DNA of 64,000 nt from Micromonospora ureilytica (GTDB lineage Bacteria; Actinomycetota; Actinomycetes; Mycobacteriales; Micromonosporaceae): the NCBI RefSeq assembly GCF_015751765.1, contig NZ_JADOTX010000001.1, positions 1,984,001 through 2,048,000 of the forward strand, read 5' to 3'. A program made the translations under genes and the position numbers. The notes under the pieces are model-generated. The model saw only the letters and a list, made by a program, of their open reading frames with translations, made no database searches and was not told the origin of the DNA. Shown in pieces: positions 1-64,000 of the stretch (its first letter is position 1; each line of letters begins with the position of its first letter).

Positions 1-309
1 GACCGGCGGCGGTCATCCGCCACGGGATAGGTGGCTACGTAGCTGATCCGTCGGTGCGGGCGCAAGACCGAGGCTTCGTCGACCGGTGAGGTGGCTCGTG
101 CCGGATTCCAGGTCACACGCTAGGAACGGTGGCGCGCGGGTTTGGGCGCACAGCATCCCTGCTGGTCGGCTCTCCTGGTGATCGGGTGTGAGGAAGGCCC
201 GTCACCTGACGATCGTCGAGTGTCAGGGCCCCCGTGCACGGCCGATTTCCCGACAGCGTCCGCAGTCCCAACGGCGTACCGTCCCGGATCAAGCATGGGG
301 AGGAGTCGG
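1..309. other. Left-edge stretch without a recognisable gene
   Basis: No convincing coding region is seen here. An open frame from position 142 runs into the first gene, but its 56 upstream codons have no ribosome binding site and read as non-conserved Pro/Ser/Arg sequence, so they are treated as 5' non-coding. The only functional element seen is the GGGAGGAG ribosome binding site just before 310. Confidence 0.5.
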
Positions 310-879
310 ATGAGTTTCCTGCAGCAGGCAGAACAGTCGCCGGACACCGAGCGGATGTTCGATATCGATACGAAGGCGATGGGCTATCTGCCCAACTTCA
401 CCAGGTTGTTCGCCCACAACCCGGCGGTGTACGTGGCATGGCAGCAGCTCAACGGTGCGGTGAAGGCCGGGATGGAGCTGCGCCGCTATGAGTTGGCGAC
501 CCTCGCCGCGGCCCGGGCCCTGAAGTCGTCGTACTGCGGCCTGGCGCATGGAAAGGTCCTGCGCGACAAGTTCTTCGACGCGCCGACCGTCGCCGCCATC
601 GCGTCGGACCACGGTAGCGCCGGTCTCTCCGCGCAGGAGGTCGCAGTAGTCAACTTCGCCGGTAAGGTCGCGGCGGATGCGAACTCCGTCACCGAGGCCG
701 ACGTCGCGGGCCTGCGCGGTCACGGTCTCGATGACGCGGACATCTTCGGCGTGATCCTCGCCGTTGGCGCCAGGTGCTTCTTCAGCACCGTCCTCAGCGC
801 TGCCGGGGCCGAGCCCGATCCGCAGTACAACGAGAGCCTGGACGTGGATCTGCGGCAGGCGCTGAGCTTCGGCGGTTAG
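310..879 (+). CDS. Carboxymuconolactone decarboxylase / AhpD-like protein
   Basis: A 189-residue all-helical protein of the carboxymuconolactone decarboxylase/AhpD superfamily, which holds peroxidase-linked reductants and decarboxylases. The core helix reads YELATLAAARALKSSYCGLA followed by His80. It keeps one cysteine (Cys76) and His80, but the second cysteine of the AhpD CxxC pair is absent, so a classical disulfide peroxidase cycle is unlikely. The start at 310 is chosen because GGGAGGAG lies six bases upstream and the residues from MSFLQQ onward look like the family; the longer in-frame extension does not. The gene stands alone. Family membership is fairly sure; substrate and reaction are not predictable. 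Confidence 0.75.
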   Translation: MSFLQQAEQSPDTERMFDIDTKAMGYLPNFTRLFAHNPAVYVAWQQLNGAVKAGMELRRYELATLAAARALKSSYCGLAHGKVLRDKFFDAPTVAAIASDHGSAGLSAQEVAVVNFAGKVAADANSVTEADVAGLRGHGLDDADIFGVILAVGARCFFSTVLSAAGAEPDPQYNESLDVDLRQALSFGG

Positions 880-1065
880 ACCCAGAAAGAACGCCGACCA
901 GTCTGTCCCAGCGTCAGTCGGCAGCGCGTTCAATGCCGCTTTGCCGAAGCGACTCGTCGTCGCCTCTCTGGCCTGATACTGGCGAGGCACCACGGGTCCG
1001 CATACCACAATCGAGATGCCTCCGGCGGCTGTCCACAGGTGCGTTGGCTGTCCACAGCGGCAGTC

Positions 1066-2064
1066 ATGTCGGCAGTACTCGGTCGTACGCCGGGGCAGGG
1101 TGGGGCGGTGGACCCGAGGTTGCATGCTCTGCTCGTGCGGGGCAATGGGCTGGTCACTCGACGGGACATACTGCGGGCGGTCCCGGCCTGGACGATCCAG
1201 ACCTCCCAGCGGGCTAATCGGCTAGTACGGCTGCTTCCCGGGATATACGGCGACCCCGCGCTGATCTGTCACGCCAACACCGACCTGCCGACGCTGGCCC
1301 GGGTCGAGCGGGACGTCGCCCGACGCGCTGCGCTGCTTTACGTCGATGGGCGTGGGGCGCTGAGCCGCCTGACCGCGCTCGACGTGTGGGGCCTACGCCG
1401 CCAGCCACTGGGGGAGCCGGTGTATCTCGACCTGCCGCGACGGTCAGGCCTGCGGGACCGGCCGCATCTTGTTGTAGCCCACCGGTCCGACTTCGCGGTC
1501 GCGCCGCCGCAGGTGGTGATCCGGGGAGGGTTGCTGGTCATTCGGCTCGACCGGACCCTGGTGGACTGTTGGCCGCTGTTGCCGCCGGTCGACCGATCGA
1601 GTCTGCTCATCCGTGCGGTCAACGATCGGATGACCACGCCGCAGCGCCTGGCCGCCGCCCTCGGCGAGGTGGCGAGAATGCCCGACCGTGGGGCACTGAG
1701 CGGTTTGCTGGATCGGCTCGCCGCCGGGTGCCGCAGCCCGTTGGAGATCTGGGGCCACGACCACGTCTTCACCGGGTCGGGAATGCCGACGTTCACCCGG
1801 CAGGCGCGGATACGGGTCGGTGCCCGGACGATCTACCTCGACATGTTCGCCGAGGCGGAACGGGTCAACATCGAGCTGGACGGCGCGACCAGCCACGGCG
1901 ACCCGGCCGAACGCGAGATCGACCTCCGCCGCGACGCCCTGCTCGCCACCGTCGGCATCCTCGTCGTCCGCTTCAGCCACCGCCGCCTCACCACGGAACC
2001 GGTTCAGGTCCGCCAGGAGACCCTCTCCATTCTCGTCAACCGCACCCGCCCGATGATCAAGTGA
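1066..2064 (+). CDS. DUF559-type endonuclease-fold protein with AbiEi-like N-terminus
   Basis: The protein is about 332 residues. The N-terminal part (LVTRRDILRAVPAWTIQ) resembles the winged-helix domain of AbiEi-type antitoxins. The C-terminal 90 residues (NIELDGATSHGDPAEREIDL, then RRDALL and the strand ILVVRFSHRRL) match the DUF559/Vsr-like endonuclease fold common in actinobacteria. The conserved acidic residues of the fold appear present, so nuclease activity is possible but unproven. The start is uncertain: ATG 1066 is used, while GTG 1108, preceded by a G-rich stretch, is a reasonable alternative. No toxin partner lies beside it. The stop codon sits inside an inverted repeat that probably terminates transcription. 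Confidence 0.65.
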   Translation: MSAVLGRTPGQGGAVDPRLHALLVRGNGLVTRRDILRAVPAWTIQTSQRANRLVRLLPGIYGDPALICHANTDLPTLARVERDVARRAALLYVDGRGALSRLTALDVWGLRRQPLGEPVYLDLPRRSGLRDRPHLVVAHRSDFAVAPPQVVIRGGLLVIRLDRTLVDCWPLLPPVDRSSLLIRAVNDRMTTPQRLAAALGEVARMPDRGALSGLLDRLAAGCRSPLEIWGHDHVFTGSGMPTFTRQARIRVGARTIYLDMFAEAERVNIELDGATSHGDPAEREIDLRRDALLATVGILVVRFSHRRLTTEPVQVRQETLSILVNRTRPMIK

Positions 2065-2114
2065 TGAGAAATAGGTCCCACAGGCCCTCCACACCTACTT
2101 TTCATCACTTGGTC
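2055..2114. terminator. Imperfect inverted repeat between convergent genes
   Basis: Arms 2055-2076 and 2093-2114 are 22 bases each and pair with three mismatches around a 16-base loop. The repeat lies between two converging genes and contains the stop codon of the upstream one. It probably acts as a bidirectional terminator. Its relatively AT-rich arms stand out from the surrounding DNA. Confidence 0.6.
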
Positions 2115-2138
2115 ATGGGGAGGCGGCGCGGCGGAGAC

Positions 2139-2981
2139 CTACTCGGGGGTCGGCGGGACCGGGGCAGGGGTGGGAGGGGCGGGGGACCTGTTCGGGGGGA
2201 CCCGGGCGGTCGGGTCGTTCGAGGCGTTGGCGTGACGGTGGAGGAGTTCGGCGATCCATCTCGCTGCTTCTCGCTGCGCGGTGAGCATGTGGTCGCGGGC
2301 GTCGGTCAGGTCATGGTCGTCCGCGTGACCATCCAGGATCGTCGCCCACTGGCGGCTGAGCTCCTCGGCGTACCTGGCCTTTCGGATCTGCTCGTCGAAC
2401 TGGTATTCCAGCTTGACCAGGCGGTCGACGTGCGGCTGGAGCGCCGGCATGATCCGCTCGTCGAGTCGTACGGCGGCGTCGGGGCGGCAGGTGAGCGCGA
2501 CATCGCCCCGCTGGTAGTGCCACAGGGGATCTTCGGCGAGCGCCCGCTGCAACGCCACCTCCAGGTCACCGGCACGGTGTGGGTGCAGGTCCCGGGCGGC
2601 GTCGGCGGCGAGCCGGGTCAGCCGCTGGATGGCGTTCGGTTGGAAGTACTGCACGTACCAGCTCAGCACCTCCGACCGCAGGCTCGCCGGCGACGACCAG
2701 GCGAACGTGGCGCGGATGTAGAACGAGTACACGTACCCGCGTGCCGCGACCGCGATCAGCCGGGGCGCGTCGCGTTGCTCGACGAGCGGACCGGACGGCG
2801 ACGGTGCGGCAGCGGAGCCGACGGGCGCCTCGTCCTGGAGCGCGGCGACAAGCCGATCCCAGCTTCGCGCCCACCACCGCCAGCCGCGCACACCGGCGTC
2901 GCGGGCGATGGTCAACCCGCGTACGCCCCGGTGTCGCCACTGGTCCCCGGGCCTCGGCCTCCCGTCGGGGGCGTCCGTCAT
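2139..2981 (-). CDS. Conserved hypothetical cytoplasmic protein
   Basis: A 280-residue protein not recognised as any characterised family. It has no signal peptide or transmembrane segment. The N-terminus is Trp/Arg-rich (QWRHRGVRGLTIARDAGVRG), the middle is helical with many aromatic residues (RGYVYSFYIRATFAWSSP), and the last 25 residues are a Pro-rich low-complexity tail. The helical part around KLEYQFDEQIRKARYAEEL could form a short coiled coil. It converges on the DUF559 gene and is divergent from the RNase gene. Codon use and length support a real gene; no function is proposed. Confidence 0.6.
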   Translation of the reverse strand: MTDAPDGRPRPGDQWRHRGVRGLTIARDAGVRGWRWWARSWDRLVAALQDEAPVGSAAAPSPSGPLVEQRDAPRLIAVAARGYVYSFYIRATFAWSSPASLRSEVLSWYVQYFQPNAIQRLTRLAADAARDLHPHRAGDLEVALQRALAEDPLWHYQRGDVALTCRPDAAVRLDERIMPALQPHVDRLVKLEYQFDEQIRKARYAEELSRQWATILDGHADDHDLTDARDHMLTAQREAARWIAELLHRHANASNDPTARVPPNRSPAPPTPAPVPPTPE

Positions 2982-3226
2982 GGCACCCCTCCACGGTCAC
3001 GGATCCGCTTTTCACGCTAACAACCGGTGACCGATTTGCCTGCCGCCACGCCGTCACCGAGCAGACGGCATATCGACACCAACCGGACTGAGGATCACTC
3101 AGGGTTAACCGAGCATTGTGGAGCAGTTGGGGTGCCGAAGGGTGTTGCCGTCGACCGGCAGCGGCGAGACTGAGTCCGGTCCGACAATCACGCGGATCGA
3201 TAGATTGGATGGTCTGGAGGCAGCCT

Positions 3227-3676
3227 GTGTCCACCCTCGTGTCCCCGCTGGCCACGCTCGGCGCGATCCGCCGGCGTACCACCACCCTCGCCCTGCTCGT
3301 CGCCATGGTCGCCGCCGCGTTGGTCGGCCCGTCCGTGGTCTCCCCTCGGTTGACCGACCCGGCCTCGGCGGCGGTCTACAGCTCCTGCACCATGAGCCGC
3401 TGCGCGGACGCCCGCACCGCCCGTTCGGGCTGGTCCGCCAAGGGGTTCCCGACCAGCCGAGGCTGGTACTCCTGGAGCGGCGGGAAGTCCAACTTCGCCG
3501 GCGGCCAGTTCTACAACTACGAGGGTCAACTGCCCACCAACGCCACCTACTACGAGTACGACGTATACCCGCGCACCCAGGGCGCCGCCCGGGACGCGTA
3601 CCGGATCGTGGTGAACCGCAGCACCGGGGTCACCTGGTTCTCACCCAACCACTACACCGACTTCTACCGACTCTGA
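3227..3676 (+). CDS. Secreted guanyl-specific ribonuclease (RNase Sa/barnase superfamily)
   Basis: A 149-residue precursor. Residues 15-49 form a signal peptide (Arg-rich start, long hydrophobic stretch, cleavage expected near PASAA). The mature part carries the microbial N1/T1/barnase ribonuclease core. Glu110 in YYEYDV, Arg126 in AYRIV and His142 in NHYTDF align with the catalytic Glu, Arg and His of RNase Sa. The segment FYNYEGQLP matches the family's guanine-recognition/strand region. Two cysteines (54, 59) lie near the mature N-terminus. The start is GTG 3227, with GGAGG seven bases before it. The neighbouring barstar gene is the expected protector of the producer. The role is probably extracellular RNA degradation or competition. 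Confidence 0.85.
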   Translation: MSTLVSPLATLGAIRRRTTTLALLVAMVAAALVGPSVVSPRLTDPASAAVYSSCTMSRCADARTARSGWSAKGFPTSRGWYSWSGGKSNFAGGQFYNYEGQLPTNATYYEYDVYPRTQGAARDAYRIVVNRSTGVTWFSPNHYTDFYRL

Positions 3677-3694
3677 CCGATCAGGAGGAACGTG

Positions 3695-4060
3695 ATGGTC
3701 GACGAGCACGCGGGTCGGGTGCCCGATTGGCTGATCGTCTGCCACGACGGCGGCCTCGACGTGCCCGGCGCGGTGGTGCTGGCCGGAGCGTCGACGCGGA
3801 CCAGGGCCAGTTTGTTCGCCGCGCTCGCCGCCGTACTGGCCCTGCCGGCGTACCTGGGGGACACCTGGGACGCCCTCTCCGACGTGCTCCGGGACCGGCT
3901 CGACGCCGGTCCGCTCACAGTGCTGATCACCGACGCCGGTCAGCTGCTCACCGACGAGCCGACCGATCAGTACGGCCTGCTGATCGCCGTACTCGGCGAC
4001 CTGGCCACCAGCGCCCCGCACCCGTTGCGCGTCATCCTCGACGAGGCCGCGCCGTCCTGA
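3695..4060 (+). CDS. Barstar-family ribonuclease inhibitor
   Basis: A 121-residue acidic cytoplasmic protein. The segment LPAYLGDTWDALSDVLRDRL corresponds to the barstar helix that plugs the barnase active site, and both aspartates of the GxxxDALxD motif are kept. The gene starts 18 bases after the RNase stop with AGGAGG just upstream. ATG 3695 is preferred over the overlapping GTG 3692. It should bind and inhibit the co-encoded RNase during synthesis, protecting the cell from any unsecreted enzyme. Family assignment rests on the motif and the neighbour; sequence outside the motif is diverged. Confidence 0.85.
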   Translation: MVDEHAGRVPDWLIVCHDGGLDVPGAVVLAGASTRTRASLFAALAAVLALPAYLGDTWDALSDVLRDRLDAGPLTVLITDAGQLLTDEPTDQYGLLIAVLGDLATSAPHPLRVILDEAAPS

Positions 4061-4090
4061 CCGGCGATTCGAGCCCGCCGTCGGCGGCGG

Positions 4091-4130
4091 TGCCCGGCGG
4101 CGCGGGCGGTGCCACCCGCGCCGCCGGGCA
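4091..4130. terminator. Perfect 16-bp hairpin between convergent genes
   Basis: Positions 4091-4106 and 4115-4130 are exact reverse complements with an 8-base loop. The hairpin lies between the stop of the barstar gene and the stop of the converging FAD oxidase. With no T-tract it is a typical actinobacterial bidirectional terminator. Confidence 0.8.
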
Positions 4131-4136
4131 TCCGGG

Positions 4137-5630
4137 TCAGTGCGTCGCGGGCGGGATGCTCTGCTCGTACTGGAAGACGTTGTGCGGGTCGTACTTCGCC
4201 TTGATCTTGCGCAGCCGGGGGAAGTTGCGACCCCAGTAGGCCTTCTCCCACTCGGCCATGCCGATGTTCGGCACGTTGACGTAGGCGCCGTCCACGTAGG
4301 GCCGCAGGGCCTGGCTGAACTCGGCGATCCAGGTCTGGGCGATCGGGGTGACGGCGTCGTCACTGTCGGGTTCGCCGCGGGTGCCCCAGCCGACGCCGGG
4401 CTCGGAGTAGAAGAGCGCGTCGCGGTGCGGGAAGGCCGCGCCACCGAACGGCTCCTGTCGTTGCGCCCCCCTGCCGAACGCCTGGGTGAAGAAGTTGCTG
4501 TCGGGCGAGGGCGACTTCTCCATGAACTCACGGACGATGCTGACCGCCTTCGCCGGGAACGGCTCCCGGGTGAACTGGGAGAAGAACTTCCATTTCGCCG
4601 GCTCGTCCTCGTTGGGGATCTGGAAGTCGGCGTAGACGTCGCCCCAGTTGCCGATCTGCACGGTGACAGTGGGGTTGCCGATCGACAGGATCGGCGCCAG
4701 CAGCTTCCTGGCCTCTGCCTCCGATCCCTCCGCGAGCACCGCGAACAGCAGGATCTCGTCCGGGTGGACCTCGACCTGGGTGCCGAGGCGGGGGTCGGTG
4801 AACGGTCCGACACGCTGCCAGGCGTCGAAGACCTCGTGCAGGTCGCCGAGACCGGGCCAGGTCACCTGCAGGTAGGCGACGCTGGTGAGCGGGGCGACCT
4901 TGTAGGTCAGCGAGGTGACGATCCCGAAGTTGCCGTTGCCCGCTCCACGCAGCGCCCAGAGCAGGTCCGGGTAGTTCCACGGGTCCACCTCGAGCACCTT
5001 CGCCCCGTCAGCGCCCGCCGCGACGACGATCTCGGCGCCGATCAGGTTGTCGCAGGCCATCCCGATGTAGCGGGTGAGGAAGCCGAAGCCGCCGCCGAGG
5101 GTCGCGCCGGAGAGGCCCACGGTCCCCTCCGTGCCGGTCGTCGCCGCGAGGTCGTGCTCCCCGAGGGCGGTCACGGCCTCCGACTGGGTGAGCCCCGCGC
5201 CGACCTTCGCCACGCGAGCGGCGGTGTCGATGTGGACGTCCTTCAACTCGCTGACGTCGATCACGATGCCGTTGTCGACGTTCGACCAGCCTTCCAGGTT
5301 GTGCCGACCACTGCGGACCCGTAGCGCGACGTTGTGCTGCCGCGCCCAGGTGAGCGCGTTGACCACGTCCTGGGTCTCCTGGGCGAAGACGATGACCAGC
5401 GGATAGTGCACGAACAGCTCGTCCCAGCCGAGGCTGGCCTCCGGGTAGTTGGGGCTCTGCGGGCGGACGATCCGGCCGGTCAGCTGTGCCGGCGGGAACT
5501 TCGTGTCGGAAGGCCACCCGGGACCGTCTGCCGCGATGGCCGAGCTGCCGGCGATCATGCTCGGGATAGCGACCGCTCCGGCGCCGACGGCCGTCGCCCT
5601 GAGCAGATCACGACGGGAAAGGTCGCGCAT
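4137..5630 (-). CDS. Tat-exported FAD-linked oxidase, berberine-bridge-enzyme type
   Basis: A 497-residue flavoprotein of the VAO/PCMH superfamily. It opens with a twin-arginine signal (LSRRDLL followed by a hydrophobic stretch to about residue 34), so it should be exported folded with its cofactor. The FAD domain contains RSGRHNLEG, where His110 is the expected covalent FAD attachment. The C-terminus carries the berberine-bridge (BBE) signature with WGRNFPRLRKIKAKYDP and N-V-F near the end. Such enzymes oxidise sugars or secondary metabolites with O2. ATG 5630 is chosen because GAGAGGA precedes it; an upstream GTG has no such site. It stands alone, so the substrate is unknown. Confidence 0.85.
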   Translation of the reverse strand: MRDLSRRDLLRATAVGAGAVAIPSMIAGSSAIAADGPGWPSDTKFPPAQLTGRIVRPQSPNYPEASLGWDELFVHYPLVIVFAQETQDVVNALTWARQHNVALRVRSGRHNLEGWSNVDNGIVIDVSELKDVHIDTAARVAKVGAGLTQSEAVTALGEHDLAATTGTEGTVGLSGATLGGGFGFLTRYIGMACDNLIGAEIVVAAGADGAKVLEVDPWNYPDLLWALRGAGNGNFGIVTSLTYKVAPLTSVAYLQVTWPGLGDLHEVFDAWQRVGPFTDPRLGTQVEVHPDEILLFAVLAEGSEAEARKLLAPILSIGNPTVTVQIGNWGDVYADFQIPNEDEPAKWKFFSQFTREPFPAKAVSIVREFMEKSPSPDSNFFTQAFGRGAQRQEPFGGAAFPHRDALFYSEPGVGWGTRGEPDSDDAVTPIAQTWIAEFSQALRPYVDGAYVNVPNIGMAEWEKAYWGRNFPRLRKIKAKYDPHNVFQYEQSIPPATH

Positions 5631-5779
5631 GGTCCGAATCCTCTCGATTGGTGACACGCCCGAAAGATGAACCGAGAGGGAATTTTCCTCTCATCTGGCG
5701 CAAACCAACCGTAATGCCCAAGGCTTCCGGACGGATCTGAGAACTTGTCACGGAACCCGGTCGGGTGATCCGGTACGTG

Positions 5780-6505
5780 TCAACTCGGGGCGGGCTGGTC
5801 CAGGATGGCGCTGAACCGCTCCTCGGCGAGGTCGAGCTGGCCGAAGATGTGCCGCTTCACCGCGGGCGACAACGGGGTGTCCGGCCGGCCGATCAGGTCC
5901 CGGAACAGCGGCACCAGCGGCCGGTACTTCCGGGCCGACGAGATCACCTTCGGCCCGACGGTGTGGATCACGCCCACCCCGTTGTCGGTGAAGTCCGACA
6001 CCTTGATCACCCGGGCCCAGGGCTCCCGGTCCAGACTGACCGCCAGGTGCTCCCGGTACTGCGCGTTGCGGTCCCGCTCGGGGTCGTACACCGGATTGGT
6101 GACCGCGGCGACCAGGGTGGCCACCCGTGGCCCGAACCGCGCCGCGAGCGCGGCCAGCGCGGCCCCGGTCGGGTCGGTGCCCGGGTTGCCGTCGGCCAGC
6201 TCGACCGGGTGGTCCTCGACGGCGTCGTGCAGCAGGCCGGCGACGATGACGTCCACGTCCCGCACCTGGTAGTGGTGCATCAACCGGATCGCCACCCGCA
6301 GCAGGTGGTTCAGGTACGGCTCGCGGACGCGTCGATCGTCGCGGTGCAGCTCGGCGGCGAGGTCGAGCGCGGCGGTCAACCGCGCCCGGGCGGCGTCGTC
6401 GAACTGCTGGACCTCCAGCCGGAAACGTTCCAGCAGGCCCGGTTCGCCGTGGATCTCGGTGATCGCGTGCATCGGCATGCTGCCCAGGTGCGGCGGGAAG
6501 TCCAT
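5780..6505 (-). CDS. HD-domain phosphohydrolase, RelA/SpoT-hydrolase-like
   Basis: A 241-residue single-domain protein. LLHDAVEDHPVEL near residue 90 has the HD-x-x-ED arrangement of (p)ppGpp hydrolase domains (Rel/SpoT, MESH1). The downstream segment VIKVSDFTDN resembles the KxxD/N motif of the same fold. No synthetase, TGS or ACT domain is attached. It may hydrolyse a nucleotide such as (p)ppGpp, but the spacing of the N-terminal histidine is less clear and another phosphate ester is possible. The start at ATG 6505 lacks a clear ribosome binding site; Met11 is an alternative. It is transcribed alone. Confidence 0.7.
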   Translation of the reverse strand: MDFPPHLGSMPMHAITEIHGEPGLLERFRLEVQQFDDAARARLTAALDLAAELHRDDRRVREPYLNHLLRVAIRLMHHYQVRDVDVIVAGLLHDAVEDHPVELADGNPGTDPTGAALAALAARFGPRVATLVAAVTNPVYDPERDRNAQYREHLAVSLDREPWARVIKVSDFTDNGVGVIHTVGPKVISSARKYRPLVPLFRDLIGRPDTPLSPAVKRHIFGQLDLAEERFSAILDQPAPS

Positions 6506-6624
6506 GCGTCACTTATAGCCGATCTTCACCACATCGATGAGCCCGAACGTCGCCGACCCGACCCGACTGTGCGTGTTCTGTCCAGGCCGGGCGTCGGGAC
6601 GAGTGGACAGTTTTTTGTGCCGGG

Positions 6625-7839
6625 CTATCCGGCCAACTCGGCGCGGTACGCGGCGGACGCCCACGGCACCGCCAACTCGCTCGGCAGCGCCCCCCGCTCC
6701 GCCGCCCGGCGCAACACGTCGACGACGCCCCGCAGGTGGCGGACCCGCTCCCCGCCCTCGCCGAGGGTGCTGACCAACTCGCCGTCGAGCAGCCGGGGCT
6801 CCGGCGCGGGCCGCAACGCGTCCAGCAGCGCGGTGAACGGGGCGGTACGGGCCAGCGGCGCGATCAGCGGCACGCCCACCGGGTCGAGCCGGTGGGCGAG
6901 CAGGTTCTCCAGCAACCCCCGCCGCCCCGGCACCCGGCGGGTCACCACGTCCCCGGGCAGGCGCAACCGGTCGGTCGGGTACTCCAGCACCGCCTGCCCC
7001 GTCGTACCTGTCACCACCACCTCGCCCGCCACGAACTCCTCGGCGGCCAGGGTCGCCGCCACCAGCACCGGCGGCCCGACGCGGAACAGGACCCGCAGCA
7101 CGGCGGTGTCCTCCACCTCGATCGGCCGGACCCGGTAGCGTTCCACCTCGATCGCAACCGGCAAGGGCGTCGCCCCCGCGAGCGCCTCGGCGATCGCCAG
7201 GCACTGCATCACCGCGTGCGCGAACGGGTTGGCGAGCGCGCCGTCCAACACCGGCCGGCCGTCCAGACTCCGTCGACCGGCCCAGGGGGAGCGGGCGTAG
7301 TAGGCGTCCGGCCGTTGCCAGGCGGCGATTGTGGATATGCCGGTGACAGTGCCCAGTCGGCCGGCGGCCAGCGCGTCGGTCAGCGCGGTGAGGGCCGCCG
7401 AGCCGAGCGCCTGAAAGCCGACCTGGGCCACCCGGCCGGCGGCGGTGAGGGCCCAGGTCAACTCCTCGTGTTCGGCCAGCGACAGCACCGGCGGCTTCTC
7501 CAGCAGCAGGTCCGCGCCGGTGGCCAGGGCGTCGCGGGCGATCGCCAGGTGGGTGTGCGGCGGCGTGCAGATCACCACCACCTCCGGCCGGGTGGCGGCG
7601 AGCATCGCCCGGTGGTCGGTGAACACCGCCGCCCCGGGCGGCACCGGGGCGGCCGGGTCGTCCTCCACCGGCCGTACGTCGACCAGGGCGACCAACCGCA
7701 GCCGACCGGCGGCGTGCAGGGGCGCGATCACCCGCCGGTGCCAGCGACCGTGCCCGTTCGCCCCGATCACCGCCACCCGGGTCGGCGGTGCGGCCCCGTT
7801 CACCGCCGCCCGGCCACTGTCGACCCGGTCACCGGGCAC
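6625..7839 (-). CDS. Gfo/Idh/MocA-family oxidoreductase (operon end)
   Basis: A 404-residue NAD(P)-dependent dehydrogenase of the glucose-fructose oxidoreductase family. The Rossmann motif VAVIGANGHGRWH is near residues 22-34, and the family motif EKPPVLS supplies the conserved EKP lysine. It is the last gene of the leftward sugar-acid operon and its GTG start overlaps the previous stop by 11 bases. A second GTG at 7803 is an alternative start. It probably oxidises a sugar or sugar acid feeding the pathway. The exact substrate cannot be read from the sequence. Confidence 0.8.
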   Translation of the reverse strand: MPGDRVDSGRAAVNGAAPPTRVAVIGANGHGRWHRRVIAPLHAAGRLRLVALVDVRPVEDDPAAPVPPGAAVFTDHRAMLAATRPEVVVICTPPHTHLAIARDALATGADLLLEKPPVLSLAEHEELTWALTAAGRVAQVGFQALGSAALTALTDALAAGRLGTVTGISTIAAWQRPDAYYARSPWAGRRSLDGRPVLDGALANPFAHAVMQCLAIAEALAGATPLPVAIEVERYRVRPIEVEDTAVLRVLFRVGPPVLVAATLAAEEFVAGEVVVTGTTGQAVLEYPTDRLRLPGDVVTRRVPGRRGLLENLLAHRLDPVGVPLIAPLARTAPFTALLDALRPAPEPRLLDGELVSTLGEGGERVRHLRGVVDVLRRAAERGALPSELAVPWASAAYRAELAG

Positions 7840-9322
7840 CGGCCAGGGTGGCCTCGACGCCGTGCCGTTCCAACGCGGTCAGCCAGGCGATCACGTCGGC
7901 GCGGACCTCGTCGTCCTCGGCCACCTCCACCGGGATGACCTCGCGCAGAGCGAAGACCGCGTCGACAGCGCCCGTCGGGCTCTGCGCTCCGGCATCCAGC
8001 GCGGCCCGGATCGGCCCGGCCAGTGGGTCCTGGAAGGGCAGCGGCCGACCGTCGTCCGCGTACCCCAGCGCGAAGCGCAACCAGGACGCCACGACCAGCG
8101 CGCCCCAGCGCGCGGACCGCCCGGCCGCGCGCAGGTCGGCGATGGTGTGCAGGACGCGCTGCGGCAGCTTCTGGGAGCCGTCGAGGGCCACCTGGAGGGT
8201 GCGGTGGTGGATCGCCGGGTTACCGAACCGGGCGAGGGCCTGCTCGCCGTAGTCGACCACCCGGACCCCGTCCGGCGGGGTGAAGCTGGCCGCGACGTCC
8301 TCGGCGATCAGCCGGCGCAGCACGTCTCGCAGGTGCGGGATCTCCAGCGCGTCGGCGATCGTCTCCCGACCGGCCAACGCCCCGAGGTACGCGATGGCCG
8401 AGTGCACGCCGTTGAGGGCGCGCAACTTCAACCGCTCCCACGGGCCGGCGTCGTCGGTGAGCACCGCGCCGGCGAACTCCCAGCCCGGTCGTCCACCGGG
8501 GAAGTCGTCCTCGATCACCCACTGCGCGTACGGCTCGGCGGCCACCGCCGCCAGGTCGGTCACGCCGAGCGCCCGGCGGGCCGCCTCGATCGTCTCCGGG
8601 GTGCTGGCCGGCACGATCCGGTCCACCATGGTGCCCGGGCAGGTGACGTTGCCGGCCACCCACTCGACCAGCCCGGCGGGCACACCGCCGGCGCGGCCGA
8701 CCGCCTGGTCGAGCATGCCGCGCAGCCGCCGACCGTTGGCCGGCAGGTTGTCGCAGCTCACCAGGGCCACCGGCCCGGCGTCCGCGGCGGCCCGGGCGGC
8801 CAACCCGCGCAGCAGCAGCCCCGGCACCGTGGTCGGCGCTGCGCCGCCGGCCAGGTCCGCGGCGAGCGCCGAGTCCGGGGACAGCTGGCCGGTCACCGGG
8901 TCGAGTTGGTACGCCTTCTCGGTGACGGTCAGGGTCACCACCCGGACCGCCGGGTCGGCGAGCAGCGCCACCACGGCGTCCGGGTCGCTGGGCGCGTGCC
9001 GTACGCCGCTGAGGGCGCCCACCACCCGGGTGGCACTGCCGGCGGCGGAGAGCGCGCTGACGCTGAAGAGGTTGTCCTGCGCGGCGATCGCCTCGACCAC
9101 GGCGGAGCTGCGCGGGGCGACGGCCACGATGCCCCAGTCACCGCCGGCCGCGCCGACCGCCGCCTCGGTGTAGACGGCCTGGTGGGCCCGGTGGAACGCG
9201 CCCAACCCCAGGTGTACGACGCCGGTCGGCACGGTGCCCGGCCGGATCAGCGGGCGGGCCTCGGCGGGCAGCCGGCGCAGCATGCCCAGGCCGAGCCGGG
9301 AGGCCCCGACGGTCACCGCCAT
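7829..9322 (-). CDS. uxuB: Mannitol dehydrogenase family protein, probable fructuronate reductase
   Basis: A 497-residue polyol/sugar-acid dehydrogenase of the long-chain mannitol dehydrogenase family (UxuB, UxaB, MtlD). It shows the N-terminal VVHLGLGAFHRAHQAVY nucleotide-binding segment, SCDNLPANG, and the catalytic signature KLRALNGVHSAIAYLG with conserved Lys, Asn and His. The start at ATG 9322 overlaps the upstream dehydratase by 10 bases; a much longer open frame upstream is a shadow of that gene. Beside glucuronate isomerase the likely reaction is D-fructuronate to D-mannonate with NADH. The gene symbol rests on that context; a mannitol or tagaturonate substrate is possible. Confidence 0.75.
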   Translation of the reverse strand: MAVTVGASRLGLGMLRRLPAEARPLIRPGTVPTGVVHLGLGAFHRAHQAVYTEAAVGAAGGDWGIVAVAPRSSAVVEAIAAQDNLFSVSALSAAGSATRVVGALSGVRHAPSDPDAVVALLADPAVRVVTLTVTEKAYQLDPVTGQLSPDSALAADLAGGAAPTTVPGLLLRGLAARAAADAGPVALVSCDNLPANGRRLRGMLDQAVGRAGGVPAGLVEWVAGNVTCPGTMVDRIVPASTPETIEAARRALGVTDLAAVAAEPYAQWVIEDDFPGGRPGWEFAGAVLTDDAGPWERLKLRALNGVHSAIAYLGALAGRETIADALEIPHLRDVLRRLIAEDVAASFTPPDGVRVVDYGEQALARFGNPAIHHRTLQVALDGSQKLPQRVLHTIADLRAAGRSARWGALVVASWLRFALGYADDGRPLPFQDPLAGPIRAALDAGAQSPTGAVDAVFALREVIPVEVAEDDEVRADVIAWLTALERHGVEATLAGAR

Positions 9323-10617
9323 GCCGGACCGTCCGGGAAGCGGAACTCGGCGATCGAGGCGGGCTTCATGGTGGCGCTGTAACCGGGCCGCTCGGGCAGC
9401 AGGTAGCGGCCACCGCGGGTCCGTACCGGATCGACGAAGTGTTCGTGCAGGTGGTCGACGTACTCGATCATCCGACCGTCCAACCCGGTGCCCACCCGCA
9501 GGTAGTCGAAGATCGCCAGGTGCTGGACGTACTCGCAGAGGCCCACGCCGCCGGCGTGCGGGCAGACCGGTACGCCGAACTTCGCCGCCAACAGCAGCTC
9601 GGCCAGGACCTCGTTGACGCCACCGACCCGGCAGGCGTCGATCTGCATGACGCCGATCGCCTCGGCCTGGAGCAACTGTTTGAAGATCACCCGGTTGGCG
9701 GCCACCTCGCCGGTGGCGACCCGGCAGCGGCCGGCGGTCAGCTCGCTCACCGCTCGGGCGATCCGGGCGTGCCCGAGGATGTCGTCGGCGTGGGTGGGCT
9801 CCTCGATCCAGTACGGGTCCACCTCGGCCAGCGTCGCCATCGCGGTGATCGCCTCGTCGACGTCCCAGACCTGGTTGGCGTCCATCATCAACAGCGCGTC
9901 CGGGCCGATCTCCTCCCGGATGATCCGGGCCCGCCGCAGGTCGTCGGCGAGCGGGCCGCCGACCTTCATCTTCATCGCCCGCCAGCCGTCGGCGTACGCC
10001 TGCCGGGTCAGTGCCCGCACCTTGTCGTCGGGGTAGCCGAGCCACCCGACCGAGGTGGTGTACGACGGGAAGCCACTCTGCTCCAGCTCCGCGAGCCGAC
10101 CGTCCCAGCCGATCAGTCCCTTGTCCAGGATGGCCGCCGCCTCGTCCGGGGTGAGGGCGTCGGTGATGTGCTTGAAGTCGACGCTGGCCACCAGGTCGTC
10201 GGTAGGTAGCTCGGCGAGGAAGCGCCACATCGGCTTGCCGGCCAGTGTGGCCCGCAGGTCCCACACCGCGTTGACCAGCGCGCCGGTCGCCATGTGGATG
10301 ACGCCCTTCTCCGGGCCCAGCCAGCGCAGCTGCACGTCGGCGCTGAGCGAGCGCCAGAACGCCACCGGCTCGGCGGTGATCTCCTCGATGGTGCGTCCCC
10401 GCACGTGGTGCGCCAGGGCGCGCACCGCCGCGCAGGTGATCTCGTTGCCCCGGCCGTTGGTGAAGGTGAACCCGGCACCGGTCGGGCCGGCGTCGGTGCC
10501 CAGCTCCACGTACGTCGCCGAGTAGTCACCCCGGTTGATCGCGTCGGAGCCGTCGCCCCGGGCGGCGGTCGGGAACCGCACGTCGTGCACCTCGACGGAG
10601 GTGATGGTGACCGTCAC
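9313..10617 (-). CDS. Enolase-superfamily sugar-acid dehydratase, L-fuconate dehydratase-like
   Basis: A 434-residue mandelate-racemase/enolase superfamily enzyme. AMKMKVGG holds the catalytic KxK base, MMDANQVWDVDEA and WIEEPTHADD supply metal ligands, and PHAGGVGLCEYVQHL carries the second catalytic base typical of L-fuconate dehydratase (FucD). These enzymes remove water to give 2-keto-3-deoxy acids. In this hexuronate-type operon it could act on L-fuconate, D-mannonate or a related acid, so no gene symbol is given. The start is GTG 10617. It overlaps a duplicated copy of the uxaC end, described separately. It is translationally coupled to the reductase downstream. Confidence 0.8.
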   Translation of the reverse strand: MTVTITSVEVHDVRFPTAARGDGSDAINRGDYSATYVELGTDAGPTGAGFTFTNGRGNEITCAAVRALAHHVRGRTIEEITAEPVAFWRSLSADVQLRWLGPEKGVIHMATGALVNAVWDLRATLAGKPMWRFLAELPTDDLVASVDFKHITDALTPDEAAAILDKGLIGWDGRLAELEQSGFPSYTTSVGWLGYPDDKVRALTRQAYADGWRAMKMKVGGPLADDLRRARIIREEIGPDALLMMDANQVWDVDEAITAMATLAEVDPYWIEEPTHADDILGHARIARAVSELTAGRCRVATGEVAANRVIFKQLLQAEAIGVMQIDACRVGGVNEVLAELLLAAKFGVPVCPHAGGVGLCEYVQHLAIFDYLRVGTGLDGRMIEYVDHLHEHFVDPVRTRGGRYLLPERPGYSATMKPASIAEFRFPDGPAWR

Positions 10618-10692
10618 TGAGCCTGCCTTTCGTTCGCGACTGCGGGGCTCCGCTGCGCTGCACTCCTCGCGCTCACCGTCACTGAGCCTGCC
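10610..10692. repeat. 18-bp direct repeat flanking a 47-bp insert at the uxaC/dehydratase junction
   Basis: The 18-mer ACCGTCACTGAGCCTGCC occurs at 10610-10627 and again at 10675-10692. On the coding strand each copy contains the uxaC-type ending CAGTGA and the overlapping GTG of the next gene. The 47 bases between them (10628-10674) form an arginine/serine-like, CGC/CTG-rich stretch that looks like a short intergenic repeat. The arrangement suggests an insertion that duplicated a former stop/start overlap. Confidence 0.7.
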
Positions 10693-12112
10693 CTCCGAAG
10701 TTGAAGACCCGCTTGGGCAGCCGGTACGCCAGGTCGACGATGGTCTCGGCGGCCTCGTCCATCGGCAGCCGGTGCTCGGCGACCAGCCGGGCCAGGAAGC
10801 CGGCGTCCACCCGCCGCGCCACGTCGTGGCGTACCGGGATGGAGCAGAACGCCCTGGTGTCGTCGACGAACCCGGTGGTGTTGTAGAAGCCGGCGGTCTC
10901 GGTGACCGTCTCCCGGAACCGGCGCAGCACCTCCGGGGAGTCCAGGAACCACCAGGGCGCGCCGAGCAGCAGCGCGGCGTACCCGCCCGCGAGGGGCGCC
11001 AGCTCGCGGGTGAAGGTGTCCTCGTCGAGGGTGTAGAGCACCACCCGCAGCCGGGGGTCGTTGCCGTAGCGCTCCAGCAGCGGGGCGAGCGCGTGCACGT
11101 ACTCGGTGGCCTGCGGGATGTCGCCGCCGACGTCGCGACCGTGCCGGGCGTGCAACCACCGGTTGTGGTTGCGCACCGCGCCGGGGTGCAGCTGCATGAC
11201 CAGGCCGTCGTCGAGCGACATCCGGGCGAACTCCACGAGCATGTGCGCCCGGAACGCCTCCGCGTCGGCGGCGTCGGCCTCGCCGCGCCGACCCCGGTCG
11301 TAGAGCCGCTCGGCCTCGGCCGGGGTCAGGTCCAGGGTGCGCGCGGTGGGGTGGCCGTGGTCGGAGGAGGTCGCGCCGGCGGCGATGAACGCGGCACGTC
11401 GGGCCCGCAGCGCGCCCAGGTAGCCGGCGTACGTGCCGGTGTCCTCGCCGGCCCGGTCGCCGAGACGGTCCACGTTCGTCGACCAGCCCTCGAACTCCAT
11501 GTCCACCACGTCGTCCGGGCGGAACGTGGTGACCACCCGGCCGCCCGGCCCGCCCCACCCGTCGGCGGCGAGCTTGGCGTGCTGCGCGAGGTCGTCCAGC
11601 GGCGACTCGGTGGTCGCCAGGACCTCGATGCCGAACCGCTCGAACAGCGCCCGGGGCCGGAAGTCCGGCTCGGCGAGCCGGGCCGCGATCTCGTCGTAGA
11701 GGGCGTCGGCGGTGCTCGGGCCGAGCGGGGTGTGCACCCCGAACACGGTGCGGAAGGTCTGCTCCAGCCAGAGTCGCGACGGGGTGCCCCGAAACAGGTG
11801 CCAGTGCGCGGCGAAGCGTCGCCAGATCACCCGGCCGTCGGTCTCCACCGGGCTGCCGTCGCGGGTGGGCACCCCCAGATCCCCCGGGGGTACGCCCTGA
11901 CTGAGCAGCATCCGGGTCAGGTAGTGGTCGGGCACGATGAGCAGCTGCGCCGGATCCGGGAAGGGGCGGTCCTCGGCGAGCAGGGCCGGGTCGACGTGCC
12001 CGTGCGGAGAGATGATGGGTTGCTCCGCCGCCAGGGCGTACAGCTCCCGGGCCAGCGCGCGTTGGCCCGGTTCGGGTGGCAGGAGCAGGTCGGTGTGGTC
12101 GAACGTGGGCAC
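10679..12112 (-). CDS. uxaC: Glucuronate isomerase
   Basis: A 477-residue member of the UxaC family (amidohydrolase-like barrel). It interconverts D-glucuronate and D-fructuronate (and D-galacturonate and D-tagaturonate), the first intracellular step of hexuronate breakdown. Characteristic segments include PIISPHGHVDPALLAED near the N-terminus with the metal-binding HGH, QLHPGAVRNHNRWL, and the family ending LAYRLPKRVFNFG. Length fits the family (about 470). It follows the first Gfo/Idh gene by 25 bases in the leftward operon and should be controlled by the divergent LacI. This is the most specific enzyme in the locus and anchors the pathway assignment. Confidence 0.92.
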   Translation of the reverse strand: MPTFDHTDLLLPPEPGQRALARELYALAAEQPIISPHGHVDPALLAEDRPFPDPAQLLIVPDHYLTRMLLSQGVPPGDLGVPTRDGSPVETDGRVIWRRFAAHWHLFRGTPSRLWLEQTFRTVFGVHTPLGPSTADALYDEIAARLAEPDFRPRALFERFGIEVLATTESPLDDLAQHAKLAADGWGGPGGRVVTTFRPDDVVDMEFEGWSTNVDRLGDRAGEDTGTYAGYLGALRARRAAFIAAGATSSDHGHPTARTLDLTPAEAERLYDRGRRGEADAADAEAFRAHMLVEFARMSLDDGLVMQLHPGAVRNHNRWLHARHGRDVGGDIPQATEYVHALAPLLERYGNDPRLRVVLYTLDEDTFTRELAPLAGGYAALLLGAPWWFLDSPEVLRRFRETVTETAGFYNTTGFVDDTRAFCSIPVRHDVARRVDAGFLARLVAEHRLPMDEAAETIVDLAYRLPKRVFNFGGQAQ

Positions 12113-12137
12113 GGGGTGGGGCTCCTCGTCTCCTGTG

Positions 12138-13466
12138 TCAGCGGGGGGTGAGCAGGTCGGCGACGCGCACGGGTTGACCGGTCTCGAAGGACCTGTTGGC
12201 GGCCAGGCCGGTGAGCAGGGCCAACGCGCCGTCGTCGGCGGTCGCGGCGCGGCCCAGCGGGTCGGGTTGACCGCCGAGGAGCACCCCTGTCATCCGGGCG
12301 TCCGCGCCACCGTGCCCGTGCCGACTGCGGCCCTCCACCGGGATCTGCCGGGGCGGGGCCCAGAACGGGCGCACTGTCAGCGTCGCACCTCCGCCCTCGA
12401 TCGGCGCCTCGGCGCCGTGCAGGGCGGCGCCCTTGACCGCGCCGGCGGTGCCCCGGTCGACGAAGTCGTTCTCGGCCACGTCCAGCTCCAGTCGGCCCCG
12501 GCTGCCGTTGACCATCACCCGGTAGCCCTCCCAGGGCGCGTACGCGGTGAGGTGGTAGGTCATCGTGGCGCCTGTGGAGTAGCGGGCCAGCACCGCCATG
12601 TCGTCCTCGATGCTCACCCCGGGCGCGAAGACGTTGCGGTCGCGCTGGTAGCCGTCCTCGGCCTCGGCGTCGAGGTACAACTCGCGCAGCCGAGGGTGCG
12701 CGTCCAGCCGCAGCGCGAACGGGTCGTCGGCGGCGGCGGGGGAGCCGTGCGCCCTGTCGTAGTCGCGGGCGTAGCCGTGCCGCCGACCGTCCTCGCCGTA
12801 GAAGAAGAGTCGGCCGGCCGCGTACACCTCGACGGGTGTGGCGGCCAGCCACCAGTTGACCAGGTCGAAGTGGTGGCTGGCCTTGTGCACCATCAGCCCA
12901 CCGGAGCTGGCCTTGTCGCGGTGCCAGCGGCGGAAGTAGTCGGCGCCGTGGCGGACGTCGAGCAGCCACTCGAAGTGCACCGAGCCGATCTCGCCGACCG
13001 CGCCCTCGGCGAGCAGCCGGCGAACCTGTTCGTGCAGCGGGTTGTAGCGGTAGTTGAAGGCGACAGTGACCCGGCCGCCGGTCTCGGTCACCGTGTCGAG
13101 GATCCGCCGGCAGCGGGCCGCGTCCACTGTCATCGGCTTTTCGGTGACGACCTCGCGGCCGGCGCGCAGCGCGGCCACCACGTACTCGTCGTGAGTGACG
13201 TCCACGCTGGTGACCAGGACGACGTCGACGCGTTCGGAGTCCAGCATGGCCTTGAAGTCACCGGCCGGGTACGTCGGCACCGGGCGATGCCCCAGCTCGC
13301 CCAGCCATCGGTTGTGCGCGTTCATCCGGGCCTGGTTGATGTCGGCGAAGGCGACCAGCTCGGTGGTGTCGGCGTGGTCGAGCACCAGCGCCCGGACGAA
13401 CATCTCCGCCCGCGCGCCGGTGCCCACGACGGCGTACCGGACCCGTCCGGCGGCTCTAGGTGACAT
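12138..13466 (-). CDS. Gfo/Idh/MocA-family oxidoreductase (operon start)
   Basis: A 442-residue NAD(P)-binding dehydrogenase. The N-terminal YAVVGTGARAEMF is the Rossmann loop, and REVVTEKPMTVDAARC contains the EKP motif. FNYRYNPLHEQVRRLLAEG and DKASSGGLMVHKASHHFDL are typical of the larger members acting on sugars or glycosides. It is the first gene of the leftward operon, directly downstream of the LacI-type operator at 13487-13500. It shares little with the second family member at the operon end, so it is probably not a recent duplicate. A likely role is oxidation or epimerisation of an imported sugar acid or its glycoside. Confidence 0.85.
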   Translation of the reverse strand: MSPRAAGRVRYAVVGTGARAEMFVRALVLDHADTTELVAFADINQARMNAHNRWLGELGHRPVPTYPAGDFKAMLDSERVDVVLVTSVDVTHDEYVVAALRAGREVVTEKPMTVDAARCRRILDTVTETGGRVTVAFNYRYNPLHEQVRRLLAEGAVGEIGSVHFEWLLDVRHGADYFRRWHRDKASSGGLMVHKASHHFDLVNWWLAATPVEVYAAGRLFFYGEDGRRHGYARDYDRAHGSPAAADDPFALRLDAHPRLRELYLDAEAEDGYQRDRNVFAPGVSIEDDMAVLARYSTGATMTYHLTAYAPWEGYRVMVNGSRGRLELDVAENDFVDRGTAGAVKGAALHGAEAPIEGGGATLTVRPFWAPPRQIPVEGRSRHGHGGADARMTGVLLGGQPDPLGRAATADDGALALLTGLAANRSFETGQPVRVADLLTPR

Positions 13467-13486
13467 GCGGTCGCCTCTCGGGGGGC

Positions 13487-13500
13487 TGCAAAGGTTTGCA
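13487..13500. promoter_or_regulatory. LacI-type operator in the leftward operon leader
   Basis: The perfect 14-base palindrome TGCAAAGGTTTGCA lies 20 bases upstream of the first leftward gene. It shares GCAA and TTTGC half-sites with the second palindrome at 13639-13650. This spacing fits repression by the divergent LacI protein. Confidence 0.7.
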
Positions 13501-13627
13501 ATGAAGTAATCACGATCGATCCGATCGCGTCAACGACGACAGCGGTATCGGCGTTATATGTCAGCGTTTGGGGGGCCGCAGATCACCAAGGGGAGTGTGG
13601 GTGCAACGAAGCCGTAACCATTGACCG

Positions 13628-13656
13628 TTGACACTGGCGCAACCGTTTGCATTAAT
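13628..13656 (+). promoter_or_regulatory. lacI promoter with embedded operator
   Basis: A consensus -35 TTGACA (13628-13633) is followed after 17 bases by ATTAAT (13651-13656) as a -10. The palindrome GCAACCGTTTGC (13639-13650) fills the spacer, so a bound LacI protein would block RNA polymerase and autoregulate. Transcription would start near 13663, giving a leader of about 40 bases before GTG 13703. Confidence 0.7.
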
Positions 13657-13702
13657 GGGCCACACCCACGTGACCGCCACCACATCGGACGAAGGGGCCG
13701 CC

Positions 13703-14833
13703 GTGCCAGTCACCATCCGGGACGTCGCCCGGGCGTCCGGTGTGCACATCTCCACCGTGTCCCGCACCTTCTCCGCACCGCACCTGGTCAACCCGGAGAC
13801 CCGGGTCCGGGTGCTGGCGTGCGCGGAGGATCTGGGGTACCGGCCGAACCGCGCCGCCCGGGCCCTGATCACCGGGCGGACGCACAACATCGGGCTGATC
13901 ATCGCGGACATCGCGAACCCGTTCTTCCCGCCGCTGATCAAGGCGGCGGAAAGTCAGGCCCGGCACCGCGACTACCACGTCTTCGTGGCCGACACCAACG
14001 AGGACCCGACCGCCGAGGAAGAACTGGTCCACGCGCTGGCCAAGCAGGTGGACGGGGTGCTGTTGTGCAGCCCTCGGATGAGCAACAGCCTGATCGAGCA
14101 GCTCAGCCGCGAGGTGCCGCTGGTGGTGGTGAACCGCCAGGTGACCGGCCTGCCCTGCGTGCTGATGGACGTCGGGCAGGGCGCCCGCTCGGCGATCGAG
14201 CACCTGGTCGGCCTGGGGCACCGCAGCATCGCGCTGCTCGGTGGCCCGCGCAGCTCGTGGACCAACCGGGAGATGCGCCGTGCCGCCGGCGCGGCTGCCC
14301 GAGCCGGCGGCGCGGAGCTGACAGTGCTCGGCCCCAACGCGCCCACCGAGGTCGGCGGCTCCGCCGTTGCCGAGCAGGTGCGACGCAGCGGCGTGTCGGC
14401 AGTGCTCGCCTACAACGACCTGATGGCGATCGGCCTGATCGAAGGGCTGGACGCGCTCGGGGTCCGGGTGCCGCAGGAAGTGAGCGTCGTCGGAGTCGAC
14501 GACATCACCCTGAGCCGGCTGACCCGACCCAAACTGACGACGGTGGCCACACCCACCGGGGCCGCCGGCCGGACGGCCGTCGACATGCTGCTGCAACAGG
14601 ACATCGAGTCACCGCGCAACGCGCGGGGGTCCGGTGCCGGCACGGCGCTCGGCGTCCGTCGTACCACCGCACAGGTAATGCTCCAGACCGACCTGGTCAT
14701 CCGCGACTCGACCGGCCCGGGCCCGTACGCCCGACCGGCACGTCCCCTGGCCGCACCGCGTGGCCCGGGCCCGCATTGCCCTGCGGGCCCGGGCATCCCG
14801 ACTGCGGCCACCGGTGACGCCGTCGCCTCCTAA
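13703..14833 (+). CDS. LacI-family repressor of the sugar-acid locus
   Basis: A 376-residue LacI/GalR regulator. The N-terminal helix-turn-helix reads VTIRDVARASGVHISTVSRT, followed by a periplasmic-binding-protein-like sensor domain with NIGLIIADIANPFFPPLIKA and VVGVDDITLSRL. The start GTG 13703 is preceded by GAAGGGG and fits the promoter above; upstream in-frame ATG 13655 would sit in the -10 box. The last 50 residues form an unusual Pro/Gly/Ala-rich extension beyond the normal end of the family. It probably represses both the leftward catabolic operon and its own operon with the transporter, releasing on binding a sugar-acid inducer. Confidence 0.88.
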   Translation: MPVTIRDVARASGVHISTVSRTFSAPHLVNPETRVRVLACAEDLGYRPNRAARALITGRTHNIGLIIADIANPFFPPLIKAAESQARHRDYHVFVADTNEDPTAEEELVHALAKQVDGVLLCSPRMSNSLIEQLSREVPLVVVNRQVTGLPCVLMDVGQGARSAIEHLVGLGHRSIALLGGPRSSWTNREMRRAAGAAARAGGAELTVLGPNAPTEVGGSAVAEQVRRSGVSAVLAYNDLMAIGLIEGLDALGVRVPQEVSVVGVDDITLSRLTRPKLTTVATPTGAAGRTAVDMLLQQDIESPRNARGSGAGTALGVRRTTAQVMLQTDLVIRDSTGPGPYARPARPLAAPRGPGPHCPAGPGIPTAATGDAVAS

Positions 14834-14852
14834 TGCCGAGGAGTGAGCGCAC

Positions 14853-16199
14853 ATGCACCCCGCAACGCCCCCCACCACTGACGCGCCCGTCGGGCGCGCC
14901 CACCGTACCCCGCTGCCTCGGCGGCACCTGCTCCGTGGCCTGCTCGCCGTGACGGTCGCCGCACCGCTGATGTTCGGCGCCGCCGCCTGCGGAGACGACG
15001 GCGGAGCCGCCGATCCGAACGCGCCGGTCAAGCTCTCCATCTTCTGGTGGGGCGGCGACGCCCGGGCCAAGCTGACCGAGGACGCGCTGGCCCTCTACAC
15101 CAAGAAGCACCCGAACGTGACCTTCGAAACGACCTGGCAGGCCAACCAGGGCTACTTCGACAAGCTGGCGACGCTCACCGCCGGCGGCAACCCGCCGGAC
15201 CTGTTCCAGATCGACGACAACTACCTCGCCGAGTACGCGGCCCGCAACACCACGCTCGACCTGACCTCCTACCAGGAGTCCGGAAAGCTGGACACCTCCA
15301 AGTTCCCCAAGAGCCTCTGGCAGTACGGCGTCGTCGACGGCAAGCTCGCCGGCCTGGCCGCCGGGGAGAACACCCAGGGTCTGGTCTACAACAAGACGCT
15401 GCTGACCAAGCACAACCTGCCCGAGCCGACCACCGGGATGAGCTGGGAGCAGCACATCGCCTGGGCCGAGCAGGTCACCGCCACGACCAAGGTGCCCGGC
15501 ACCCAGGACCCGAGCGCCGACTACAAGGCGCTCTGGGTCTGGCTGCGCCAACAGGGCAAGGACCTCTACAAGGGCAAGGAGTTGGGCTTCACCGCCGAGG
15601 ACGTGACGAAGTGGTTCGAGCTGTGGAAGGGCGCCCGGGACCGCAAGGCCACCCCGACCGCGGACGTCATCCACGAGGGCAACTCCAGCGACGTCACCAA
15701 GCAGCTGGTGGTCACCGGCAAGTCGGCGACCTCGTGGGTCTGGGCCAACCAGATGCCGGACCTGAAGAAGAACACCAAGGACGAGCTGGGCGTGATCGCC
15801 TACCCCGGTGACCCCAGCGCGCAGTGGGCCCGGGCCTCGATGTACTGGTCGGTGTTCAAGGGCAGCAAGAACAAGGACGTCGCGATCGACGTGATCAATT
15901 TCCTGAACAACGACCTGGAGGCGGTCAAGCTGCTCGGCACCGACCGCGGCCTGCCGTCCAACCTGGACCTGCGCCGGGTGGTCAGCGACGACACCACCGA
16001 CCCGGCCATGAAGCAGTCCATCGCCGTCGAGGCGGAGCTGACCCAGAAGTTCGGCGAGTCGCCCCAGGTGCCGATCAAGGGGCACAGCAAGGTGAAGTCC
16101 GAGCTGATCAAGGCCGCCGAGAACGCGCAGTACGGCCGGGCCACCCCCGCCGAGGCCGCCGCCCAGTTCGTCGAGGCGTGCAAGTCCGCCATCGCCTGA
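14853..16199 (+). CDS. ABC transporter sugar-binding lipoprotein
   Basis: A 448-residue family 1 extracellular solute-binding protein. The N-terminus has a charged stretch, a hydrophobic segment and the lipobox FGAAAC, so the mature protein is lipid-anchored outside the membrane. The mature chain begins KLSIFWWGGDARAKL and includes TAGGNPPDLFQIDDNYLAEY, both typical of carbohydrate-binding members. It follows lacI by 19 bases, with GAGG upstream of the ATG, and leads into two permease genes. No ATPase gene is nearby, so a shared MsiK-type ATPase elsewhere in the genome is expected, as in other actinobacterial sugar systems. The ligand is presumably an oligo- or mono-uronide. Confidence 0.9.
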   Translation: MHPATPPTTDAPVGRAHRTPLPRRHLLRGLLAVTVAAPLMFGAAACGDDGGAADPNAPVKLSIFWWGGDARAKLTEDALALYTKKHPNVTFETTWQANQGYFDKLATLTAGGNPPDLFQIDDNYLAEYAARNTTLDLTSYQESGKLDTSKFPKSLWQYGVVDGKLAGLAAGENTQGLVYNKTLLTKHNLPEPTTGMSWEQHIAWAEQVTATTKVPGTQDPSADYKALWVWLRQQGKDLYKGKELGFTAEDVTKWFELWKGARDRKATPTADVIHEGNSSDVTKQLVVTGKSATSWVWANQMPDLKKNTKDELGVIAYPGDPSAQWARASMYWSVFKGSKNKDVAIDVINFLNNDLEAVKLLGTDRGLPSNLDLRRVVSDDTTDPAMKQSIAVEAELTQKFGESPQVPIKGHSKVKSELIKAAENAQYGRATPAEAAAQFVEACKSAIA

Positions 16200-16235
16200 C
16201 GCCGTCAAGGTCTGTGTCGAAGAGAGGAGCTGTTC

Positions 16236-17219
16236 GTGGCGTTGACCACGGCGCCCGACCCGACCCGACGCGGCCCCGGATCCGCCCGGACCCACGCCGA
16301 CAGGCGTGGGCCCGGACGCCTCCGGCACAGCGAAGGTCTGGCGGGGTACGTCTTCCTGTCGCCGTGGCTCATCGGCCTGATGGGCGTCACGGCAATCCCG
16401 ATGCTGCTGTCGCTCTACCTGAGCTTCACCAACTACGACATCCTCACCCCCTTCTCCGAGGTGGAGTGGGTGGGGCTGGCCAACTACGAGCGGATGTTCA
16501 CCGCCGACCCGTCGTACTGGCACGCGGTGCGGGTGACAGTGACCTTCGCGGTGATCGCCGTACCGCTGAAGCTGGCCGCGGCGCTCGGCGTGGCGCTGCT
16601 GCTCAACCGTGCCTGGCGCGGCGTCGGGCTGTTCCGCGGGCTGTTCTACCTGCCGTCCCTGCTCGGCGGTAGCGTCGCGCTGGCCATCGTCTGGGTCAAC
16701 ATGTTCAACCGCGACGGCGCGTTCAACTCGCTGCTGAGCCTCTTCGGCATCACCGGCAAACCGTGGGTCAACGACCCCGACTGGGCCCTCGAAACCCTCA
16801 TGGTGCTGGCCATCTGGCAGTTCGGCGCACCGATGGTGATCTTCCTGGCCGGGCTCAAGCAGGTGCCCACCGAGCTGTACGAGGCCGCGTCGGTCGACGG
16901 GGCCGGCCGGTTCCGCCAGTTCCGCAACGTCACCCTGCCGATGCTATCCCCGGTCATCTTCTTCAACCTGGTGCTGGAGACCATCAACGGCTTCCAGGGC
17001 TTCACCGCCGCGTTCGTGCTCAGCAACGGCACCGGCGGCCCGGTCGACTCCACCCTGATGTACACGCTGAACCTCTACATCACCGGCTTCACCGAGCTCA
17101 ACATGGGCTACGCCTCGGCGATGGCCTGGGTGTTCCTGCTCGCCATCGCGGTCATCACCGCGATCTTCTTCAGCACCGGACGGTTCTGGGTGCACTACTC
17201 CGACGGGGAGGACCGGTGA
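16236..17219 (+). CDS. Sugar ABC transporter permease 1 (MalF-like)
   Basis: A 327-residue inner-membrane permease with about six transmembrane helices. The EAA loop that contacts the ATPase reads ELYEAASVDGAGRFRQFRNV followed by TLPML. The start is GTG 16236 with GAGAGGAG upstream. The N-terminal 40 residues are a basic, Pro/Arg-rich cytoplasmic extension. It forms a heterodimer with the following permease and receives sugar from the upstream lipoprotein. Confidence 0.9.
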   Translation: MALTTAPDPTRRGPGSARTHADRRGPGRLRHSEGLAGYVFLSPWLIGLMGVTAIPMLLSLYLSFTNYDILTPFSEVEWVGLANYERMFTADPSYWHAVRVTVTFAVIAVPLKLAAALGVALLLNRAWRGVGLFRGLFYLPSLLGGSVALAIVWVNMFNRDGAFNSLLSLFGITGKPWVNDPDWALETLMVLAIWQFGAPMVIFLAGLKQVPTELYEAASVDGAGRFRQFRNVTLPMLSPVIFFNLVLETINGFQGFTAAFVLSNGTGGPVDSTLMYTLNLYITGFTELNMGYASAMAWVFLLAIAVITAIFFSTGRFWVHYSDGEDR

Positions 17220-18118
17220 TGGTGACGGTGACCCCGACGACCGTCGCGCCGACCACAGCGCCGCCGAGCCCGCGCCGACGACAGGGCGGGCGGCCCGTGC
17301 TGCGACTGCTGATCCTGGTGGCGATCGTCGCCGTGGTGCTCTACCCGCTGATCTGGATGGTGGGCACCTCGCTGAAGTCCCAGGAGGAGATCGTCAACAA
17401 CGTCGGGCTGCTGCCCGAGCGGTTCAGCCCGGGCAACTACACCGCCGGGTGGTCCAACTTCGACGTCAGCTTCGGCCGGTTCTTCCTCAACAGCACGATG
17501 GTCAGCCTGTTCACCGTCGTCGGTAACGGGCTCTCCTGCCTGCTGGCCGCGTACGCCTTCGCCCGGTTGCGGTTCCGGCTGCGCGGCATGTGGTTCGCCG
17601 TCATGATCGGCACGCTGCTGCTGCCCCAGCACGTGCTGATCGTTCCGCAGTACATCCTGTTCCGCACACTCGGGCTGGTCGGCGGCGAATGGCCCTACCT
17701 GCCGCTGCTCATCCCGCAGTTCCTGGCCACCGAGGCGTTCTTCGTCTTCCTCATGGTCCAGTTCATGCGCGGCGTCCCCCGTGAGCTGGACGAGGCGGCC
17801 CGCATCGACGGCGCCGGCCCGTTCGGCATCTTCCGGCACATCATCCTGCCGCTGAGCCGTCCGGCGCTGGTCACCACGGCGATCTTCTCGTTCATCTGGA
17901 CCTGGAACGACTTCTTCCGCCAGCTGGTCTTCCTGTCCCAACTGGAGGACTACACCGTCCCGGTCGCGCTGACCCTGTTCATCGACTCGACCAGCCAGAG
18001 CGCGGTCGGTCCGATGTTCGCCATGTCGGTGCTGTCGCTGCTGCCGGTCTTCCTGTTCTTCGTCGCGTTCCAGCGGATGCTCGTCGAGGGGATCAACACC
18101 AGTGGCATCAAGGGCTGA
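17219..18118 (+). CDS. Sugar ABC transporter permease 2 (MalG-like)
   Basis: A 299-residue permease with about six transmembrane helices. Its EAA motif is ELDEAARIDGAGPFGIFRHI followed by ILPLSRP. The ATG overlaps the previous stop by one base (TGATG), indicating translational coupling. TSLKSQEEI just after the first helix is typical of MalG-type subunits. It is the second half of the sugar importer channel. Confidence 0.9.
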   Translation: MVTVTPTTVAPTTAPPSPRRRQGGRPVLRLLILVAIVAVVLYPLIWMVGTSLKSQEEIVNNVGLLPERFSPGNYTAGWSNFDVSFGRFFLNSTMVSLFTVVGNGLSCLLAAYAFARLRFRLRGMWFAVMIGTLLLPQHVLIVPQYILFRTLGLVGGEWPYLPLLIPQFLATEAFFVFLMVQFMRGVPRELDEAARIDGAGPFGIFRHIILPLSRPALVTTAIFSFIWTWNDFFRQLVFLSQLEDYTVPVALTLFIDSTSQSAVGPMFAMSVLSLLPVFLFFVAFQRMLVEGINTSGIKG

Positions 18119-18761
18119 ACCGACATCAGGGGCCGAACCTCCGGAGGCCGGCGGGCGGCGGGATTGGCGCGACGTCGCCCGCGACGCCGCCGACCTCGCG
18201 CTTCTCGGCATCCTGCTGACCCTCGCGGCGGTGCCCCTGCTCACCGCCGCCGCGGCGGCAGGTACGGCCAGCGCGGCGGTGCACGACTGGACGCGTACCG
18301 GCAGTTGGCCGTCGGCGCGCACGACAGTGCGCCGGTTCGGCCGCTCGGTGCTGCCCGGTGCGCCGGTCAGCCTGCTCGCGCTCGTCGGCGCCGCGTTGCT
18401 CGCCGCCGACCTGGCGGCGCTGGCCACCGGCCGGGTGCCGGGCGGCCCGGCGGCGCTGCTGGTGACGGTGCTGATCGCGGCCTCTCTGGCCGGGTACGCC
18501 GGGCTGGTCGTCGTCGAGGTGGGCGGCAACGGGGGCGGGCGGTGGCGGGCCTCGGCCCGGTCCGCCGCCCGCGCCTGCCTCGACGTGCCCACCCGCTGGG
18601 CCGCGCTGACCGGGGTCGTGGCGCTGGCCGGGCTGCTCGCCGTCCTGGTCACCCCGGTCGCGGTGCCGATCCTCGCCGGTTACACAGTGGCCGCCCTGCA
18701 CGCCGTCGCCGGCCGCCCGTCGTTGGCGACGGGGGCCACACCGAGCCCGGAGCTGCCGTGA
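18102..18761 (+). CDS. YesL-like (DUF624-type) membrane protein
   Basis: A 219-residue integral membrane protein with four to five predicted helices (LALLGILLTLAAVPLLTAAA, the LLALVGAALLAADLAAL region, LLVTVLIAASLAGYAGLVVV, and a final LAGLLAVLVTPVAVPILAGY). The topology and its place beside a family 1 sugar transporter match the YesL/DUF624 group, which accompanies polysaccharide and uronide import operons. GTG 18102 overlaps the permease stop by 17 bases. The precise role is unknown, and the family call rests on topology and context rather than a diagnostic motif. Confidence 0.6.
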   Translation: MASRAEPTSGAEPPEAGGRRDWRDVARDAADLALLGILLTLAAVPLLTAAAAAGTASAAVHDWTRTGSWPSARTTVRRFGRSVLPGAPVSLLALVGAALLAADLAALATGRVPGGPAALLVTVLIAASLAGYAGLVVVEVGGNGGGRWRASARSAARACLDVPTRWAALTGVVALAGLLAVLVTPVAVPILAGYTVAALHAVAGRPSLATGATPSPELP

Positions 18762-19660
18762 AGTCCGATCGTCCGGGTCGGGCCGCCGAGCCCGGCCCGG
18801 CCACCCTGAGCGAGGCGCCGGTCCGGCTCGTGCTCGGCGGGACCGAGGTGGCCCGGTACGTGCTCGACCCGACCCTGGACGCGCGGCACGGGCCCCGGCC
18901 GTACCTGCACCCGGTGCGTACCCTCGGCGGCACTGTGGTGACCGACGCGCTGCCCGCCGACCACGTGTGGCACCTCGGCGCCTCCCTCGCGGTGCAGGAC
19001 GTCAACGGCAGCAACCTCTGGGGCGGGCGCACGTACGTCCGCGACGTCGGCTACACCTGGCGCGACGACCACGGGGTCATCGCCCACACCGGCGAGGTCG
19101 AGCGGAGCCCGGACCGGTACGCGCACGACCTCCAGTGGCGCGACCGGAACGGTCGGGTGCTGTTGACCGAGCAGCGCCAGTTGGCCGCCGTTGCCCTGCG
19201 CACGGTGGGACCGTCGGCGTGGCGGCTGGAGATGGACTACACGCTGAGTGCCCCGGCTGGGCAGGACGTGCGGCTGGGCAGCCCGGCCACCAACGGCCGT
19301 CCGGGTGGCGCCGGTTACGGCGGGTTCTTCTGGCGGGCGGTCTCGGTCGAACCGGCGTCGGTGTTCAGCGCCTCGGCGACGGGGGAGGAGGCGGTCAACG
19401 GCTCCACCGAGCCCTGGGTCGCGCTACGTGGCACCGGGCCGGACGCTCGGCCGTACACACTGGTCTTCAGTGGCCTCGGGGCCGGCGACCGATGGTTCAC
19501 GCGGACCTCGATGTATCCCGGCGTGGGGGTGGCGTTCGCGTTCGAGCGGCCGGTGACGATCCCCGCCGACACCAAGCGCCGAGGCCGGCACAGTGTGGTG
19601 GTCGCCGACGGAGCCCTGAACCGCGCCACCGCAGCGACCCTCGCCCTCGACACGCGTTGA
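18758..19660 (+). CDS. PmoA-like (DUF6807) protein
   Basis: A 300-residue beta-rich protein of the family annotated as methane oxygenase PmoA-like or DUF6807, which accompanies Gfo/Idh genes in sugar-catabolism loci and has no link to methane oxidation in this setting. Recognisable parts are RPYLHPVRTLGGTVVTDALP, DHVWHLGASLAVQDVNGSNL and YGGFFWRAV. GTG 18758 overlaps the previous stop (GTGA). It closes the rightward transport operon, and its TGA lies inside the inverted repeat that follows. It may act on a sugar or glycoside. Confidence 0.7.
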   Translation: MKSDRPGRAAEPGPATLSEAPVRLVLGGTEVARYVLDPTLDARHGPRPYLHPVRTLGGTVVTDALPADHVWHLGASLAVQDVNGSNLWGGRTYVRDVGYTWRDDHGVIAHTGEVERSPDRYAHDLQWRDRNGRVLLTEQRQLAAVALRTVGPSAWRLEMDYTLSAPAGQDVRLGSPATNGRPGGAGYGGFFWRAVSVEPASVFSASATGEEAVNGSTEPWVALRGTGPDARPYTLVFSGLGAGDRWFTRTSMYPGVGVAFAFERPVTIPADTKRRGRHSVVVADGALNRATAATLALDTR

Positions 19661-19718
19661 TCATGAAGTTGTTGCCAGTCTCAGCCGCGTGTCGTGGCAA
19701 TAACTTCATGATCAACGC
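19654..19718. terminator. 24-bp inverted repeat between convergent operons
   Basis: Arms 19654-19677 and 19695-19718 pair over 24 bases with a single G/T-type mismatch and a 17-base loop. It separates the rightward sugar operon from the leftward CIS operon and contains the stop codon of the PmoA-like gene. The arms (TTGATCATGAAGTT core) are AT-rich compared with the surroundings. Most likely a bidirectional terminator derived from a dispersed repeat. Confidence 0.75.
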
Positions 19719-19742
19719 TGTGGTGGCCCGCGCGCGGTCGGG

Positions 19743-21974
19743 TCAGCGGGAACTGTCGGTCAGCTCGCGGACGGCCAGTTGGTAGGCGGCCTGGGTGTGG
19801 TATGGCCAGTGCCGTTCGACCGGGGGTGGCACGGTGTCCAGGGGGTCGACGGTGAGGCTGCGGGGATCGCGGAGCCGGATGTCGACCTCGGCGGCCTCTG
19901 CGGCGGCGCAGGGCGACGCGGCGCCCACGGCCGGCGGGAAGATCGGCCCGCCGACCGGGTCGGTGTCACGCCACAGGTTCCGCCACCGCCACCCGATCCG
20001 GTCGCCCAGACCACAGAGCGCCTGCGGTCCCAGGTAGGCCGGGTAGAGCCGGGCGTAGGTGCGGCGCAGCGGCGAGCCGTAGGTGAGCAGCGAGACTCTG
20101 GACAGAACGGACGGCGGCAGTTGCAGGATGGTGGCGGCGGCGAGGACCGAGCCGTGACTGTGCCCGGAGAGGACCACCGGCCCGTGCGCGGCGAGCCCGG
20201 TGACCCGTTTCGCCAGCTCCGGAACGGAGCGGGCGGCGTAGCAGGGCGGCGCGAACGGGTGGACCGTGCGGGGCCAGAAGGTGCCCAGGTCCCACAGGAT
20301 GGCCACCACCCGGCGGGTCTGCGGTGACCGGTACGAGCGGAAGCCGAGGATCGCTAGGCAGATCACCAGCAGGCTGATCACCCAGACACCGGCGTCGGTG
20401 ACGTACGCGGCGAGCACGGCCAGCACACCACTCTGCCCGCTGAGCCGGGCCGCCAGTTGGGTGGGACCGATTCCGATCACGTCCAGGGCGACGGTGGCCA
20501 GCCCGAGGGACGCGATCACCAGGAACGCGATCAGTACCGGTCCCAACTCCTCGGTGACCCGGGACCGGGCGATCGTCTCCCGGACCTGGCACAGCCGGTA
20601 CGCACTCTCCGCCGTCACCGTCGGGTAGTCCCGCTCGACAATGCGCTCCGCCAGCCGGCGACGTCGCCGCCTGCTCAGCAGGAGCGTCGCCGAGGTGGCC
20701 GCCGCGCCGATCAGCAGCGCGGCGAGCCCGGCGAGCGCTGCCCACCAGTAGGCGACAGGCGGTTCCAGCGGGCCCAGGCTCGACGGGTCAGGTCGGATCG
20801 GGTCGGGGATGTGGCCGTGGTCGAGGGCGTCGGCGGTCCGGTAGACCAGGGTGGCCGTGAAGGCCGCGCCGACGCTCACCGCCGCGGCCGCCACGATCGG
20901 GGTGCCGAGCCCCCGCAGGAACGGGCGGCCCTCGGACCGGACGGCCCGGTGGCGGGTGTACGTGACGACGGCGAGCAGGACGAGCAGGACGCCCTGCGCG
21001 GCGACCACCCCGGCGGCGGCACCCTCGTACCCGGGCAGTTTGCCGGAACCGGACGGCTTCGAGCCGGCGAGGGCGGCCGAGCCGAGGCAGAGCACGCTCA
21101 CCGCGACGGTGGTCCACCAGAGCGCCCGCAGGAACCGCCGGGTCCGGGCCGCGCTGGCGGGCACGGGCAGGCTGAGCAGGACCACGCAGATCACCAGCAG
21201 CCCGACGGCCGCCACGAACTGCACGAGGTGCCCGGGGGTGGCTCCCCGCGAGATGCCGGCGAGCAGGCTGACGTCCAGGGTTGCGGCGCCGAGCGCCACG
21301 TGGACCTGGCGCAGCCAACCGATCGTCCGTTCGTCGTCCCAGAAACCGGCGTCGCCGAGCCGGTCGCCAGGGTCGGTGGCGGGCGGTTGCGCGGACGACG
21401 AGCCGAAGCCCTCGAACGCCCGCGCGGACCGGACGCCGATCCACCAGACGACCCGTAGCGCGAGCAGCGGGACGACCGACAGCAGGGCCAACCGTGGGCC
21501 GGACGGGACGGCGTGGAGCCACGCCAGGTACGGGCGGCTGGCCCGGCACCCGGGGTAGGGCACGCACTGCCAGCCGACCAGATCCAGCGTGACCCCCACG
21601 GCCGCCAACACGAAGGTGACGGTGAGGGTGCCGGCCAGCAGCCGGCAGAGCACCCCGAGCAACTGCCACCGGTCGCGCCCCGGGGGTCGCAGCCAGATGG
21701 CCAGGTTGCCCAGCATGAAAGGGAGCAGCAGCAACATCGACGCCGTCCGGACGGCCGCGCCGGCGGTCAGAGAACCCCAGCGGTACGCCTCGACGACCAC
21801 CCCCGGGGTGGCCCCGCCGGCGTCGCCGCTGCCGGGTCTGGGCCGGAAGAACCCCGCATGCGCGTCTCCGGCGACCCGGGTCACGACCGGGTGGTCCAGG
21901 ATCCGCTCCGCGGTCACCCCGGACACGCCGTGCACGCGCAACTCCACCGCATCGCCTACCGGCGTCCCGTTCAC
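19743..21974 (-). CDS. Large membrane protein with lipase-like alpha/beta-hydrolase domain
   Basis: A protein of about 743 residues with a soluble N-terminus (VELRVHGVSGVTAERILDHP), roughly nine to ten transmembrane helices and a C-terminal cytoplasmic or surface domain. Around residue 605, VVLSGHSHGSVLAAATILQL forms the nucleophile elbow GHSHG of lipases and esterases. Aspartate and histidine candidates follow, but the third triad member cannot be fixed. It is the last gene of the CIS-associated leftward operon. The start is uncertain: GTG 21974 is chosen because VELRVHGVSG looks like the true domain start; other GTGs lie upstream. Role unknown; it could be an effector, membrane anchor or lipid-modifying enzyme. 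Confidence 0.65.
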   Translation of the reverse strand: MNGTPVGDAVELRVHGVSGVTAERILDHPVVTRVAGDAHAGFFRPRPGSGDAGGATPGVVVEAYRWGSLTAGAAVRTASMLLLLPFMLGNLAIWLRPPGRDRWQLLGVLCRLLAGTLTVTFVLAAVGVTLDLVGWQCVPYPGCRASRPYLAWLHAVPSGPRLALLSVVPLLALRVVWWIGVRSARAFEGFGSSSAQPPATDPGDRLGDAGFWDDERTIGWLRQVHVALGAATLDVSLLAGISRGATPGHLVQFVAAVGLLVICVVLLSLPVPASAARTRRFLRALWWTTVAVSVLCLGSAALAGSKPSGSGKLPGYEGAAAGVVAAQGVLLVLLAVVTYTRHRAVRSEGRPFLRGLGTPIVAAAAVSVGAAFTATLVYRTADALDHGHIPDPIRPDPSSLGPLEPPVAYWWAALAGLAALLIGAAATSATLLLSRRRRRRLAERIVERDYPTVTAESAYRLCQVRETIARSRVTEELGPVLIAFLVIASLGLATVALDVIGIGPTQLAARLSGQSGVLAVLAAYVTDAGVWVISLLVICLAILGFRSYRSPQTRRVVAILWDLGTFWPRTVHPFAPPCYAARSVPELAKRVTGLAAHGPVVLSGHSHGSVLAAATILQLPPSVLSRVSLLTYGSPLRRTYARLYPAYLGPQALCGLGDRIGWRWRNLWRDTDPVGGPIFPPAVGAASPCAAAEAAEVDIRLRDPRSLTVDPLDTVPPPVERHWPYHTQAAYQLAVRELTDSSR

Positions 21975-22024
21975 GTCGTCAGGATCACAGACGATCCATC
22001 GGCGCACTGCCGATACCGCAAAGG

Positions 22025-22780
22025 TCAACGGGCCGGCAGGGAGGCGGTCACCCGGATGGCCTTGACGATCGCCGGGATGGAACCGATCAACAGCACCAGC
22101 CCCCAGATGATCGCGATGATCGCGAAGACGAGCGCCGCCACGTCGTCGACGATGCTGACCAGGATCACCGGCACCAGGTTGTGCAGGAACTCCAGCACGA
22201 CAGTGCACAGCAGGGTGGTGAGGATCAGCAGGACGAGGCCCTTGTTCTGCAGGAAGCGCGGCTGGGCCAGCACCAGCATCGCGGCCCACACCAGCTTGAG
22301 CAGCAACACCAGCCCGAGCAGCACCGCCGCCTCGCCGACCGGGAAGAACCCCCACAGCGCCAGGTACGCCAGGGTGCCGAACGGGACGGCGAGGAACAAC
22401 GACACCATGATGGACAGCTCCACGAACGCGACGACAAGCGCGACCAGCCCGACGATGATCAGGATGATCGAGAAGATCAGGCTGGCGACGCCCTGCACCC
22501 GACCCTGAACCCGCTCGGGCAGCAGCAGGCCCAGGCAGAACAGCCCGGTGCTCCAGACCGCCACCGCGTCGATCAACGCCAGGTAGCCGGTGCCCCGGCC
22601 GGACGGTTCGCTGACTCCGGACACGTCGTCGATCTCCACGTCCAACGCGCCGGCGCTGTCCGCGAGGGCCGCACCGGCGTCGGCGCCGCCGAGCAGCAGC
22701 CCGGAACCCAACTCCACCCCGATCGCCAGGACGATGGCGAGCATGGCCAGCAGCAGGAACGGCTTGCGCAGGTCACCCAC
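22025..22780 (-). CDS. Polytopic membrane protein of the CIS operon
   Basis: A 251-residue protein with a first helix (FLLLAMLAIVLAIGVELGSG), an extracytoplasmic acidic segment of about 30 residues, and five or six further helices. No catalytic motif is visible. GTG 22780 has GAGAGGAAGG seven bases upstream. It lies between the small lipid- or membrane-anchored protein gene and the membrane hydrolase gene in the leftward operon. Its membership suggests a membrane-docking or assembly role for the CIS, but this is inference. Confidence 0.65.
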   Translation of the reverse strand: MGDLRKPFLLLAMLAIVLAIGVELGSGLLLGGADAGAALADSAGALDVEIDDVSGVSEPSGRGTGYLALIDAVAVWSTGLFCLGLLLPERVQGRVQGVASLIFSIILIIVGLVALVVAFVELSIMVSLFLAVPFGTLAYLALWGFFPVGEAAVLLGLVLLLKLVWAAMLVLAQPRFLQNKGLVLLILTTLLCTVVLEFLHNLVPVILVSIVDDVAALVFAIIAIIWGLVLLIGSIPAIVKAIRVTASLPAR

Positions 22781-22810
22781 GGCGGCACCTTCCTCTCGAT
22801 CCAGATCGGG

Positions 22811-23272
22811 TCAGGACGTGGCCACGACGACCGTGCAGGCGCCCAGGCCGGGGCAGACCAGGCCCACGTCGGTGGCCTGGTCGACGGCGATCTTCGCCAC
22901 CGCGCCGGTGCCGTCCGCCGCCGGCTCGACCTCGTCGCGGATGGTGAGGTCGGCGTCGCCGCGCGCCGGGGCGACGACCGTGAACCGCGCCGCGCTGCGC
23001 AGCACCAGGGTGCGCAGCCCGCCGGGGTCCGCGACCCGCACCGCGCAGCTGCCGGTGAACTCCAGCCGGCCCGCCCCGTCGGCGCAGTCGGCGCTGACCG
23101 TGGCCGGATCCACAGCGGAACGCTCGCCGCCCAGCGCGCCCAACCGGTCGACCAGCCCGTGCCGGCCCCCCGGATCACCCCGGTCGTCGCGGCCCGCGCC
23201 GACCGCGACCACGAACAGCGCCACCAGCAGGACGGCGAAGAGCCCCAGCAGCGCCTTCTGCCGACCACTCAT
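22811..23272 (-). CDS. Single-pass membrane-anchored protein of the CIS operon
   Basis: A 153-residue protein with a short cytoplasmic start, one N-terminal transmembrane segment (ALLGLFAVLLVALFVVAVGA) and an exported domain of about 125 residues with four cysteines. Not recognised as a named family. Its ATG overlaps the previous stop as ATGA, so it is translationally coupled to the larger membrane protein upstream. It probably sits outside the membrane close to that neighbour. Confidence 0.65.
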   Translation of the reverse strand: MSGRQKALLGLFAVLLVALFVVAVGAGRDDRGDPGGRHGLVDRLGALGGERSAVDPATVSADCADGAGRLEFTGSCAVRVADPGGLRTLVLRSAARFTVVAPARGDADLTIRDEVEPAADGTGAVAKIAVDQATDVGLVCPGLGACTVVVATS

Positions 23273-24198
23273 CGCGCCACGGCCTGCGCCACGATCTCGG
23301 TGAACCGGATCTCGTCGACGCCCGCGAAGTAGCGGTTCGTGCCCTGCGTCTTGCCGACCACCAGCAGCGTGACCTGGTGCGGGCCCCTGGCGAGCTGGAC
23401 CGAGCCGACGTCCAGGAACTCCGTCTTCCGCACCGTCGGCGTGAAGCCGAGGAACGTGCCCCCGACCTGGTTGCCGTCGACGGCGAAGACGGTGTTGGCG
23501 TAGTCGGGGGCCGTGGTGCGAGTCGTGGCGAACCGCCAGGTGCCGTCGGCCGGGATCTGCACCGTCACGGTGACCTGATCGCCGATCGCCAACCCCGTGA
23601 AGAAGAGTTGCTTGTCCCCGGACCAGGTCACCCCGCAGCAGTTGGGCTGCGCGCCCACGGCCGCTTTGCTGTTCTGCGGCGACTTGATCACCGCGGCGTC
23701 CACCAGGCTCTCCGCCTCGACGGTGACCACCCGCGGCTCGCCGGGGGCCGGCTCGCCGTCGCGGGTCAGCAACACCACACCCACGGCGACCACCACCAGC
23801 ACCAACGCCGCCGCGGCGGCGATCCACAACCACGGGGTACGCCGTGGCGGCGCGACCGCCCGCACCTCGTACGTGACCCGGCCGCTGGAGCGGGAACTCT
23901 CCTCCGGAGCGGTGTTCGCCGAGTACGCGAACCCGGTCATGTCGTAGCGCCGGGGCGGGGTGCCGGCCGGCACGGCGAGCTTGACCAGGAACGACACCGA
24001 GCCCTGGCCGGGTACCACCCGTTGGGGCTCGGCGACGGTGAACCACGCCCGCTGGGAGCCGTCACCGGGCGCCACGTCGAACACCACAGTGTCCGGCGCG
24101 TTGCCCGGGTTGGAGACGGTGAAGGTCAGCTCGCCGCTGTTGCGCGGGTCGACTGTGAACTGCTCGGCGGCGGCGACGACCGCCCACTCGGTGGTCAT
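23269..24198 (-). CDS. Membrane protein with NEW3/APHP-like and carbohydrate-binding-like domains
   Basis: A 309-residue protein. Residues 1-115 form an Ig-like additional domain (FTVDPRNSGELTFTVSNPGN, DTVVFDVAPGDGSQRAWFTV) of the type in COG1470 proteins. A transmembrane helix follows near 122-145. The C-terminal 150 residues (TVEAESLVDAAVIK, PDYANTVFAVDGNQVGGTFL, SVQLARGPHQVTLLV) resemble galactose-binding/CBM35-like modules. Its ATG overlaps the tail protein I stop (ATGA). Similar Ig-type proteins accompany actinobacterial CIS loci. It may link the baseplate to the membrane or cell wall; that role is inferred. Confidence 0.65.
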   Translation of the reverse strand: MTTEWAVVAAAEQFTVDPRNSGELTFTVSNPGNAPDTVVFDVAPGDGSQRAWFTVAEPQRVVPGQGSVSFLVKLAVPAGTPPRRYDMTGFAYSANTAPEESSRSSGRVTYEVRAVAPPRRTPWLWIAAAAALVLVVVAVGVVLLTRDGEPAPGEPRVVTVEAESLVDAAVIKSPQNSKAAVGAQPNCCGVTWSGDKQLFFTGLAIGDQVTVTVQIPADGTWRFATTRTTAPDYANTVFAVDGNQVGGTFLGFTPTVRKTEFLDVGSVQLARGPHQVTLLVVGKTQGTNRYFAGVDEIRFTEIVAQAVAR

Positions 24199-24710
24199 GA
24201 CGACTCCTCTTCCAGGACGATCTCGACGGTGGCCGAGGCGGGTTTCTCCGCCTCGACGATGCGGGTGATCACGGCGAGCTGGCCGGCGGCGGCGACCGGC
24301 ACCCGCACCACGACGTGAAAGGGCCGCTCGGGGGGTTCGTCGATGGCGAAGCCCGACGTCCCGGTGGCCAGCTCCAGGGCCCGACGAATCCCGTACGGGG
24401 TGCCGCGCCAGCGGGCCAGCAGGGCGGCGTTGGCCACCAGGTCGCGCAGCCGACCCACCGGCAGCGGCAGCGGGGTGTCCGGCCGGGAGGAGGCGACCAC
24501 GTGGTCCATCGCCACCCAGCGGGTCAACCGCACGACCAGCCCGTCCGGCGCCCGGTACGGGTCGAACAGCGCGTCCACCTCGGCGAGGACCGCCTCGTCC
24601 GGGGCGTGCAGGCCCTCCATCACGTCCAGCAGCGCCCAGAGCACGCTGCCCGGCACGCAGGCCCGCTGGTAGGCGGCGGGCAGCAGCCGTTCAATCGCCG
24701 AGCGTCGCAT
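24195..24710 (-). CDS. Tail protein I-like baseplate protein (Afp12 type)
   Basis: A 171-residue protein of the phage tail protein I / TIGR02242 family, seen in extracellular contractile injection systems as Afp12/Pvc12. Diagnostic segments are LLPAAYQRACVPGSVLWALL near the start, LRDLVANAALLARWRGTPYG and IRRALELATGTSGF. In P2-type tails, protein I belongs to the baseplate wedge with protein J. The ATG overlaps the baseplate J gene by 20 bases, preserving the usual J-then-I order. Confidence 0.85.
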   Translation of the reverse strand: MRRSAIERLLPAAYQRACVPGSVLWALLDVMEGLHAPDEAVLAEVDALFDPYRAPDGLVVRLTRWVAMDHVVASSRPDTPLPLPVGRLRDLVANAALLARWRGTPYGIRRALELATGTSGFAIDEPPERPFHVVVRVPVAAAGQLAVITRIVEAEKPASATVEIVLEEESS

Positions 24711-27378
24711 CCTGGCGCACCACCTCGATGTCGTGCTCGCCGGAGCAGAGCAGCCAGGTATCCGGGACGGTCACCACGTCGGCGGTGGCCTGGTTGGCGC
24801 TGGGCGTCCACGTGACGGCGTCGGCGCTGCGGTGCACGCCGCGCTCGCCGCTGGCCAGGATCAGCCGCTCCGCCGCGACGGTGCCGCCGGTTGCCGTGCT
24901 GCCGGCTGTCGGGCCGCTCACCGCGATGGCGTCGACCGGCACGAACCGGGTCCGGTCCCGCAACGGCAACCCGCAGTTGACCGACACCGCCTGCCACTGC
25001 GGCTGGGCGGCCAGGGTGTCCAACCGCAGCACCCCGCCGCTCTGCGTGGCCGCCACCGCCTGCTGACCGGCGAACGCGAGGTCCCGGCAGGTGCCGCCGA
25101 TCCACCCGGCCTGCATCGACTGCCACTTCACGTCGGACTCGAACAGCCGGGTGCGGTGGCAGCCCTGGCCGGGCTTCTTCGGGTCCGGTTCGCCCGCGCC
25201 ACTCCACAGCAGGGTGGCCGGACCGTCGTACTGCACGGCGAGGACCCGGTTGTCCACGTTGGCCAGACCGACGTGGGTGAAGCTGCCGGGCCGGCCGCCG
25301 CTTGTCGACAGGTACACCCCGAAGCTGGCCTGCGCGGCCACCGCGACGCCCGGCGCGCCCCGCTCGGAGACGAACGTGCGGACCGCGTAGAAGCCCCGGT
25401 CGGCGTCGGACGGGTCGACAAGGATCTGCAACGGCACCGCCCCGGGCAGCAGTGACACCTCGTACAGGCCGGTGTCGGTGGCCACCAGCAGCGCGCCCGC
25501 GCCGTCGCGGTCCAACCAGGCCACGTCGGAGATCCGTGAGTCCAGGTCGGTGAGCAGTGACCACGTCTCGCCCAGGTCGGTGCTCAGGTGCACCCGGGAG
25601 CCACCCGATTCGCGAAGCGTCACCACGGCCACCGAGCCGGGACGCGCGACGATGCCCGGCCGTACCGGCGCGGGGGCGGGCGCCGCCCGCAGCACCGTCT
25701 CGCCGTCGAAGCGACCGGCCGGTTCCCAACCCGCGCCGCCGTTGCTGGAGCGGAACAGCACCGGGCCGCGTCCGGCGTACCAGGTGCGCGGCTGGTACTG
25801 GTCCACGGCGAGGGCGCGGACGTTCGCGTCGGGCGCCTCGTCGACCACGAAACGCACCGACTCGACGTAGCGCACCCCCGGTTCGGCGTGCTCCAGCAGC
25901 CGGTAGACGTTGGACGCCCGCAGTGGTTCGCCGAACGGCCAGCCGGTCGGGTTGAGCGCGGTGGGCAGCGGGCTCAACGTCTGGTGCAGCCGGTCGTGGA
26001 TGCGGCGACGGACCGCGTCCACGTCCTCCTCGCGGCGGACCACCACCCGCGCGCGTACCGACACCGCCTTGAAGCGGGCCCAGGTGGCTCGGGAGCGGAT
26101 GCCGAGCATCCGGCGTTCCTCCAGGTCCGCCTCGACCCGGTGGCGCGCCTCGGGCACCTCGTGCTCGCGCAGCACCGCCACCGGCAGCCGACCGCCCGGA
26201 CGGGCCGCCTCCGGCACGTACGGCACCAGCACCACCTCGACCTCGCCCGGCCGGGCGAAGCTGTACACCGCCGCGCGGGTGAACGCCCGGGCCCGCGCCA
26301 CCGCACCGGAGCTGGTAGCGAGGACCTCGAAGTCGCGGGCGGTGACCGCTCGTTGCTGGGCGAAGAACTCGTACGGGCCGCGCAGCAGCACCGACTCCAG
26401 CGCCTCGATCTCGCGGCCGCCGGCCGCCGGGGCGGGGTTGTCGACGCGTACCCCGGGCAGTGGGTCGCGCAGGCTGGTCAGCGTGCCCGCCGCCACGTTG
26501 CCGGTGGGCCCGCCACCGGCGCGGTACCAGAGCCGGATCTGCCGCCCGGCCGGCGGCACCGCCGCGATGGTCGCGAGCGGCGCAGCCGCGGTGGTCACCG
26601 GTGGCGCGGCGCCCGCCGGGTCGGCCGTGACCTCACCGGGCGGGGTCGCCCCGGCGGGGGGTCGCAGGTCGAGAGCGGGGGCGAAGGTGACAGTGCCCGA
26701 GCAACGGTCGACCAGGTACGCCTTGGCCTGCGGGCCGAGCCCGGCGAAGCTGTCCACCGGCTGCCAGATCTCGAACGTGCGACCGTCGTGCTCGCGGGCC
26801 GCCGCGCCCAGCTCGACAGTGCCGGCCGGCACCTCCACCCCGAGCAGCAGGTCCAGCGCCTCGGCGGTGTGCGTCAGCGGAGCGTGCGCCGCGCGCAGCA
26901 CCTGCCCCGGCTGGCCGGTGCCGACGCCGAGCAGCTCCGCCTCGACCGGTTCGCACTGGTGCATCCGTACCGTCACCGACGTCTCGTCGGCGGGCAGCAG
27001 CGTCGGCTCGGTGGTGACGAACACGACCGGCCGGGGGTCCGCGCCCCGGGCCGCCGCGACCCGCAGCCCGGCCGGGATCCGGACCGCGGCGCGGTCGGTG
27101 CCGGTACGGGTGAACCGGACGTCCGCCCAGGCCGCCGTCGGGGCGTGCCGGGTGACCCCGAGCAGGTTCAGGAACGAGACGTACGCTTTCTCCGGCAACT
27201 GGTTCAACCGGTAGATCATCACCTCGGTGAGGTGCGCGAACGTCTCCACCAAAGCCATGCCGGGGTCGTGCGCCGACAGGTCGGTCCACGCCGGACAGGA
27301 CTGCCGGATCCGTTCCCGGGCCTCGGTGACCAGGTCGAGGAAGCCGCGATCGTCCAGGTGCGGCACGGGCAGCGTCAT
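24691..27378 (-). CDS. Baseplate J-like wedge protein with C-terminal BNR/Asp-box propeller (Afp11 type)
   Basis: An 895-residue protein. Residues 1-520 match baseplate assembly protein J of CIS and phage tails: WTDLSAHDPGMALVETFAHL followed by TEVMIYRLNQLPEK is the family's signature N-terminus, and the segment ending AVTARDFEVLA is also characteristic. From about residue 525 the chain changes to Asp-box (BNR) repeats, for example VLFRSSNGGAGW, HLSTDLGETW, YLSTSGGRPG and VHRSADAVTW, which form a beta-propeller in sialidases and sortilins. No sialidase catalytic residues are evident. It overlaps the gp25 gene upstream by ATGA. The propeller could bind a ligand at the baseplate. Confidence 0.85.
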   Translation of the reverse strand: MTLPVPHLDDRGFLDLVTEARERIRQSCPAWTDLSAHDPGMALVETFAHLTEVMIYRLNQLPEKAYVSFLNLLGVTRHAPTAAWADVRFTRTGTDRAAVRIPAGLRVAAARGADPRPVVFVTTEPTLLPADETSVTVRMHQCEPVEAELLGVGTGQPGQVLRAAHAPLTHTAEALDLLLGVEVPAGTVELGAAAREHDGRTFEIWQPVDSFAGLGPQAKAYLVDRCSGTVTFAPALDLRPPAGATPPGEVTADPAGAAPPVTTAAAPLATIAAVPPAGRQIRLWYRAGGGPTGNVAAGTLTSLRDPLPGVRVDNPAPAAGGREIEALESVLLRGPYEFFAQQRAVTARDFEVLATSSGAVARARAFTRAAVYSFARPGEVEVVLVPYVPEAARPGGRLPVAVLREHEVPEARHRVEADLEERRMLGIRSRATWARFKAVSVRARVVVRREEDVDAVRRRIHDRLHQTLSPLPTALNPTGWPFGEPLRASNVYRLLEHAEPGVRYVESVRFVVDEAPDANVRALAVDQYQPRTWYAGRGPVLFRSSNGGAGWEPAGRFDGETVLRAAPAPAPVRPGIVARPGSVAVVTLRESGGSRVHLSTDLGETWSLLTDLDSRISDVAWLDRDGAGALLVATDTGLYEVSLLPGAVPLQILVDPSDADRGFYAVRTFVSERGAPGVAVAAQASFGVYLSTSGGRPGSFTHVGLANVDNRVLAVQYDGPATLLWSGAGEPDPKKPGQGCHRTRLFESDVKWQSMQAGWIGGTCRDLAFAGQQAVAATQSGGVLRLDTLAAQPQWQAVSVNCGLPLRDRTRFVPVDAIAVSGPTAGSTATGGTVAAERLILASGERGVHRSADAVTWTPSANQATADVVTVPDTWLLCSGEHDIEVVRQDATLGD

Positions 27379-27809
27379 GAGGGGCCTCCCTGGGCGGGCT
27401 CGTCGGCCGGGAGCAGGTCCACGGAGAAGACCAGTTGCCCGGGTGTCAGGCTGGCCCGCACCCGGTAGTCCAACCGGATCACCAGCCGCCACGCGTCGTC
27501 CGGGTCCGGCCCGGCGTCCACGTCGATCACCTCGACCCGGGGCTCCCACCGGGCGATGGCCTGCCGGACGTAGTGGATGGCCAGACCGGCAGTGGTGTCG
27601 TCGTTGGGCGCGAAGACCAACCGATGCAGCCGGGAGCCGTACCCGGGTCGCATCAACCGCTCGCCCGGCGTCGTCGACAGGAGTAGGAACAGCGCCTGCC
27701 GTACGCTCTCGTCGCCCTCGGTCATCGCCAGGCCGCCGGCCGCGGTGAGCGCCAACCCGCCGGTACGGCCGGCGTCGAAGCCGGCGCCGACGAAGCGGAA
27801 GGCCCTCAT
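27375..27809 (-). CDS. gp25-like baseplate protein (Afp9 type)
   Basis: A 144-residue member of the GPW/gp25 family, a core baseplate wedge component of contractile tails, T6SS (TssE) and CIS. Key features are ESVRQALFLLLSTTPGERLM and RPGYGSRLHRLVF, including the conserved EXR-type segment of the family. It overlaps the PAAR-like gene and the J gene by four bases each, placing it inside a tightly coupled baseplate block. Confidence 0.88.
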   Translation of the reverse strand: MRAFRFVGAGFDAGRTGGLALTAAGGLAMTEGDESVRQALFLLLSTTPGERLMRPGYGSRLHRLVFAPNDDTTAGLAIHYVRQAIARWEPRVEVIDVDAGPDPDDAWRLVIRLDYRVRASLTPGQLVFSVDLLPADEPAQGGPS

Positions 27810-28144
27810 CGGTCCGCCCCCAGGAACTCCTGAGCGGGGTCGCGCACCGTGTGCTTGACCAGCCCCGGCGGTGTGCCGTTGGTGAACCCCTCCAGGTGCG
27901 ACAGCACCACCCGGTGTCCGTCGACGCGCACCCAGTCGCTGTAACCGACCCGGACGGTCAGTGTCTTCGTACACGGCTTGATGGTCGGGCCGTAGTTCGG
28001 GCAAGCGATGATCTTGCGTCCCTCCGGGTCGTCGTTGACGAGCACGGGCACGCCGGTCACGGTCACCCACTGCCGCGAGGGTCGGTTCTCGACCCGGCCG
28101 TCGTGATCACAGGTGATCACGGAGTCACTGTGGATCCAGCGCAT
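27806..28144 (-). CDS. Probable PAAR-like spike-tip protein (Afp10 position)
   Basis: A 112-residue beta-rich protein immediately after the VgrG-like spike gene and overlapping it by one base. The sequence VTGVPVLVNDDPEGRKIIAC with a later CTKTLTVRVGYSDWVRVDGH resembles the short repeated beta-strands of PAAR/DUF4280-type tip proteins, and the three cysteines and several histidines could bind the stabilising metal. In CIS operons this position encodes the sharp tip that caps the spike. Assignment is by gene order and strand pattern; no exact PAAR motif is visible. Confidence 0.6.
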   Translation of the reverse strand: MRWIHSDSVITCDHDGRVENRPSRQWVTVTGVPVLVNDDPEGRKIIACPNYGPTIKPCTKTLTVRVGYSDWVRVDGHRVVLSHLEGFTNGTPPGLVKHTVRDPAQEFLGADR

Positions 28145-29736
28145 CAGCCGCCTCCTTGGTGGTGGGCGCGGGCGAGCGAACGGGCCTGCTCCGCCGCGGT
28201 GGTCGGGTCCTCGGTCGAGTCGGCGTGCAGGAAGTCCACGCTGCGGGCGCGCACCACCATGGCCCGGCCGGGTGCGGAGATCACCAGGTCGGACGCCGCG
28301 TGCAGGGTGGCCAGGTCGGGGGTCAACTCCAGGAAGCTGCCGCCGTCGGTGGCCAGCCGCAGGCTGCGCCGCACGTCGTCGACGACTATCGACTGCCCGC
28401 CGGCGGTGCGCATCGTCCAGCGGCGGGCCTTTCCGTCGTCGATGCCCGCGTCGTACGGCTCGACGGCGCCGAACAGCGAACCGAGCACGATGCCCGAGGC
28501 CGGCTCGCCGCCGGGCAGCACCACCAGCACTGTGTCGTCCGGATCGGGGAGCGCCACCAGACCCTTGCCCGGACCGGCACCGGGGCAGAGCACGGCGAGC
28601 CAGCCGGCGTCCAGGTCCCCGTACGCCGGCAGGGTCAACCGGACCCGGCCCAGCCCGTCCGGGTCGGCGACGTCGGTGACGGTGCCGAGGGTGACCACCG
28701 CGCCGCCGGTCGGGGTCGCCGGGGTGGCCGGCGGCACCGTGGAGAAGCGGGTCAGGTGCCCGTTTCCGTCCACTGTGTGCACCACCTCGGTCAGCACGTA
28801 CGTCCCGGCGACCGGGTCGGGCACACCGCCGACGTCGACGCGGCGCCCCGGCCGCAGCGCCGGATCGCCCTCGGCCACCCCCTCGGCCGTGACCAGCGCC
28901 GCCGCGCGGGTGTCCAGACGGGCCTGGGCCAGCGCCGCCAACTCGTCGTCGCTGCGGCCGGGCTGGTCCACGGCGGTGCGAACGCCGTCGGCGCCCACGT
29001 CGGCCGGGTCCGGGCGGTCGTCGGCGGGCCGGCCGCAACGCGCCTCGTCGACGTGCTGGCTGATCACCTCGGCCCGCTGCGGGTGCCAGCCCAGGGCCGC
29101 GCTGGCACCACTGGCCTGGTCGGTGTTGGTGGACAGCCGCAGGGTGTGCACCCCCGCGCCGAGCGTCAACGCGATCGGCTCCCCGTAACCGGCGAGCGTG
29201 ACAAGCCGGACCCCGTCACCGTCGGCGGCCAGGTGCAGCCCGGCCCGGCCGGCCACCTCACGCAGCAACTCCAGGTCACTGTGCCGGTGCTGGAGCAGCC
29301 GCTCCAACCGAGGGCCGTCGACCTCGGCCGTCACCGCCAACCCCACCGCGCCGCACAGCTCCCGGGCCAGCTCGACGGCTGTCACCGAGGTGAAGACCCG
29401 CAACCCCTGCCGCTTGCGCAGCCGGTGCAACGTGTCGTACGCCCGCAACCGCAGGACCGCGGCCCCGTCGGCGGCGTACTCCACCTCCACACAGGTGACC
29501 TCACCGGTGAACAGGGCCTCCGCGTGGTCGGTGAGCCGGACGTCGAGCGTCGTGCCGGGGCGTACCGCCGGGTCGAACGCGCCGGTCCCGGCGGTGGTGG
29601 CGAGCACCAGCTCGGCCTGGGTGGGCTGGTCGAGGCGAGCCGCCACCCGCAGCGAGCGGACCCGCTGACGGGCCGCGCCGACCAACTCGGCGCCGTCGAG
29701 CAGGACGAGCAACGCCCGGGGCGCGATGCTGGTCAC
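28144..29736 (-). CDS. VgrG-like spike protein (Afp8 type)
   Basis: A 530-residue protein. Residues 1-340 resemble the phage late control protein D / gp27 domain (QPTQAELVLATTAGTGAFDP, AYDTLHRLRKRQGLRVF, HRHSDLELLREVAGRAGLHL). Residues 360-430 form the gp5 OB domain with VTDVADPDGLGRVRLTLPAY and LPDPDDTVLVVLPGGEPASG. The remainder builds the beta-helical needle base. In CIS this trimer forms the central spike pushed out on contraction. The start is GTG 29736, overlapping the LysM gene stop by four bases. No extra effector domain is fused at the C-terminus. Confidence 0.9.
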   Translation of the reverse strand: MTSIAPRALLVLLDGAELVGAARQRVRSLRVAARLDQPTQAELVLATTAGTGAFDPAVRPGTTLDVRLTDHAEALFTGEVTCVEVEYAADGAAVLRLRAYDTLHRLRKRQGLRVFTSVTAVELARELCGAVGLAVTAEVDGPRLERLLQHRHSDLELLREVAGRAGLHLAADGDGVRLVTLAGYGEPIALTLGAGVHTLRLSTNTDQASGASAALGWHPQRAEVISQHVDEARCGRPADDRPDPADVGADGVRTAVDQPGRSDDELAALAQARLDTRAAALVTAEGVAEGDPALRPGRRVDVGGVPDPVAGTYVLTEVVHTVDGNGHLTRFSTVPPATPATPTGGAVVTLGTVTDVADPDGLGRVRLTLPAYGDLDAGWLAVLCPGAGPGKGLVALPDPDDTVLVVLPGGEPASGIVLGSLFGAVEPYDAGIDDGKARRWTMRTAGGQSIVVDDVRRSLRLATDGGSFLELTPDLATLHAASDLVISAPGRAMVVRARSVDFLHADSTEDPTTAAEQARSLARAHHQGGG

Positions 29737-30635
29737 GGCGTACCCCCGGGGTTGCCGGACCCGCCCGGACCCGCGCCGGTCGTGCCGGTGGCCGCGTTCC
29801 ACGGCGCTCCGGCGATCGAGCCGCCCACGTACGACGCTCCCGCGCCCACCGCGCCCACCGCCCCGGCCACCGCCCGAGCCAGCCCGCTCGCCGCACCGCC
29901 GACGGTCGACCCGACTCCGGTACCGACGGTCGGTGGGACGGCGAGGGTGGTGCCGGCCGGCACGGCGAGGGGATCGGTGATCCGGTTGTGTTCGGCCAGC
30001 AGCCGCCAGCGCAGCGGCGAGCCCAGCGCGTCGTTGGCCAGCAGGTCGAAACGCACACCGGAGCGACCCGGCTCGGCCGCGCCGTCACCGGCGGCGATCA
30101 CCGCGCTGCCCGGCGCGGCGGTCGGGGTGCTCGCGGCGGCCAACTCCTCGGCGAAGCCGGCCTCGGCCTGGTCGGCCGTCTCGGCGGCGCGGACCAGTTT
30201 CAGCCGCAGCCAGGACCGTCGCGGCGACCCGGTGCCGGTGAACGCGTCGAAGCGCTCCGCCACCGCGATGATCACACCGGGCACGTTCCAGGTCTTGCCC
30301 CAGACCAACCGGACCAGCGGCGGTCGCAGCCAACCGTGCTCGGCGGTGGAGTTCTCCGCCAGCATCCACAGCGGACGGGTCAGCACCCGCACGTCGGCCG
30401 GACGGAGTTGCGCCTCCACGAAGTCGACGTCGAAGAGCAGGTCCAGCACCAACTCGGTACGGCCGCCGCCGGTGAAGACCAGCGGGTCGTCGGCCAGACC
30501 GGACCCGGTGAGCTGCCCGCCGCCGGCACCCCGCTGGCGTACGCCGGCGAGCCGGGTCACCTGCACGGTCTCCGGGTTGAGCAGGCAGTCCACCCGCTCG
30601 CCGGAGGAGTCGATGAGGAAGGCGACACGTTCCAT
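29733..30635 (-). CDS. CIS tube-associated LysM protein (Afp7 type)
   Basis: A 300-residue protein. The N-terminal 150 residues (RVDCLLNPETVQVTRLAGVR, TELVLDLLFDVDF, RPPLVRLVWGK) match the contractile-system tube protein family found between tube and spike. Residues 195-238 (LGSPLRWRLLAEHNRITDPL ending in AGTTLAVPP) form a LysM domain. The last 60 residues are a Gly/Ala/Pro tail. LysM-bearing Afp7 proteins cap the inner tube at the baseplate hub. The gene overlaps both neighbours by one to four bases. Confidence 0.88.
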   Translation of the reverse strand: MERVAFLIDSSGERVDCLLNPETVQVTRLAGVRQRGAGGGQLTGSGLADDPLVFTGGGRTELVLDLLFDVDFVEAQLRPADVRVLTRPLWMLAENSTAEHGWLRPPLVRLVWGKTWNVPGVIIAVAERFDAFTGTGSPRRSWLRLKLVRAAETADQAEAGFAEELAAASTPTAAPGSAVIAAGDGAAEPGRSGVRFDLLANDALGSPLRWRLLAEHNRITDPLAVPAGTTLAVPPTVGTGVGSTVGGAASGLARAVAGAVGAVGAGASYVGGSIAGAPWNAATGTTGAGPGGSGNPGGTP

Positions 30636-32065
30636 CAGTCGCCCGCCTGTTCCCGATCGAGCCGGTTCAGCTCGGCGGTGTCCAGCGCCGCGGCGGCGAC
30701 CGACCACAGGGCCGTGTCGTCGGGCAGCGCCGGCCAGGGATCCAGCGCCGTCGCGTCGGCCCGGAACACCATGCTCTCCGACCCTCGCCCGACGCCTGGA
30801 TCGCGCTGCGCCGAGTCGATCCCGGCGACACCTCCGGCCCTCGCGGTCTGACCGGTCCGGTTTCCGGTGCCCTGTCCACCTCGCTCGCCAACCCGCTGCC
30901 CCGACCACGACCGATCGTCCGGAAGGGCCGGCCACCGGCCGTCGGCCACCACTTCGCCCTCGGTCGACCCCCAGCCCGTGTCTGCCTCGCCGACAGCCGA
31001 CCACCCGTACCGAGCCGCCGCTCGATCCGGCCTCGCCCCGCCGAGATCGGCGGAGCCAGTTGTGGACCTTGGAAGGTAAGGGCCCCTGGGAGGGCCGGAA
31101 TCTTCCAAGATCTCGGCAGGGGCGGTGTGGGTCGGAGGGTTCGCTGGGGAGGTTTGCTCGTCGATTCGGGGTAGTTCTCTCGGGTCAGCGGCTGTGGCGT
31201 CGTCCCGCGCCGGTCCGGTCGCCGTGAGCCGTCGGGATGGCGGGCGCAGACGCCAACCGTCCGACAGCACGCCCGACGGACGTCGGTCCCCACCAGTAGT
31301 GAGGGGCGCCTCGGCGGTCATCGCGACGTCGGAGGTGTCACTGCTGCCCCGTGGCCCGACACCGCTGACCCCCTGGCTGCCGGACGAGTCGGCCGCGCTC
31401 GACACGTGCTCCGACCTCCCGGTTGGACCCGTCGAGTGCGATCCGTGCGGCCTTCCGTCCTCGCTCACCGCCTCCGGCCCGTGGACGCCGTACGCCTCGA
31501 CCACCGTTGGGTTGTCACCCGCCGTGCCACGCAGGGCGGACGCTGGGCGGCCACGCCCATCGGAGTGCGCGGCCAGGTCAGGCCCGCTCATGCTGGTCGC
31601 GCGGCCGGACCCACTACCCGTGTCTGGGGCACGACGACCCACTGTGCCGGGGGCACGGCGACCCACTGTGCCGGGGGCACGGCGACCCACCGAGTCGGCG
31701 GGGAGTCCGGCACCCTCCCCGACGGGCCGAGGTGCTCGGGAAACCGCGGTCCACCGGCCCGGCCCGTCCCGGTCGACCCGGTCGCCGAAGCCGGATCCAT
31801 CGGCGGGGTCATCGCGCCCCTCCATCGGTTCCGCGGCGGGTGGGTCGAGGTCCAGGTCGTGCAGCAGGCCCGGCGCGTGGGCGGCGACCAGGTCCAGCCA
31901 GTGCTGCGGAGGCTCCCCGAAACGACGCGGTGTCGGCACGGGGGTCTCCGACGGCGGCGGAGGGTGTCCGGCGGGCTCGACCCGACCGGCGAGGCGCTGC
32001 ACCGCCCCGGCCGCCGCGCGCAGCCGGCCGGCCAGCCAGCTACGCGGGCGTCGGCGCGGTGGCAC
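30635..32065 (-). CDS. Long disordered low-complexity protein inside the CIS operon
   Basis: A 476-residue protein, rich in Pro, Ser, Gly, Arg, Asp and Thr, mostly predicted disordered. Two short structured parts are visible: a basic N-terminus (MPPRRRPRSWLAGRLRAAAG) with HWLDLVAAHAPGLLHDLDLD, and a C-terminal WPALPDDTALWSVAAAALDT helix. WPALPDD occurs twice, suggesting an internal repeat. Three 24-bp repeats encode VGRRAPGT copies. It overlaps the tube gene by 26 bases and the LysM gene by one, so it is translated as part of the CIS. It occupies a place where no standard CIS protein is known. It could be a scaffold, a chaperone or a linker; none is shown. Confidence 0.6.
   Translation of the reverse strand: MPPRRRPRSWLAGRLRAAAGAVQRLAGRVEPAGHPPPPSETPVPTPRRFGEPPQHWLDLVAAHAPGLLHDLDLDPPAAEPMEGRDDPADGSGFGDRVDRDGPGRWTAVSRAPRPVGEGAGLPADSVGRRAPGTVGRRAPGTVGRRAPDTGSGSGRATSMSGPDLAAHSDGRGRPASALRGTAGDNPTVVEAYGVHGPEAVSEDGRPHGSHSTGPTGRSEHVSSAADSSGSQGVSGVGPRGSSDTSDVAMTAEAPLTTGGDRRPSGVLSDGWRLRPPSRRLTATGPARDDATAADPRELPRIDEQTSPANPPTHTAPAEILEDSGPPRGPYLPRSTTGSADLGGARPDRAAARYGWSAVGEADTGWGSTEGEVVADGRWPALPDDRSWSGQRVGERGGQGTGNRTGQTARAGGVAGIDSAQRDPGVGRGSESMVFRADATALDPWPALPDDTALWSVAAAALDTAELNRLDREQAGD
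31627..31698. repeat. Three tandem 24-bp repeats in the disordered CIS protein gene
   Basis: Units at 31627-31650, 31651-31674 and 31675-31698 differ at only a few bases, the third most diverged. On the coding strand they read VGRRAPGT-type octapeptides. Their number may vary between strains. Confidence 0.8.
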
Positions 32066-32522
32066 CGCCGGTCTCCAGCTCCAGGCCCTCGTAGCGCAGG
32101 GTCAGCGAGGCGATGGCGATCTCGTGGCTGAGCGTGTTGAGGTGCATCCCGCGCCACCGGGTGGGCCAGCAGTCGATCAGGTTCCAGCGCAGCACCTCGG
32201 CGGTCCCGACCGAGTCCAGCAGCACCACGGAGACGTTGCGGCGGTTGAGCGTGCCCTGGGCGGTGGCGTTCACCCAGTCCCACAACTCGCGGGAGGCGGT
32301 TATGCCGAAGTGCAGCGTCACCGGCTCGTACTCGGCCTGACCGGGCACCATCCGCATCCGACCCAGGCCGTGCTCCCGGTACGGCTGCCCGGGGATGTTC
32401 ACCTCCAACCCGGTCATCTCGGTGAAGTGGCCGTTGGTGACGCCGTTGATGAGCAGCCGGAAGTTGTAAGCCCGGTACGGGTCGACCGGGGCGCCGGGCT
32501 GCGGGGTGGCGGTGGTGGGCAT
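32040..32522 (-). CDS. CIS inner tube protein (Afp1/Afp5 type, gp19-like)
   Basis: A 160-residue T4 gp19-like tail tube protein (TIGR02241 type). AYNFRLLINGVTNGHFTEMT, the GLGRMRMVPGQAEYEPVTL segment with the RELWDWVN helix, and the final LTLRYEGLELE are diagnostic. It forms the rigid inner tube through which cargo moves. It follows the sheath gene by one base. Only this tube gene is seen in the window, whereas many CIS carry two or three paralogues. Confidence 0.9.
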   Translation of the reverse strand: MPTTATPQPGAPVDPYRAYNFRLLINGVTNGHFTEMTGLEVNIPGQPYREHGLGRMRMVPGQAEYEPVTLHFGITASRELWDWVNATAQGTLNRRNVSVVLLDSVGTAEVLRWNLIDCWPTRWRGMHLNTLSHEIAIASLTLRYEGLELETGGATAPTPA

Positions 32523-32523
32523 G

Positions 32524-33786
32524 TCAGCCTCCGATCGTCTCGGTCTCGGTGCCGCCGGCCCACTGGCTCAGCTTGAACACCACGAATTCGGCGGGCTTGA
32601 CGACAGCGATGCCGATGTGGGCGATCACCATGCCCGCGTCGCGCACGTCCGGCGGGTTGGTCTCCTCGTCGCACTTGACGAAGAACGCCTCCTCCGGGCT
32701 GCGCCCCAACAGCGCGCCGTCGCGCCACACCCGGGTGAGGAAGGCCCCGATGTCGCGCCGGATCGAACGCCAGAGGGTGAAGTCGTTGGGCTCGAACACC
32801 ATCCACCGGGTGCCGTTGGCGATGGCCTGCTCGATGGCGATGCTGAGACGTCGGACGTTGAGGTAGCGCCACTCGCTGGCCTCGGCGGCGAGCGTACGGG
32901 CGCCCCAGACGCGGATGCCCTCGCCGGCGAAGTAGCGGATCACGTTGACGCCCTTGGGGTTGAGCACGTCGTGTTCCGGTCGGGTGACGAGGTAGCCCAG
33001 GTCGACGGCGCCGCGCACCGGCTCGTTGGCCGGGGCCTTGTGCACCCCGCGCAGGGCATCGGTGCGGGCCCAGATGCCGGCCAGGTGCCCGCTCGGCGGG
33101 GTGAGTTCCAACTCGCCGCTGATCGGGTCGCGTACCCGCAGCCACGGGTAGTAGAACGCGCCGAACTCGGACTGTCGCGGCCGGTAGGCAGCCCCCTCGT
33201 GGCCGCCGGAGCCGCCCGGCTGGGCCGGGCCGCCGCCGGTACCACCGGCCGCGCCGCCGCCCGTACCCTCGGCGGGCTTGGGGGGTTTTCCGGAGGACGG
33301 CGTGGCGACCCGGGTCAACGCGGAGATGTCGTCGATGTCCGGTGCCGGGTCGCAGATCGCCACCATGGTGCGGGTGCGCTCGGCCATGCTGAGCAGCGCC
33401 TCGTGCGACACCACGTCGTGGAAGCCGGGCGCGGCGATGATGGAGATCTCGTCGACGGCCTCCAGCAGTTGCAGACCGCCGCGCCGCTGCCCGGTGCCGG
33501 TGATCGCGCCACCCTCGCCGACGTTGACCACCCAGCAGCGGGCGCCTCCGTTGTCCAGGAAGCCGAAGACCGCGCGGGCCAGCGGGGTGCTCTCCACCCG
33601 CTCCCCACCGGCGAAGAGCCGCAGGAACTCCGTCCAGTTGTTGACCGGCACCGCCTTGCCCAGGTGGGCGGAGCGGTCCGGGGCGACGCCGACGAAGGCG
33701 GCGATGCTGGTGCTCGCCGGCCCGATCGGTCGGGCGCCGCTGGGGACCTCCTCGACATAGATGCCGGGGGAGAAGTAACTGGGCAT
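32524..33786 (-). CDS. Contractile sheath protein (Afp2-4 type)
   Basis: A 420-residue tail sheath protein. The N-terminus SPGIYVEEVPSGARPI is the family hallmark; WMVFEPNDFTLWRSIRRDIG and EEAFFVKCDEETNPP are conserved in the C-terminal sheath core. A Gly/Pro insertion at about residues 164-199 lies on the outer face of other sheaths. The sheath surrounds the tube and contracts to drive it forward. ATG 33786 has a full AGGAGG upstream. A single sheath gene is present here instead of the two or three common in Afp/PVC loci. Confidence 0.92.
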   Translation of the reverse strand: MPSYFSPGIYVEEVPSGARPIGPASTSIAAFVGVAPDRSAHLGKAVPVNNWTEFLRLFAGGERVESTPLARAVFGFLDNGGARCWVVNVGEGGAITGTGQRRGGLQLLEAVDEISIIAAPGFHDVVSHEALLSMAERTRTMVAICDPAPDIDDISALTRVATPSSGKPPKPAEGTGGGAAGGTGGGPAQPGGSGGHEGAAYRPRQSEFGAFYYPWLRVRDPISGELELTPPSGHLAGIWARTDALRGVHKAPANEPVRGAVDLGYLVTRPEHDVLNPKGVNVIRYFAGEGIRVWGARTLAAEASEWRYLNVRRLSIAIEQAIANGTRWMVFEPNDFTLWRSIRRDIGAFLTRVWRDGALLGRSPEEAFFVKCDEETNPPDVRDAGMVIAHIGIAVVKPAEFVVFKLSQWAGGTETETIGG

Positions 33787-33809
33787 CGGTCCTCCTGTGC
33801 CTGTGGGTG

Positions 33810-34508
33810 TCAGTGGGTCGGTGGCGCGCAGACGATGACGATGTCGTCCTCGGCCGGGTCGACGTCGGCGGTGAGGACGAGCCCGCGGCCGGTCAGCCGC
33901 AGCCGGACCGGGCTCGGGTGCTCGGGGTCGTGCGGGACGCCGACGATCAGGAATCGGCCCTCGGGGTCGGTGCGGGTGGCGGACCCGGTGCCGGGAAGCT
34001 CGACCCGCATCGCGGCCAGTGGCTGGTCCTGGGGGCCGACCACCCGCCCACTGAGGCTGCGCACGTCGAGTTGCCGCAGCCGCAGTGGTTGCAGCACCGG
34101 CGGCGCGGCCGGAGTCGGGTGGTCCACCTGCGTCGCCACGTCGATCAGCAGCGCCGGTCGGGGCGCCGTACCGAACGCCGTCCACAGTGGCGCGTCACCG
34201 GCCTCCAGCACGACCGGATACCTGCCGTCGCTCGTCGCGGCGGTCAACACCCGGTCCAGCCGGGGCAACCCGGCCGGCCCGGTCACACAGAGCAGGTGGC
34301 GGACCGTGAACCGGTACGGTTCGCGGACCGCGCCGCTGGAGCGGGTCTGCCGGGCCGAGCGCAGCTCCATCGGCCAGAGGGTGAGCCCGTCGGCGTCGTC
34401 GCAGGCACGGGGCGGGCCGACCGGGACGGGTTCCCCCGCCGCGCCGGTCACCCAGGCGACCAGCTCGGCGGTGGCGGTCTCGATCGGTCCGCGCCCGTGG
34501 GTGCTCAT
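33810..34508 (-). CDS. DUF4255/Pvc16-like protein with carboxypeptidase-regulatory-like domain
   Basis: A 232-residue protein upstream of the sheath gene. The N-terminal part (WPMELRSARQTRSSGAVREP, YRFTVRHLLCVTGPAG, RPALLIDVATQVDHP) resembles the DUF4255/Pvc16 N-terminal domain, whose family members cap or terminate CIS tails. Residues 155-225 (LSGRVVGPQDQPLAAMRVEL and EGRFLIVGVP) form a carboxypeptidase regulatory-like beta-sandwich. Cap function is inferred from family and location, with moderate confidence. It overlaps the following membrane protein gene by four bases. Confidence 0.65.
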   Translation of the reverse strand: MSTHGRGPIETATAELVAWVTGAAGEPVPVGPPRACDDADGLTLWPMELRSARQTRSSGAVREPYRFTVRHLLCVTGPAGLPRLDRVLTAATSDGRYPVVLEAGDAPLWTAFGTAPRPALLIDVATQVDHPTPAAPPVLQPLRLRQLDVRSLSGRVVGPQDQPLAAMRVELPGTGSATRTDPEGRFLIVGVPHDPEHPSPVRLRLTGRGLVLTADVDPAEDDIVIVCAPPTH

Positions 34509-35113
34509 CGCGGTGGCGTCCCCTGGATCCGGTACGCGATGGCCTCGTTCCACACGTGCGGGTAGACGCCGATCTCGAAGTACCTGGTGAAACGGTTGAT
34601 CGGCGCGTTGGTGTGGTCGTGGTAGAGCAGCCACACCGGCGCGATGGTGAACAGGACGTAGTTGGCCAGCACCAACGGGATGTAGAGCGGCCCGAGCAGG
34701 CGACCCTGGAAGATGTGCACGTCCTCGTGCCGCTGGATGCCCGAGCTGGAGCCGGCGCAGACGGTGCCGATGGTGGTGGCGTACCTGGTCGAGACCCCCT
34801 CCACCACGCTGACCCGACCGCTGCCCAGCGACGTCGGCCGGTCCAGCGAGTGCCCGAAGATCAGGTGCACGGTCAGGTAGATGGCGCCGACGACAGTGTT
34901 GAGCAGACTCCAGGTGTGGTCGACGACGAAGAGGAAGATGCCGCGGGCGTCCGAGGCGTACACCCCGGCGGAGGCCACCGACCAGCCGAAGACCGCGCCG
35001 ATCACCAGGCCCACGACGGCGCCGATCAGCAGCCCGACCGGGCCACCGGCGAGGAAACCGAGCAGGGCGCCGAAGCCGACCTGGATGGCCGTGCTGAGAA
35101 TTCCGAAGACCAT
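34505..35113 (-). CDS. Membrane zincin-like protein of the CIS operon
   Basis: A 202-residue protein with Gly-rich N-terminal helices (residues 10-48), a further helix near 60-85 and another near 143-165. HEDVH at residues 129-133 in RHEDVHIFQGRLLGPLYIPL matches the HExxH zinc site of a family whose members read HExVHxxQ followed by GPL and, later, a third ligand in an NEAxAYR-like segment. Here NEAIAYR supplies Glu190. Metallopeptidase activity is plausible but not shown. ATG 35113 is chosen over the longer frame because the upstream residues are non-conserved. It could process a CIS component or act on the cell envelope. Confidence 0.6.
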   Translation of the reverse strand: MVFGILSTAIQVGFGALLGFLAGGPVGLLIGAVVGLVIGAVFGWSVASAGVYASDARGIFLFVVDHTWSLLNTVVGAIYLTVHLIFGHSLDRPTSLGSGRVSVVEGVSTRYATTIGTVCAGSSSGIQRHEDVHIFQGRLLGPLYIPLVLANYVLFTIAPVWLLYHDHTNAPINRFTRYFEIGVYPHVWNEAIAYRIQGTPPR

Positions 35114-35124
35114 GACGACACCCC

Positions 35125-35460
35125 TCAGACCCAGGAACGGAAGACTCGGGGCTCGCGACCGCTCGCGACCTGGGTCGGCGTCGCCTGTCGGTTGCCGGGC
35201 GGGAACTGGTTGACGCCGAGCGCGGCGGAGAAGATGACAAGCGCGTTGAAGAACGCGATGAACCACTTCTCGCCGCCGGCGTCGTCGGCGAACGCCGCTG
35301 TCACGTAGGACAGCAGCAGCGCGATGGCGATGGCGATCCACTTGCGGAGCTTGTCGCCGCTCGGGCCGATCAGCCCGCCGATGACGTTGGTGGCCAGCAG
35401 GGTGGCGGCGCTCGCGCCGGCGATGGTCCCCAGGGCTGCCCAGGTGAAGAGATCGTTCAT
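35125..35460 (-). CDS. Small membrane protein at the start of the CIS operon
   Basis: A 111-residue protein with three predicted helices (FTWAALGTIAGASAATLLAT, the KWIAIAIALLLSYVTAAF segment and FFNALVIFSAALGV) and a 20-residue soluble tail. The arrangement recalls small holin-like or anchor proteins but no family is recognised. ATG 35460 has AAGGGGG eight bases upstream and the gene precedes the zincin gene by 11 bases. It is probably the first gene of the CIS transcription unit. Confidence 0.6.
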   Translation of the reverse strand: MNDLFTWAALGTIAGASAATLLATNVIGGLIGPSGDKLRKWIAIAIALLLSYVTAAFADDAGGEKWFIAFFNALVIFSAALGVNQFPPGNRQATPTQVASGREPRVFRSWV

Positions 35461-35605
35461 GACGATCCCCCTTTTCTGCGATGGTGCGACCGGGATGTGG
35501 TGGTGGTGAGGTCCGGCGCCCCCTCGGGGAGCACCGGGGCCGGTCGCCGTCGTGTCCGAGGCGGCCGGGGCCGGGCGTGGCCGGCTGAGCCGGCCACCAG
35601 ATGGA

Positions 35606-36388
35606 TCAGCCGGGCCCCGGGGCGCCGGCGGGCGGGCCCGGCGGCGGGGTCGGACCGGGCGCGGCCGGCGCCGCGGGGTGACGGCGACGCACCAGGAGTA
35701 CGCCCACCGCGGCGAGCAGCAGCAGAAGGAGGACACCGCCGACGGCCAGCAACCAGGGGAACCCGCCGTCGTCCTCCTCGCCGACGGCAACCGGCGAGGT
35801 GGACGGTCGAGGCGGCGCCTCGGCCACGGCCCGCAGCTCGGTCGGCTTCTCCTGGTTGGGATCGACCTTCCAACTGACCGAACGGCCGTTGACGGTGCCA
35901 TTGCTGTCGAACACCCGGCCGGGAAATGTCACCGAGATCTCGAACGACATGAGCTTGAGGAACGCCTGTTGATTTTGCGGATTCTGCTCCGCAACCTTTC
36001 CGCCATATTTCTTGGGGTCGAGCGGCAGCGTGAAGCGGTACAGGTCGCCGTCCCGAACCAGTTTCACGCTCTCGGTGTCGAAACCGGCCAGCGGCGCCTT
36101 GCGGTAACTGATCTGCGAGCCGTAGAAAGTGTCGTCCTGGTAAAGGGTTTCCTCGCCGGCCGGTAGGGCGGGGATGTTCTGCCGCAACTCCGCGAAGGCG
36201 ACCGGGAGGTTCTTGTTACGCTGGCTCAGCACCGACTTCTGGGCCGTCAGCAGGAGCTGCCCGTCGACCGTGTCGTCGGCGTTGATGGTCAACCCCATGT
36301 TGAGTTGCATGCAGCCGCTCAACGCGGCGAGAAGAAGGAGACACACCGCGACGCGGAGTGCCCTACCGCGGTTGACTCTCCTGTTCAT
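35606..36388 (-). CDS. LppM-like lipoprotein with C-terminal membrane anchor
   Basis: A 260-residue protein. The signal peptide ends in the lipobox LSGC, followed by a domain (QLNMGLTINADDTVDGQLLL, LDPKKYGGKVAEQNPQ) resembling the LppM/DUF3153 family of actinobacterial surface lipoproteins. A second transmembrane segment lies near residues 205-230 (FPWLLAVGGVLLLLLLAAVG), ending in a Pro/Gly/Ala tail. ATG 36388 is used; ATG 36415 (nine residues longer) is possible and neither has a strong ribosome site. In mycobacteria LppM affects lipoarabinomannan. It lies upstream of the CIS genes but is separated by 145 bases, so it may not be part of that operon. Confidence 0.7.
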   Translation of the reverse strand: MNRRVNRGRALRVAVCLLLLAALSGCMQLNMGLTINADDTVDGQLLLTAQKSVLSQRNKNLPVAFAELRQNIPALPAGEETLYQDDTFYGSQISYRKAPLAGFDTESVKLVRDGDLYRFTLPLDPKKYGGKVAEQNPQNQQAFLKLMSFEISVTFPGRVFDSNGTVNGRSVSWKVDPNQEKPTELRAVAEAPPRPSTSPVAVGEEDDGGFPWLLAVGGVLLLLLLAAVGVLLVRRRHPAAPAAPGPTPPPGPPAGAPGPG

Positions 36389-36557
36389 GGGCTCAGTGTG
36401 TGTGATCGCTTTCATTATCAGCAGTCAGCGATCAGTCACAATGAAGTCGCCGATTGTACCGGCGCACTGTCGCCTTTGATTAGCTCCGACGACGACCCGA
36501 AAGACTATTCTGGAGCTTTGGGGCGGCTGCTGTTGCAACTGCTTGCCCGCGACGCTC

Positions 36558-37721
36558 TCAGCCCGCTGGCGGTCGCCAGTCCGCGTAGCGGGCCATGCTG
36601 CGCAGGGCGACCCGGCCCGGGGTGAGCCGCAACGCGATGTTCCGCATCGCGAAGGCAATCGGGTTGTGCAGTTGCTGTCCGAGCCGACCGGCGACGTAGG
36701 AGGCACGGGCAACGGACTGACTGCGTGGTCGACGCTGCTCGTCGTACGCGGCCAGGGCGGCGGGCACTCCCTCGGCGCCGCCGGCGCAGACCGCGCCGAG
36801 CACCACCGCGTCCTCGATCGCCTGCCCGGCACCCTGCCCGAGGTTGGGCGTCATCGGGTGGGCGGCGTCGCCGAGCAGCGCCACCCGCCCCCGCACGTAC
36901 GAGGGCAGCGGCGCAGCCAGGTAGTGGATGTCGTTACGCAGGACGGCTTCGGGCGGGGTCGCCGCGAGAAGCGCCGGGATGGGGTCGTGCCAGCCGCCGA
37001 AGTGCTCCCGCACGGCCGCCAGTTCGTCGGGGGCGTGGCCGCCGGGCGGGGCGTTCACCGCGCCGTACCAGTAGAGCTGACCGTCACCGATCGGCACCAT
37101 GCCGAACTCGGCTCCCGGGCCCCAGGTGATCGCGGCCGGGATCGGGTCCGGAAACGCGATGGCCGCCCGCCACGTCGTCGATCCGGCGTACACCGGGCCG
37201 GGGTGTTGCGGCCAGAGCTGGGCGCGGACCCGGCTGCGCAGGCCGTCGGCGCCGACCACCAGATCGGCGGTGAGGGTGTGCGGGCCGTCGGGCCCCTGGT
37301 AGCGCACCTCAGCGTGGTCCGGGCCGGACTCGACGTGCTCCACCGTGGCGTTGGTGTGCAGGGACGACGCGGGCAGGGCCTCGCGCAGGGTGCGGTGCAG
37401 CGTGGCCCGGTGTACGCCGAGCGCCGTGGTGCCCAGCTGCCGGATCATCTCGGAGGCGTCCACCCGGGACAGCCACCGCCCGTGCCGGTTGCGCATTCCA
37501 CCGGGTGCCTCGCCGTGTCCACCCCTGCGTAGGGCCGGGCCGAGGCCGAGGGCGTCCAACGCGCGCACCGCGTTGGCCATCAGGCTCAGACCGGCGCCGA
37601 CCTCGCGCAGCTCGGGGGCGCGCTCCAGCACGGTGACCCGCCATCCGTGCCGGTGCAGGGCGAGCGCCGCGCTCAACCCGCCGATGCCGCCGCCCACCAC
37701 CACCGCGTGTGAGTCGTCCAC
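36558..37721 (-). CDS. FAD-dependent aromatic-ring-type monooxygenase
   Basis: A 387-residue group A flavoprotein monooxygenase. GGGIGGLSAALALHRHGWRV at the N-terminus binds FAD; DLVVGADGLRSRVR is the DG motif and VALLGDAAHPMTPNLGQGAG the GD motif. These enzymes use NAD(P)H and O2 to hydroxylate aromatics or similar compounds. The GTG start at 37721 follows AAGGAGGA, which lies inside a 28-base perfect palindrome shared with the divergent TetR gene. This strongly suggests repression by that TetR and induction by the substrate. The substrate itself is unknown. Confidence 0.88.
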   Translation of the reverse strand: MDDSHAVVVGGGIGGLSAALALHRHGWRVTVLERAPELREVGAGLSLMANAVRALDALGLGPALRRGGHGEAPGGMRNRHGRWLSRVDASEMIRQLGTTALGVHRATLHRTLREALPASSLHTNATVEHVESGPDHAEVRYQGPDGPHTLTADLVVGADGLRSRVRAQLWPQHPGPVYAGSTTWRAAIAFPDPIPAAITWGPGAEFGMVPIGDGQLYWYGAVNAPPGGHAPDELAAVREHFGGWHDPIPALLAATPPEAVLRNDIHYLAAPLPSYVRGRVALLGDAAHPMTPNLGQGAGQAIEDAVVLGAVCAGGAEGVPAALAAYDEQRRPRSQSVARASYVAGRLGQQLHNPIAFAMRNIALRLTPGRVALRSMARYADWRPPAG

Positions 37722-37726
37722 GTCGG

Positions 37727-37754
37727 TCCTCCTTCTACAGCTGTAGAAGGAGGA
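37727..37754. promoter_or_regulatory. 28-bp perfect palindrome, probable TetR operator
   Basis: Positions 37727-37740 and 37741-37754 are exact reverse complements; the centre reads CCTTCTACAGCTGTAGAAGG. It lies between the monooxygenase start and the divergent TetR start. Its outer parts form an AGGAGGA ribosome site on each strand. Binding would cover the translation signal of the leftward gene as well as its promoter. Confidence 0.85.
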
Positions 37755-37787
37755 TACTACCTGCGGACCCACTGAAGGAGAACTGCC

Positions 37788-38417
37788 ATGACGGCGCGGG
37801 CGAACCGGATCGCGACGCTGACCGACGCGGCCATCGAACTGATCGCCGACGGTGGCATGCGAGCCCTGACCCACCGGGCGGTCGACAGCCGCGCCGAAGT
37901 GCCGCCGGGCACCACCTCCGCGTACCTGCGGACCCGTCAGGCGCTGATCGAGGCGGTGGTGGGACGACTCGCCGACCGGGACCGGGCCGACCTGGCCGCG
38001 TACGACCTACCGACCGGCCCGCCACCCCCGACCCCCGCTCCCCGGCTGGACGGCGACGACCTCGACGCGCTCGCCGCCGGCGTCGCCGAGGTGCTCGACC
38101 GCTGGTTGAGCACCGGACGCAGCCGGAGCCTCGCCCGCTACGCCTGCCTGCTGGAGGCGGTGCACCGGCCCGAGCTGCGCGGCATCCTGCAACACGGCAC
38201 CGGTCTGCGGGTACAGGCCCGGGACCTGCTGACCCGGGCCGGGGCGACCGACCCCGATCGGCAGGGAGACCAGTTCGTCGCGTTCGTGGACGGGTTGCTC
38301 TTCGACCGGCTGGCCGGTGCCGGCGCGCTCAGCGCCCCGCAGCCCGGCACCGCGGCCAGCCGCGCCGACCTGAGCGCCGCCGTCCGTACGCTGCTGCGCG
38401 CCCTCACCGGAAGCTGA
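37788..38417 (+). CDS. TetR-family repressor of the divergent monooxygenase
   Basis: A 209-residue TetR regulator. RIATLTDAAIELIADGGMRA and LTHRAVDSRAEVPPGTTSAY make up the N-terminal DNA-binding domain; the C-terminal ligand domain contains CLLEAVHRPELRGILQ. ATG 37788 has GAAGGAG eight bases upstream. The divergent layout around a perfect palindrome is the standard arrangement for a local repressor of an oxygenase. It most likely senses the monooxygenase substrate and controls both genes. Confidence 0.88.
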   Translation: MTARANRIATLTDAAIELIADGGMRALTHRAVDSRAEVPPGTTSAYLRTRQALIEAVVGRLADRDRADLAAYDLPTGPPPPTPAPRLDGDDLDALAAGVAEVLDRWLSTGRSRSLARYACLLEAVHRPELRGILQHGTGLRVQARDLLTRAGATDPDRQGDQFVAFVDGLLFDRLAGAGALSAPQPGTAASRADLSAAVRTLLRALTGS

Positions 38418-38976
38418 CCCGACCGGCGCTGGTCGTCGAGTTGGTAACCGGCCCTGGCGCTGCGCGGCCTGGCGGCGCGGGGGTCCGGCGGCGGGCCGGT
38501 CTGGCGGCGGGTGGGTCTGGCGGCCCACGGGCCCGTCGCTGCGCTGGCGCCCCTGGCGGGGGCGCGAAGCAGCCCGGTGATCAGGTCAGACGCGTGATGG
38601 GAGACGATCGCCTTGGGACGCCGTGGGCCGCCGTCGTGGTGCCGTGGTCGGGCCCTTTGGAGCTGACTCGTTTACGACATCGAGCCTGATTCGTCTACGG
38701 CATCAGCTCCAAAGGGAGAGCGGACGACATGCTGCGGTAGGTCGCCGCCCCGGCACCGCGAGCCGGTGGCGTGGTGTCGTGAGCTGACCGCCTGGTGGCG
38801 GAGTGGTCGTGCGGTGTGGTGCCGGGGTCGGCTGTGTGGGTGGCGCGGTGCCGGGGCCGGCGGTGTGGGTGGTGGGGTGATGGCGCGGTGCGGTGTGGTG
38901 GCGGGTCGGCGGTGTGGCGGTGGACCGGGGCACGGCAGGTCGGCTGGCACGGGTAGGAGAGGGTGGGGGGTAGGAA
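38418..38976. other. Long intergenic region with a palindromic repeat and G-rich tract
   Basis: No credible gene is present in these 559 bases. The first 230 are GC-rich without clear signal; the middle holds the palindromic repeat at 38655-38716; the last 200 are strongly G-skewed (short GTG/GGG-rich repeats) and end in a run of three G clusters just before the FUSC gene, which could form a G-quadruplex. Confidence 0.55.
38655..38716. repeat. Palindromic intergenic repeat, copy 1
   Basis: The ends CCCTTTGGAGCTGA and TCAGCTCCAAAGGG are perfect inverted copies. Inside are two near-copies of TCGTTTACGACATC (one as TCGTCTACGGCATC). The same elements recur at 54052-54139, so this is a short dispersed element or structured RNA-type repeat rather than chance. 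Confidence 0.75.
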
Positions 38977-40101
38977 GTGGTGCGGTTCAGCGGCCTGCGG
39001 ACGGCCGGCGGGCGGTTGCGGCACGGTTGGCGGCCGGTGCTGGAGGCGACCGTCGCGGCGACCGTGGCCTGGCTGCTGGCCACCCGGATGCTCGGGCACC
39101 CGCAGCCGTTCTTCGCGCCGGCCGCCGCGCTGATCGTCCTCGGTCAGGCCCGGGGGCAGCGCATCCGCCGAGCAGTCGAGGTCGTTCTCGGGGTCGCCGC
39201 CGGGGTGCTCGTCGCGGACCTGGTGGTACAGGCGCTCGGCCCGGGCAGCACCTGGACGGTCTTCACCGTCATCCTGCTCACCGTCCTCCTCGCGGTGGCC
39301 TTCGGCGCCACCGGCGTGACGCTGGTGCAGGCGGCCGTTTCCGCGCTCTACCTGGTGGTGGTCGCACCGCCGGACGGGTCGTTGGTGCCGTTCCGCTTCG
39401 TCGACGCGCTGGTCGGCGGCGCGGTCGCGCTCGCGGCCAGCCTCCTGGTCGACGCCCGGCATCCGCTGGCTCCGCTTGTCGCCGAGGTGCGACGGACCTT
39501 CGACGAGTTGGCCGGGCTGCTCGGTGTGATCGCCGACGCGCTGGACGACCGTGACGAACCGGCGGCGGTCGCCGCACTGAGGCAGGCCCGGGGGATGGAC
39601 GGCCGGGTGGACGGGCTGCGCGACGGGGTCCTGGCCGCCGGTGAGGCGCTGCGGCTCAACGTCCGTCGACGTCAGCACATCGGTCGGCTGCGCTCGGTGG
39701 ACGAGTCGATCCGCCAGATCGACTACGCGGTCCGCAACGTCCGAGTGCTGGCCCGTGCGGGCGTGACCCTCAGCCGGCTGCACACCCCGGCCCCGGCGGA
39801 GCTGGGCGCCGCCCTGCGGTCACTGGCCGAGGCGGTCCGTGCGGCCGGTGCCGCTCTCGCCGCCGACCTGAACGGGCAGGAGGAGGCCGCCGACCAGCAC
39901 GCTGCCCGGGCCGACGAGTCGGCGTTGGCCGCCGTGCACGCCGCCGGGCAGCTCTTCGGCTCCACGCAGACCCTCCCCCTAGCGATGATCATCGGTCAGG
40001 TCCGGGCCACGGCCATCGACCTGCTGCGCGGCGTCAACCCGGAGGACGACGCCGCCGTCCTCGCCCGCGTCGACGACGCCCTCGGCCTCCCCCCGGTCTG
40101 A
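38977..40101 (+). CDS. FUSC-family (aromatic acid exporter-like) membrane protein
   Basis: A 374-residue protein with six N-terminal helices (residues 22-165; for example ATVAATVAWLLATRMLGHPQ, PFFAPAAALIVLGQARGQRI and a VVLGVAAGVLVADLVV segment). A cytoplasmic helical domain of about 200 residues follows, including LRLNVRRRQHIGRLRSVDES. This is the half-size FUSC/ArAE architecture associated with export of aromatic acids or other small compounds. GTG 38977 follows TAGGAA; GTG 38980 is equally possible. It may serve the nearby monooxygenase product, but it is 560 bases away and not co-transcribed. Confidence 0.8.
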   Translation: MVRFSGLRTAGGRLRHGWRPVLEATVAATVAWLLATRMLGHPQPFFAPAAALIVLGQARGQRIRRAVEVVLGVAAGVLVADLVVQALGPGSTWTVFTVILLTVLLAVAFGATGVTLVQAAVSALYLVVVAPPDGSLVPFRFVDALVGGAVALAASLLVDARHPLAPLVAEVRRTFDELAGLLGVIADALDDRDEPAAVAALRQARGMDGRVDGLRDGVLAAGEALRLNVRRRQHIGRLRSVDESIRQIDYAVRNVRVLARAGVTLSRLHTPAPAELGAALRSLAEAVRAAGAALAADLNGQEEAADQHAARADESALAAVHAAGQLFGSTQTLPLAMIIGQVRATAIDLLRGVNPEDDAAVLARVDDALGLPPV

Positions 40102-40155
40102 CGCCCGCACCGATCAGCAGCGGCTCCCGCGCCCCCAGCCCGGGGGCGGGGCTGG

Positions 40156-40857
40156 TTACGTGGTGAGCCAGGTGGTGGCGGAGTCGCGGATCGGGGCGGG
40201 GATGTCGTGGCCGCCGGGGAACTCCTCGTAGGTCACGTCGTAACCGAGGTCATGCAGGTGGGGGACGAGGCGGCGGCTGCACACGTCGATGGGCAGCACC
40301 CGGTCGTCGACGCCGTGTGAGACGAAGACCCGTGGCCGGCCGTGGGTGACCGGCGGCGCGGCGAAACCGGGGGAGAAGGCCAGCACCGCGTCGAACAGAT
40401 CCCCGTTCGCCAGGCCCAGCGACAGCGCGTACGAAGCGCCGTCGGAGAAGCCGCCGACCGCGACGTCGGACACCGGGTAGGTGTCGAAGACGGCCCTCAG
40501 CAGCCCGTCGATTCGCCCCACGTCCGCCCCGAAGCCGCCGGCGATCAGGTCCCAACTGGCTGCCGACGAGTCCGGGGCGACCAGCAGCAGGTGCTGCGCG
40601 TCCGCGACGGGCAACAGCAGGTCCAGTCCCTGTCGCGCCGAGCCGCCCGCACCGTGCAGGAGCAGCACCAACCGGTACGCCGAACCGTCGGTCGCCGGCT
40701 CCGGGACGTACCCCAGGGCCAGCCGGTCCCCGTCGGGGCCGGTCATCGGCACGAGCCCGGTGCGGCCCGGTGCCACCGGCGGGTGGCGGCGGGCGGTCAA
40801 CCGGCCGTCCCGGGGGCTCGGCGGCGACTCCCAGTGCGACGGCGCGGAGTCGGACAC
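40156..40857 (-). CDS. Alpha/beta hydrolase (carboxylesterase/phospholipase type)
   Basis: A 233-residue hydrolase. LLLHGAGGSA forms the oxyanion region, Ser138 in VAVGGFSDGASYAL is the nucleophile, Asp184 or Asp185 in HGVDDRVLPI and His217 in FPGGHDIPAP complete the triad. It has no signal peptide, so it acts in the cytoplasm on an ester of unknown nature. The GTG start at 40857 has GAGGAG about ten bases upstream. It converges on the FUSC gene and follows the LacI gene on the same strand after a gap. Confidence 0.82.
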   Translation of the reverse strand: MSDSAPSHWESPPSPRDGRLTARRHPPVAPGRTGLVPMTGPDGDRLALGYVPEPATDGSAYRLVLLLHGAGGSARQGLDLLLPVADAQHLLLVAPDSSAASWDLIAGGFGADVGRIDGLLRAVFDTYPVSDVAVGGFSDGASYALSLGLANGDLFDAVLAFSPGFAAPPVTHGRPRVFVSHGVDDRVLPIDVCSRRLVPHLHDLGYDVTYEEFPGGHDIPAPIRDSATTWLTT

Positions 40858-40949
40858 GAGTGGGCGCTCCTCGCGGTGGACGGAAGGGTCCGACGCGGTT
40901 ACCCGGCCCGTGCGGGGTTAACCGTCGACGTTCTCGGCTGAGCGTCGAC

Positions 40950-41939
40950 TCAGGCGCTGGCCCGAGCCACCAGGGCGGACGGGAAGAGGGTCACCGGAGC
41001 AGCCGGGCGCCCGTCCAGCAGGGCGGTGGCCGCGGCGACGGCGATCCGCCCCACCGGATGACTCGCCGTGGTCAGCGCCGGGGCGGTCATCCCGGCCAAC
41101 GGGATGTCGTCGAAGCCGGCCACCGCGACGTCGCCGGGCACCCGCGCACCGGCGTCCCGCAGGCCCGCGATCACCCCGAGCGCGGTGTCGTCGCTGATCG
41201 CGTAGATCGCGTCGATGTCCGGCCAGCGGCGCAGCGCCTCGCCGGCCGCCGTCCGACCCCGCGGCGCCCGGAAGTCCCCTGGCAGTATCCGCTCCGGTAG
41301 TCCGGCCTCGGCCATGAGTCGGCGGTACGTCTGCACGGGGCGTTGCGCGCAGGGCAGCCACCGGGGGCCGGTCACCATGGCGATCCGGCGGCGACCCGAG
41401 GCGTACAGGTGGCGCAGCACCGCTTCGGAGCCGGCGGCGTTGTCGACGTCGAACGACGGCACCGTCGCTGAGCCGACGCCGATCGAGACCACCCGCCCGC
41501 GCAGCGACCGCGGCACCGCCTCCAGCAGCTCCTCGGTGGTGTTGACCAGGATCACCCCGCACACGCTGCGGTCCCCGTCGAGCTGGTCGAGGCTGCGGGG
41601 GTCGCCGAACGGCAGCCAGTGCAGCGCCACCCCGACACCGGCGGGCGTGCACACCCGGGCGGCCGAGCCCACCACCTGGTGCACGTACGGGTCGTCCAGC
41701 ACCGCGGCGCTGGTGCCCAGAACGGCCACGACCAGGCGTACGCCGCCGCCGCGGACCAACGCCCGGGCGGCCGGGTTGGGCACGTAGCCGAGCTGGTCGA
41801 CGGCCGCCGTGACCAGTTCCCGAGCGGTCGGCGAGGCGAACCCCGTGCCGGCGATCACCCGCGACGCCGTGGACCGGGACACGCCGGCGACCCGGGCCAC
41901 GTCCTCGAGAGTGGCCGGCCGGTGTGCCGCTGTCGTCAT
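40950..41939 (-). CDS. LacI-family repressor next to an MFS gene
   Basis: A 329-residue LacI/GalR regulator. The helix-turn-helix is ATLEDVARVAGVSRSTASRV; the sensor domain includes IYAISDDTALGVIAGLRDAG and VAVAGFDDIPLAGM. ATG 41939 is chosen because GGGAGG lies five bases upstream; the longer frame lacks one. It is divergent from an MFS transporter gene, and the LacI-type palindrome TGGTAGCGCTCTCA lies between them. It probably represses the transporter and itself. Confidence 0.87.
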   Translation of the reverse strand: MTTAAHRPATLEDVARVAGVSRSTASRVIAGTGFASPTARELVTAAVDQLGYVPNPAARALVRGGGVRLVVAVLGTSAAVLDDPYVHQVVGSAARVCTPAGVGVALHWLPFGDPRSLDQLDGDRSVCGVILVNTTEELLEAVPRSLRGRVVSIGVGSATVPSFDVDNAAGSEAVLRHLYASGRRRIAMVTGPRWLPCAQRPVQTYRRLMAEAGLPERILPGDFRAPRGRTAAGEALRRWPDIDAIYAISDDTALGVIAGLRDAGARVPGDVAVAGFDDIPLAGMTAPALTTASHPVGRIAVAAATALLDGRPAAPVTLFPSALVARASA

Positions 41940-42036
41940 CGTCGCCTCCCGCGGCGGCCCGTCCGGTCGGACCAACGCCTGCTCACATCATGCCCCTCCC
42001 GAACCAGCAGCGGTAAGGGGCGGTTGCCGCTTGTGG

Positions 42037-42050
42037 TGGTAGCGCTCTCA
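42037..42050. promoter_or_regulatory. LacI-type operator between divergent lacI and MFS genes
   Basis: TGGTAGCGCTCTCA is symmetrical except at inner positions (TGnnAGCGCTnnCA), the usual LacI/GalR operator form with a central CG. It is 50 bases before the MFS start and 98 bases before the regulator start. Confidence 0.6.
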
Positions 42051-42099
42051 GGTGTGCGATCGTGCGAGGAGATCACCCCGAGAAAGAGGACCCACCCTC

Positions 42100-43338
42100 G
42101 TGAGCGCCCCCACCAGTCGACCCGTGACCCCGGACATCGCCTCGCCAACCCTGCGGACGGTGCGGCTCGCCCGCAACGGCGTCGCTGTCACCTTCACCCT
42201 CAACGGGCTGGCCGTCGGCAGCTGGTTCTCCCGCGTCCCGGCGGTCCGTGAGGCGTTGGACCTCTCCGCCGGCCGACTCGGGTTGCTGCTGCTGGCGATG
42301 AGCGTCGGCGCGCTGCTCGCCATGCCCACCTCCGGCCTGCTCGCCCAGCGATTCGGCGCGGCCCGCACCGTCACGATGGCCACCGTGCTGGTCGCGGTCG
42401 GTCTGACCGTGGCGGGGCTGGGCGCCACGACAACCGGGTCGTTCGCCGTCGTCGCCGTGGGGTTGGTCGCGCTCGGCTACGGCTCCGGCGCCTGCGACGT
42501 GGCGATGAACATCGAGGGCGCGGCGGTGGAACGGCGGCTGGGTCGTACGATCATGCCCCGTTTCCACGCGGGGTGGAGCCTCGGTTCGGTGGCCGGAGCG
42601 GTGCTCGGCGCCGGGGCGGCCCGGTTCGACGTGTCGGTCGGCGCGCATCTCGTCGCGGTGGCGGTGGTGGTGTTGGCCGGCACCGCGCTCGCCGCCCGGA
42701 CGTTCCTGCCCGTGGGCAGCGATCACACCGGTGATCCGGCGGACGCCACCCCGGCTGCCCGCCGCCGGGCGCAACTCGCCGCCTGGCGGGAGCCGCGCAC
42801 CCTGCTGATCGGCTTGTTCGTGCTGGTGGCGGCGTTCACCGAAGGCGCGGCCAACGACTGGCTGGCCGTCGCGTTCATCGACGGACGGGATCTGAGCGAA
42901 GCCGCCGGCGCGGCGGTCTTCGCTGTCTTCGTGGTGGGCATGACCGTCGGGCGTACCGCCGGCACGGTCGCGCTGGACCGGTGGGGTCGGGTGCCGGTGC
43001 TCAGCGGCACCATCGGCCTCGCCGTGGTCGGAGCCGGCCTGGCCGTGCTGGCCGGCTCCGGACCGGTGGCCATCATCGGCGTCGCGCTGTGGGGCCTCGG
43101 TGCGTCGCTGGGCTTCCCGGTCGGGATGAGCGCGGCGGCCGACGACGAGGCGCACTCGGCGGTGCGGGTGAGCGTGGTCGCGGTGATCGGCTACACAGCG
43201 TTCCTCGGTGGCCCGCCGTTGCTGGGGCTGATCGGCGACGAGGTCGGCACCCTGCGCGCACTGCTGGTGGTGCCGCTGCTGCTGCTGCCGACCCTGCTGC
43301 TGGTGCCCGTGCTGCGCCCGCCGACCCAGCCCCGTTGA
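42100..43338 (+). CDS. MFS transporter
   Basis: A 412-residue major facilitator with about twelve helices. NGLAVGSWFSRVPAVREALD and FHAGWSLGSVAGAVLGAGAA resemble the subgroup with YbjJ-like exporters, in which the cytoplasmic loop between helices 6 and 7 is short and basic (AARRRAQLAAWREPRT). The GTG start is preceded by AGAGGA. Control by the divergent LacI suggests that the substrate is a sugar or sugar-like compound, import or export unresolved. Confidence 0.82.
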   Translation: MSAPTSRPVTPDIASPTLRTVRLARNGVAVTFTLNGLAVGSWFSRVPAVREALDLSAGRLGLLLLAMSVGALLAMPTSGLLAQRFGAARTVTMATVLVAVGLTVAGLGATTTGSFAVVAVGLVALGYGSGACDVAMNIEGAAVERRLGRTIMPRFHAGWSLGSVAGAVLGAGAARFDVSVGAHLVAVAVVVLAGTALAARTFLPVGSDHTGDPADATPAARRRAQLAAWREPRTLLIGLFVLVAAFTEGAANDWLAVAFIDGRDLSEAAGAAVFAVFVVGMTVGRTAGTVALDRWGRVPVLSGTIGLAVVGAGLAVLAGSGPVAIIGVALWGLGASLGFPVGMSAAADDEAHSAVRVSVVAVIGYTAFLGGPPLLGLIGDEVGTLRALLVVPLLLLPTLLLVPVLRPPTQPR

Positions 43339-43357
43339 CCTCCCACCCCGCTGCCGC

Positions 43358-46300
43358 TCAGGCCCGCACGACGTGTACGACAATCTCGTGGCCGTCGCCC
43401 ACGGTGCCGGAGAAACCCTCCGACAACGCGTCCACGATCGTCAGCTGGAGCGCGAGGGTCTCGTGCGCGATGAGCTTCTGATGCGTGGAGATTGCCGCCG
43501 CGACGTCGGCGGGCGCGGCGATCGCCACCGTGATCCGGTCGGAGACCTCGAAGTCGGCTTCGCGGCGGGCCTGCTGAACGATGCGGACGACGTCGCGTGC
43601 GACGCCCTCGGCCGCCAGCTCGGGGGTGATCTCGGTGTCCAACGCGATCGTCGCCCCGCGCTGGGACTCCACGACCCAACCGGTGCGCGGCACCTCCGTG
43701 ATCAGGATGTCGTCGAGGCCCACCTCGACCTGCGCGCCGTCGACCGACAGCGGGTACGTCCCGTTCGCCCGAACGCCGTCGACCAACTCCCGGGCGGCCA
43801 CGCCGGCGATGGCCTTCGCGACGTGCTGGGTGCGGTTGCCGAACCGGCGGCCCAGGGTCCGGAAGTTCGCTTTGACCTGCACGTCGATGATCCCGCTCTG
43901 GGGATCGAGCGGTTCGAGGACCTTGACGTTCAACTCGTCGCCGATGTCGTCCAGCAACGCCTGCGGGAGAACGGTGCCGGCGGGCAGCCCCACGAGCGCC
44001 CGGCTCAACGGCTGACGGATCCGCAGACTGCTCGTCTTACGCGCGGACCGGCCCGCCTCAGCCAACGCCCGCGCCGTGGCCACCTGGGCCGACAGCTCCG
44101 TGCTGATCAGTGTGGTGTCGGGTGTGGGCCAGGTGGCCAGGTGCACCGACTCCGGGGCCGACGCGGCTCCCCGCCGGACGACCTGCTGCCACACCTCCTC
44201 CGTGACGAAGGGAATGAACGGCGCGAGCAGCCGTGTGAGGATGTCGAGGCACTCGTACAGGGTGGTGAGCGCGTCGGGGTCGCCCTCCCAGAAACGCTGC
44301 CGCGACCGCCGCACGTACCAGTTCGACAGGTCGTCGATGAAGTCGGCGAGCAGTCGGCCGGCGCGCGCCGTGTCGTAGTTCTGCAAACGTTCGTCCACGG
44401 CGGCCGCGAGGGCGTGGACCTCGCCGACGATCCAGCGGTCCAACACCTGTCGCTGGGCGACCGGCTGCGCCAGGTGCGGCGCCCACGTCGTGTTCGCCGC
44501 GTAGAGGGAGAAGAACGCCGCGGTGTTCCAGTAGGTCATCAAGACCTTGCGGACGATCTCGTCGAGTGGGCCGGGCCCGATCCGGCGCGGCGACCACGGT
44601 GAGCCGGAGCAGGCCATGAACCAGCGCACGGCGTCGGCGCCGTGCGTGTCCATCAACGGGATCGGCAGCAGGATGTTGCCCAGGTGTTTGCTCATCTTGC
44701 GGCCGTCCTCGGCCAGGATGTGCCCGAGGCAGACGACGTTCTCGTACGGGGACCTGTCGAAGACCAGCGTGCCCACCGCCATCAGCGTGTAGAACCACCC
44801 GCGGGTCTGATCGATGGCCTCGCAGATGTACTGGGCCGGGTAGGTGCGCTCGAAGATTTCCTTGCTACCCGGCACGTGGGGGTAGCCCAACGACGCGAAC
44901 GGCATCGCGCCGGAGTCGTACCAGGCGTCGATCACCTCGGGGACCCGGGTGGCGGTCAAGCCGCAGTCCGGGCAGGCGAAGGTGATGTCGTCGACGTACG
45001 GGCGGTGCGGATCCAGCTCGGACAGATCGGCGCCGGCCAGCTCGCCGAGCTCGGTGCGGGAACCGACGGCTGTCACGTGGTTGTCCGGGCACCGCCACAG
45101 CGGCAGCGGCGTACCCCAGTACCGGGAGCGGGACACCGCCCAGTCGATGTTGTTCTTCAGCCAGTCGCCGTACCGGCCGTGTTTGATGTGCTCCGGGAAC
45201 CAGTTGGTGTTCTCGTTCTCCCGGGTCAGCTCGTCGCGGACCTCGGTGGTCCGGATGTACCAGGACGGCTGCGCGTAGTACATCAGCGGGGTGTGGCACC
45301 GCCAGCAATGCGGGTAGGGGTGCTCGAACGGCTCATGCCGGAACAACCGACCAGACTCCCTGAGACGGTCGATGAGCAACGCGTCGGCGTCCTTGAAGAA
45401 CACGCCGCCGACCAGGTCGATGCCGTCGTTGAACCGCCCGTTCGGGGCGACCGGGTTCACCAGTGGCAACCCGTACGCGCGGCAGACGGCGAGGTCGTCC
45501 GCGCCGAAGGCCGGCGCCTGGTGCACCAGGCCGGTGCCGTCCTCGGTCGTGACGTACTCCGCGAGGACCACCCGGTGCGCGTCCGGGATGTCCACCAGGT
45601 CGAACGGTCGCTCGTACCGCAAACCCTCCAGGGCCGACCCCGGTACGGTCGCCAGGATCTCCGCCTCGTCGCCGAGTACCCGCCGGGTCAGCGGTTCGGC
45701 GACGACGAACGTGCCCCGCTCGGTGCGGGCGACCGTGTACGTCACGCTGGGGTGTACGGCGACGGCGGTGTTGGACACCAGGGTCCACGGGGTGGTGGTC
45801 CAGATCAGCAGGTCGACACCGCTGTGTCCGGCTACTTCCCCGCGCACCGGAAACCGCACGTACACGGAGGGGTCGACGACCGTCTCGTACCCCTGCGCCA
45901 CCTCGTGGTCGGACAGGGTCGTGCCGTCGCGGGTGCAGTACGGCGCGACCCGGAAATCCTCCACCAGGCGCCCGCCGTCGTGGATCTGCTTCAGTGACCA
46001 CCAGACGCTGTCCACGTACTCCGGGGACATCGTCTCGTACGGATGCTCCAGGTCGATCCAATACCCCATACGTTCGCTGAGTTCGACGAACTCGTCGACG
46101 TGCCGAAGCACCGAGGTGCGGCACAGGGCGTTGAACTCCGCGATGCCCATTCTCTCGATGTCGGGCTTGCCGCCGAGCCCCAGCTCCTTCTCGACCGCGA
46201 GTTCGACCGGCAGGCCGTGACAGTCCCAGCCGGCACGGCGGGGCACCGAGAAGCCGCGCATCGTCCGGTAGCGGGGGAAGAGGTCCTTGAAGACCCTCGC

Positions 46301-46504
46301 CTCGATGTGGTGGGTGCCCGGCGTGCCGTTGGCGGTCGGCGGTCCCTCGTAGAACACCCACGACGGGCCGTCGGCGGTCTGCTCCAGACTCCGGTTGAAC
46401 ACGTTGTTGGCCTGCCACCACTCGATGACCGTGCGGTCCAGCGCACCAAAGTCGATCTTGGTGGGCAGTGGCACGAATGGCGACTTCGATGGACCGTCCG
46501 GCAC
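43358..46504 (-). CDS. ileS: Isoleucyl-tRNA synthetase
   Basis: A 1048-residue class I synthetase charging tRNA-Ile. The nucleotide-binding HIGH region is FYEGPPTANGTPGTHHIEAR (residues 51-70) and the KMSKS loop is GRKMSKHLGN near residue 603. The C-terminal half holds the anticodon-binding domain and a zinc-free tail of the eukaryote-like IleS2 class, which in other bacteria is naturally less sensitive to mupirocin. The CP1 editing domain is present between residues 180 and 390. The start is GTG 46504 with AGGGAG upstream. Expression is controlled by the T-box leader immediately before it. The length fits the family. Confidence 0.96.
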   Translation of the reverse strand: MPDGPSKSPFVPLPTKIDFGALDRTVIEWWQANNVFNRSLEQTADGPSWVFYEGPPTANGTPGTHHIEARVFKDLFPRYRTMRGFSVPRRAGWDCHGLPVELAVEKELGLGGKPDIERMGIAEFNALCRTSVLRHVDEFVELSERMGYWIDLEHPYETMSPEYVDSVWWSLKQIHDGGRLVEDFRVAPYCTRDGTTLSDHEVAQGYETVVDPSVYVRFPVRGEVAGHSGVDLLIWTTTPWTLVSNTAVAVHPSVTYTVARTERGTFVVAEPLTRRVLGDEAEILATVPGSALEGLRYERPFDLVDIPDAHRVVLAEYVTTEDGTGLVHQAPAFGADDLAVCRAYGLPLVNPVAPNGRFNDGIDLVGGVFFKDADALLIDRLRESGRLFRHEPFEHPYPHCWRCHTPLMYYAQPSWYIRTTEVRDELTRENENTNWFPEHIKHGRYGDWLKNNIDWAVSRSRYWGTPLPLWRCPDNHVTAVGSRTELGELAGADLSELDPHRPYVDDITFACPDCGLTATRVPEVIDAWYDSGAMPFASLGYPHVPGSKEIFERTYPAQYICEAIDQTRGWFYTLMAVGTLVFDRSPYENVVCLGHILAEDGRKMSKHLGNILLPIPLMDTHGADAVRWFMACSGSPWSPRRIGPGPLDEIVRKVLMTYWNTAAFFSLYAANTTWAPHLAQPVAQRQVLDRWIVGEVHALAAAVDERLQNYDTARAGRLLADFIDDLSNWYVRRSRQRFWEGDPDALTTLYECLDILTRLLAPFIPFVTEEVWQQVVRRGAASAPESVHLATWPTPDTTLISTELSAQVATARALAEAGRSARKTSSLRIRQPLSRALVGLPAGTVLPQALLDDIGDELNVKVLEPLDPQSGIIDVQVKANFRTLGRRFGNRTQHVAKAIAGVAARELVDGVRANGTYPLSVDGAQVEVGLDDILITEVPRTGWVVESQRGATIALDTEITPELAAEGVARDVVRIVQQARREADFEVSDRITVAIAAPADVAAAISTHQKLIAHETLALQLTIVDALSEGFSGTVGDGHEIVVHVVRA

Positions 46505-46529
46505 CGACGTTCTCCCTACACTTCACATC

Positions 46530-46740
46530 CGCTGCGCGGGCATCAGCTCACTGCCCACGCGGGGACGAAGCGCCGGGCGTATGGCCAGGACTCCGCGGTA
46601 CCACCCCGCTTGCGCCTCGATGGTGCGGGCGCCGCTCAATTCTGCGACGTGACGTGCCGCTACGTCCGGTTCTACTGGGGCAGTTGAACTGCCCGTTCTT
46701 CCGGAGGCTCCCCGGTGATGGCCGGATCGGTGCCGATGCC
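46530..46740 (-). promoter_or_regulatory. T-box riboswitch (ultrashort Stem I) in the ileS leader
   Basis: Reading leftwards, GCCATCACCGGGGAGCCTCC with GGAAGAACGG forms the actinobacterial ultrashort Stem I, with ATC (46719-46717) as the isoleucine specifier codon. The conserved T-box GGGTGGTACCGCGGA lies at about 46607-46592 and pairs with the uncharged tRNA end. In actinobacterial ileS, binding of uncharged tRNA-Ile frees the ribosome site (translational control). No strong terminator follows here, consistent with that. Confidence 0.9.
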
Positions 46741-46788
46741 GTCCAGCATAGCTGTCCGCGCGCGGAGCAGTGGCCGGAGTGCCAGGCC

Positions 46789-47469
46789 CTAGCCGTGCAG
46801 CCAGATGCGGAGAGGGCCGGTGGTGGTGAAGCCAGCGGAGAGCGCCGGCGTCAGGTCCGCTGTGGTTTCGTAGCCGACCAGCGGCGCGTGGGGCAGGGTG
46901 GCGCACACCGCGCGCCAGATGTCCCGGGAGTCGTCGGTGCGGGTGAACAGGTTCGAGACGCCGTACGGACCGTCGCCGCTGAGCACCGCTCCACCGGTGA
47001 TCACACCCCGGTCGTCGTGGCGGGCGAGCACCCGTACCCGGGGGTCGGCCAGGAGCGCGGGGCGGAACAACTCCCCGCCGCCGTGTGTCGCCGCCCAGGA
47101 CGCCAGGTCGTCGGGAGTGGTGACCGGGGTCAGCGGTGGATCGAGAGGTGGCGCCAACGGTGGCCGGTGGATCCACTGCGCGTCGAAGAGCACCCGGAAC
47201 CCGTACCCGGACAGGTCGAGGTCGGCGAAGCTGTCCTTCACCGACGCGCCGGGCCCCGCGTCGATCCGGGCCAGCAGGGCCTCGGCGTCGACGCGCGGCC
47301 GCAGGGTGACCGCGTCCGGGTACCACTGTGGCGAACGGTGGGGGAGCGACCAGGCGTCAGCGTCGGTACGGCCGGCCAGCTCGTGGCTGCCGCAGACGAT
47401 GTCGCACCATTCGGCGTTGTTGCGGGCCGCCGTCCGCACGTCCTCCAGCACGTCGGGCAGCCTAGCCAC
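46789..47469 (-). CDS. GNAT-like hypothetical protein
   Basis: A 226-residue soluble protein. The C-terminal half (LARHDDRGVITGGAVLSGDG and VCATLPHAPLVGYETTADLT) has the beta-alpha pattern of GNAT acetyltransferases but the acetyl-CoA loop is not obvious. The N-terminus (DVLEDVRTAARNNAEWCDIV) is of a type found in actinobacterial hypothetical proteins. It sits between ileS and a phosphatase gene on the same strand, three bases from the latter stop. Function is not predicted beyond the fold suggestion. Confidence 0.6.
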   Translation of the reverse strand: MARLPDVLEDVRTAARNNAEWCDIVCGSHELAGRTDADAWSLPHRSPQWYPDAVTLRPRVDAEALLARIDAGPGASVKDSFADLDLSGYGFRVLFDAQWIHRPPLAPPLDPPLTPVTTPDDLASWAATHGGGELFRPALLADPRVRVLARHDDRGVITGGAVLSGDGPYGVSNLFTRTDDSRDIWRAVCATLPHAPLVGYETTADLTPALSAGFTTTGPLRIWLHG

Positions 47470-47471
47470 TG

Positions 47472-48263
47472 TCAGCGGAGTCGGGTGAGCAGGATCCGGC
47501 CGCCCTCATGGACGCCGCCGTCGATGGCGATGACCCTGTCGTCGGCGTACCGCAGCGCGACTGTGACATCCCGCGGCGCCACGCCGAAGTGCTTGGTGAG
47601 GGTGCTGTGGCCGTGGACGAGCACGTCGCCTCCGAGTGTGCGCAGCATCAGCGACACCGGATCGTCGGGGTTCGCCTGCACGGCGTCACGAAAGGCACCC
47701 CGATCGCTCATCCGGTCACAAAAGTCCAGCCACGCCGAGGGGTCGCTGGAGCCGAGAGCCGTGGCGACTGCCGCGTTCACGGCGGCCACACCGGATCCAA
47801 GTTCCAGGTATCGGATGGTGTCGGAGTGAACGAGCAGGAACCCGTCGACGACCGCGACCGCGGGCAGCCGCGTCATCCACTCGACATGCTGTGGCGTCAG
47901 CTGGCGCAGGTCCTTCTCCCGCCCGCCGAACCGGGCCCAACCACCGCGAAACCCGCCGGGCTCGTCCCACCCGGCAACGGGCCTGGTGCCGAACCGCTGC
48001 GCGGCGAGCAGCTGCACCTCGTGGTTACCCAACAGTGCCCCGACGTGGCCGCCCACCGCAGCTGCGGAGACGGCGAGCCGCCGGATGTCGTTGATGACGC
48101 CGATACCGTCCGGGCCGCGATCGACGTAGTCACCGAGCAGCCACAACCGCGCGCCGCCCCCGGACCAGTGCCCGGTGTGGTCGACGAGCCCCACCTGGCG
48201 AAGGCACTCCCGGAACTCGGACCGGTGACCGTGGATGTCCGCCACCACGTACAGCGGCGTCAT
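47472..48263 (-). CDS. Metallophosphoesterase (calcineurin-like)
   Basis: A 263-residue phosphoesterase. The metal site is complete: Asp9 and His11 (ADIHGH), Asp45 (GDYVDRG), Asn80 and His81 (GNHE), then LVHSD and VHGHS. This matches PPP-type protein phosphatases and Ap4A hydrolase relatives (ApaH/PrpA/BsuPP). The protein lacks a signal peptide. It overlaps a small upstream ORF by four bases, and that short peptide could be coupled. Possible substrates are phosphoproteins or dinucleoside polyphosphates. Confidence 0.85.
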   Translation of the reverse strand: MTPLYVVADIHGHRSEFRECLRQVGLVDHTGHWSGGGARLWLLGDYVDRGPDGIGVINDIRRLAVSAAAVGGHVGALLGNHEVQLLAAQRFGTRPVAGWDEPGGFRGGWARFGGREKDLRQLTPQHVEWMTRLPAVAVVDGFLLVHSDTIRYLELGSGVAAVNAAVATALGSSDPSAWLDFCDRMSDRGAFRDAVQANPDDPVSLMLRTLGGDVLVHGHSTLTKHFGVAPRDVTVALRYADDRVIAIDGGVHEGGRILLTRLR

Positions 48264-48367
48264 GCCGCTGCCGCCAGCTCACCCAGGTCAACCGCCGCAT
48301 CCGCCGAGCACCGTTCCTCGTCCCGGTCGGCGGCCAAACGCCGCATCGTCTCGTCGAGCGTCACCAT
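48260..48367 (-). CDS. Possible 35-residue peptide coupled to the phosphatase gene
   Basis: MVTLDETMRRLAADRDEERC with a further AADLGELAAAA-type helix is a charged amphipathic sequence. Its TGA overlaps the phosphatase ATG (ATGA), the same coupling used elsewhere in the window. No clear ribosome site precedes it, so it may be a short leader or not translated at all. Kept as a low-confidence gene. Confidence 0.3.
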   Translation of the reverse strand: MVTLDETMRRLAADRDEERCSADAAVDLGELAAAA

Positions 48368-48571
48368 GGCCGCCACGATAGGAGGTACCGCTGGCCGACA
48401 ACCAGTGCCTGCCATTCTTTGGCAGGGAATCACCGACGGAGCACATCGAGCCGCCGCAGGGTCAGTCGCCGGTCGGCCGTACGCTCCGGCGGCGGGAACG
48501 GTGACGGCCAGGACGGGCCAGCACATAGCCGATCCCGTGCCGCTCGAGGCCATCGCGGAGACCGGGGTAGC

Positions 48572-49078
48572 TCAGGGGGCGTAGACCAGGTCCATCGTGT
48601 CGGTGTGCCCGGACCAGCGCAGGTCGAGGCGCCAACACCCGGCCTGCGGCAGGTCGATGATCGACGGCCCTGGCCCGCCGGCGACCTCCCGGGTCACCCG
48701 GGTGTCGGTGCCGTCCAGTGTCGCGGTGATCACCAATGTTGCCGGTGCCGTCGGGTCGGGCGAGGTCGTGGCGGCGCGAGCCACCCACAGGATCTTGTTG
48801 TTCGACCCGTCCGTCCGGACCTGGCGCAGCGGATGGGCGAACAACACCGCCACGATGTCACCCTTCGCGCCGAAGACGTGCGGAACCCGCGCGTCCCCGC
48901 TGAAGCCGGCGTCCGCCCAGTCCGGCAGGGACCCCGTCTCGACCCGTGCCGCGCAGGCGGTCGCGGTGCCCGCCGTGGTGGCCGCACCCGCCGTCGGCGC
49001 CGCCCCGCTGGTTGTGGTGGTGCACCCCGCCAGCAGGACCATCGAGGATGCCAGCATCAACCTGCCCCAGGAAACCAT
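48572..49078 (-). CDS. Secreted lipoprotein of unknown function
   Basis: A 168-residue lipoprotein. ATG 49078 is preceded by GAAGGGGCGGG; the signal peptide MVSWGRLMLASSMVLLAGC ends in a lipobox. After an Ala/Thr-rich linker, the mature domain (CAARVETGSLPDWADAGFSG, VAVLFAHPLRQVR, GCWRLDLRWSGHTDTMDLVY) is beta-rich with paired cysteines and is typical of small actinobacterial surface proteins of unknown role. It lies directly beside the left boundary of the mobile cassette. Confidence 0.7.
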   Translation of the reverse strand: MVSWGRLMLASSMVLLAGCTTTTSGAAPTAGAATTAGTATACAARVETGSLPDWADAGFSGDARVPHVFGAKGDIVAVLFAHPLRQVRTDGSNNKILWVARAATTSPDPTAPATLVITATLDGTDTRVTREVAGGPGPSIIDLPQAGCWRLDLRWSGHTDTMDLVYAP

Positions 49079-49150
49079 CCCGCCCCTTCCAGTACGCGTC
49101 GAGGACCCGTCGCCTCTTTCCGACACCGCCCGGACGCGCCAGGTTCCTAG

Positions 49151-49525
49151 GCCCGTGTCTTCAAAGGTTCACAACCATTGGAGTAGCGCGGCCATAGTGA
49201 CTGTGGCCTGGGATGAGGTCGTGGTCTTGTCGTAGCGGGTCGCGACGCTGTGGCACTGCTTGAGCGACGTTCGACGACGTTGCGTCGTTTGTAGAGCTGC
49301 CTGTCGAACGTCGGTGGCCAGCCGCCACGGTTGCCGCGTCGGCGGCGGTTGGCCTGCTGGTCGGCGCGTTCAGGGATCGTGTGCCCGATACCGCGCCGGC
49401 GCAGGTCTGCCCGGATCGCCTTGGAGCTGTAGCCCTTGCCTTTAGCGCCCGCGGCGCTGGTCGCCGCCGCCGCGACGGTTCACAGCAGCACCGGACGGCG
49501 CCCTGTTCGCCGCCTGCTCGGCCCC
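49151..49525 (-). pseudogene. IS5-family transposase C-terminal remnant, left copy
   Basis: Read leftwards, the frame gives KGKGYSSKAIRADLRRRGIG, then TIPERADQQANRRRRGNRGG, RQLYKRRNVVER and, after a frameshift, LKQCHSVATRYDKTTTS to QWL and a stop. These are the C-terminal motifs of IS5-type DDE transposases. The N-terminal half, including the first catalytic Asp, is missing and one frameshift splits the rest. It retains the terminal inverted repeat at its outer end. Confidence 0.8.
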
Positions 49526-49530
49526 GGGGC

Positions 49531-50154
49531 TCAGCCGCTGAATTCGTTGACGCCGAGGGCGAAGTCCCAGTGGCCGACCCCGTTGCCGGCGAGGCCCACC
49601 GTGACCACGCCCAGCCCTTCCAGCCAGTGCGCCATTTTCAGGCCGCCGACGTCCAGCGGGCGCAGCCCGAGGCTCTCGACGAACACCGCCACGCCTGCCT
49701 TTGCCTGCGCATTGTCACCAGCGATGAAGACGTTGGGCCGGCCCTTCTCCAGGACGTTACGGAAGATGGTGTTGAATGCCTTCACCACGCTGGCGCTGGC
49801 CGGGGCCACCTTGGCAACTTCCTGCGCGATCGAGGTCTCCTCGCTGTGGGCCAGTCCGTCGAACGTGGCGTTGAAGGGGTTGCTGATGTCGACGATGACC
49901 TTGCCCGCGAGGGCGTCTCCGTACTCGGCGACGACCGGAACGACACCGTCGTACAACAGGGCCGTGATGACGATGTCCCCGGCCGGGACGGCGCCCCACT
50001 TGCCCGTAGTCGCGCCGCCGCCCAGAGCCTTGGCCAGGTCATCGACCTTGGACTGATCGCGTCCCATGATCTCGACGGTGTTACCGCCCGCCACCGCGAG
50101 CGTGCCGATGGTACGGGCCATGTTCCCCGTACCGATGAGGGTGATGCTGCTCAT
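49531..50154 (-). CDS. F420-dependent NADP reductase-like / NAD(P)-binding protein
   Basis: A 207-residue protein of the NADPH:F420 oxidoreductase-like family. ITLIGTGNMARTIGTLAVAG at the N-terminus is the dinucleotide-binding loop, and GRDQSKVDDLAKALGG contributes phosphate binding. VDISNPFNATFDG and VVKAFNTIFRNVL are typical for the family. It lacks a membrane domain and is cytoplasmic. It may transfer hydride between NADPH and F420 or act on a small carbonyl compound. It lies 35 bases after the SDR gene on the same strand and both are inside the cassette. Confidence 0.8.
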   Translation of the reverse strand: MSSITLIGTGNMARTIGTLAVAGGNTVEIMGRDQSKVDDLAKALGGGATTGKWGAVPAGDIVITALLYDGVVPVVAEYGDALAGKVIVDISNPFNATFDGLAHSEETSIAQEVAKVAPASASVVKAFNTIFRNVLEKGRPNVFIAGDNAQAKAGVAVFVESLGLRPLDVGGLKMAHWLEGLGVVTVGLAGNGVGHWDFALGVNEFSG

Positions 50155-50189
50155 GAGGTCTGCTCTCTTCCTGATTCGTGGTGTGTGGT

Positions 50190-50924
50190 TCAGATGGCGG
50201 TGGTGCCGCCGTCGGCGACCAGTTCCAGGCCGTTGACGTAGCTGGAGTCGTCGGAGGCGAGGAACAGGGCGACGGTGGCGATTTCTTCGGGGCGGCCCAT
50301 CTTTCCCCGGGGGATGAGGGACTCGAATGCGGCCTTGGTTGCCTCGTCGAACAGTTCTTCCTGCTTGGCGGTGGCGACCTGGCCGGGGGTCAGGACGTTG
50401 ACCCGGATCTTGCGGTCGCGCAGTTCGTTGAGCCAGACGCGGGCCCATGCCTGCTGGACGGCTTTGCTTCCCGCGTAGAGGCTCCAGCCGGGGAAGGCGC
50501 CCAGCGAGGCGTTGGATCCGGTCATGAAGATCGAGCCGTTGTCGTTGATCAACGGCAGTGCCTTCTGCACGGTGAACAGGGTGCCGCGCGCGTTGAGCCA
50601 GAAGGCGCGGTGGAACTGTTCCTCGGTGATCTCGCCGAGGACGGCGGGTTCGCCCATCCCGGCGCTGGCCCACAGCACGTCGATCGAGCCTTTTTCTCGC
50701 TTGACGGTGTCGTACAAGCGGTCCAGGTCGTCCAGTTCGGCCGCGTCACCCTGGACGGCGGTGATGTTGCGGCCGATCAGCTTGACGGCGTCGTCGAGTG
50801 CTTCCTGCCGCCGGGCCTGGATGAAGACGTGCGCTCCTTCCTCGACGAACAGTCTGGCGCCGGCCAGTGCCATGCCGGTGGATCCGCCGGTGATCACCGC
50901 TACCTTGCCATCGAGCTTTCCCAC
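50190..50924 (-). CDS. Short-chain dehydrogenase/reductase
   Basis: A 244-residue classical SDR. VAVITGGSTGMALAGARLFV carries the TGxxxGxG-type motif, Ser (SNASLGAF) and YAGSK with the Tyr-x-x-x-Lys pair form the catalytic site, and WASAGMG replaces NNAG. GTG 50924 is selected because ACGGAG lies five bases upstream; GTG 50930 would overlap that site. It should reduce a ketone or aldehyde with NAD(P)H. It is divergent from the TetR gene, whose operator candidates lie between them. Confidence 0.88.
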   Translation of the reverse strand: MGKLDGKVAVITGGSTGMALAGARLFVEEGAHVFIQARRQEALDDAVKLIGRNITAVQGDAAELDDLDRLYDTVKREKGSIDVLWASAGMGEPAVLGEITEEQFHRAFWLNARGTLFTVQKALPLINDNGSIFMTGSNASLGAFPGWSLYAGSKAVQQAWARVWLNELRDRKIRVNVLTPGQVATAKQEELFDEATKAAFESLIPRGKMGRPEEIATVALFLASDDSSYVNGLELVADGGTTAI

Positions 50925-51181
50925 GATCACTCCGTTGAATTGATGGGTATTCGAAACAGCTCGGTTTGGTTCTTATGCACACCAAGCGGTGTACGTAACG
51001 TACCCGGTTGCCGATCGGCGCGCAAGCTACGTACACCGGTCGGTACCGACCCCGCTGCGGAACGCCCGGCGCGCCATGGCGCACCGACGACCATCGGGAC
51101 CGCTCTGACCTTGCGAACGGATGATCAACTCGAACGCTAGCTATGTATACTGGTCTGTACCCAGCGACCTATACTGAAGGC
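50925..51181. promoter_or_regulatory. Divergent control region of the cassette genes
   Basis: It holds a palindrome GTACGTAACGTAC (50991-51003) and two 17-base near-copies, GTACACCGGTCGGTACC (51031-51047) and GTATACTGGTCTGTACC (51145-51161), differing at three positions. These are plausible binding sites for the cassette TetR. The region is less GC-rich than its surroundings. Confidence 0.6.
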
Positions 51182-51823
51182 ATGACGGAGTTGGAGAAGG
51201 GCCCCCAGGGCCGACGCCGCGGCAGGGGCGCACGCGAACGCATCCTCAGCGCGTCACAGCAGCTATTCCGCGATCACGGCATCAACCGCACCGGCATGGA
51301 CCACCTCTGCGCCGTGGCCCAGGTGTCCAAGCGCACGGCCTACAAGCACTTCACCAGCAAGGACGAACTCGTCGCCGAATACCTGCGCCGATTCGATCCC
51401 GACGTCATGCCCGGAGTGTTCGACCGAACCGACCTCACACCCCGCGAACGACTCCTCGCCGCCTTCGAGATTCCCGCCTCCACGCCCCTGTGCCCTTACA
51501 TCGCGGCGGCCGTCGAACTCCACGACCCTCAACACCCCGCATCCCAGTACGCACGCGACTACAAGACCGCCATCGCCGCCCGACTCACCGAAACCGCCCG
51601 CGAAGCCGGCGCCAGCAACCCCGAACAACTCGGCGAACAACTGGCGCTGCTCATCGACGGCGCCTCGGCCCGCACCCGAGTCCTCAACAGCGAATCCTTC
51701 CCCACCGCCGCCGCCATCGCCGCCGTCCTCATCGACAACGCCATCCCCGCGTCATCTCCTCGGCAGCCCAGCAATGACCGCGGAACCACCGGGTCTGCTC
51801 CCGTTGTGGTGAGAGGCCAATGA
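51182..51823 (+). CDS. TetR-family regulator of the cassette
   Basis: A 213-residue TetR protein. RERILSASQQLFRDHGINRT and MDHLCAVAQVSKRTAYKHFT form the DNA-binding domain; the C-terminal domain PLCPYIAAAVELHDPQHPAS binds an inducer. The last 20 residues or so (SNDRGTTGSAPVVVRGQ) run into the right IS remnant and may be an extension created by the insertion. GGAG-like spacing before ATG 51182 is weak (TGAAGGC). It is divergent from the SDR and reductase genes and probably represses them. Confidence 0.85.
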   Translation: MTELEKGPQGRRRGRGARERILSASQQLFRDHGINRTGMDHLCAVAQVSKRTAYKHFTSKDELVAEYLRRFDPDVMPGVFDRTDLTPRERLLAAFEIPASTPLCPYIAAAVELHDPQHPASQYARDYKTAIAARLTETAREAGASNPEQLGEQLALLIDGASARTRVLNSESFPTAAAIAAVLIDNAIPASSPRQPSNDRGTTGSAPVVVRGQ

Positions 51824-51829
51824 CGGCCC

Positions 51830-52225
51830 GACCGGGCCGGCGCGGACGGGGACATCGACTGGCTGGTGTCGGTCGACTCCAGCGGATCGTGCGAGGCCAC
51901 CAGCACGCCGCTGGCGCTAAAGGGGGCGCCGAGAATCGGACGAACCATAAGATCACGCCCTCGGTCAAAGTCGAGGTGCACTGACCACCAAGATTCACCT
52001 CGCCCGCGACGGCCTGATCCCTGAAAGCGCCGACCAGCAGGCCAACCGCCGCCGACGCGGCAACCGTGGCGGCCGGCCACCGACGTTCGACAGGCAGCTC
52101 TACAAACGACGCAACGTCGTCGAACGTCGCTCAAGCAGTGCCACAGCGTCGCGACCCGCTACGACAAGACCACGACCTCATTCCAGGCCGCAGTCACTAT
52201 GGCCGCGCTACTCCAATGGTTGTGA
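51830..52225 (+). pseudogene. IS5-family transposase remnant, right copy
   Basis: DIDWLVSVDS and, in another frame, IVRGHQHAAGAKGG are the N-terminal catalytic region of an IS5-type transposase. TKIHLARDGLIPESADQQAN and RRRRGNRGGRPPTFDRQLY continue it after a deletion, and LKQCHSVATRYDKTTTS to QWL closes the C-terminus in a third frame. At least two frameshifts, an internal deletion and an early stop disable it. It differs from the left copy mainly by this deletion. Confidence 0.8.
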
Positions 52226-52242
52226 ACCATTGAAGACACGGC

Positions 52243-52956
52243 CTAGCGCAGTGAGCCCGCGATCTCGATCGCCTCGGTCTTGGTGAGGTCGCCCTCGAGC
52301 CGGTAGCTCACGTCGTTGTCCTGCCAGATCAGGGTCGAGGCGGCCAGTCGGGCGGTCTCACTGCGGATTCCGCCCGCCCGATCCACGTAGGACAGCACGT
52401 GTGGGCCGTCGACCCACACGGCGAAGTCGCCGTTGACCTGGACCCACTCCGCACCCGGCGGGATGACCTCCTTGTGAAAGGACAGGTTGAGGCGACCGTC
52501 GAACGCGTCGACACGCAGCGCGCCCCCGTCGTAGAGCAGCGTCGCCACCCGGTACCGGCCCGTGGCGTCCGGACCGGCGACCAGCACCCGCTCGGGTGGG
52601 CCCAGCCTCGCCGGCAGGCGGATCGGGAACCGTACTGCCCGTTGCGCCTCGTCCAGGGCGACGGCCCGCTGCCCGGGCAACGGCGACGCGGTGCCGCCGG
52701 GCGGCGTCGGGGCGGGCGCGGTGGCGATGCTGACACCGGCGAAGCGCAGCAGCCCCGCGACGGCGTCGGCGATGGCCACCCGCGTCGGCGGCAACACCAC
52801 CGCCACGATCAGGGCGACGAGCGCCGCCGCGACGAGCGCACGCCACCGACGCGCGGGCCTGTCGAGCCGTGCGCGGACTTGGGCGCGCACGTCGGGCGGC
52901 TCGGGCGTTTCCAGCCAGGCGGAAAGGTCACGCAGTTCCCGTTCGAGGTCACCCAT
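52243..52956 (-). CDS. Anti-sigma-factor-like membrane protein
   Basis: A 237-residue protein. A cytoplasmic N-terminus (LERELRDLSAWLETPEPPDV) precedes one transmembrane helix (RALVAAALVALIVAVVL), and an exported domain follows with DUF4367-type features (LPARLGPPERVLVAGPDATG; SYRLEGDLTKTEAIEIAGSL). It is translated with the sigma factor, whose stop overlaps its ATG by eight bases, so it should hold that sigma factor at the membrane. No HxxxCxxC zinc motif is present. Its TAG stop is part of the CTAG flanking the mobile cassette, so the insertion may have replaced the original last residues. Confidence 0.75.
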   Translation of the reverse strand: MGDLERELRDLSAWLETPEPPDVRAQVRARLDRPARRWRALVAAALVALIVAVVLPPTRVAIADAVAGLLRFAGVSIATAPAPTPPGGTASPLPGQRAVALDEAQRAVRFPIRLPARLGPPERVLVAGPDATGRYRVATLLYDGGALRVDAFDGRLNLSFHKEVIPPGAEWVQVNGDFAVWVDGPHVLSYVDRAGGIRSETARLAASTLIWQDNDVSYRLEGDLTKTEAIEIAGSLR

Positions 52957-53530
52957 GCCGGACCTCCGCACTGTCGAGCAGGCCGCGAAGCTTCGCCAGC
53001 GCCCGGGACGTGCGCGACTTCACAGTGCCCCGGGGCCAGCCCAGAGCCGCCACCGTCTCCTCCTCGGTGAGATCGAGGAAGAATCGGCAGACGATCACCT
53101 CACGGTCGCGTACCGGCAGTTGTCGCAGGGCCTGCACCAGCGACGCCCGGCGCTCCCCGGCGAGGACCGCGCCGACCGCGTCGTCCTCGACGACCTCGGA
53201 GGCCGGGTCCGCTGCCGCCGCTCGCAGGACGAGCCCGTCGCGCCGGCCACGGGAGCGGTGCAGGTTGCGGGTCTCGTTGGCGACGATCGTGAGTAGCCAC
53301 GACCGGAACGACGAGTCGCCGCGAAAACGGGACAACTTCCGGTACGCCTTCACAAACGCCTCCTGGATGACGTCCTCGGAGTCCGAGCCGGCGCCGAGCA
53401 GCACCGCCGTCCGGTACGCGGACGCGGTGTGCCGGGCGACCAGGAGGTTGTACGCCTCCAGGTCACCTGCCCGAGCGCGGGTGACGAGCGCCTCGTCGTC
53501 CAGGGGAGCCTCCGTTCGGATCACACTCAT
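52949..53530 (-). CDS. ECF RNA polymerase sigma factor
   Basis: A 193-residue extracytoplasmic-function sigma factor. Region 2 reads YNLLVARHTASAYRTAVLLG with DSEDVIQEAFVKAYRKLSRF; region 4 is LPVRDREVIVCRFFLDLTEE followed by TVAALGWPRGTVKSRTSRAL. The start ATG 53530 is used because the upstream extension is non-conserved; the ribosome site is only GGGCGG. It is coupled to the anti-sigma-like gene, a standard pair for sensing envelope stress. Target promoters cannot be read here. Confidence 0.88.
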   Translation of the reverse strand: MSVIRTEAPLDDEALVTRARAGDLEAYNLLVARHTASAYRTAVLLGAGSDSEDVIQEAFVKAYRKLSRFRGDSSFRSWLLTIVANETRNLHRSRGRRDGLVLRAAAADPASEVVEDDAVGAVLAGERRASLVQALRQLPVRDREVIVCRFFLDLTEEETVAALGWPRGTVKSRTSRALAKLRGLLDSAEVRHG

Positions 53531-53658
53531 GACACCGCCCACCCGCCGCGGGTTCCACCCGGCCTTCCCGACGCAGGTCAGCTGTCTCCCATCCGGCGTG
53601 CAGCGTATTGCCAGGAATGGGTGCTGCACTGGAGGGGCGTCGAGGAGAGGGGCGGGGC

Positions 53659-53994
53659 ATGAGCTGGTTCAACCGCCGGTCGCGGGGTGCCGAGGCAACC
53701 CCGACGAAGCTGGACCGGGAGGCGACCCGCGACGACCTCGCGGCGCTGGAGGCGTTCGTCGCCACCCGGCGCGGGGTGGAGTTCTACCTGGAGCCGGAGA
53801 CGACCGCGACGGACACCACGGTGGTGGCGATCGCCCACGACGGCGAGTGGATCCGCCGCCGTACCGGAACGCCGCGTGCGGCCGGCACTATCGCCCGCAA
53901 GCACGCGGTGCCGCTGTACGAGGCAGCGCGCACCGGCTACCCGGAGCGGATGCGGACCTGGAGCCGGGCCCACCCGGAACGCCACGCCCGCTGA
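53659..53994 (+). CDS. Conserved actinobacterial small protein
   Basis: A 111-residue basic protein. The conserved core (DDLAALEAFVATRRGVEFYL, TTVVAIAHDGEWIRRR, ARKHAVPLYEAARTGYPERM) occurs widely in actinobacteria in a family without a known function. ATG 53659 follows GAGGGGCGG. It is transcribed away from the sigma-factor gene and followed by a palindromic repeat and the cobalamin riboswitch. Some databases call relatives oxidoreductases, without visible support in the sequence. Confidence 0.7.
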   Translation: MSWFNRRSRGAEATPTKLDREATRDDLAALEAFVATRRGVEFYLEPETTATDTTVVAIAHDGEWIRRRTGTPRAAGTIARKHAVPLYEAARTGYPERMRTWSRAHPERHAR

Positions 53995-54051
53995 CCCTGG
54001 CGTCGCTCGGCCCTGGGCGGGCGTCGCTTCGCTCCGGGCGTGTGTCGTTCG

Positions 54052-54148
54052 GCTCCTTTGGAGCTGAATCGTTGGTGACATCGCCGTACGTCCCAGCCGG
54101 GAGTCAAGGCGGCTGAATCGTTTACGACATCAGCTCCAAAGGGCCCGC
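54052..54148. repeat. Palindromic intergenic repeat, copy 2
   Basis: The outer arms CCTTTGGAGCTGA and TCAGCTCCAAAGG are inverted copies, as in the element at 38655-38716. TGAATCGTTTACGACATC precedes the right arm and a variant (TGAATCGTTGGTGACATC) follows the left arm. A 30-base segment separates them. It lies between two genes and looks like a dispersed mobile repeat. Confidence 0.75.
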
Positions 54149-54269
54149 GTGGACACTCGCCCCCTGCTACCGCACCACCCCACCCCACCCCTGCCACGGC
54201 AACACTCGACCCCCGCGCACCGATATTTCCGCAGGTCAATGTGGTGGGCGTGGCCGGGCGACGCCGGGG

Positions 54270-54475
54270 TCCGCGTTGACCGGCGGCGCGGCGGTGTGGC
54301 AGCATTCGCGGCCTGACGGCAGTGAAGGAAGTCGGTGCAATTCCGACGCGGTCCCGCCACTGTCACCGGGGAGCGATCCCCCCTCGTGAGTCACGGCCGT
54401 GTGTCTGCGGTTGGAAGGCCGGGGGAGAGCGTCGATCCGGAAGCCAGGATACTTCGGCCGTCGGGACGTACCCCA
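54270..54475 (+). promoter_or_regulatory. Cobalamin riboswitch
   Basis: The conserved core GACGCGGTCCCGCCACTGT lies at 54344-54362, preceded by GAAGTCGGTGCAATTCC, and the B12 box AGCCAGGATAC follows near 54441. The element controls the cobalamin biosynthesis genes to its right; bound adenosylcobalamin should reduce expression. The nearest ribosome site is the GAGGAGG of a 29-codon ORF, so the switch may work by hiding that site. Confidence 0.92.
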
Positions 54476-54501
54476 GGGCGTGGACACCCGAGGAGGACCC
54501 G

Positions 54502-54591
54502 ATGACGCACGGCGTCTCATTCATCGACGATCATCGTCGTATTGCGCTCCAGGCAGTGCGTTCCAAGGACACCGGCCACCGGCACCGTTGA
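54502..54591 (+). CDS. Possible 29-residue ORF under the cobalamin riboswitch
   Basis: ATG 54502 follows a perfect GAGGAGG nine bases upstream. The predicted peptide MTHGVSFIDDHRRIALQAVR continues with SKDTGHRHR and has no recognised relatives. A palindrome (54525-54539) lies inside it. The region uses codons that are less GC-rich than the surroundings. It could be a leader peptide or a short His-rich metal-related peptide, or untranslated RNA. cobN begins 144 bases later with its own ribosome site. Confidence 0.4.
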   Translation: MTHGVSFIDDHRRIALQAVRSKDTGHRHR

Positions 54592-54735
54592 GCTGATCGC
54601 CCGACGCTGTCCGGCCCCGACGCCCGCGTCGGTGCGCCGTTCGCCCGGGCCGTCGTACCGGCTGACGCCGTACCCACCCGCATCGTCCCCGGTCGCCCTC
54701 GTGGCGGCCCAGGACGTCACTTTCCGGAGCCTGCC

Positions 54736-58400
<3,665 letters not shown>

Positions 58401-58404
<4 letters not shown>

Positions 58405-60656
58405 CCGAGACCGTCACCACCACCACGACCTACCCGTTCAGTGCGGTGCTCGGCATGGCCGACATGCGGCTGGCGTTGCTGCTCAACGCGGTGTCCCCGG
58501 CGATCGGCGGGGTGCTGGTCCGTGGTGAGAAGGGAACCGCCAAGTCCACAGCCGTGCGGGCGCTCGCCGCGCTGCTGCCGCCGGTGCGCCGGGTGGCCGG
58601 CTGCCGTTTCGGCTGTGACCCGGCCGAGCCCGACCCGGCCTGCCCGGACGGCCCGCACCCGGCCGACGCCGCCGCCGAGACCCGCCCGGCCCGCCTCGTC
58701 GAGCTGCCGGTGGGCGCCGCCGAGGACCGGGTGGTTGGCGCGCTGGATCTGGAGAAGGCGATCGGCGAGGGGGTACGCGCCTTCGAGCCGGGCCTGCTCG
58801 CCGCCGCGCACCGGGGGGTGCTCTACGTCGACGAGGTCAACCTGCTGCACGACCACCTCGTCGACCTGCTGCTGGACGCGGCGGCGATGGGCCGCAGCCA
58901 CGTCGAGCGGGAGGGCGTCTCGGTCAGTCACGCGGCCCGGTTCCTGCTGGTCGGCACGATGAACCCGGAGGAGGGGGAGCTGCGCCCGCAGCTGCTCGAC
59001 CGGTTCGGGCTCACCGTGGAGGTGGGTGCCAGTCGGGACCCGGAGATCCGGGTCGAGGTGGTCCGCCGCCGGCTGGCCGCCGACGCGGACCCGGTCGGTT
59101 TCGCCGCCCGCTGGGCCGACGCCGACGCGGAGATCGCCGGCCAGGTGGTCGCCGCCCGCCGCCGACTTCCCGGGGTACGCCTGCCGGACGCCGCTTTGCG
59201 GCAGATCGCCGAGGTGTGTGCGGCGTTCGACGTGGACGGGATGCGGGCCGACATCGTCACCGCCCGTACCGCCCTCGCCCACGCCGCCTGGCACGGCCGG
59301 GACCGGGTCACCATCGACGACGTCCGGGTGGCCGCCCGGCTGGCCCTGCCGCACCGCCGCCGCCGCGACCCGTTCGACACCCCGGGGCTGGACGAGAAGC
59401 GCCTCGACGAGGCGTTGCAGCGCGCCCAGGACGCCCACCCCGACGACCCGGACGACTCCGGTCCCGACGACAGTGGCCCGGATGGCGGCGGCCCGCAGGG
59501 CGGTGGGCCGGCCGGTGACGGAGGCCCGAACGGGGGCGGCCCGAACGGGGGCGGCCCGAGTGGCGGCGGACCGCAGGGCGGCAACGGCGTCGACGACTGT
59601 GACCCCGGGTCGACGGAGCACTCGACGGCGCGGAACGGCGCCGGCCCCGAGGGGCGCACCGACGGCCCGGACGGCACCGGCGGCTGGCCGCAGCACCAGC
59701 CGGGCGACCGTGGCGACGACGACGGCTGGCCGCAGCACCAGCAGGGCGACCGAGGCGGCGACGGCCAGAACGCGCGCCCGCGCGGCGGCCGGCAGTCGGC
59801 GACAGGTGACGACGAGCCGACCGGCGGCGGGGAGTCCCAACCGGTGGCCGTACCTCGGGGTGGGTTGAAGGCGCGGGTGCTCACCGCGCCCGGCGTGGGT
59901 GACGGGGTGCCCGGCCGGCGTTCGCGGGCCCGCACCGGGCGGGGCCGCACCACCGGCGCGCGGGTGCCGGCGGGCCGGGTCGGGGCGTTGCACCTGCCGG
60001 CCACGATCCGCGCCGCCGCGCCGCACCAGGCCGCCCGGGGCCGGCTGACCGGTCCGCTGCGACTGCGCCGGGACGACCTGCGCGAGGCGGTTCGTGAGGG
60101 GCGCGAGGGCAACCTGGTGCTCTTCGTGGTGGACGCGAGCGGCTCGATGGGCGCCAGGCAGCGGATGACCACGGTGAAGGACGCGGTGCTCGCCCTGCTC
60201 ACCGACGCGTACCAGCGGCGGGACAAGGTCGCGGTGATCGCGTTCCGGGGCGCCGACGCCCGGACCCTGCTGCCGGCGACCTCGTCGGTGCTGGCCGCCT
60301 CGACCCGGCTGGCCGAGTTGCCCACCGGCGGGCGTACGCCGTTGGCCGAGGGGTTGCTCGCCGCCGCGGACCTGTTGCGGGTGGAGCGCCTGCGCGACCC
60401 GAAGCGCCGCCCGTTGGTCCTCGTCGTCACCGACGGGCGAGCCACTGCGGGCACTCGTCCCCTCGACCGGGCGGCAGCGGCGGCAGCGGTCCTGGCGTCA
60501 ACCGGTGCCCCCTGCGTGGTCGTCGACTGCGAGTCCGGCCCCGTCCGCCTCAACCTGGCCTCCCGCCTGGCCACCCAGCTGAACGCCCCCCGAACCGCCC
60601 TGGAAGCCCTCACCCACCCTCACCCCCGCGATCTTGCACTTCCTGTCGCGGCATAG
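58401..60656 (+). CDS. Fused ChlI/ChlD-type cobaltochelatase ATPase subunit
   Basis: A 751-residue protein joining an AAA+ domain (Walker [10 protein letters not shown] at residues 36-44; Walker [21 protein letters not shown]) with a C-terminal von Willebrand A domain ([14 protein letters not shown] at about 575). A Gly/Asp/Pro-rich linker of about 130 residues separates them and includes two GWPQHQxGDRG-type copies. This actinobacterial single-chain version replaces CobS and CobT as partner of CobN. The last ten residues are encoded by the left arm of an inverted repeat and are atypical, so the C-terminus may be a recent addition. Confidence 0.85.
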
Positions 60657-60701
60657 AGGGCGAAGTGCGCATATGACCAACAGAAACCGCAAGATCGCGG
60701 G
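60625..60701. terminator. 13-bp inverted repeat overlapping the chelatase stop codon
   Basis: CCCGCGATCTTGC (60625-60637) and GCAAGATCGCGGG (60689-60701) are exact inverted copies around 51 bases that include the TAG stop of the chelatase gene. It sits between two co-directional cob genes, so it may attenuate rather than end transcription. The core sequence resembles dispersed Micromonospora-type repeats. Confidence 0.6.
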
Positions 60702-60728
60702 AGTGTCCGCGGGACGGGGGACGTGCTG

Positions 60729-61340
60729 ATGCCGCAGGGACAACCGAGTCACGTGCCTGCTGACGGGTTGACCACCCGGCAGCGGCGGCACCGACAGTTG
60801 CTGATCGTCCACACCGGACAGATGAAGGGGAAGTCCACGGCCGCCTTCGGGCTGGCGTTGCGGGCCTGGACGGCCGGCCTGCCGGTCGGGGTGTTCCAGT
60901 TCGTCAAGAGCGCCAAGTGGCGGGTGGGGGAGGAGAACGCCTTCCGGGCGCTCGGCGAGGTGCACGAGCGCACCGGCCAGGGCGCCCCGGTGGCCTGGCA
61001 CAAGATGGGCGAGGGCTGGTCCTGGATCCAGCGCGGCGGCGACGCCGACCACGCCGCCGACGCCCTGGAGGGCTGGCGGCAGATTCAGCGTGACCTGGCC
61101 GCCGAGCGCTACGGGCTGTACGTGCTGGACGAGTTCACCTATCCGATGAAGTGGGGCTGGGTGGACGTCGACGAGGTGGTCGCCACCCTGGCCGACCGGC
61201 CCGGCTTCCAACACGTCGTGATCACCGGTCGGGACGCCGACCCGCGCCTGGTCGCCGCCGCCGACCTGGTCGCCGAGCTGACCAAGGTCAAGCACCCGAT
61301 GGACGCCGGCCAGAAGGGCCAGAAGGGCATCGAGTGGTGA
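60729..61340 (+). CDS. cobO: Cob(I)yrinic acid a,c-diamide adenosyltransferase
   Basis: A 203-residue ATP:corrinoid adenosyltransferase (CobA/CobO/BtuR family), which adds the adenosyl ligand. The P-loop TGQMKGKSTAAFGLALRAWT is near residues 31-50, with VGVFQFVKSAKWRVGEENAF, YVLDEFTYPMKWGWVDVDEV and HVVITGRDADPRLVAAADLV following; the C-terminus ends KGIEW. ATG 60729 is used; GTG 60723, six bases upstream, is possible. It overlaps cobB by four bases (GTGA). Confidence 0.95.
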   Translation: MPQGQPSHVPADGLTTRQRRHRQLLIVHTGQMKGKSTAAFGLALRAWTAGLPVGVFQFVKSAKWRVGEENAFRALGEVHERTGQGAPVAWHKMGEGWSWIQRGGDADHAADALEGWRQIQRDLAAERYGLYVLDEFTYPMKWGWVDVDEVVATLADRPGFQHVVITGRDADPRLVAAADLVAELTKVKHPMDAGQKGQKGIEW

Positions 61341-62689
61341 GCGCGCACTGGGCGCTGCCCCGGGTGGTGGTCGCCGCCCCGGCCAGCGGCCACGGCAAGA
61401 CCACTGTGGCCACCGGGCTGCTCGCCGCGCTGCGCCGTCGGGGTCTGACGGTCAGCCCGCACAAGGTCGGCCCCGACTACATCGACCCTGGCTACCACGC
61501 CCTCGCCGCCGGGCGAGCAGGGCGCAACCTCGACCCGTTCCTGGTCGGGGCCGACCGGATCGCTCCGCTGCTGCGCCACGGCGCGAGCGTCCCCACGCCC
61601 GCCGACATCGCAGTGGTCGAGGGCGTCATGGGCCTGCACGACGGGGCGGTGGGCCGCCGCGACTACGCGTCCACCGCGCACGTCGCCCGGCTGATCGAGG
61701 CACCCGTGCTGCTGGTGCTGGACACCACCGCGCAGGGCCGGTCGGCCGCCGCGCTCACCCTCGGCATGGCCGCGTTCGATCCGGCGGTGCGGATCGGCGG
61801 GGTGATCCTCAACCGGGTCGGCTCACCCCGGCACGAGATGCTGCTGCGCGACGCCCTCGCCGAGGTGGGCGTACCGGTGCTCGGGGCGGTCACCCGCGCC
61901 GCCGAGGTGGCCGCGCCGGCCCGGCACCTCGGGTTGGTGCCGGTCGCCGAGCGGGCACCCGAATCCGTCGCGATCGTCACCGCGCTCGCCGAACTGGTCG
62001 AGGCCACAGTGGACCTCGACGCCGTGCTCGACCTGGCCCGGACCGCCCCGCCACTGACCACCCCGGCGTGGGACCCGGTCGCCGCCGTCGGCGGGCCGGC
62101 CGGCGTCGAGCGACCACGGGTCGCCCTCGCCGGTGGTCCGGCCTTCACCTTCTCGTACGCGGAGACCGCCGAACTGCTCGCCGCGGCCGGCGCGGAGGTC
62201 GTCACCGTCGACCCGCTGCGCGACCCGGCGCTGCCCACCGGCACCCGGGCGGTGGTGATCGGCGGCGGCTTCCCCGAGGCGTACGCGCAGACACTGGCCG
62301 ACAACACGGCGCTCCGCGCCGAACTGGCCGACTTCGACGGGCCGATCGTGGCCGAGTGCGCCGGACTGCTCTACCTCGGGCGGTCCCTGGACGGTGTGCC
62401 CATGTGCGGCCGACTGGACCTGACCGCCCGGATGACCGAGCGTCTCACCCTCGGCTACCGGGAGGCCCTGGCCGTCACCGACTCCCCGGTGGCGCGCGCC
62501 GGCGAGCCCGTACGCGGCCACGAGTTCCACCGCACCGCCACCGACCCGGGGCACGGCGAGACGTCGGCGTGGCGCTGGAACGACACCGAGCACGGCTTCG
62601 TCACCGGCGGGGTGCACGCGTCCTACCTGCACACCCACTGGGCCGGTCACCCGGAGGCGGCCCGTCGACTGGTCGAGGCGTGCCGATGA
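61337..62689 (+). CDS. cobB: Cobyrinate / hydrogenobyrinate a,c-diamide synthase
   Basis: A 450-residue glutamine amidotransferase amidating the a and c carboxylates of the corrin ring. The N-terminal P-loop domain has APASGHGKTTVATGLLAALR and KVGPDYIDPGYH; the C-terminal GATase domain has the catalytic Cys in AECAGLLYLG and the His in VHASYLHTHWAG. GTG 61337 overlaps the cobO stop. Its stop overlaps cobI by ATGA. The assignment is secure; the exact substrate (hydrogenobyrinic acid) follows from the aerobic genes around it. Confidence 0.95.
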   Translation: MSAHWALPRVVVAAPASGHGKTTVATGLLAALRRRGLTVSPHKVGPDYIDPGYHALAAGRAGRNLDPFLVGADRIAPLLRHGASVPTPADIAVVEGVMGLHDGAVGRRDYASTAHVARLIEAPVLLVLDTTAQGRSAAALTLGMAAFDPAVRIGGVILNRVGSPRHEMLLRDALAEVGVPVLGAVTRAAEVAAPARHLGLVPVAERAPESVAIVTALAELVEATVDLDAVLDLARTAPPLTTPAWDPVAAVGGPAGVERPRVALAGGPAFTFSYAETAELLAAAGAEVVTVDPLRDPALPTGTRAVVIGGGFPEAYAQTLADNTALRAELADFDGPIVAECAGLLYLGRSLDGVPMCGRLDLTARMTERLTLGYREALAVTDSPVARAGEPVRGHEFHRTATDPGHGETSAWRWNDTEHGFVTGGVHASYLHTHWAGHPEAARRLVEACR

Positions 62690-63465
62690 GCGCCGACGCC
62701 ACGCTCACCGGGGTCGGCGTCGGCCCGGGCGACCCGGAACTGCTCACCGTCAAGGCGGTGCGGCTGCTGCGCGAGGCCGACCTGGTCTTCGTACCGGTGA
62801 TGGCGGACCGGGTCGCGACCACCGCGACCGCCGGTCCGACGCCACCGGCAACGGACGCCGGGCGGGCCGAGGCGACGGTGCGCTCCCACGTCGCGGCGGA
62901 CCGGCTGCGCCGGCTGCCGTTCGCGCTGGACGACCGGGGTGGGGTGACCGCCCGCCGGGCGGCGGCCTGGGACGAGGCCGCGCGGGTGGTGGTCGAGGCG
63001 ATCGACGCGGGGGCGCGGTCCCTCGCGTTCGCCACCATCGGCGACCCCAACGTCTACTCGACCTTCGGCTACCTGGCCCAGAGCGTCCGGGCGCTGCGCC
63101 CGGCGGTGCGGGTGGCGACCGTGCCCGGCATCACCGCCATGCAGGAGCTGGCGGCGCGCAGCGGCACCCCGCTCTGTGAGGGACGCGAACCGCTCACCCT
63201 GCTGCCGGCCACCGCGGGCCTGGCGCTCTTCGCGGACGCCCTGGCCGGGCCGGGCACCGTTGTCGCCTACAAGGGCTGGCGGCGGCACCCGGAGTTGCTC
63301 GCCGAGCTGCGCCGGCAGGGTCGTCTCGCCGACGCCGTGCTCGGACGCAGCCTGGGGCTGCCCGGTGAACGGATCGGGCCGGTCGACAACACCGAGCACG
63401 ACCTGCCGTACCTGTCGACGCTGCTGGTTCCGGCCCGCCGCGAGCACCGAGGAGGAAAGCTGTGA
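62686..63465 (+). CDS. cobI: Precorrin-2 C20-methyltransferase
   Basis: A 259-residue SAM-dependent methyltransferase adding a methyl to C20 of precorrin-2. The start GVGVGPGDPELLTVKAVRLL carries the GxGxGD motif, and AFATIGDPNVYSTFGYLAQS with VPGITAMQELAARSGTPL are conserved. The internal ATAGPTPPATDAGRAEATV stretch is a short insertion of low conservation. It is coupled to cobB and cobM by four-base overlaps. Confidence 0.93.
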   Translation: MSADATLTGVGVGPGDPELLTVKAVRLLREADLVFVPVMADRVATTATAGPTPPATDAGRAEATVRSHVAADRLRRLPFALDDRGGVTARRAAAWDEAARVVVEAIDAGARSLAFATIGDPNVYSTFGYLAQSVRALRPAVRVATVPGITAMQELAARSGTPLCEGREPLTLLPATAGLALFADALAGPGTVVAYKGWRRHPELLAELRRQGRLADAVLGRSLGLPGERIGPVDNTEHDLPYLSTLLVPARREHRGGKL

Positions 63466-64000
63466 CCAGCGACGGCAAGGTGTGGTTCGTCGGAGCCGGC
63501 CCGGGGGCGGCGGACCTGCTGACCCTTCGGGCCGCGCGGGTGATCGCCGAGGCGGACATCGTGATCTGGGCGGCGAGCCTGGTGCACGCCGACGTGCTCC
63601 ACCACGCCCGCACCGGCGCGGAGATCGTCGACTCGTCGCAGCTACCGATCGAGGGCGTGCTGCCGCTCTACGAGCGGGCCGCCGAGCAGGGGTTGACAGT
63701 GGCTCGGATCCACTCCGGAGACCCGGCGCTGTGGGGCGCGGTGCAGGAGCAGCTGGACCTGTGCCGGGCCCTCGGCCTGGCCGTCGAGATCGTGCCCGGG
63801 GTGTCCTCGTTCACCGCCGTCGCGGCGATCGTCGGACGGGAGCTGACAGTGCCCGAGGTGGCCCAGTCGGTGATCCTCACCCGCCTCGAAGGCGGCAAGA
63901 CCCCGATGCCGCCCGGCGAGCGCGTCCGCGACTTCGCCCGACACGGCACCACAATGGCGCTCTTCCTCTCCGCCGCCCGATCCGGACAGGTGCAGGCCGA
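63462..64000 (+). CDS. cobM: Precorrin-4 C11-methyltransferase (incomplete at window edge)
   Basis: The first 179 residues are present and the gene runs past the right edge. VWFVGAGPGAADLLTLRAAR is the SAM-binding start; IVIWAASLVHADVLHHARTG, VARIHSGDPALWGAVQEQLD and VEIVPGVSSFTAVAAIVGRE are diagnostic for CobM/CbiF. GTG 63462 overlaps the cobI stop (GTGA) with GGAGGA just before. It methylates C11 of precorrin-4. Confidence 0.93.
   Translation, partial: MTSDGKVWFVGAGPGAADLLTLRAARVIAEADIVIWAASLVHADVLHHARTGAEIVDSSQLPIEGVLPLYERAAEQGLTVARIHSGDPALWGAVQEQLDLCRALGLAVEIVPGVSSFTAVAAIVGRELTVPEVAQSVILTRLEGGKTPMPPGERVRDFARHGTTMALFLSAARSGQVQA

Follow-up and report, generated by a model that had tools for sequence, protein, structure and literature searches.

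A contractile injection system operon of Micromonospora ureilytica from a minimal lineage without a recognised CIS-type ATPase: a candidate for action on the producer's own membrane

Among the contractile injection systems (CIS) described so far, the one closest to the operon presented here is the cytoplasmic CISSc of Streptomyces coelicolor, of the dbeCIS lineage IId (PMC10066040, PMC12237407, PMC10020575). Its Sco4256-like proteins are described as membrane-spanning effectors without which the tube lumen is not filled; they have one TM and a similar N-terminus in common and C-termini that vary and include carbohydrate-binding ones (PMC10066040). Streptomyces CisA is needed for firing, with Cis11 as its predicted partner (PMC12237407). 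An AAA+ ATPase is said to be 'invariably' present in eCIS regions (PMC10020575), and in a metagenome survey clusters had to contain several gene classes and were sorted by ATPase (PMC12210884). Other systems are bound to membranes or stay within the cell. In the thylakoid-anchored CIS of Anabaena, a baseplate extension and a TM segment are proposed as the anchor, and a role in cell death under stress has been proposed (PMC8894136); the mode of action of a haloarchaeal membrane-bound CIS is tied to a conserved polytopic membrane protein with six TM (PMC11566945); and a Roseiflexus/Deinococcota clade comprises intracellular CIS of IId kin (PMC12998442).

The window, that is the whole stretch of DNA analyzed, comprises 64,000 nt of Micromonospora ureilytica (GCF_015751765.1, NZ_JADOTX010000001.1, positions 1,984,001-2,048,000 of the forward strand). 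The feature under study lies at window positions 19743..35460, and its genes, like all others named below, are on the minus strand. The locus is a contractile injection system, since it encodes together a contractile sheath (Cis2, 420 aa, 32524..33786; Pfam PF04984 and PF17482, both over cut-off), a gp19-type inner tube (Cis1, 32040..32522; PF06841, E 6.4e-31), a VgrG-like spike/hub with a GTG start (Cis8, 28144..29736; PF05954 and PF04717), a gp25-like sheath initiator (Cis9, 27375..27809; PF04965, E 8.1e-25), the baseplate wedge J (Cis11, 895 aa, 24691..27378; PF04865) and tail protein I (Cis12, 24195..24710; PF09684, E 4.3e-7, with NCBIfam TIGR02242 and CIS12_fam matches below cut-off). The initial annotation had listed such parts once each, and for these six Pfam agrees, with every match over cut-off; two of its other names were not confirmed by profile. 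The supposed LysM gene (300 aa, 29733..30635) gave no LysM profile match in Pfam and encodes a Cis7-type tube-baseplate adaptor (PF19266 CIS_tube, E 4.4e-11, over cut-off). The supposed PAAR-like gene (112 aa, 27806..28144) had no Pfam match, leaving its name without profile support; it is Cis10-like by place, which it keeps in 57/57 loci in which all ten tested genes were found. Two genes were missing from that list, namely one for a disordered protein of 476 aa (30635..32065) and one for a Cis16-like cap (33810..34508). The cap protein has a carboxypeptidase-regulatory-like C-terminal domain (CarboxypepD_reg in Pfam, E 2.4e-6, below cut-off); Pvc16_N gave no match for it and matched its Ktedonobacter homologue over cut-off (E 2e-7). 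Long antisense and overlapping ORFs in this GC-rich DNA were judged spurious. Conservation counts are based on tblastn and profiles, the gene caller having misplaced strand or frame in several loci.

What the operon has in common with CISSc is considerable: a single sheath, the Cis16, Cis2, Cis1, Cis7, Cis8, Cis9, Cis11 and Cis12 parts, a one-TM protein directly downstream of the baseplate genes and Sco4256-like Ig-TM proteins, with no tail fibre recognised and no typical tape measure in either (PMC10066040, PMC12237407, PMC10020575). In contrast to CISSc as these papers present it, the minimal CIS yielded neither an AAA+ ATPase nor a second tube, and neither an eCIS_core effector nor a homologue of CisA. 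The two inner-tube genes of Streptomyces-type IId systems (cis1a, cis1b) are represented by one gp19 tube, the PF19266 protein being Cis7-like. The minimal sheath is also shorter, with 397-434 aa in 25 loci as compared to 534 for 8bky, the best solved chain for the window sheath, which we take to be a Streptomyces CIS.

The absence of an ATPase and of a second sheath or tube, noted at the outset for the window, extends to the whole genome, where one sheath (32524..33786), one gp19-type tube and one J (24691..27378) were found, no second copy of any of them, and no CIS-type ATPase elsewhere. The best of 60 candidates in this genome, all scored, was an AAA-like open frame of 331 aa (33% across the AAA part against a CIS-type ATPase, E 5.7e-21), and none reached 1e-30 among the candidates scored (at most 18 per genome). 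With a positive control run, a search of the 80 loci (1.38 Mb) at E 1e-5 turned up no CIS ATPase. Among 61 genomes, the ATPase, again with at most 18 candidates scored in each, was detected in 0/18 minimal-only versus 14/16 classical-sheath genomes, and eCIS_core in 0/18 versus 16/16. eCIS_core cargo was rejected for the present genome, in which no such effector was found by a search that, run on this genome alone, had no positive control and, over the 61 genomes, was positive in 17. The AAA+ ATPase by which eCIS regions are characterized (PMC10020575) is thus not among the genes of this locus, and the same holds for classical loci of G011, G024 and G050; ATPase absence is not unique to the minimal lineage. 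An ordinary released eCIS, with the missing functions supplied from elsewhere in the genome, would account for the eCIS-like core tail genes and for 8bky as best sheath match, but the genome-wide searches found no second sheath, tube or J, no CIS ATPase and no eCIS_core, and no tail-fibre gene is recognisable by eye at its usual place, so that we consider this explanation quite improbable.

Trees of the sheath (26 minimal, 14 classical) and of J (26 minimal, 9 classical), both unrooted and with no named Streptomyces sequence among their members, separate the minimal lineage with 100/100 branch support; the window sheath and J lie on the opposite side of this branch from the classical group, and in this respect outside Streptomyces-type IId. 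Its hosts are Micromonosporaceae, Microlunatus, Actinopolymorpha, Arthrobacter and, as in the Roseiflexus/Deinococcota clade, Chloroflexota; unlike the minimal CIS, the reference cluster from Roseiflexus includes a gene for an ATPase, a comparison made by description and outside the sheath tree (PMC12998442). The ten tested genes occur in one order in 57 of the 59 loci long enough, and in the remaining two only the cap gene went undetected by tblastn; the counts leave out two weak matches to the sheath that contain stops (G017 and G036; E about 6e-4). The order is kept across two phyla, and the operon is intact, not a damaged copy. Its reduced gene set might bring to mind a degenerate prophage tail, an R-tailocin or a decaying CIS; this we can hardly credit, given the conserved order and given that inspection of the called genes by eye revealed neither a capsid gene nor any other gene of phage type. 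In the open-licence literature, which does not include the dbeCIS study of Chen et al. 2019, no paper on an ATPase-less CIS lineage was recognised. We put at about even odds (roughly 0.5) the reading that the operon encodes an intact representative of a distinct, minimal, IId-related CIS lineage which acts from inside on its own cell's membrane.

Further features set this lineage apart from CISSc as described (PMC10066040, PMC12237407, PMC10020575), namely a Cis11 with a predicted propeller, a motif-bearing disordered protein and the membrane proteins m251 and m153. The C-terminal part of J (24691-25728) is modelled as a beta-propeller (AlphaFold2 pLDDT 82.5, pTM 0.82), for which Foldseek returned Ycf48/WD40 and other propellers at fold level (TM about 0.5) and Pfam only a BNR box (E 0.1). 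J measures 840-901 aa in 58/59 loci; two classical loci have 646 and 653, and those of G011, G024 and G040 have 644-646, several other classical frames, short from the choice of start (G010, 141 aa), being left aside for these lengths. A Cis11 with a C-terminal beta-propeller is a predicted feature of the lineage. Between tube and 'LysM' gene lies the Ala/Pro/Gly-rich disordered protein, its start uncertain, in the position that the tape measure occupies in phages. An ORF of 289-605 aa covers at least 85% of this gap in 65 other loci; with the window included and one row in the wrong frame (L021) left out, the C-terminal motif occurs in 66/66 and the N-terminal motif in 57/66. Judged by these sequences, the lineage is also marked by a long protein that is disordered but conserved at both ends. 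A tape-measure protein unrecognised by homology may be present; the Streptomyces CIS likewise has no typical one (PMC10066040).

The initial annotation had also seen six co-transcribed membrane proteins and suggested a membrane-anchored form of CIS. All six, m111, m202, m309, m153, m251 and a 740-aa hydrolase, have hydrophobic segments, and from m111 through m251 each gene overlaps the next or is separated from it by no more than 30 nt; as a set, however, they divide, for m309, m153 and m251 go with the lineage and the other three are not lineage-wide. The three-TM protein m111 (111 aa, 35125..35460; no Pfam, PHROG or NCBIfam match) is present in 40/67 loci, two Actinopolymorpha among them, and the glycine-zipper-like m202 (202 aa, 34505..35113; Gly-zipper Pfam match below cut-off) in 39/67. 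The 740-aa polytopic protein (19743..21965, start uncertain), with a hydrolase-like GHSHG motif seen by eye in its C-terminal part, was rejected as a core component, being found in 1/7 further minimal-CIS genomes for which 5 kb or more downstream of m251 were read. Upstream of m111, across a gap of 145 nt, lies the gene of an LppM-domain lipoprotein or membrane protein (269 aa, 35606..36415; PF21946, E 5.8e-31), which precedes the sheath in 39/67 loci with room, all of them Micromonosporaceae. For the membrane proteins and the disordered protein, neither PHROGs nor NCBIfam named a family over cut-off. The polytopic m251 (22025..22780; seven segments by hydropathy) occurs in 20/20 minimal-CIS genomes versus 1/41 others, that one broken; it adjoins the operon on the opposite strand in at least four Chloroflexota loci and was not found by tblastn in any Arthrobacter locus. 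The small m153 (22811..23272), with one N-terminal TM segment, belongs to a family found in 50/59 loci by profile, Arthrobacter and Chloroflexota included, and in 46/59 by tblastn, nine loci giving no profile match.

The gene of the one-TM protein m309 (23269..24198) is found downstream of that of tail protein I in 59/59 loci (tblastn) and here overlaps it by 4 nt. The model of m309 (AlphaFold2 pLDDT 85.9) predicts an Ig-like inside domain, one TM helix and a CBM6/35-like outside domain (Foldseek TMt 0.82-0.84 against 7ehg). In hhalign the Ig domain matched a 'hydrolytic protein/COG1470' Ig-TM family, compiled from 'hydrolytic protein' entries of Micromonospora, Actinoplanes and Streptomyces, at 95.7% (E 9e-9), with six controls at 0.3-7.7%. 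By its architecture and name, we take this to be the family of Sco4256. On sequence grounds m309 appears Sco4256-like, with a homologous Ig-like N-terminal domain, a TM and a variable C-terminus. Placement after the baseplate genes, one TM and a predicted N-inside topology are those of CisA, which in Streptomyces sits at the same place (PMC12237407), but as a CisA homologue m309 was rejected: six CisA-like proteins from classical loci, which stood in for S. coelicolor CisA itself, gave 0.2-0.7% in hhalign. The inside and TM half is conserved and the outside half exchanged: in one locus (L050) the tandem copies match at 142/143 positions inside and 44/179 outside, and homologues carry PASTA domains in 14/39, and Kelch, META and NHL in one each. 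Flanking charges favour N-inside in 31/39, with five ties and three opposite; the Fisher tests accompanying both analyses ignore relatedness. In the open-licence literature, 'contractile injection' and 'PASTA domain' occur together in no paper.

Since its inside domain is homologous to Sco4256-like effectors and not to CisA, m309 may be cargo rather than anchor. A free, cytoplasmic, Streptomyces-like CIS would then pack m309 in its tube as a membrane-spanning effector and, when it fires, place it in the membrane of the producer, and the tandem copies match the conserved N-terminus and varying C-terminus of the described effectors (PMC10066040). We regard this as possible though rather unlikely: no CIS ATPase for effector loading and no eCIS_core protein were found, m309 occupies the CisA/tail-fibre place in overlap with tail protein I, its PASTA, CBM and Kelch outside domains resemble binders more than toxins, and m251 and m153 are left without explanation. 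Even as cargo, the tie of m309 to Sco4256-like effectors would make the membrane its end point.

The lineage-locked membrane proteins could also point to a T6SS-like machine, anchored in the membrane and firing outward at neighboring cells, as could the link between the mode of action of the haloarchaeal system and one conserved membrane protein (PMC11566945). Against it stand the lack of a toxin-immunity pair recognised by eye beside the operon and of any CIS ATPase in the searches with CIS-type ATPases. The hosts, moreover, are monoderm with thick walls, and we hold this alternative to be decidedly unlikely.

Because searches for the customary ATPase and cargo genes came up empty and the operon is shared with membrane proteins, the minimal CIS probably works against its maker's own membrane. 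Action on the producer's membrane is our best reading, to which the missing ATPase and the conservation of m309 and m251 lend support; anchoring itself, as originally suggested, is a candidate only, the conserved m309 being akin to Sco4256-like effectors and not to CisA. In Anabaena the proposed anchor consists of an extension of Cis12 and a TM domain in Cis13 (PMC8894136), where the present system has a predicted C-terminal Cis11 propeller and separate TM proteins; m251 is by description a polytopic membrane protein like the haloarchaeal Hbor_38620, which belongs to a cluster that, unlike the minimal CIS, has an ATPase and two Cis11 genes (PMC11566945).

For the action on the producer's membrane, we propose the following course. 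The tail would assemble in the cytoplasm, and, with soluble effectors lacking an ATPase that would load them, the tube may be filled or measured by the disordered protein, held by its end motifs. The baseplate, most likely via the Cis11 propeller, would meet the inside Ig domain of m309, with m251 and m153 as putative partners in the membrane, and the outside domain (sugar-binding-like here, PASTA or Kelch elsewhere) may bind or sense the cell envelope. Envelope damage would then trigger contraction through the cell's own membrane, leading to regulated lysis or death, with m309 serving as adaptor, tube-carried toxin, or both. More speculatively, and with the odds rather against it, this could be a third, self-directed kind of CIS, cargo-loader-free and kept at the membrane of the producer by an Ig-TM receptor with an outside sensor (CBM, PASTA, Kelch, META) that differs by swapping between species, a CIS which answers envelope damage with contraction and self-lysis and uses the disordered two-motif protein as tape measure or tether.

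The minimal lineage could be missed by ATPase-dependent surveys, because eCIS regions have been described as always carrying that gene (PMC10020575) and clusters have been sorted by it (PMC12210884). The minimal CIS represents a natural, near-minimum set of parts for a contractile tail, and the swapped outside domains of m309 make the trigger of a cytoplasmic CIS directly testable.

The contractile injection system (CIS) operon of Micromonospora ureilytica, on a single 7.1-Mb contig, belongs to a minimal lineage and is not an accident. With its neighbours, it starts at 36415 on the minus strand and extends to 22025 or 19743, in the order LppM lipoprotein, m111, m202, Cis16-like cap, sheath, tube and a 476-aa disordered protein, followed by the PF19266 gene ('LysM', Cis7-type), spike, a 112-aa gene at the PAAR place, gp25, J (the Cis11 baseplate wedge) and tail I (Cis12), and lastly m309, m153, m251 and a 740-aa hydrolase-like membrane protein (m denotes membrane-protein genes, named by length in aa). 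By their coordinates, adjacent genes from m111 to m251 overlap or lie at most 30 nt apart, and 4-nt overlaps of m309 with tail I and of m153 with m309 link the membrane genes to the baseplate genes. Past the downstream end, on the opposite strand (13655-18118, plus), a LacI-type regulator and sugar ABC transporter genes were recognized by eye.

Named loci were collected by sheath search (the best 80 of 219), the closest sheath sequences coming from Micromonospora. These 80 include loci of Micromonospora, Verrucosispora, Hamadaea, Catellatospora, Allorhizocola, Rhizocola, Microlunatus, Actinopolymorpha and Arthrobacter in the Actinobacteria, and further loci from Ktedonobacteria, Anaerolineae and Caldilineaceae. 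Among the 59 of them that reach tail I, the basis of all counts out of 59, ten tested genes share one order and one strand in 57, and in the other two the cap gene alone went undetected by tblastn. The minimal lineage forms one side of a 100/100 branch in the sheath tree (26 minimal, 14 classical sequences) and likewise in the J tree (26 minimal, 9 classical), both of which are rooted by midpoint only, may be affected by converging long branches and include no named Streptomyces sequence. One operon, in genome G021, holds an opposite-strand gene between tail I and m309 (L100:1812-3023, plus) that by eye resembles a TnpB-type transposon nuclease.

The initial annotation had noted neither a CIS AAA+ ATPase nor a second sheath or tube in the window, and both absences extend to the whole genome, which encodes one sheath, one gp19 tube and one J. 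A 721-aa CIS ATPase query from a classical Micromonospora CIS retrieved only AAA-like frames from the genome (best hit at E 5.7e-21, with 33% across the AAA part), and no eCIS_core effector was found there. Of 61 genomes compared, 20 carry a minimal sheath, 16 a classical one, two both and 27 neither. At E 1e-30, scoring up to 18 candidates per genome, the ATPase was detected in none of the 18 minimal-only genomes, in 14 of the 16 classical-sheath genomes (all except G024 and G050) and in none of the 27 sheath-less ones; for eCIS_core the counts are 0/18, 16/16 and 1/27 (G049). In the two genomes where both systems coexist, 4 to 5 kb separate the ATPase from the classical sheath. Even at E 1e-5 it was absent from 1.38 Mb of collected loci (best 80 of 219), the same queries recovering ATPases in classical stretches as a positive control. 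Of the two classical loci in G011, one is likewise without the ATPase, and loss of this gene has therefore occurred outside the minimal lineage too. The classical loci L094 (G011), L122 (G024) and L123 (G050) encode eCIS_core proteins and no detectable CIS ATPase.

In phages, the tape measure is kept between tube and LysM. An open frame covering at least 85% of this gap is present in 65 loci besides the window (best 80 of 219; L021 was left out of the set), encoding disordered proteins of 289-605 aa with 56% P/G/S/T/A. Near the C-end, 66/66 share a WPxL motif (shuffles 1%), and 57/66 have a PxHWxxxV-type N motif (shuffles 0.03%), the latter missing from nine Catellatospora, Allorhizocola and Rhizocola loci. 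In translation, the window protein contains a short in-frame repeat, VGRRAPGT (31600-31700, minus). The two classical loci examined have a long proline-rich protein at this position, the one in L094 including an eCIS_core domain. In the minimal lineage, we infer that the disordered protein fills or measures the tube.

Of the six co-transcribed membrane proteins previously proposed as part of the system, three accompany the lineage: m309, with a tblastn match downstream of tail I in 59/59 loci, m153 (46/59 by tblastn, 50/59 by profile), which in Arthrobacter and Ktedonobacteria sits between tail I and m309, and m251. The last was matched by tblastn in 40/59 loci, many of which stop short of it, and in no Arthrobacter locus, and is present in 20/20 minimal-sheath genomes vs 1/41 others. 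That one other genome, G036, has an m251 copy interrupted by TGA (G036:C23:34468-35142), possibly the remnant of a system since lost. In four Chloroflexota loci, m251 adjoins the operon on the opposite, minus strand, upstream (L064, L074, L077) or downstream (L073). The other three are not lineage-wide: m111 and m202, like the neighbouring LppM gene, were found upstream of the sheath in 39 or 40 of the 67 loci with room for them (best 80 of 219), nearly all Micromonosporaceae, and the 740-aa protein recurs in one of seven other genomes. By eye, m202 (34505-35113, minus) has a HEDVH stretch ahead of its final hydrophobic segment, possibly an HExxH-like motif for metal binding.

Full-length m309 is found in 19 of 20 minimal-sheath genomes, the exception being the fragmented G004; G006 additionally carries a broken second copy. 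In genomes lacking a minimal sheath, only the sugar-binding half of m309 was seen, within other, mostly much larger open frames. AlphaFold2 (pLDDT 85.9, pTM 0.50) predicts a TM helix at residues 123-145 between two beta-sandwiches, the first of which spans residues 1-115. The outer sandwich resembles MiXBM and CBM6/35 carbohydrate-binding modules in structure search; one structural match, 7ehg, was also recovered by sequence (E 1.9e-6). Across homologues the inner half is conserved and the outer variable, with PASTA in 14/39 and Kelch, META and NHL once each. Six loci (L050, L065, L067, L072, L076, L080; some end-clipped) carry tandem m309-type copies after tail I; those of L050 are identical at 142/143 positions in inner half and TM and at 44/179 in the outer halves. 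Such tandem Ig-TM copies, with inner halves better kept and outer halves different, resemble a swappable receptor set.

The m309 inner domain shares homology with the Ig domain found in one-TM proteins from classical CIS loci (hhalign 94.6%) and in 120 relatives (95.7%; six control alignments, 0.3-7.7%), which where named are mostly from Micromonospora, Actinoplanes and Streptomyces and in many cases labelled 'hydrolytic protein' or COG1470. Judging by architecture and name, this is probably the Sco4256 family. One study describes Sco4256-4258 as CIS-associated effectors required for tube filling (PMC10066040), and another divides Sco4256 into three parts, the first being a pilus-chaperone-like domain (PMC10020575). 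At E 1e-3, m309 had no matches in 14 classical loci. As a candidate CisA homologue it was rejected, no CisA homology being seen.

J is also distinctive, exceeding its classical counterparts by about 200 to 250 residues: it measures 840-901 aa in 58/59 loci and 772 in the remaining one, vs 646 and 653 aa in two classical loci. A beta-propeller is predicted for the C-terminal 345 residues (pLDDT 82.5, pTM 0.82, confidence being low towards the C-end), and the Foldseek matches, at TM about 0.5, are to Ycf48, WD40 and comparable propellers.

In Streptomyces, CIS contraction is reported to require the membrane protein CisA, with Cis11 as predicted partner (PMC12237407), and without the ATPase particles look normal and cells act like eCIS-deficient mutants (PMC10020575). 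Unlike the Streptomyces CIS, the minimal lineage has neither the ATPase nor the known effector domain; its Cis11 carries an additional domain, and its operon includes conserved membrane genes. Permanent membrane contact, as the initial annotation proposed, is possible; the simplest reading is that the minimal CIS would be a machine that meets its producer's own membrane and pierces it.
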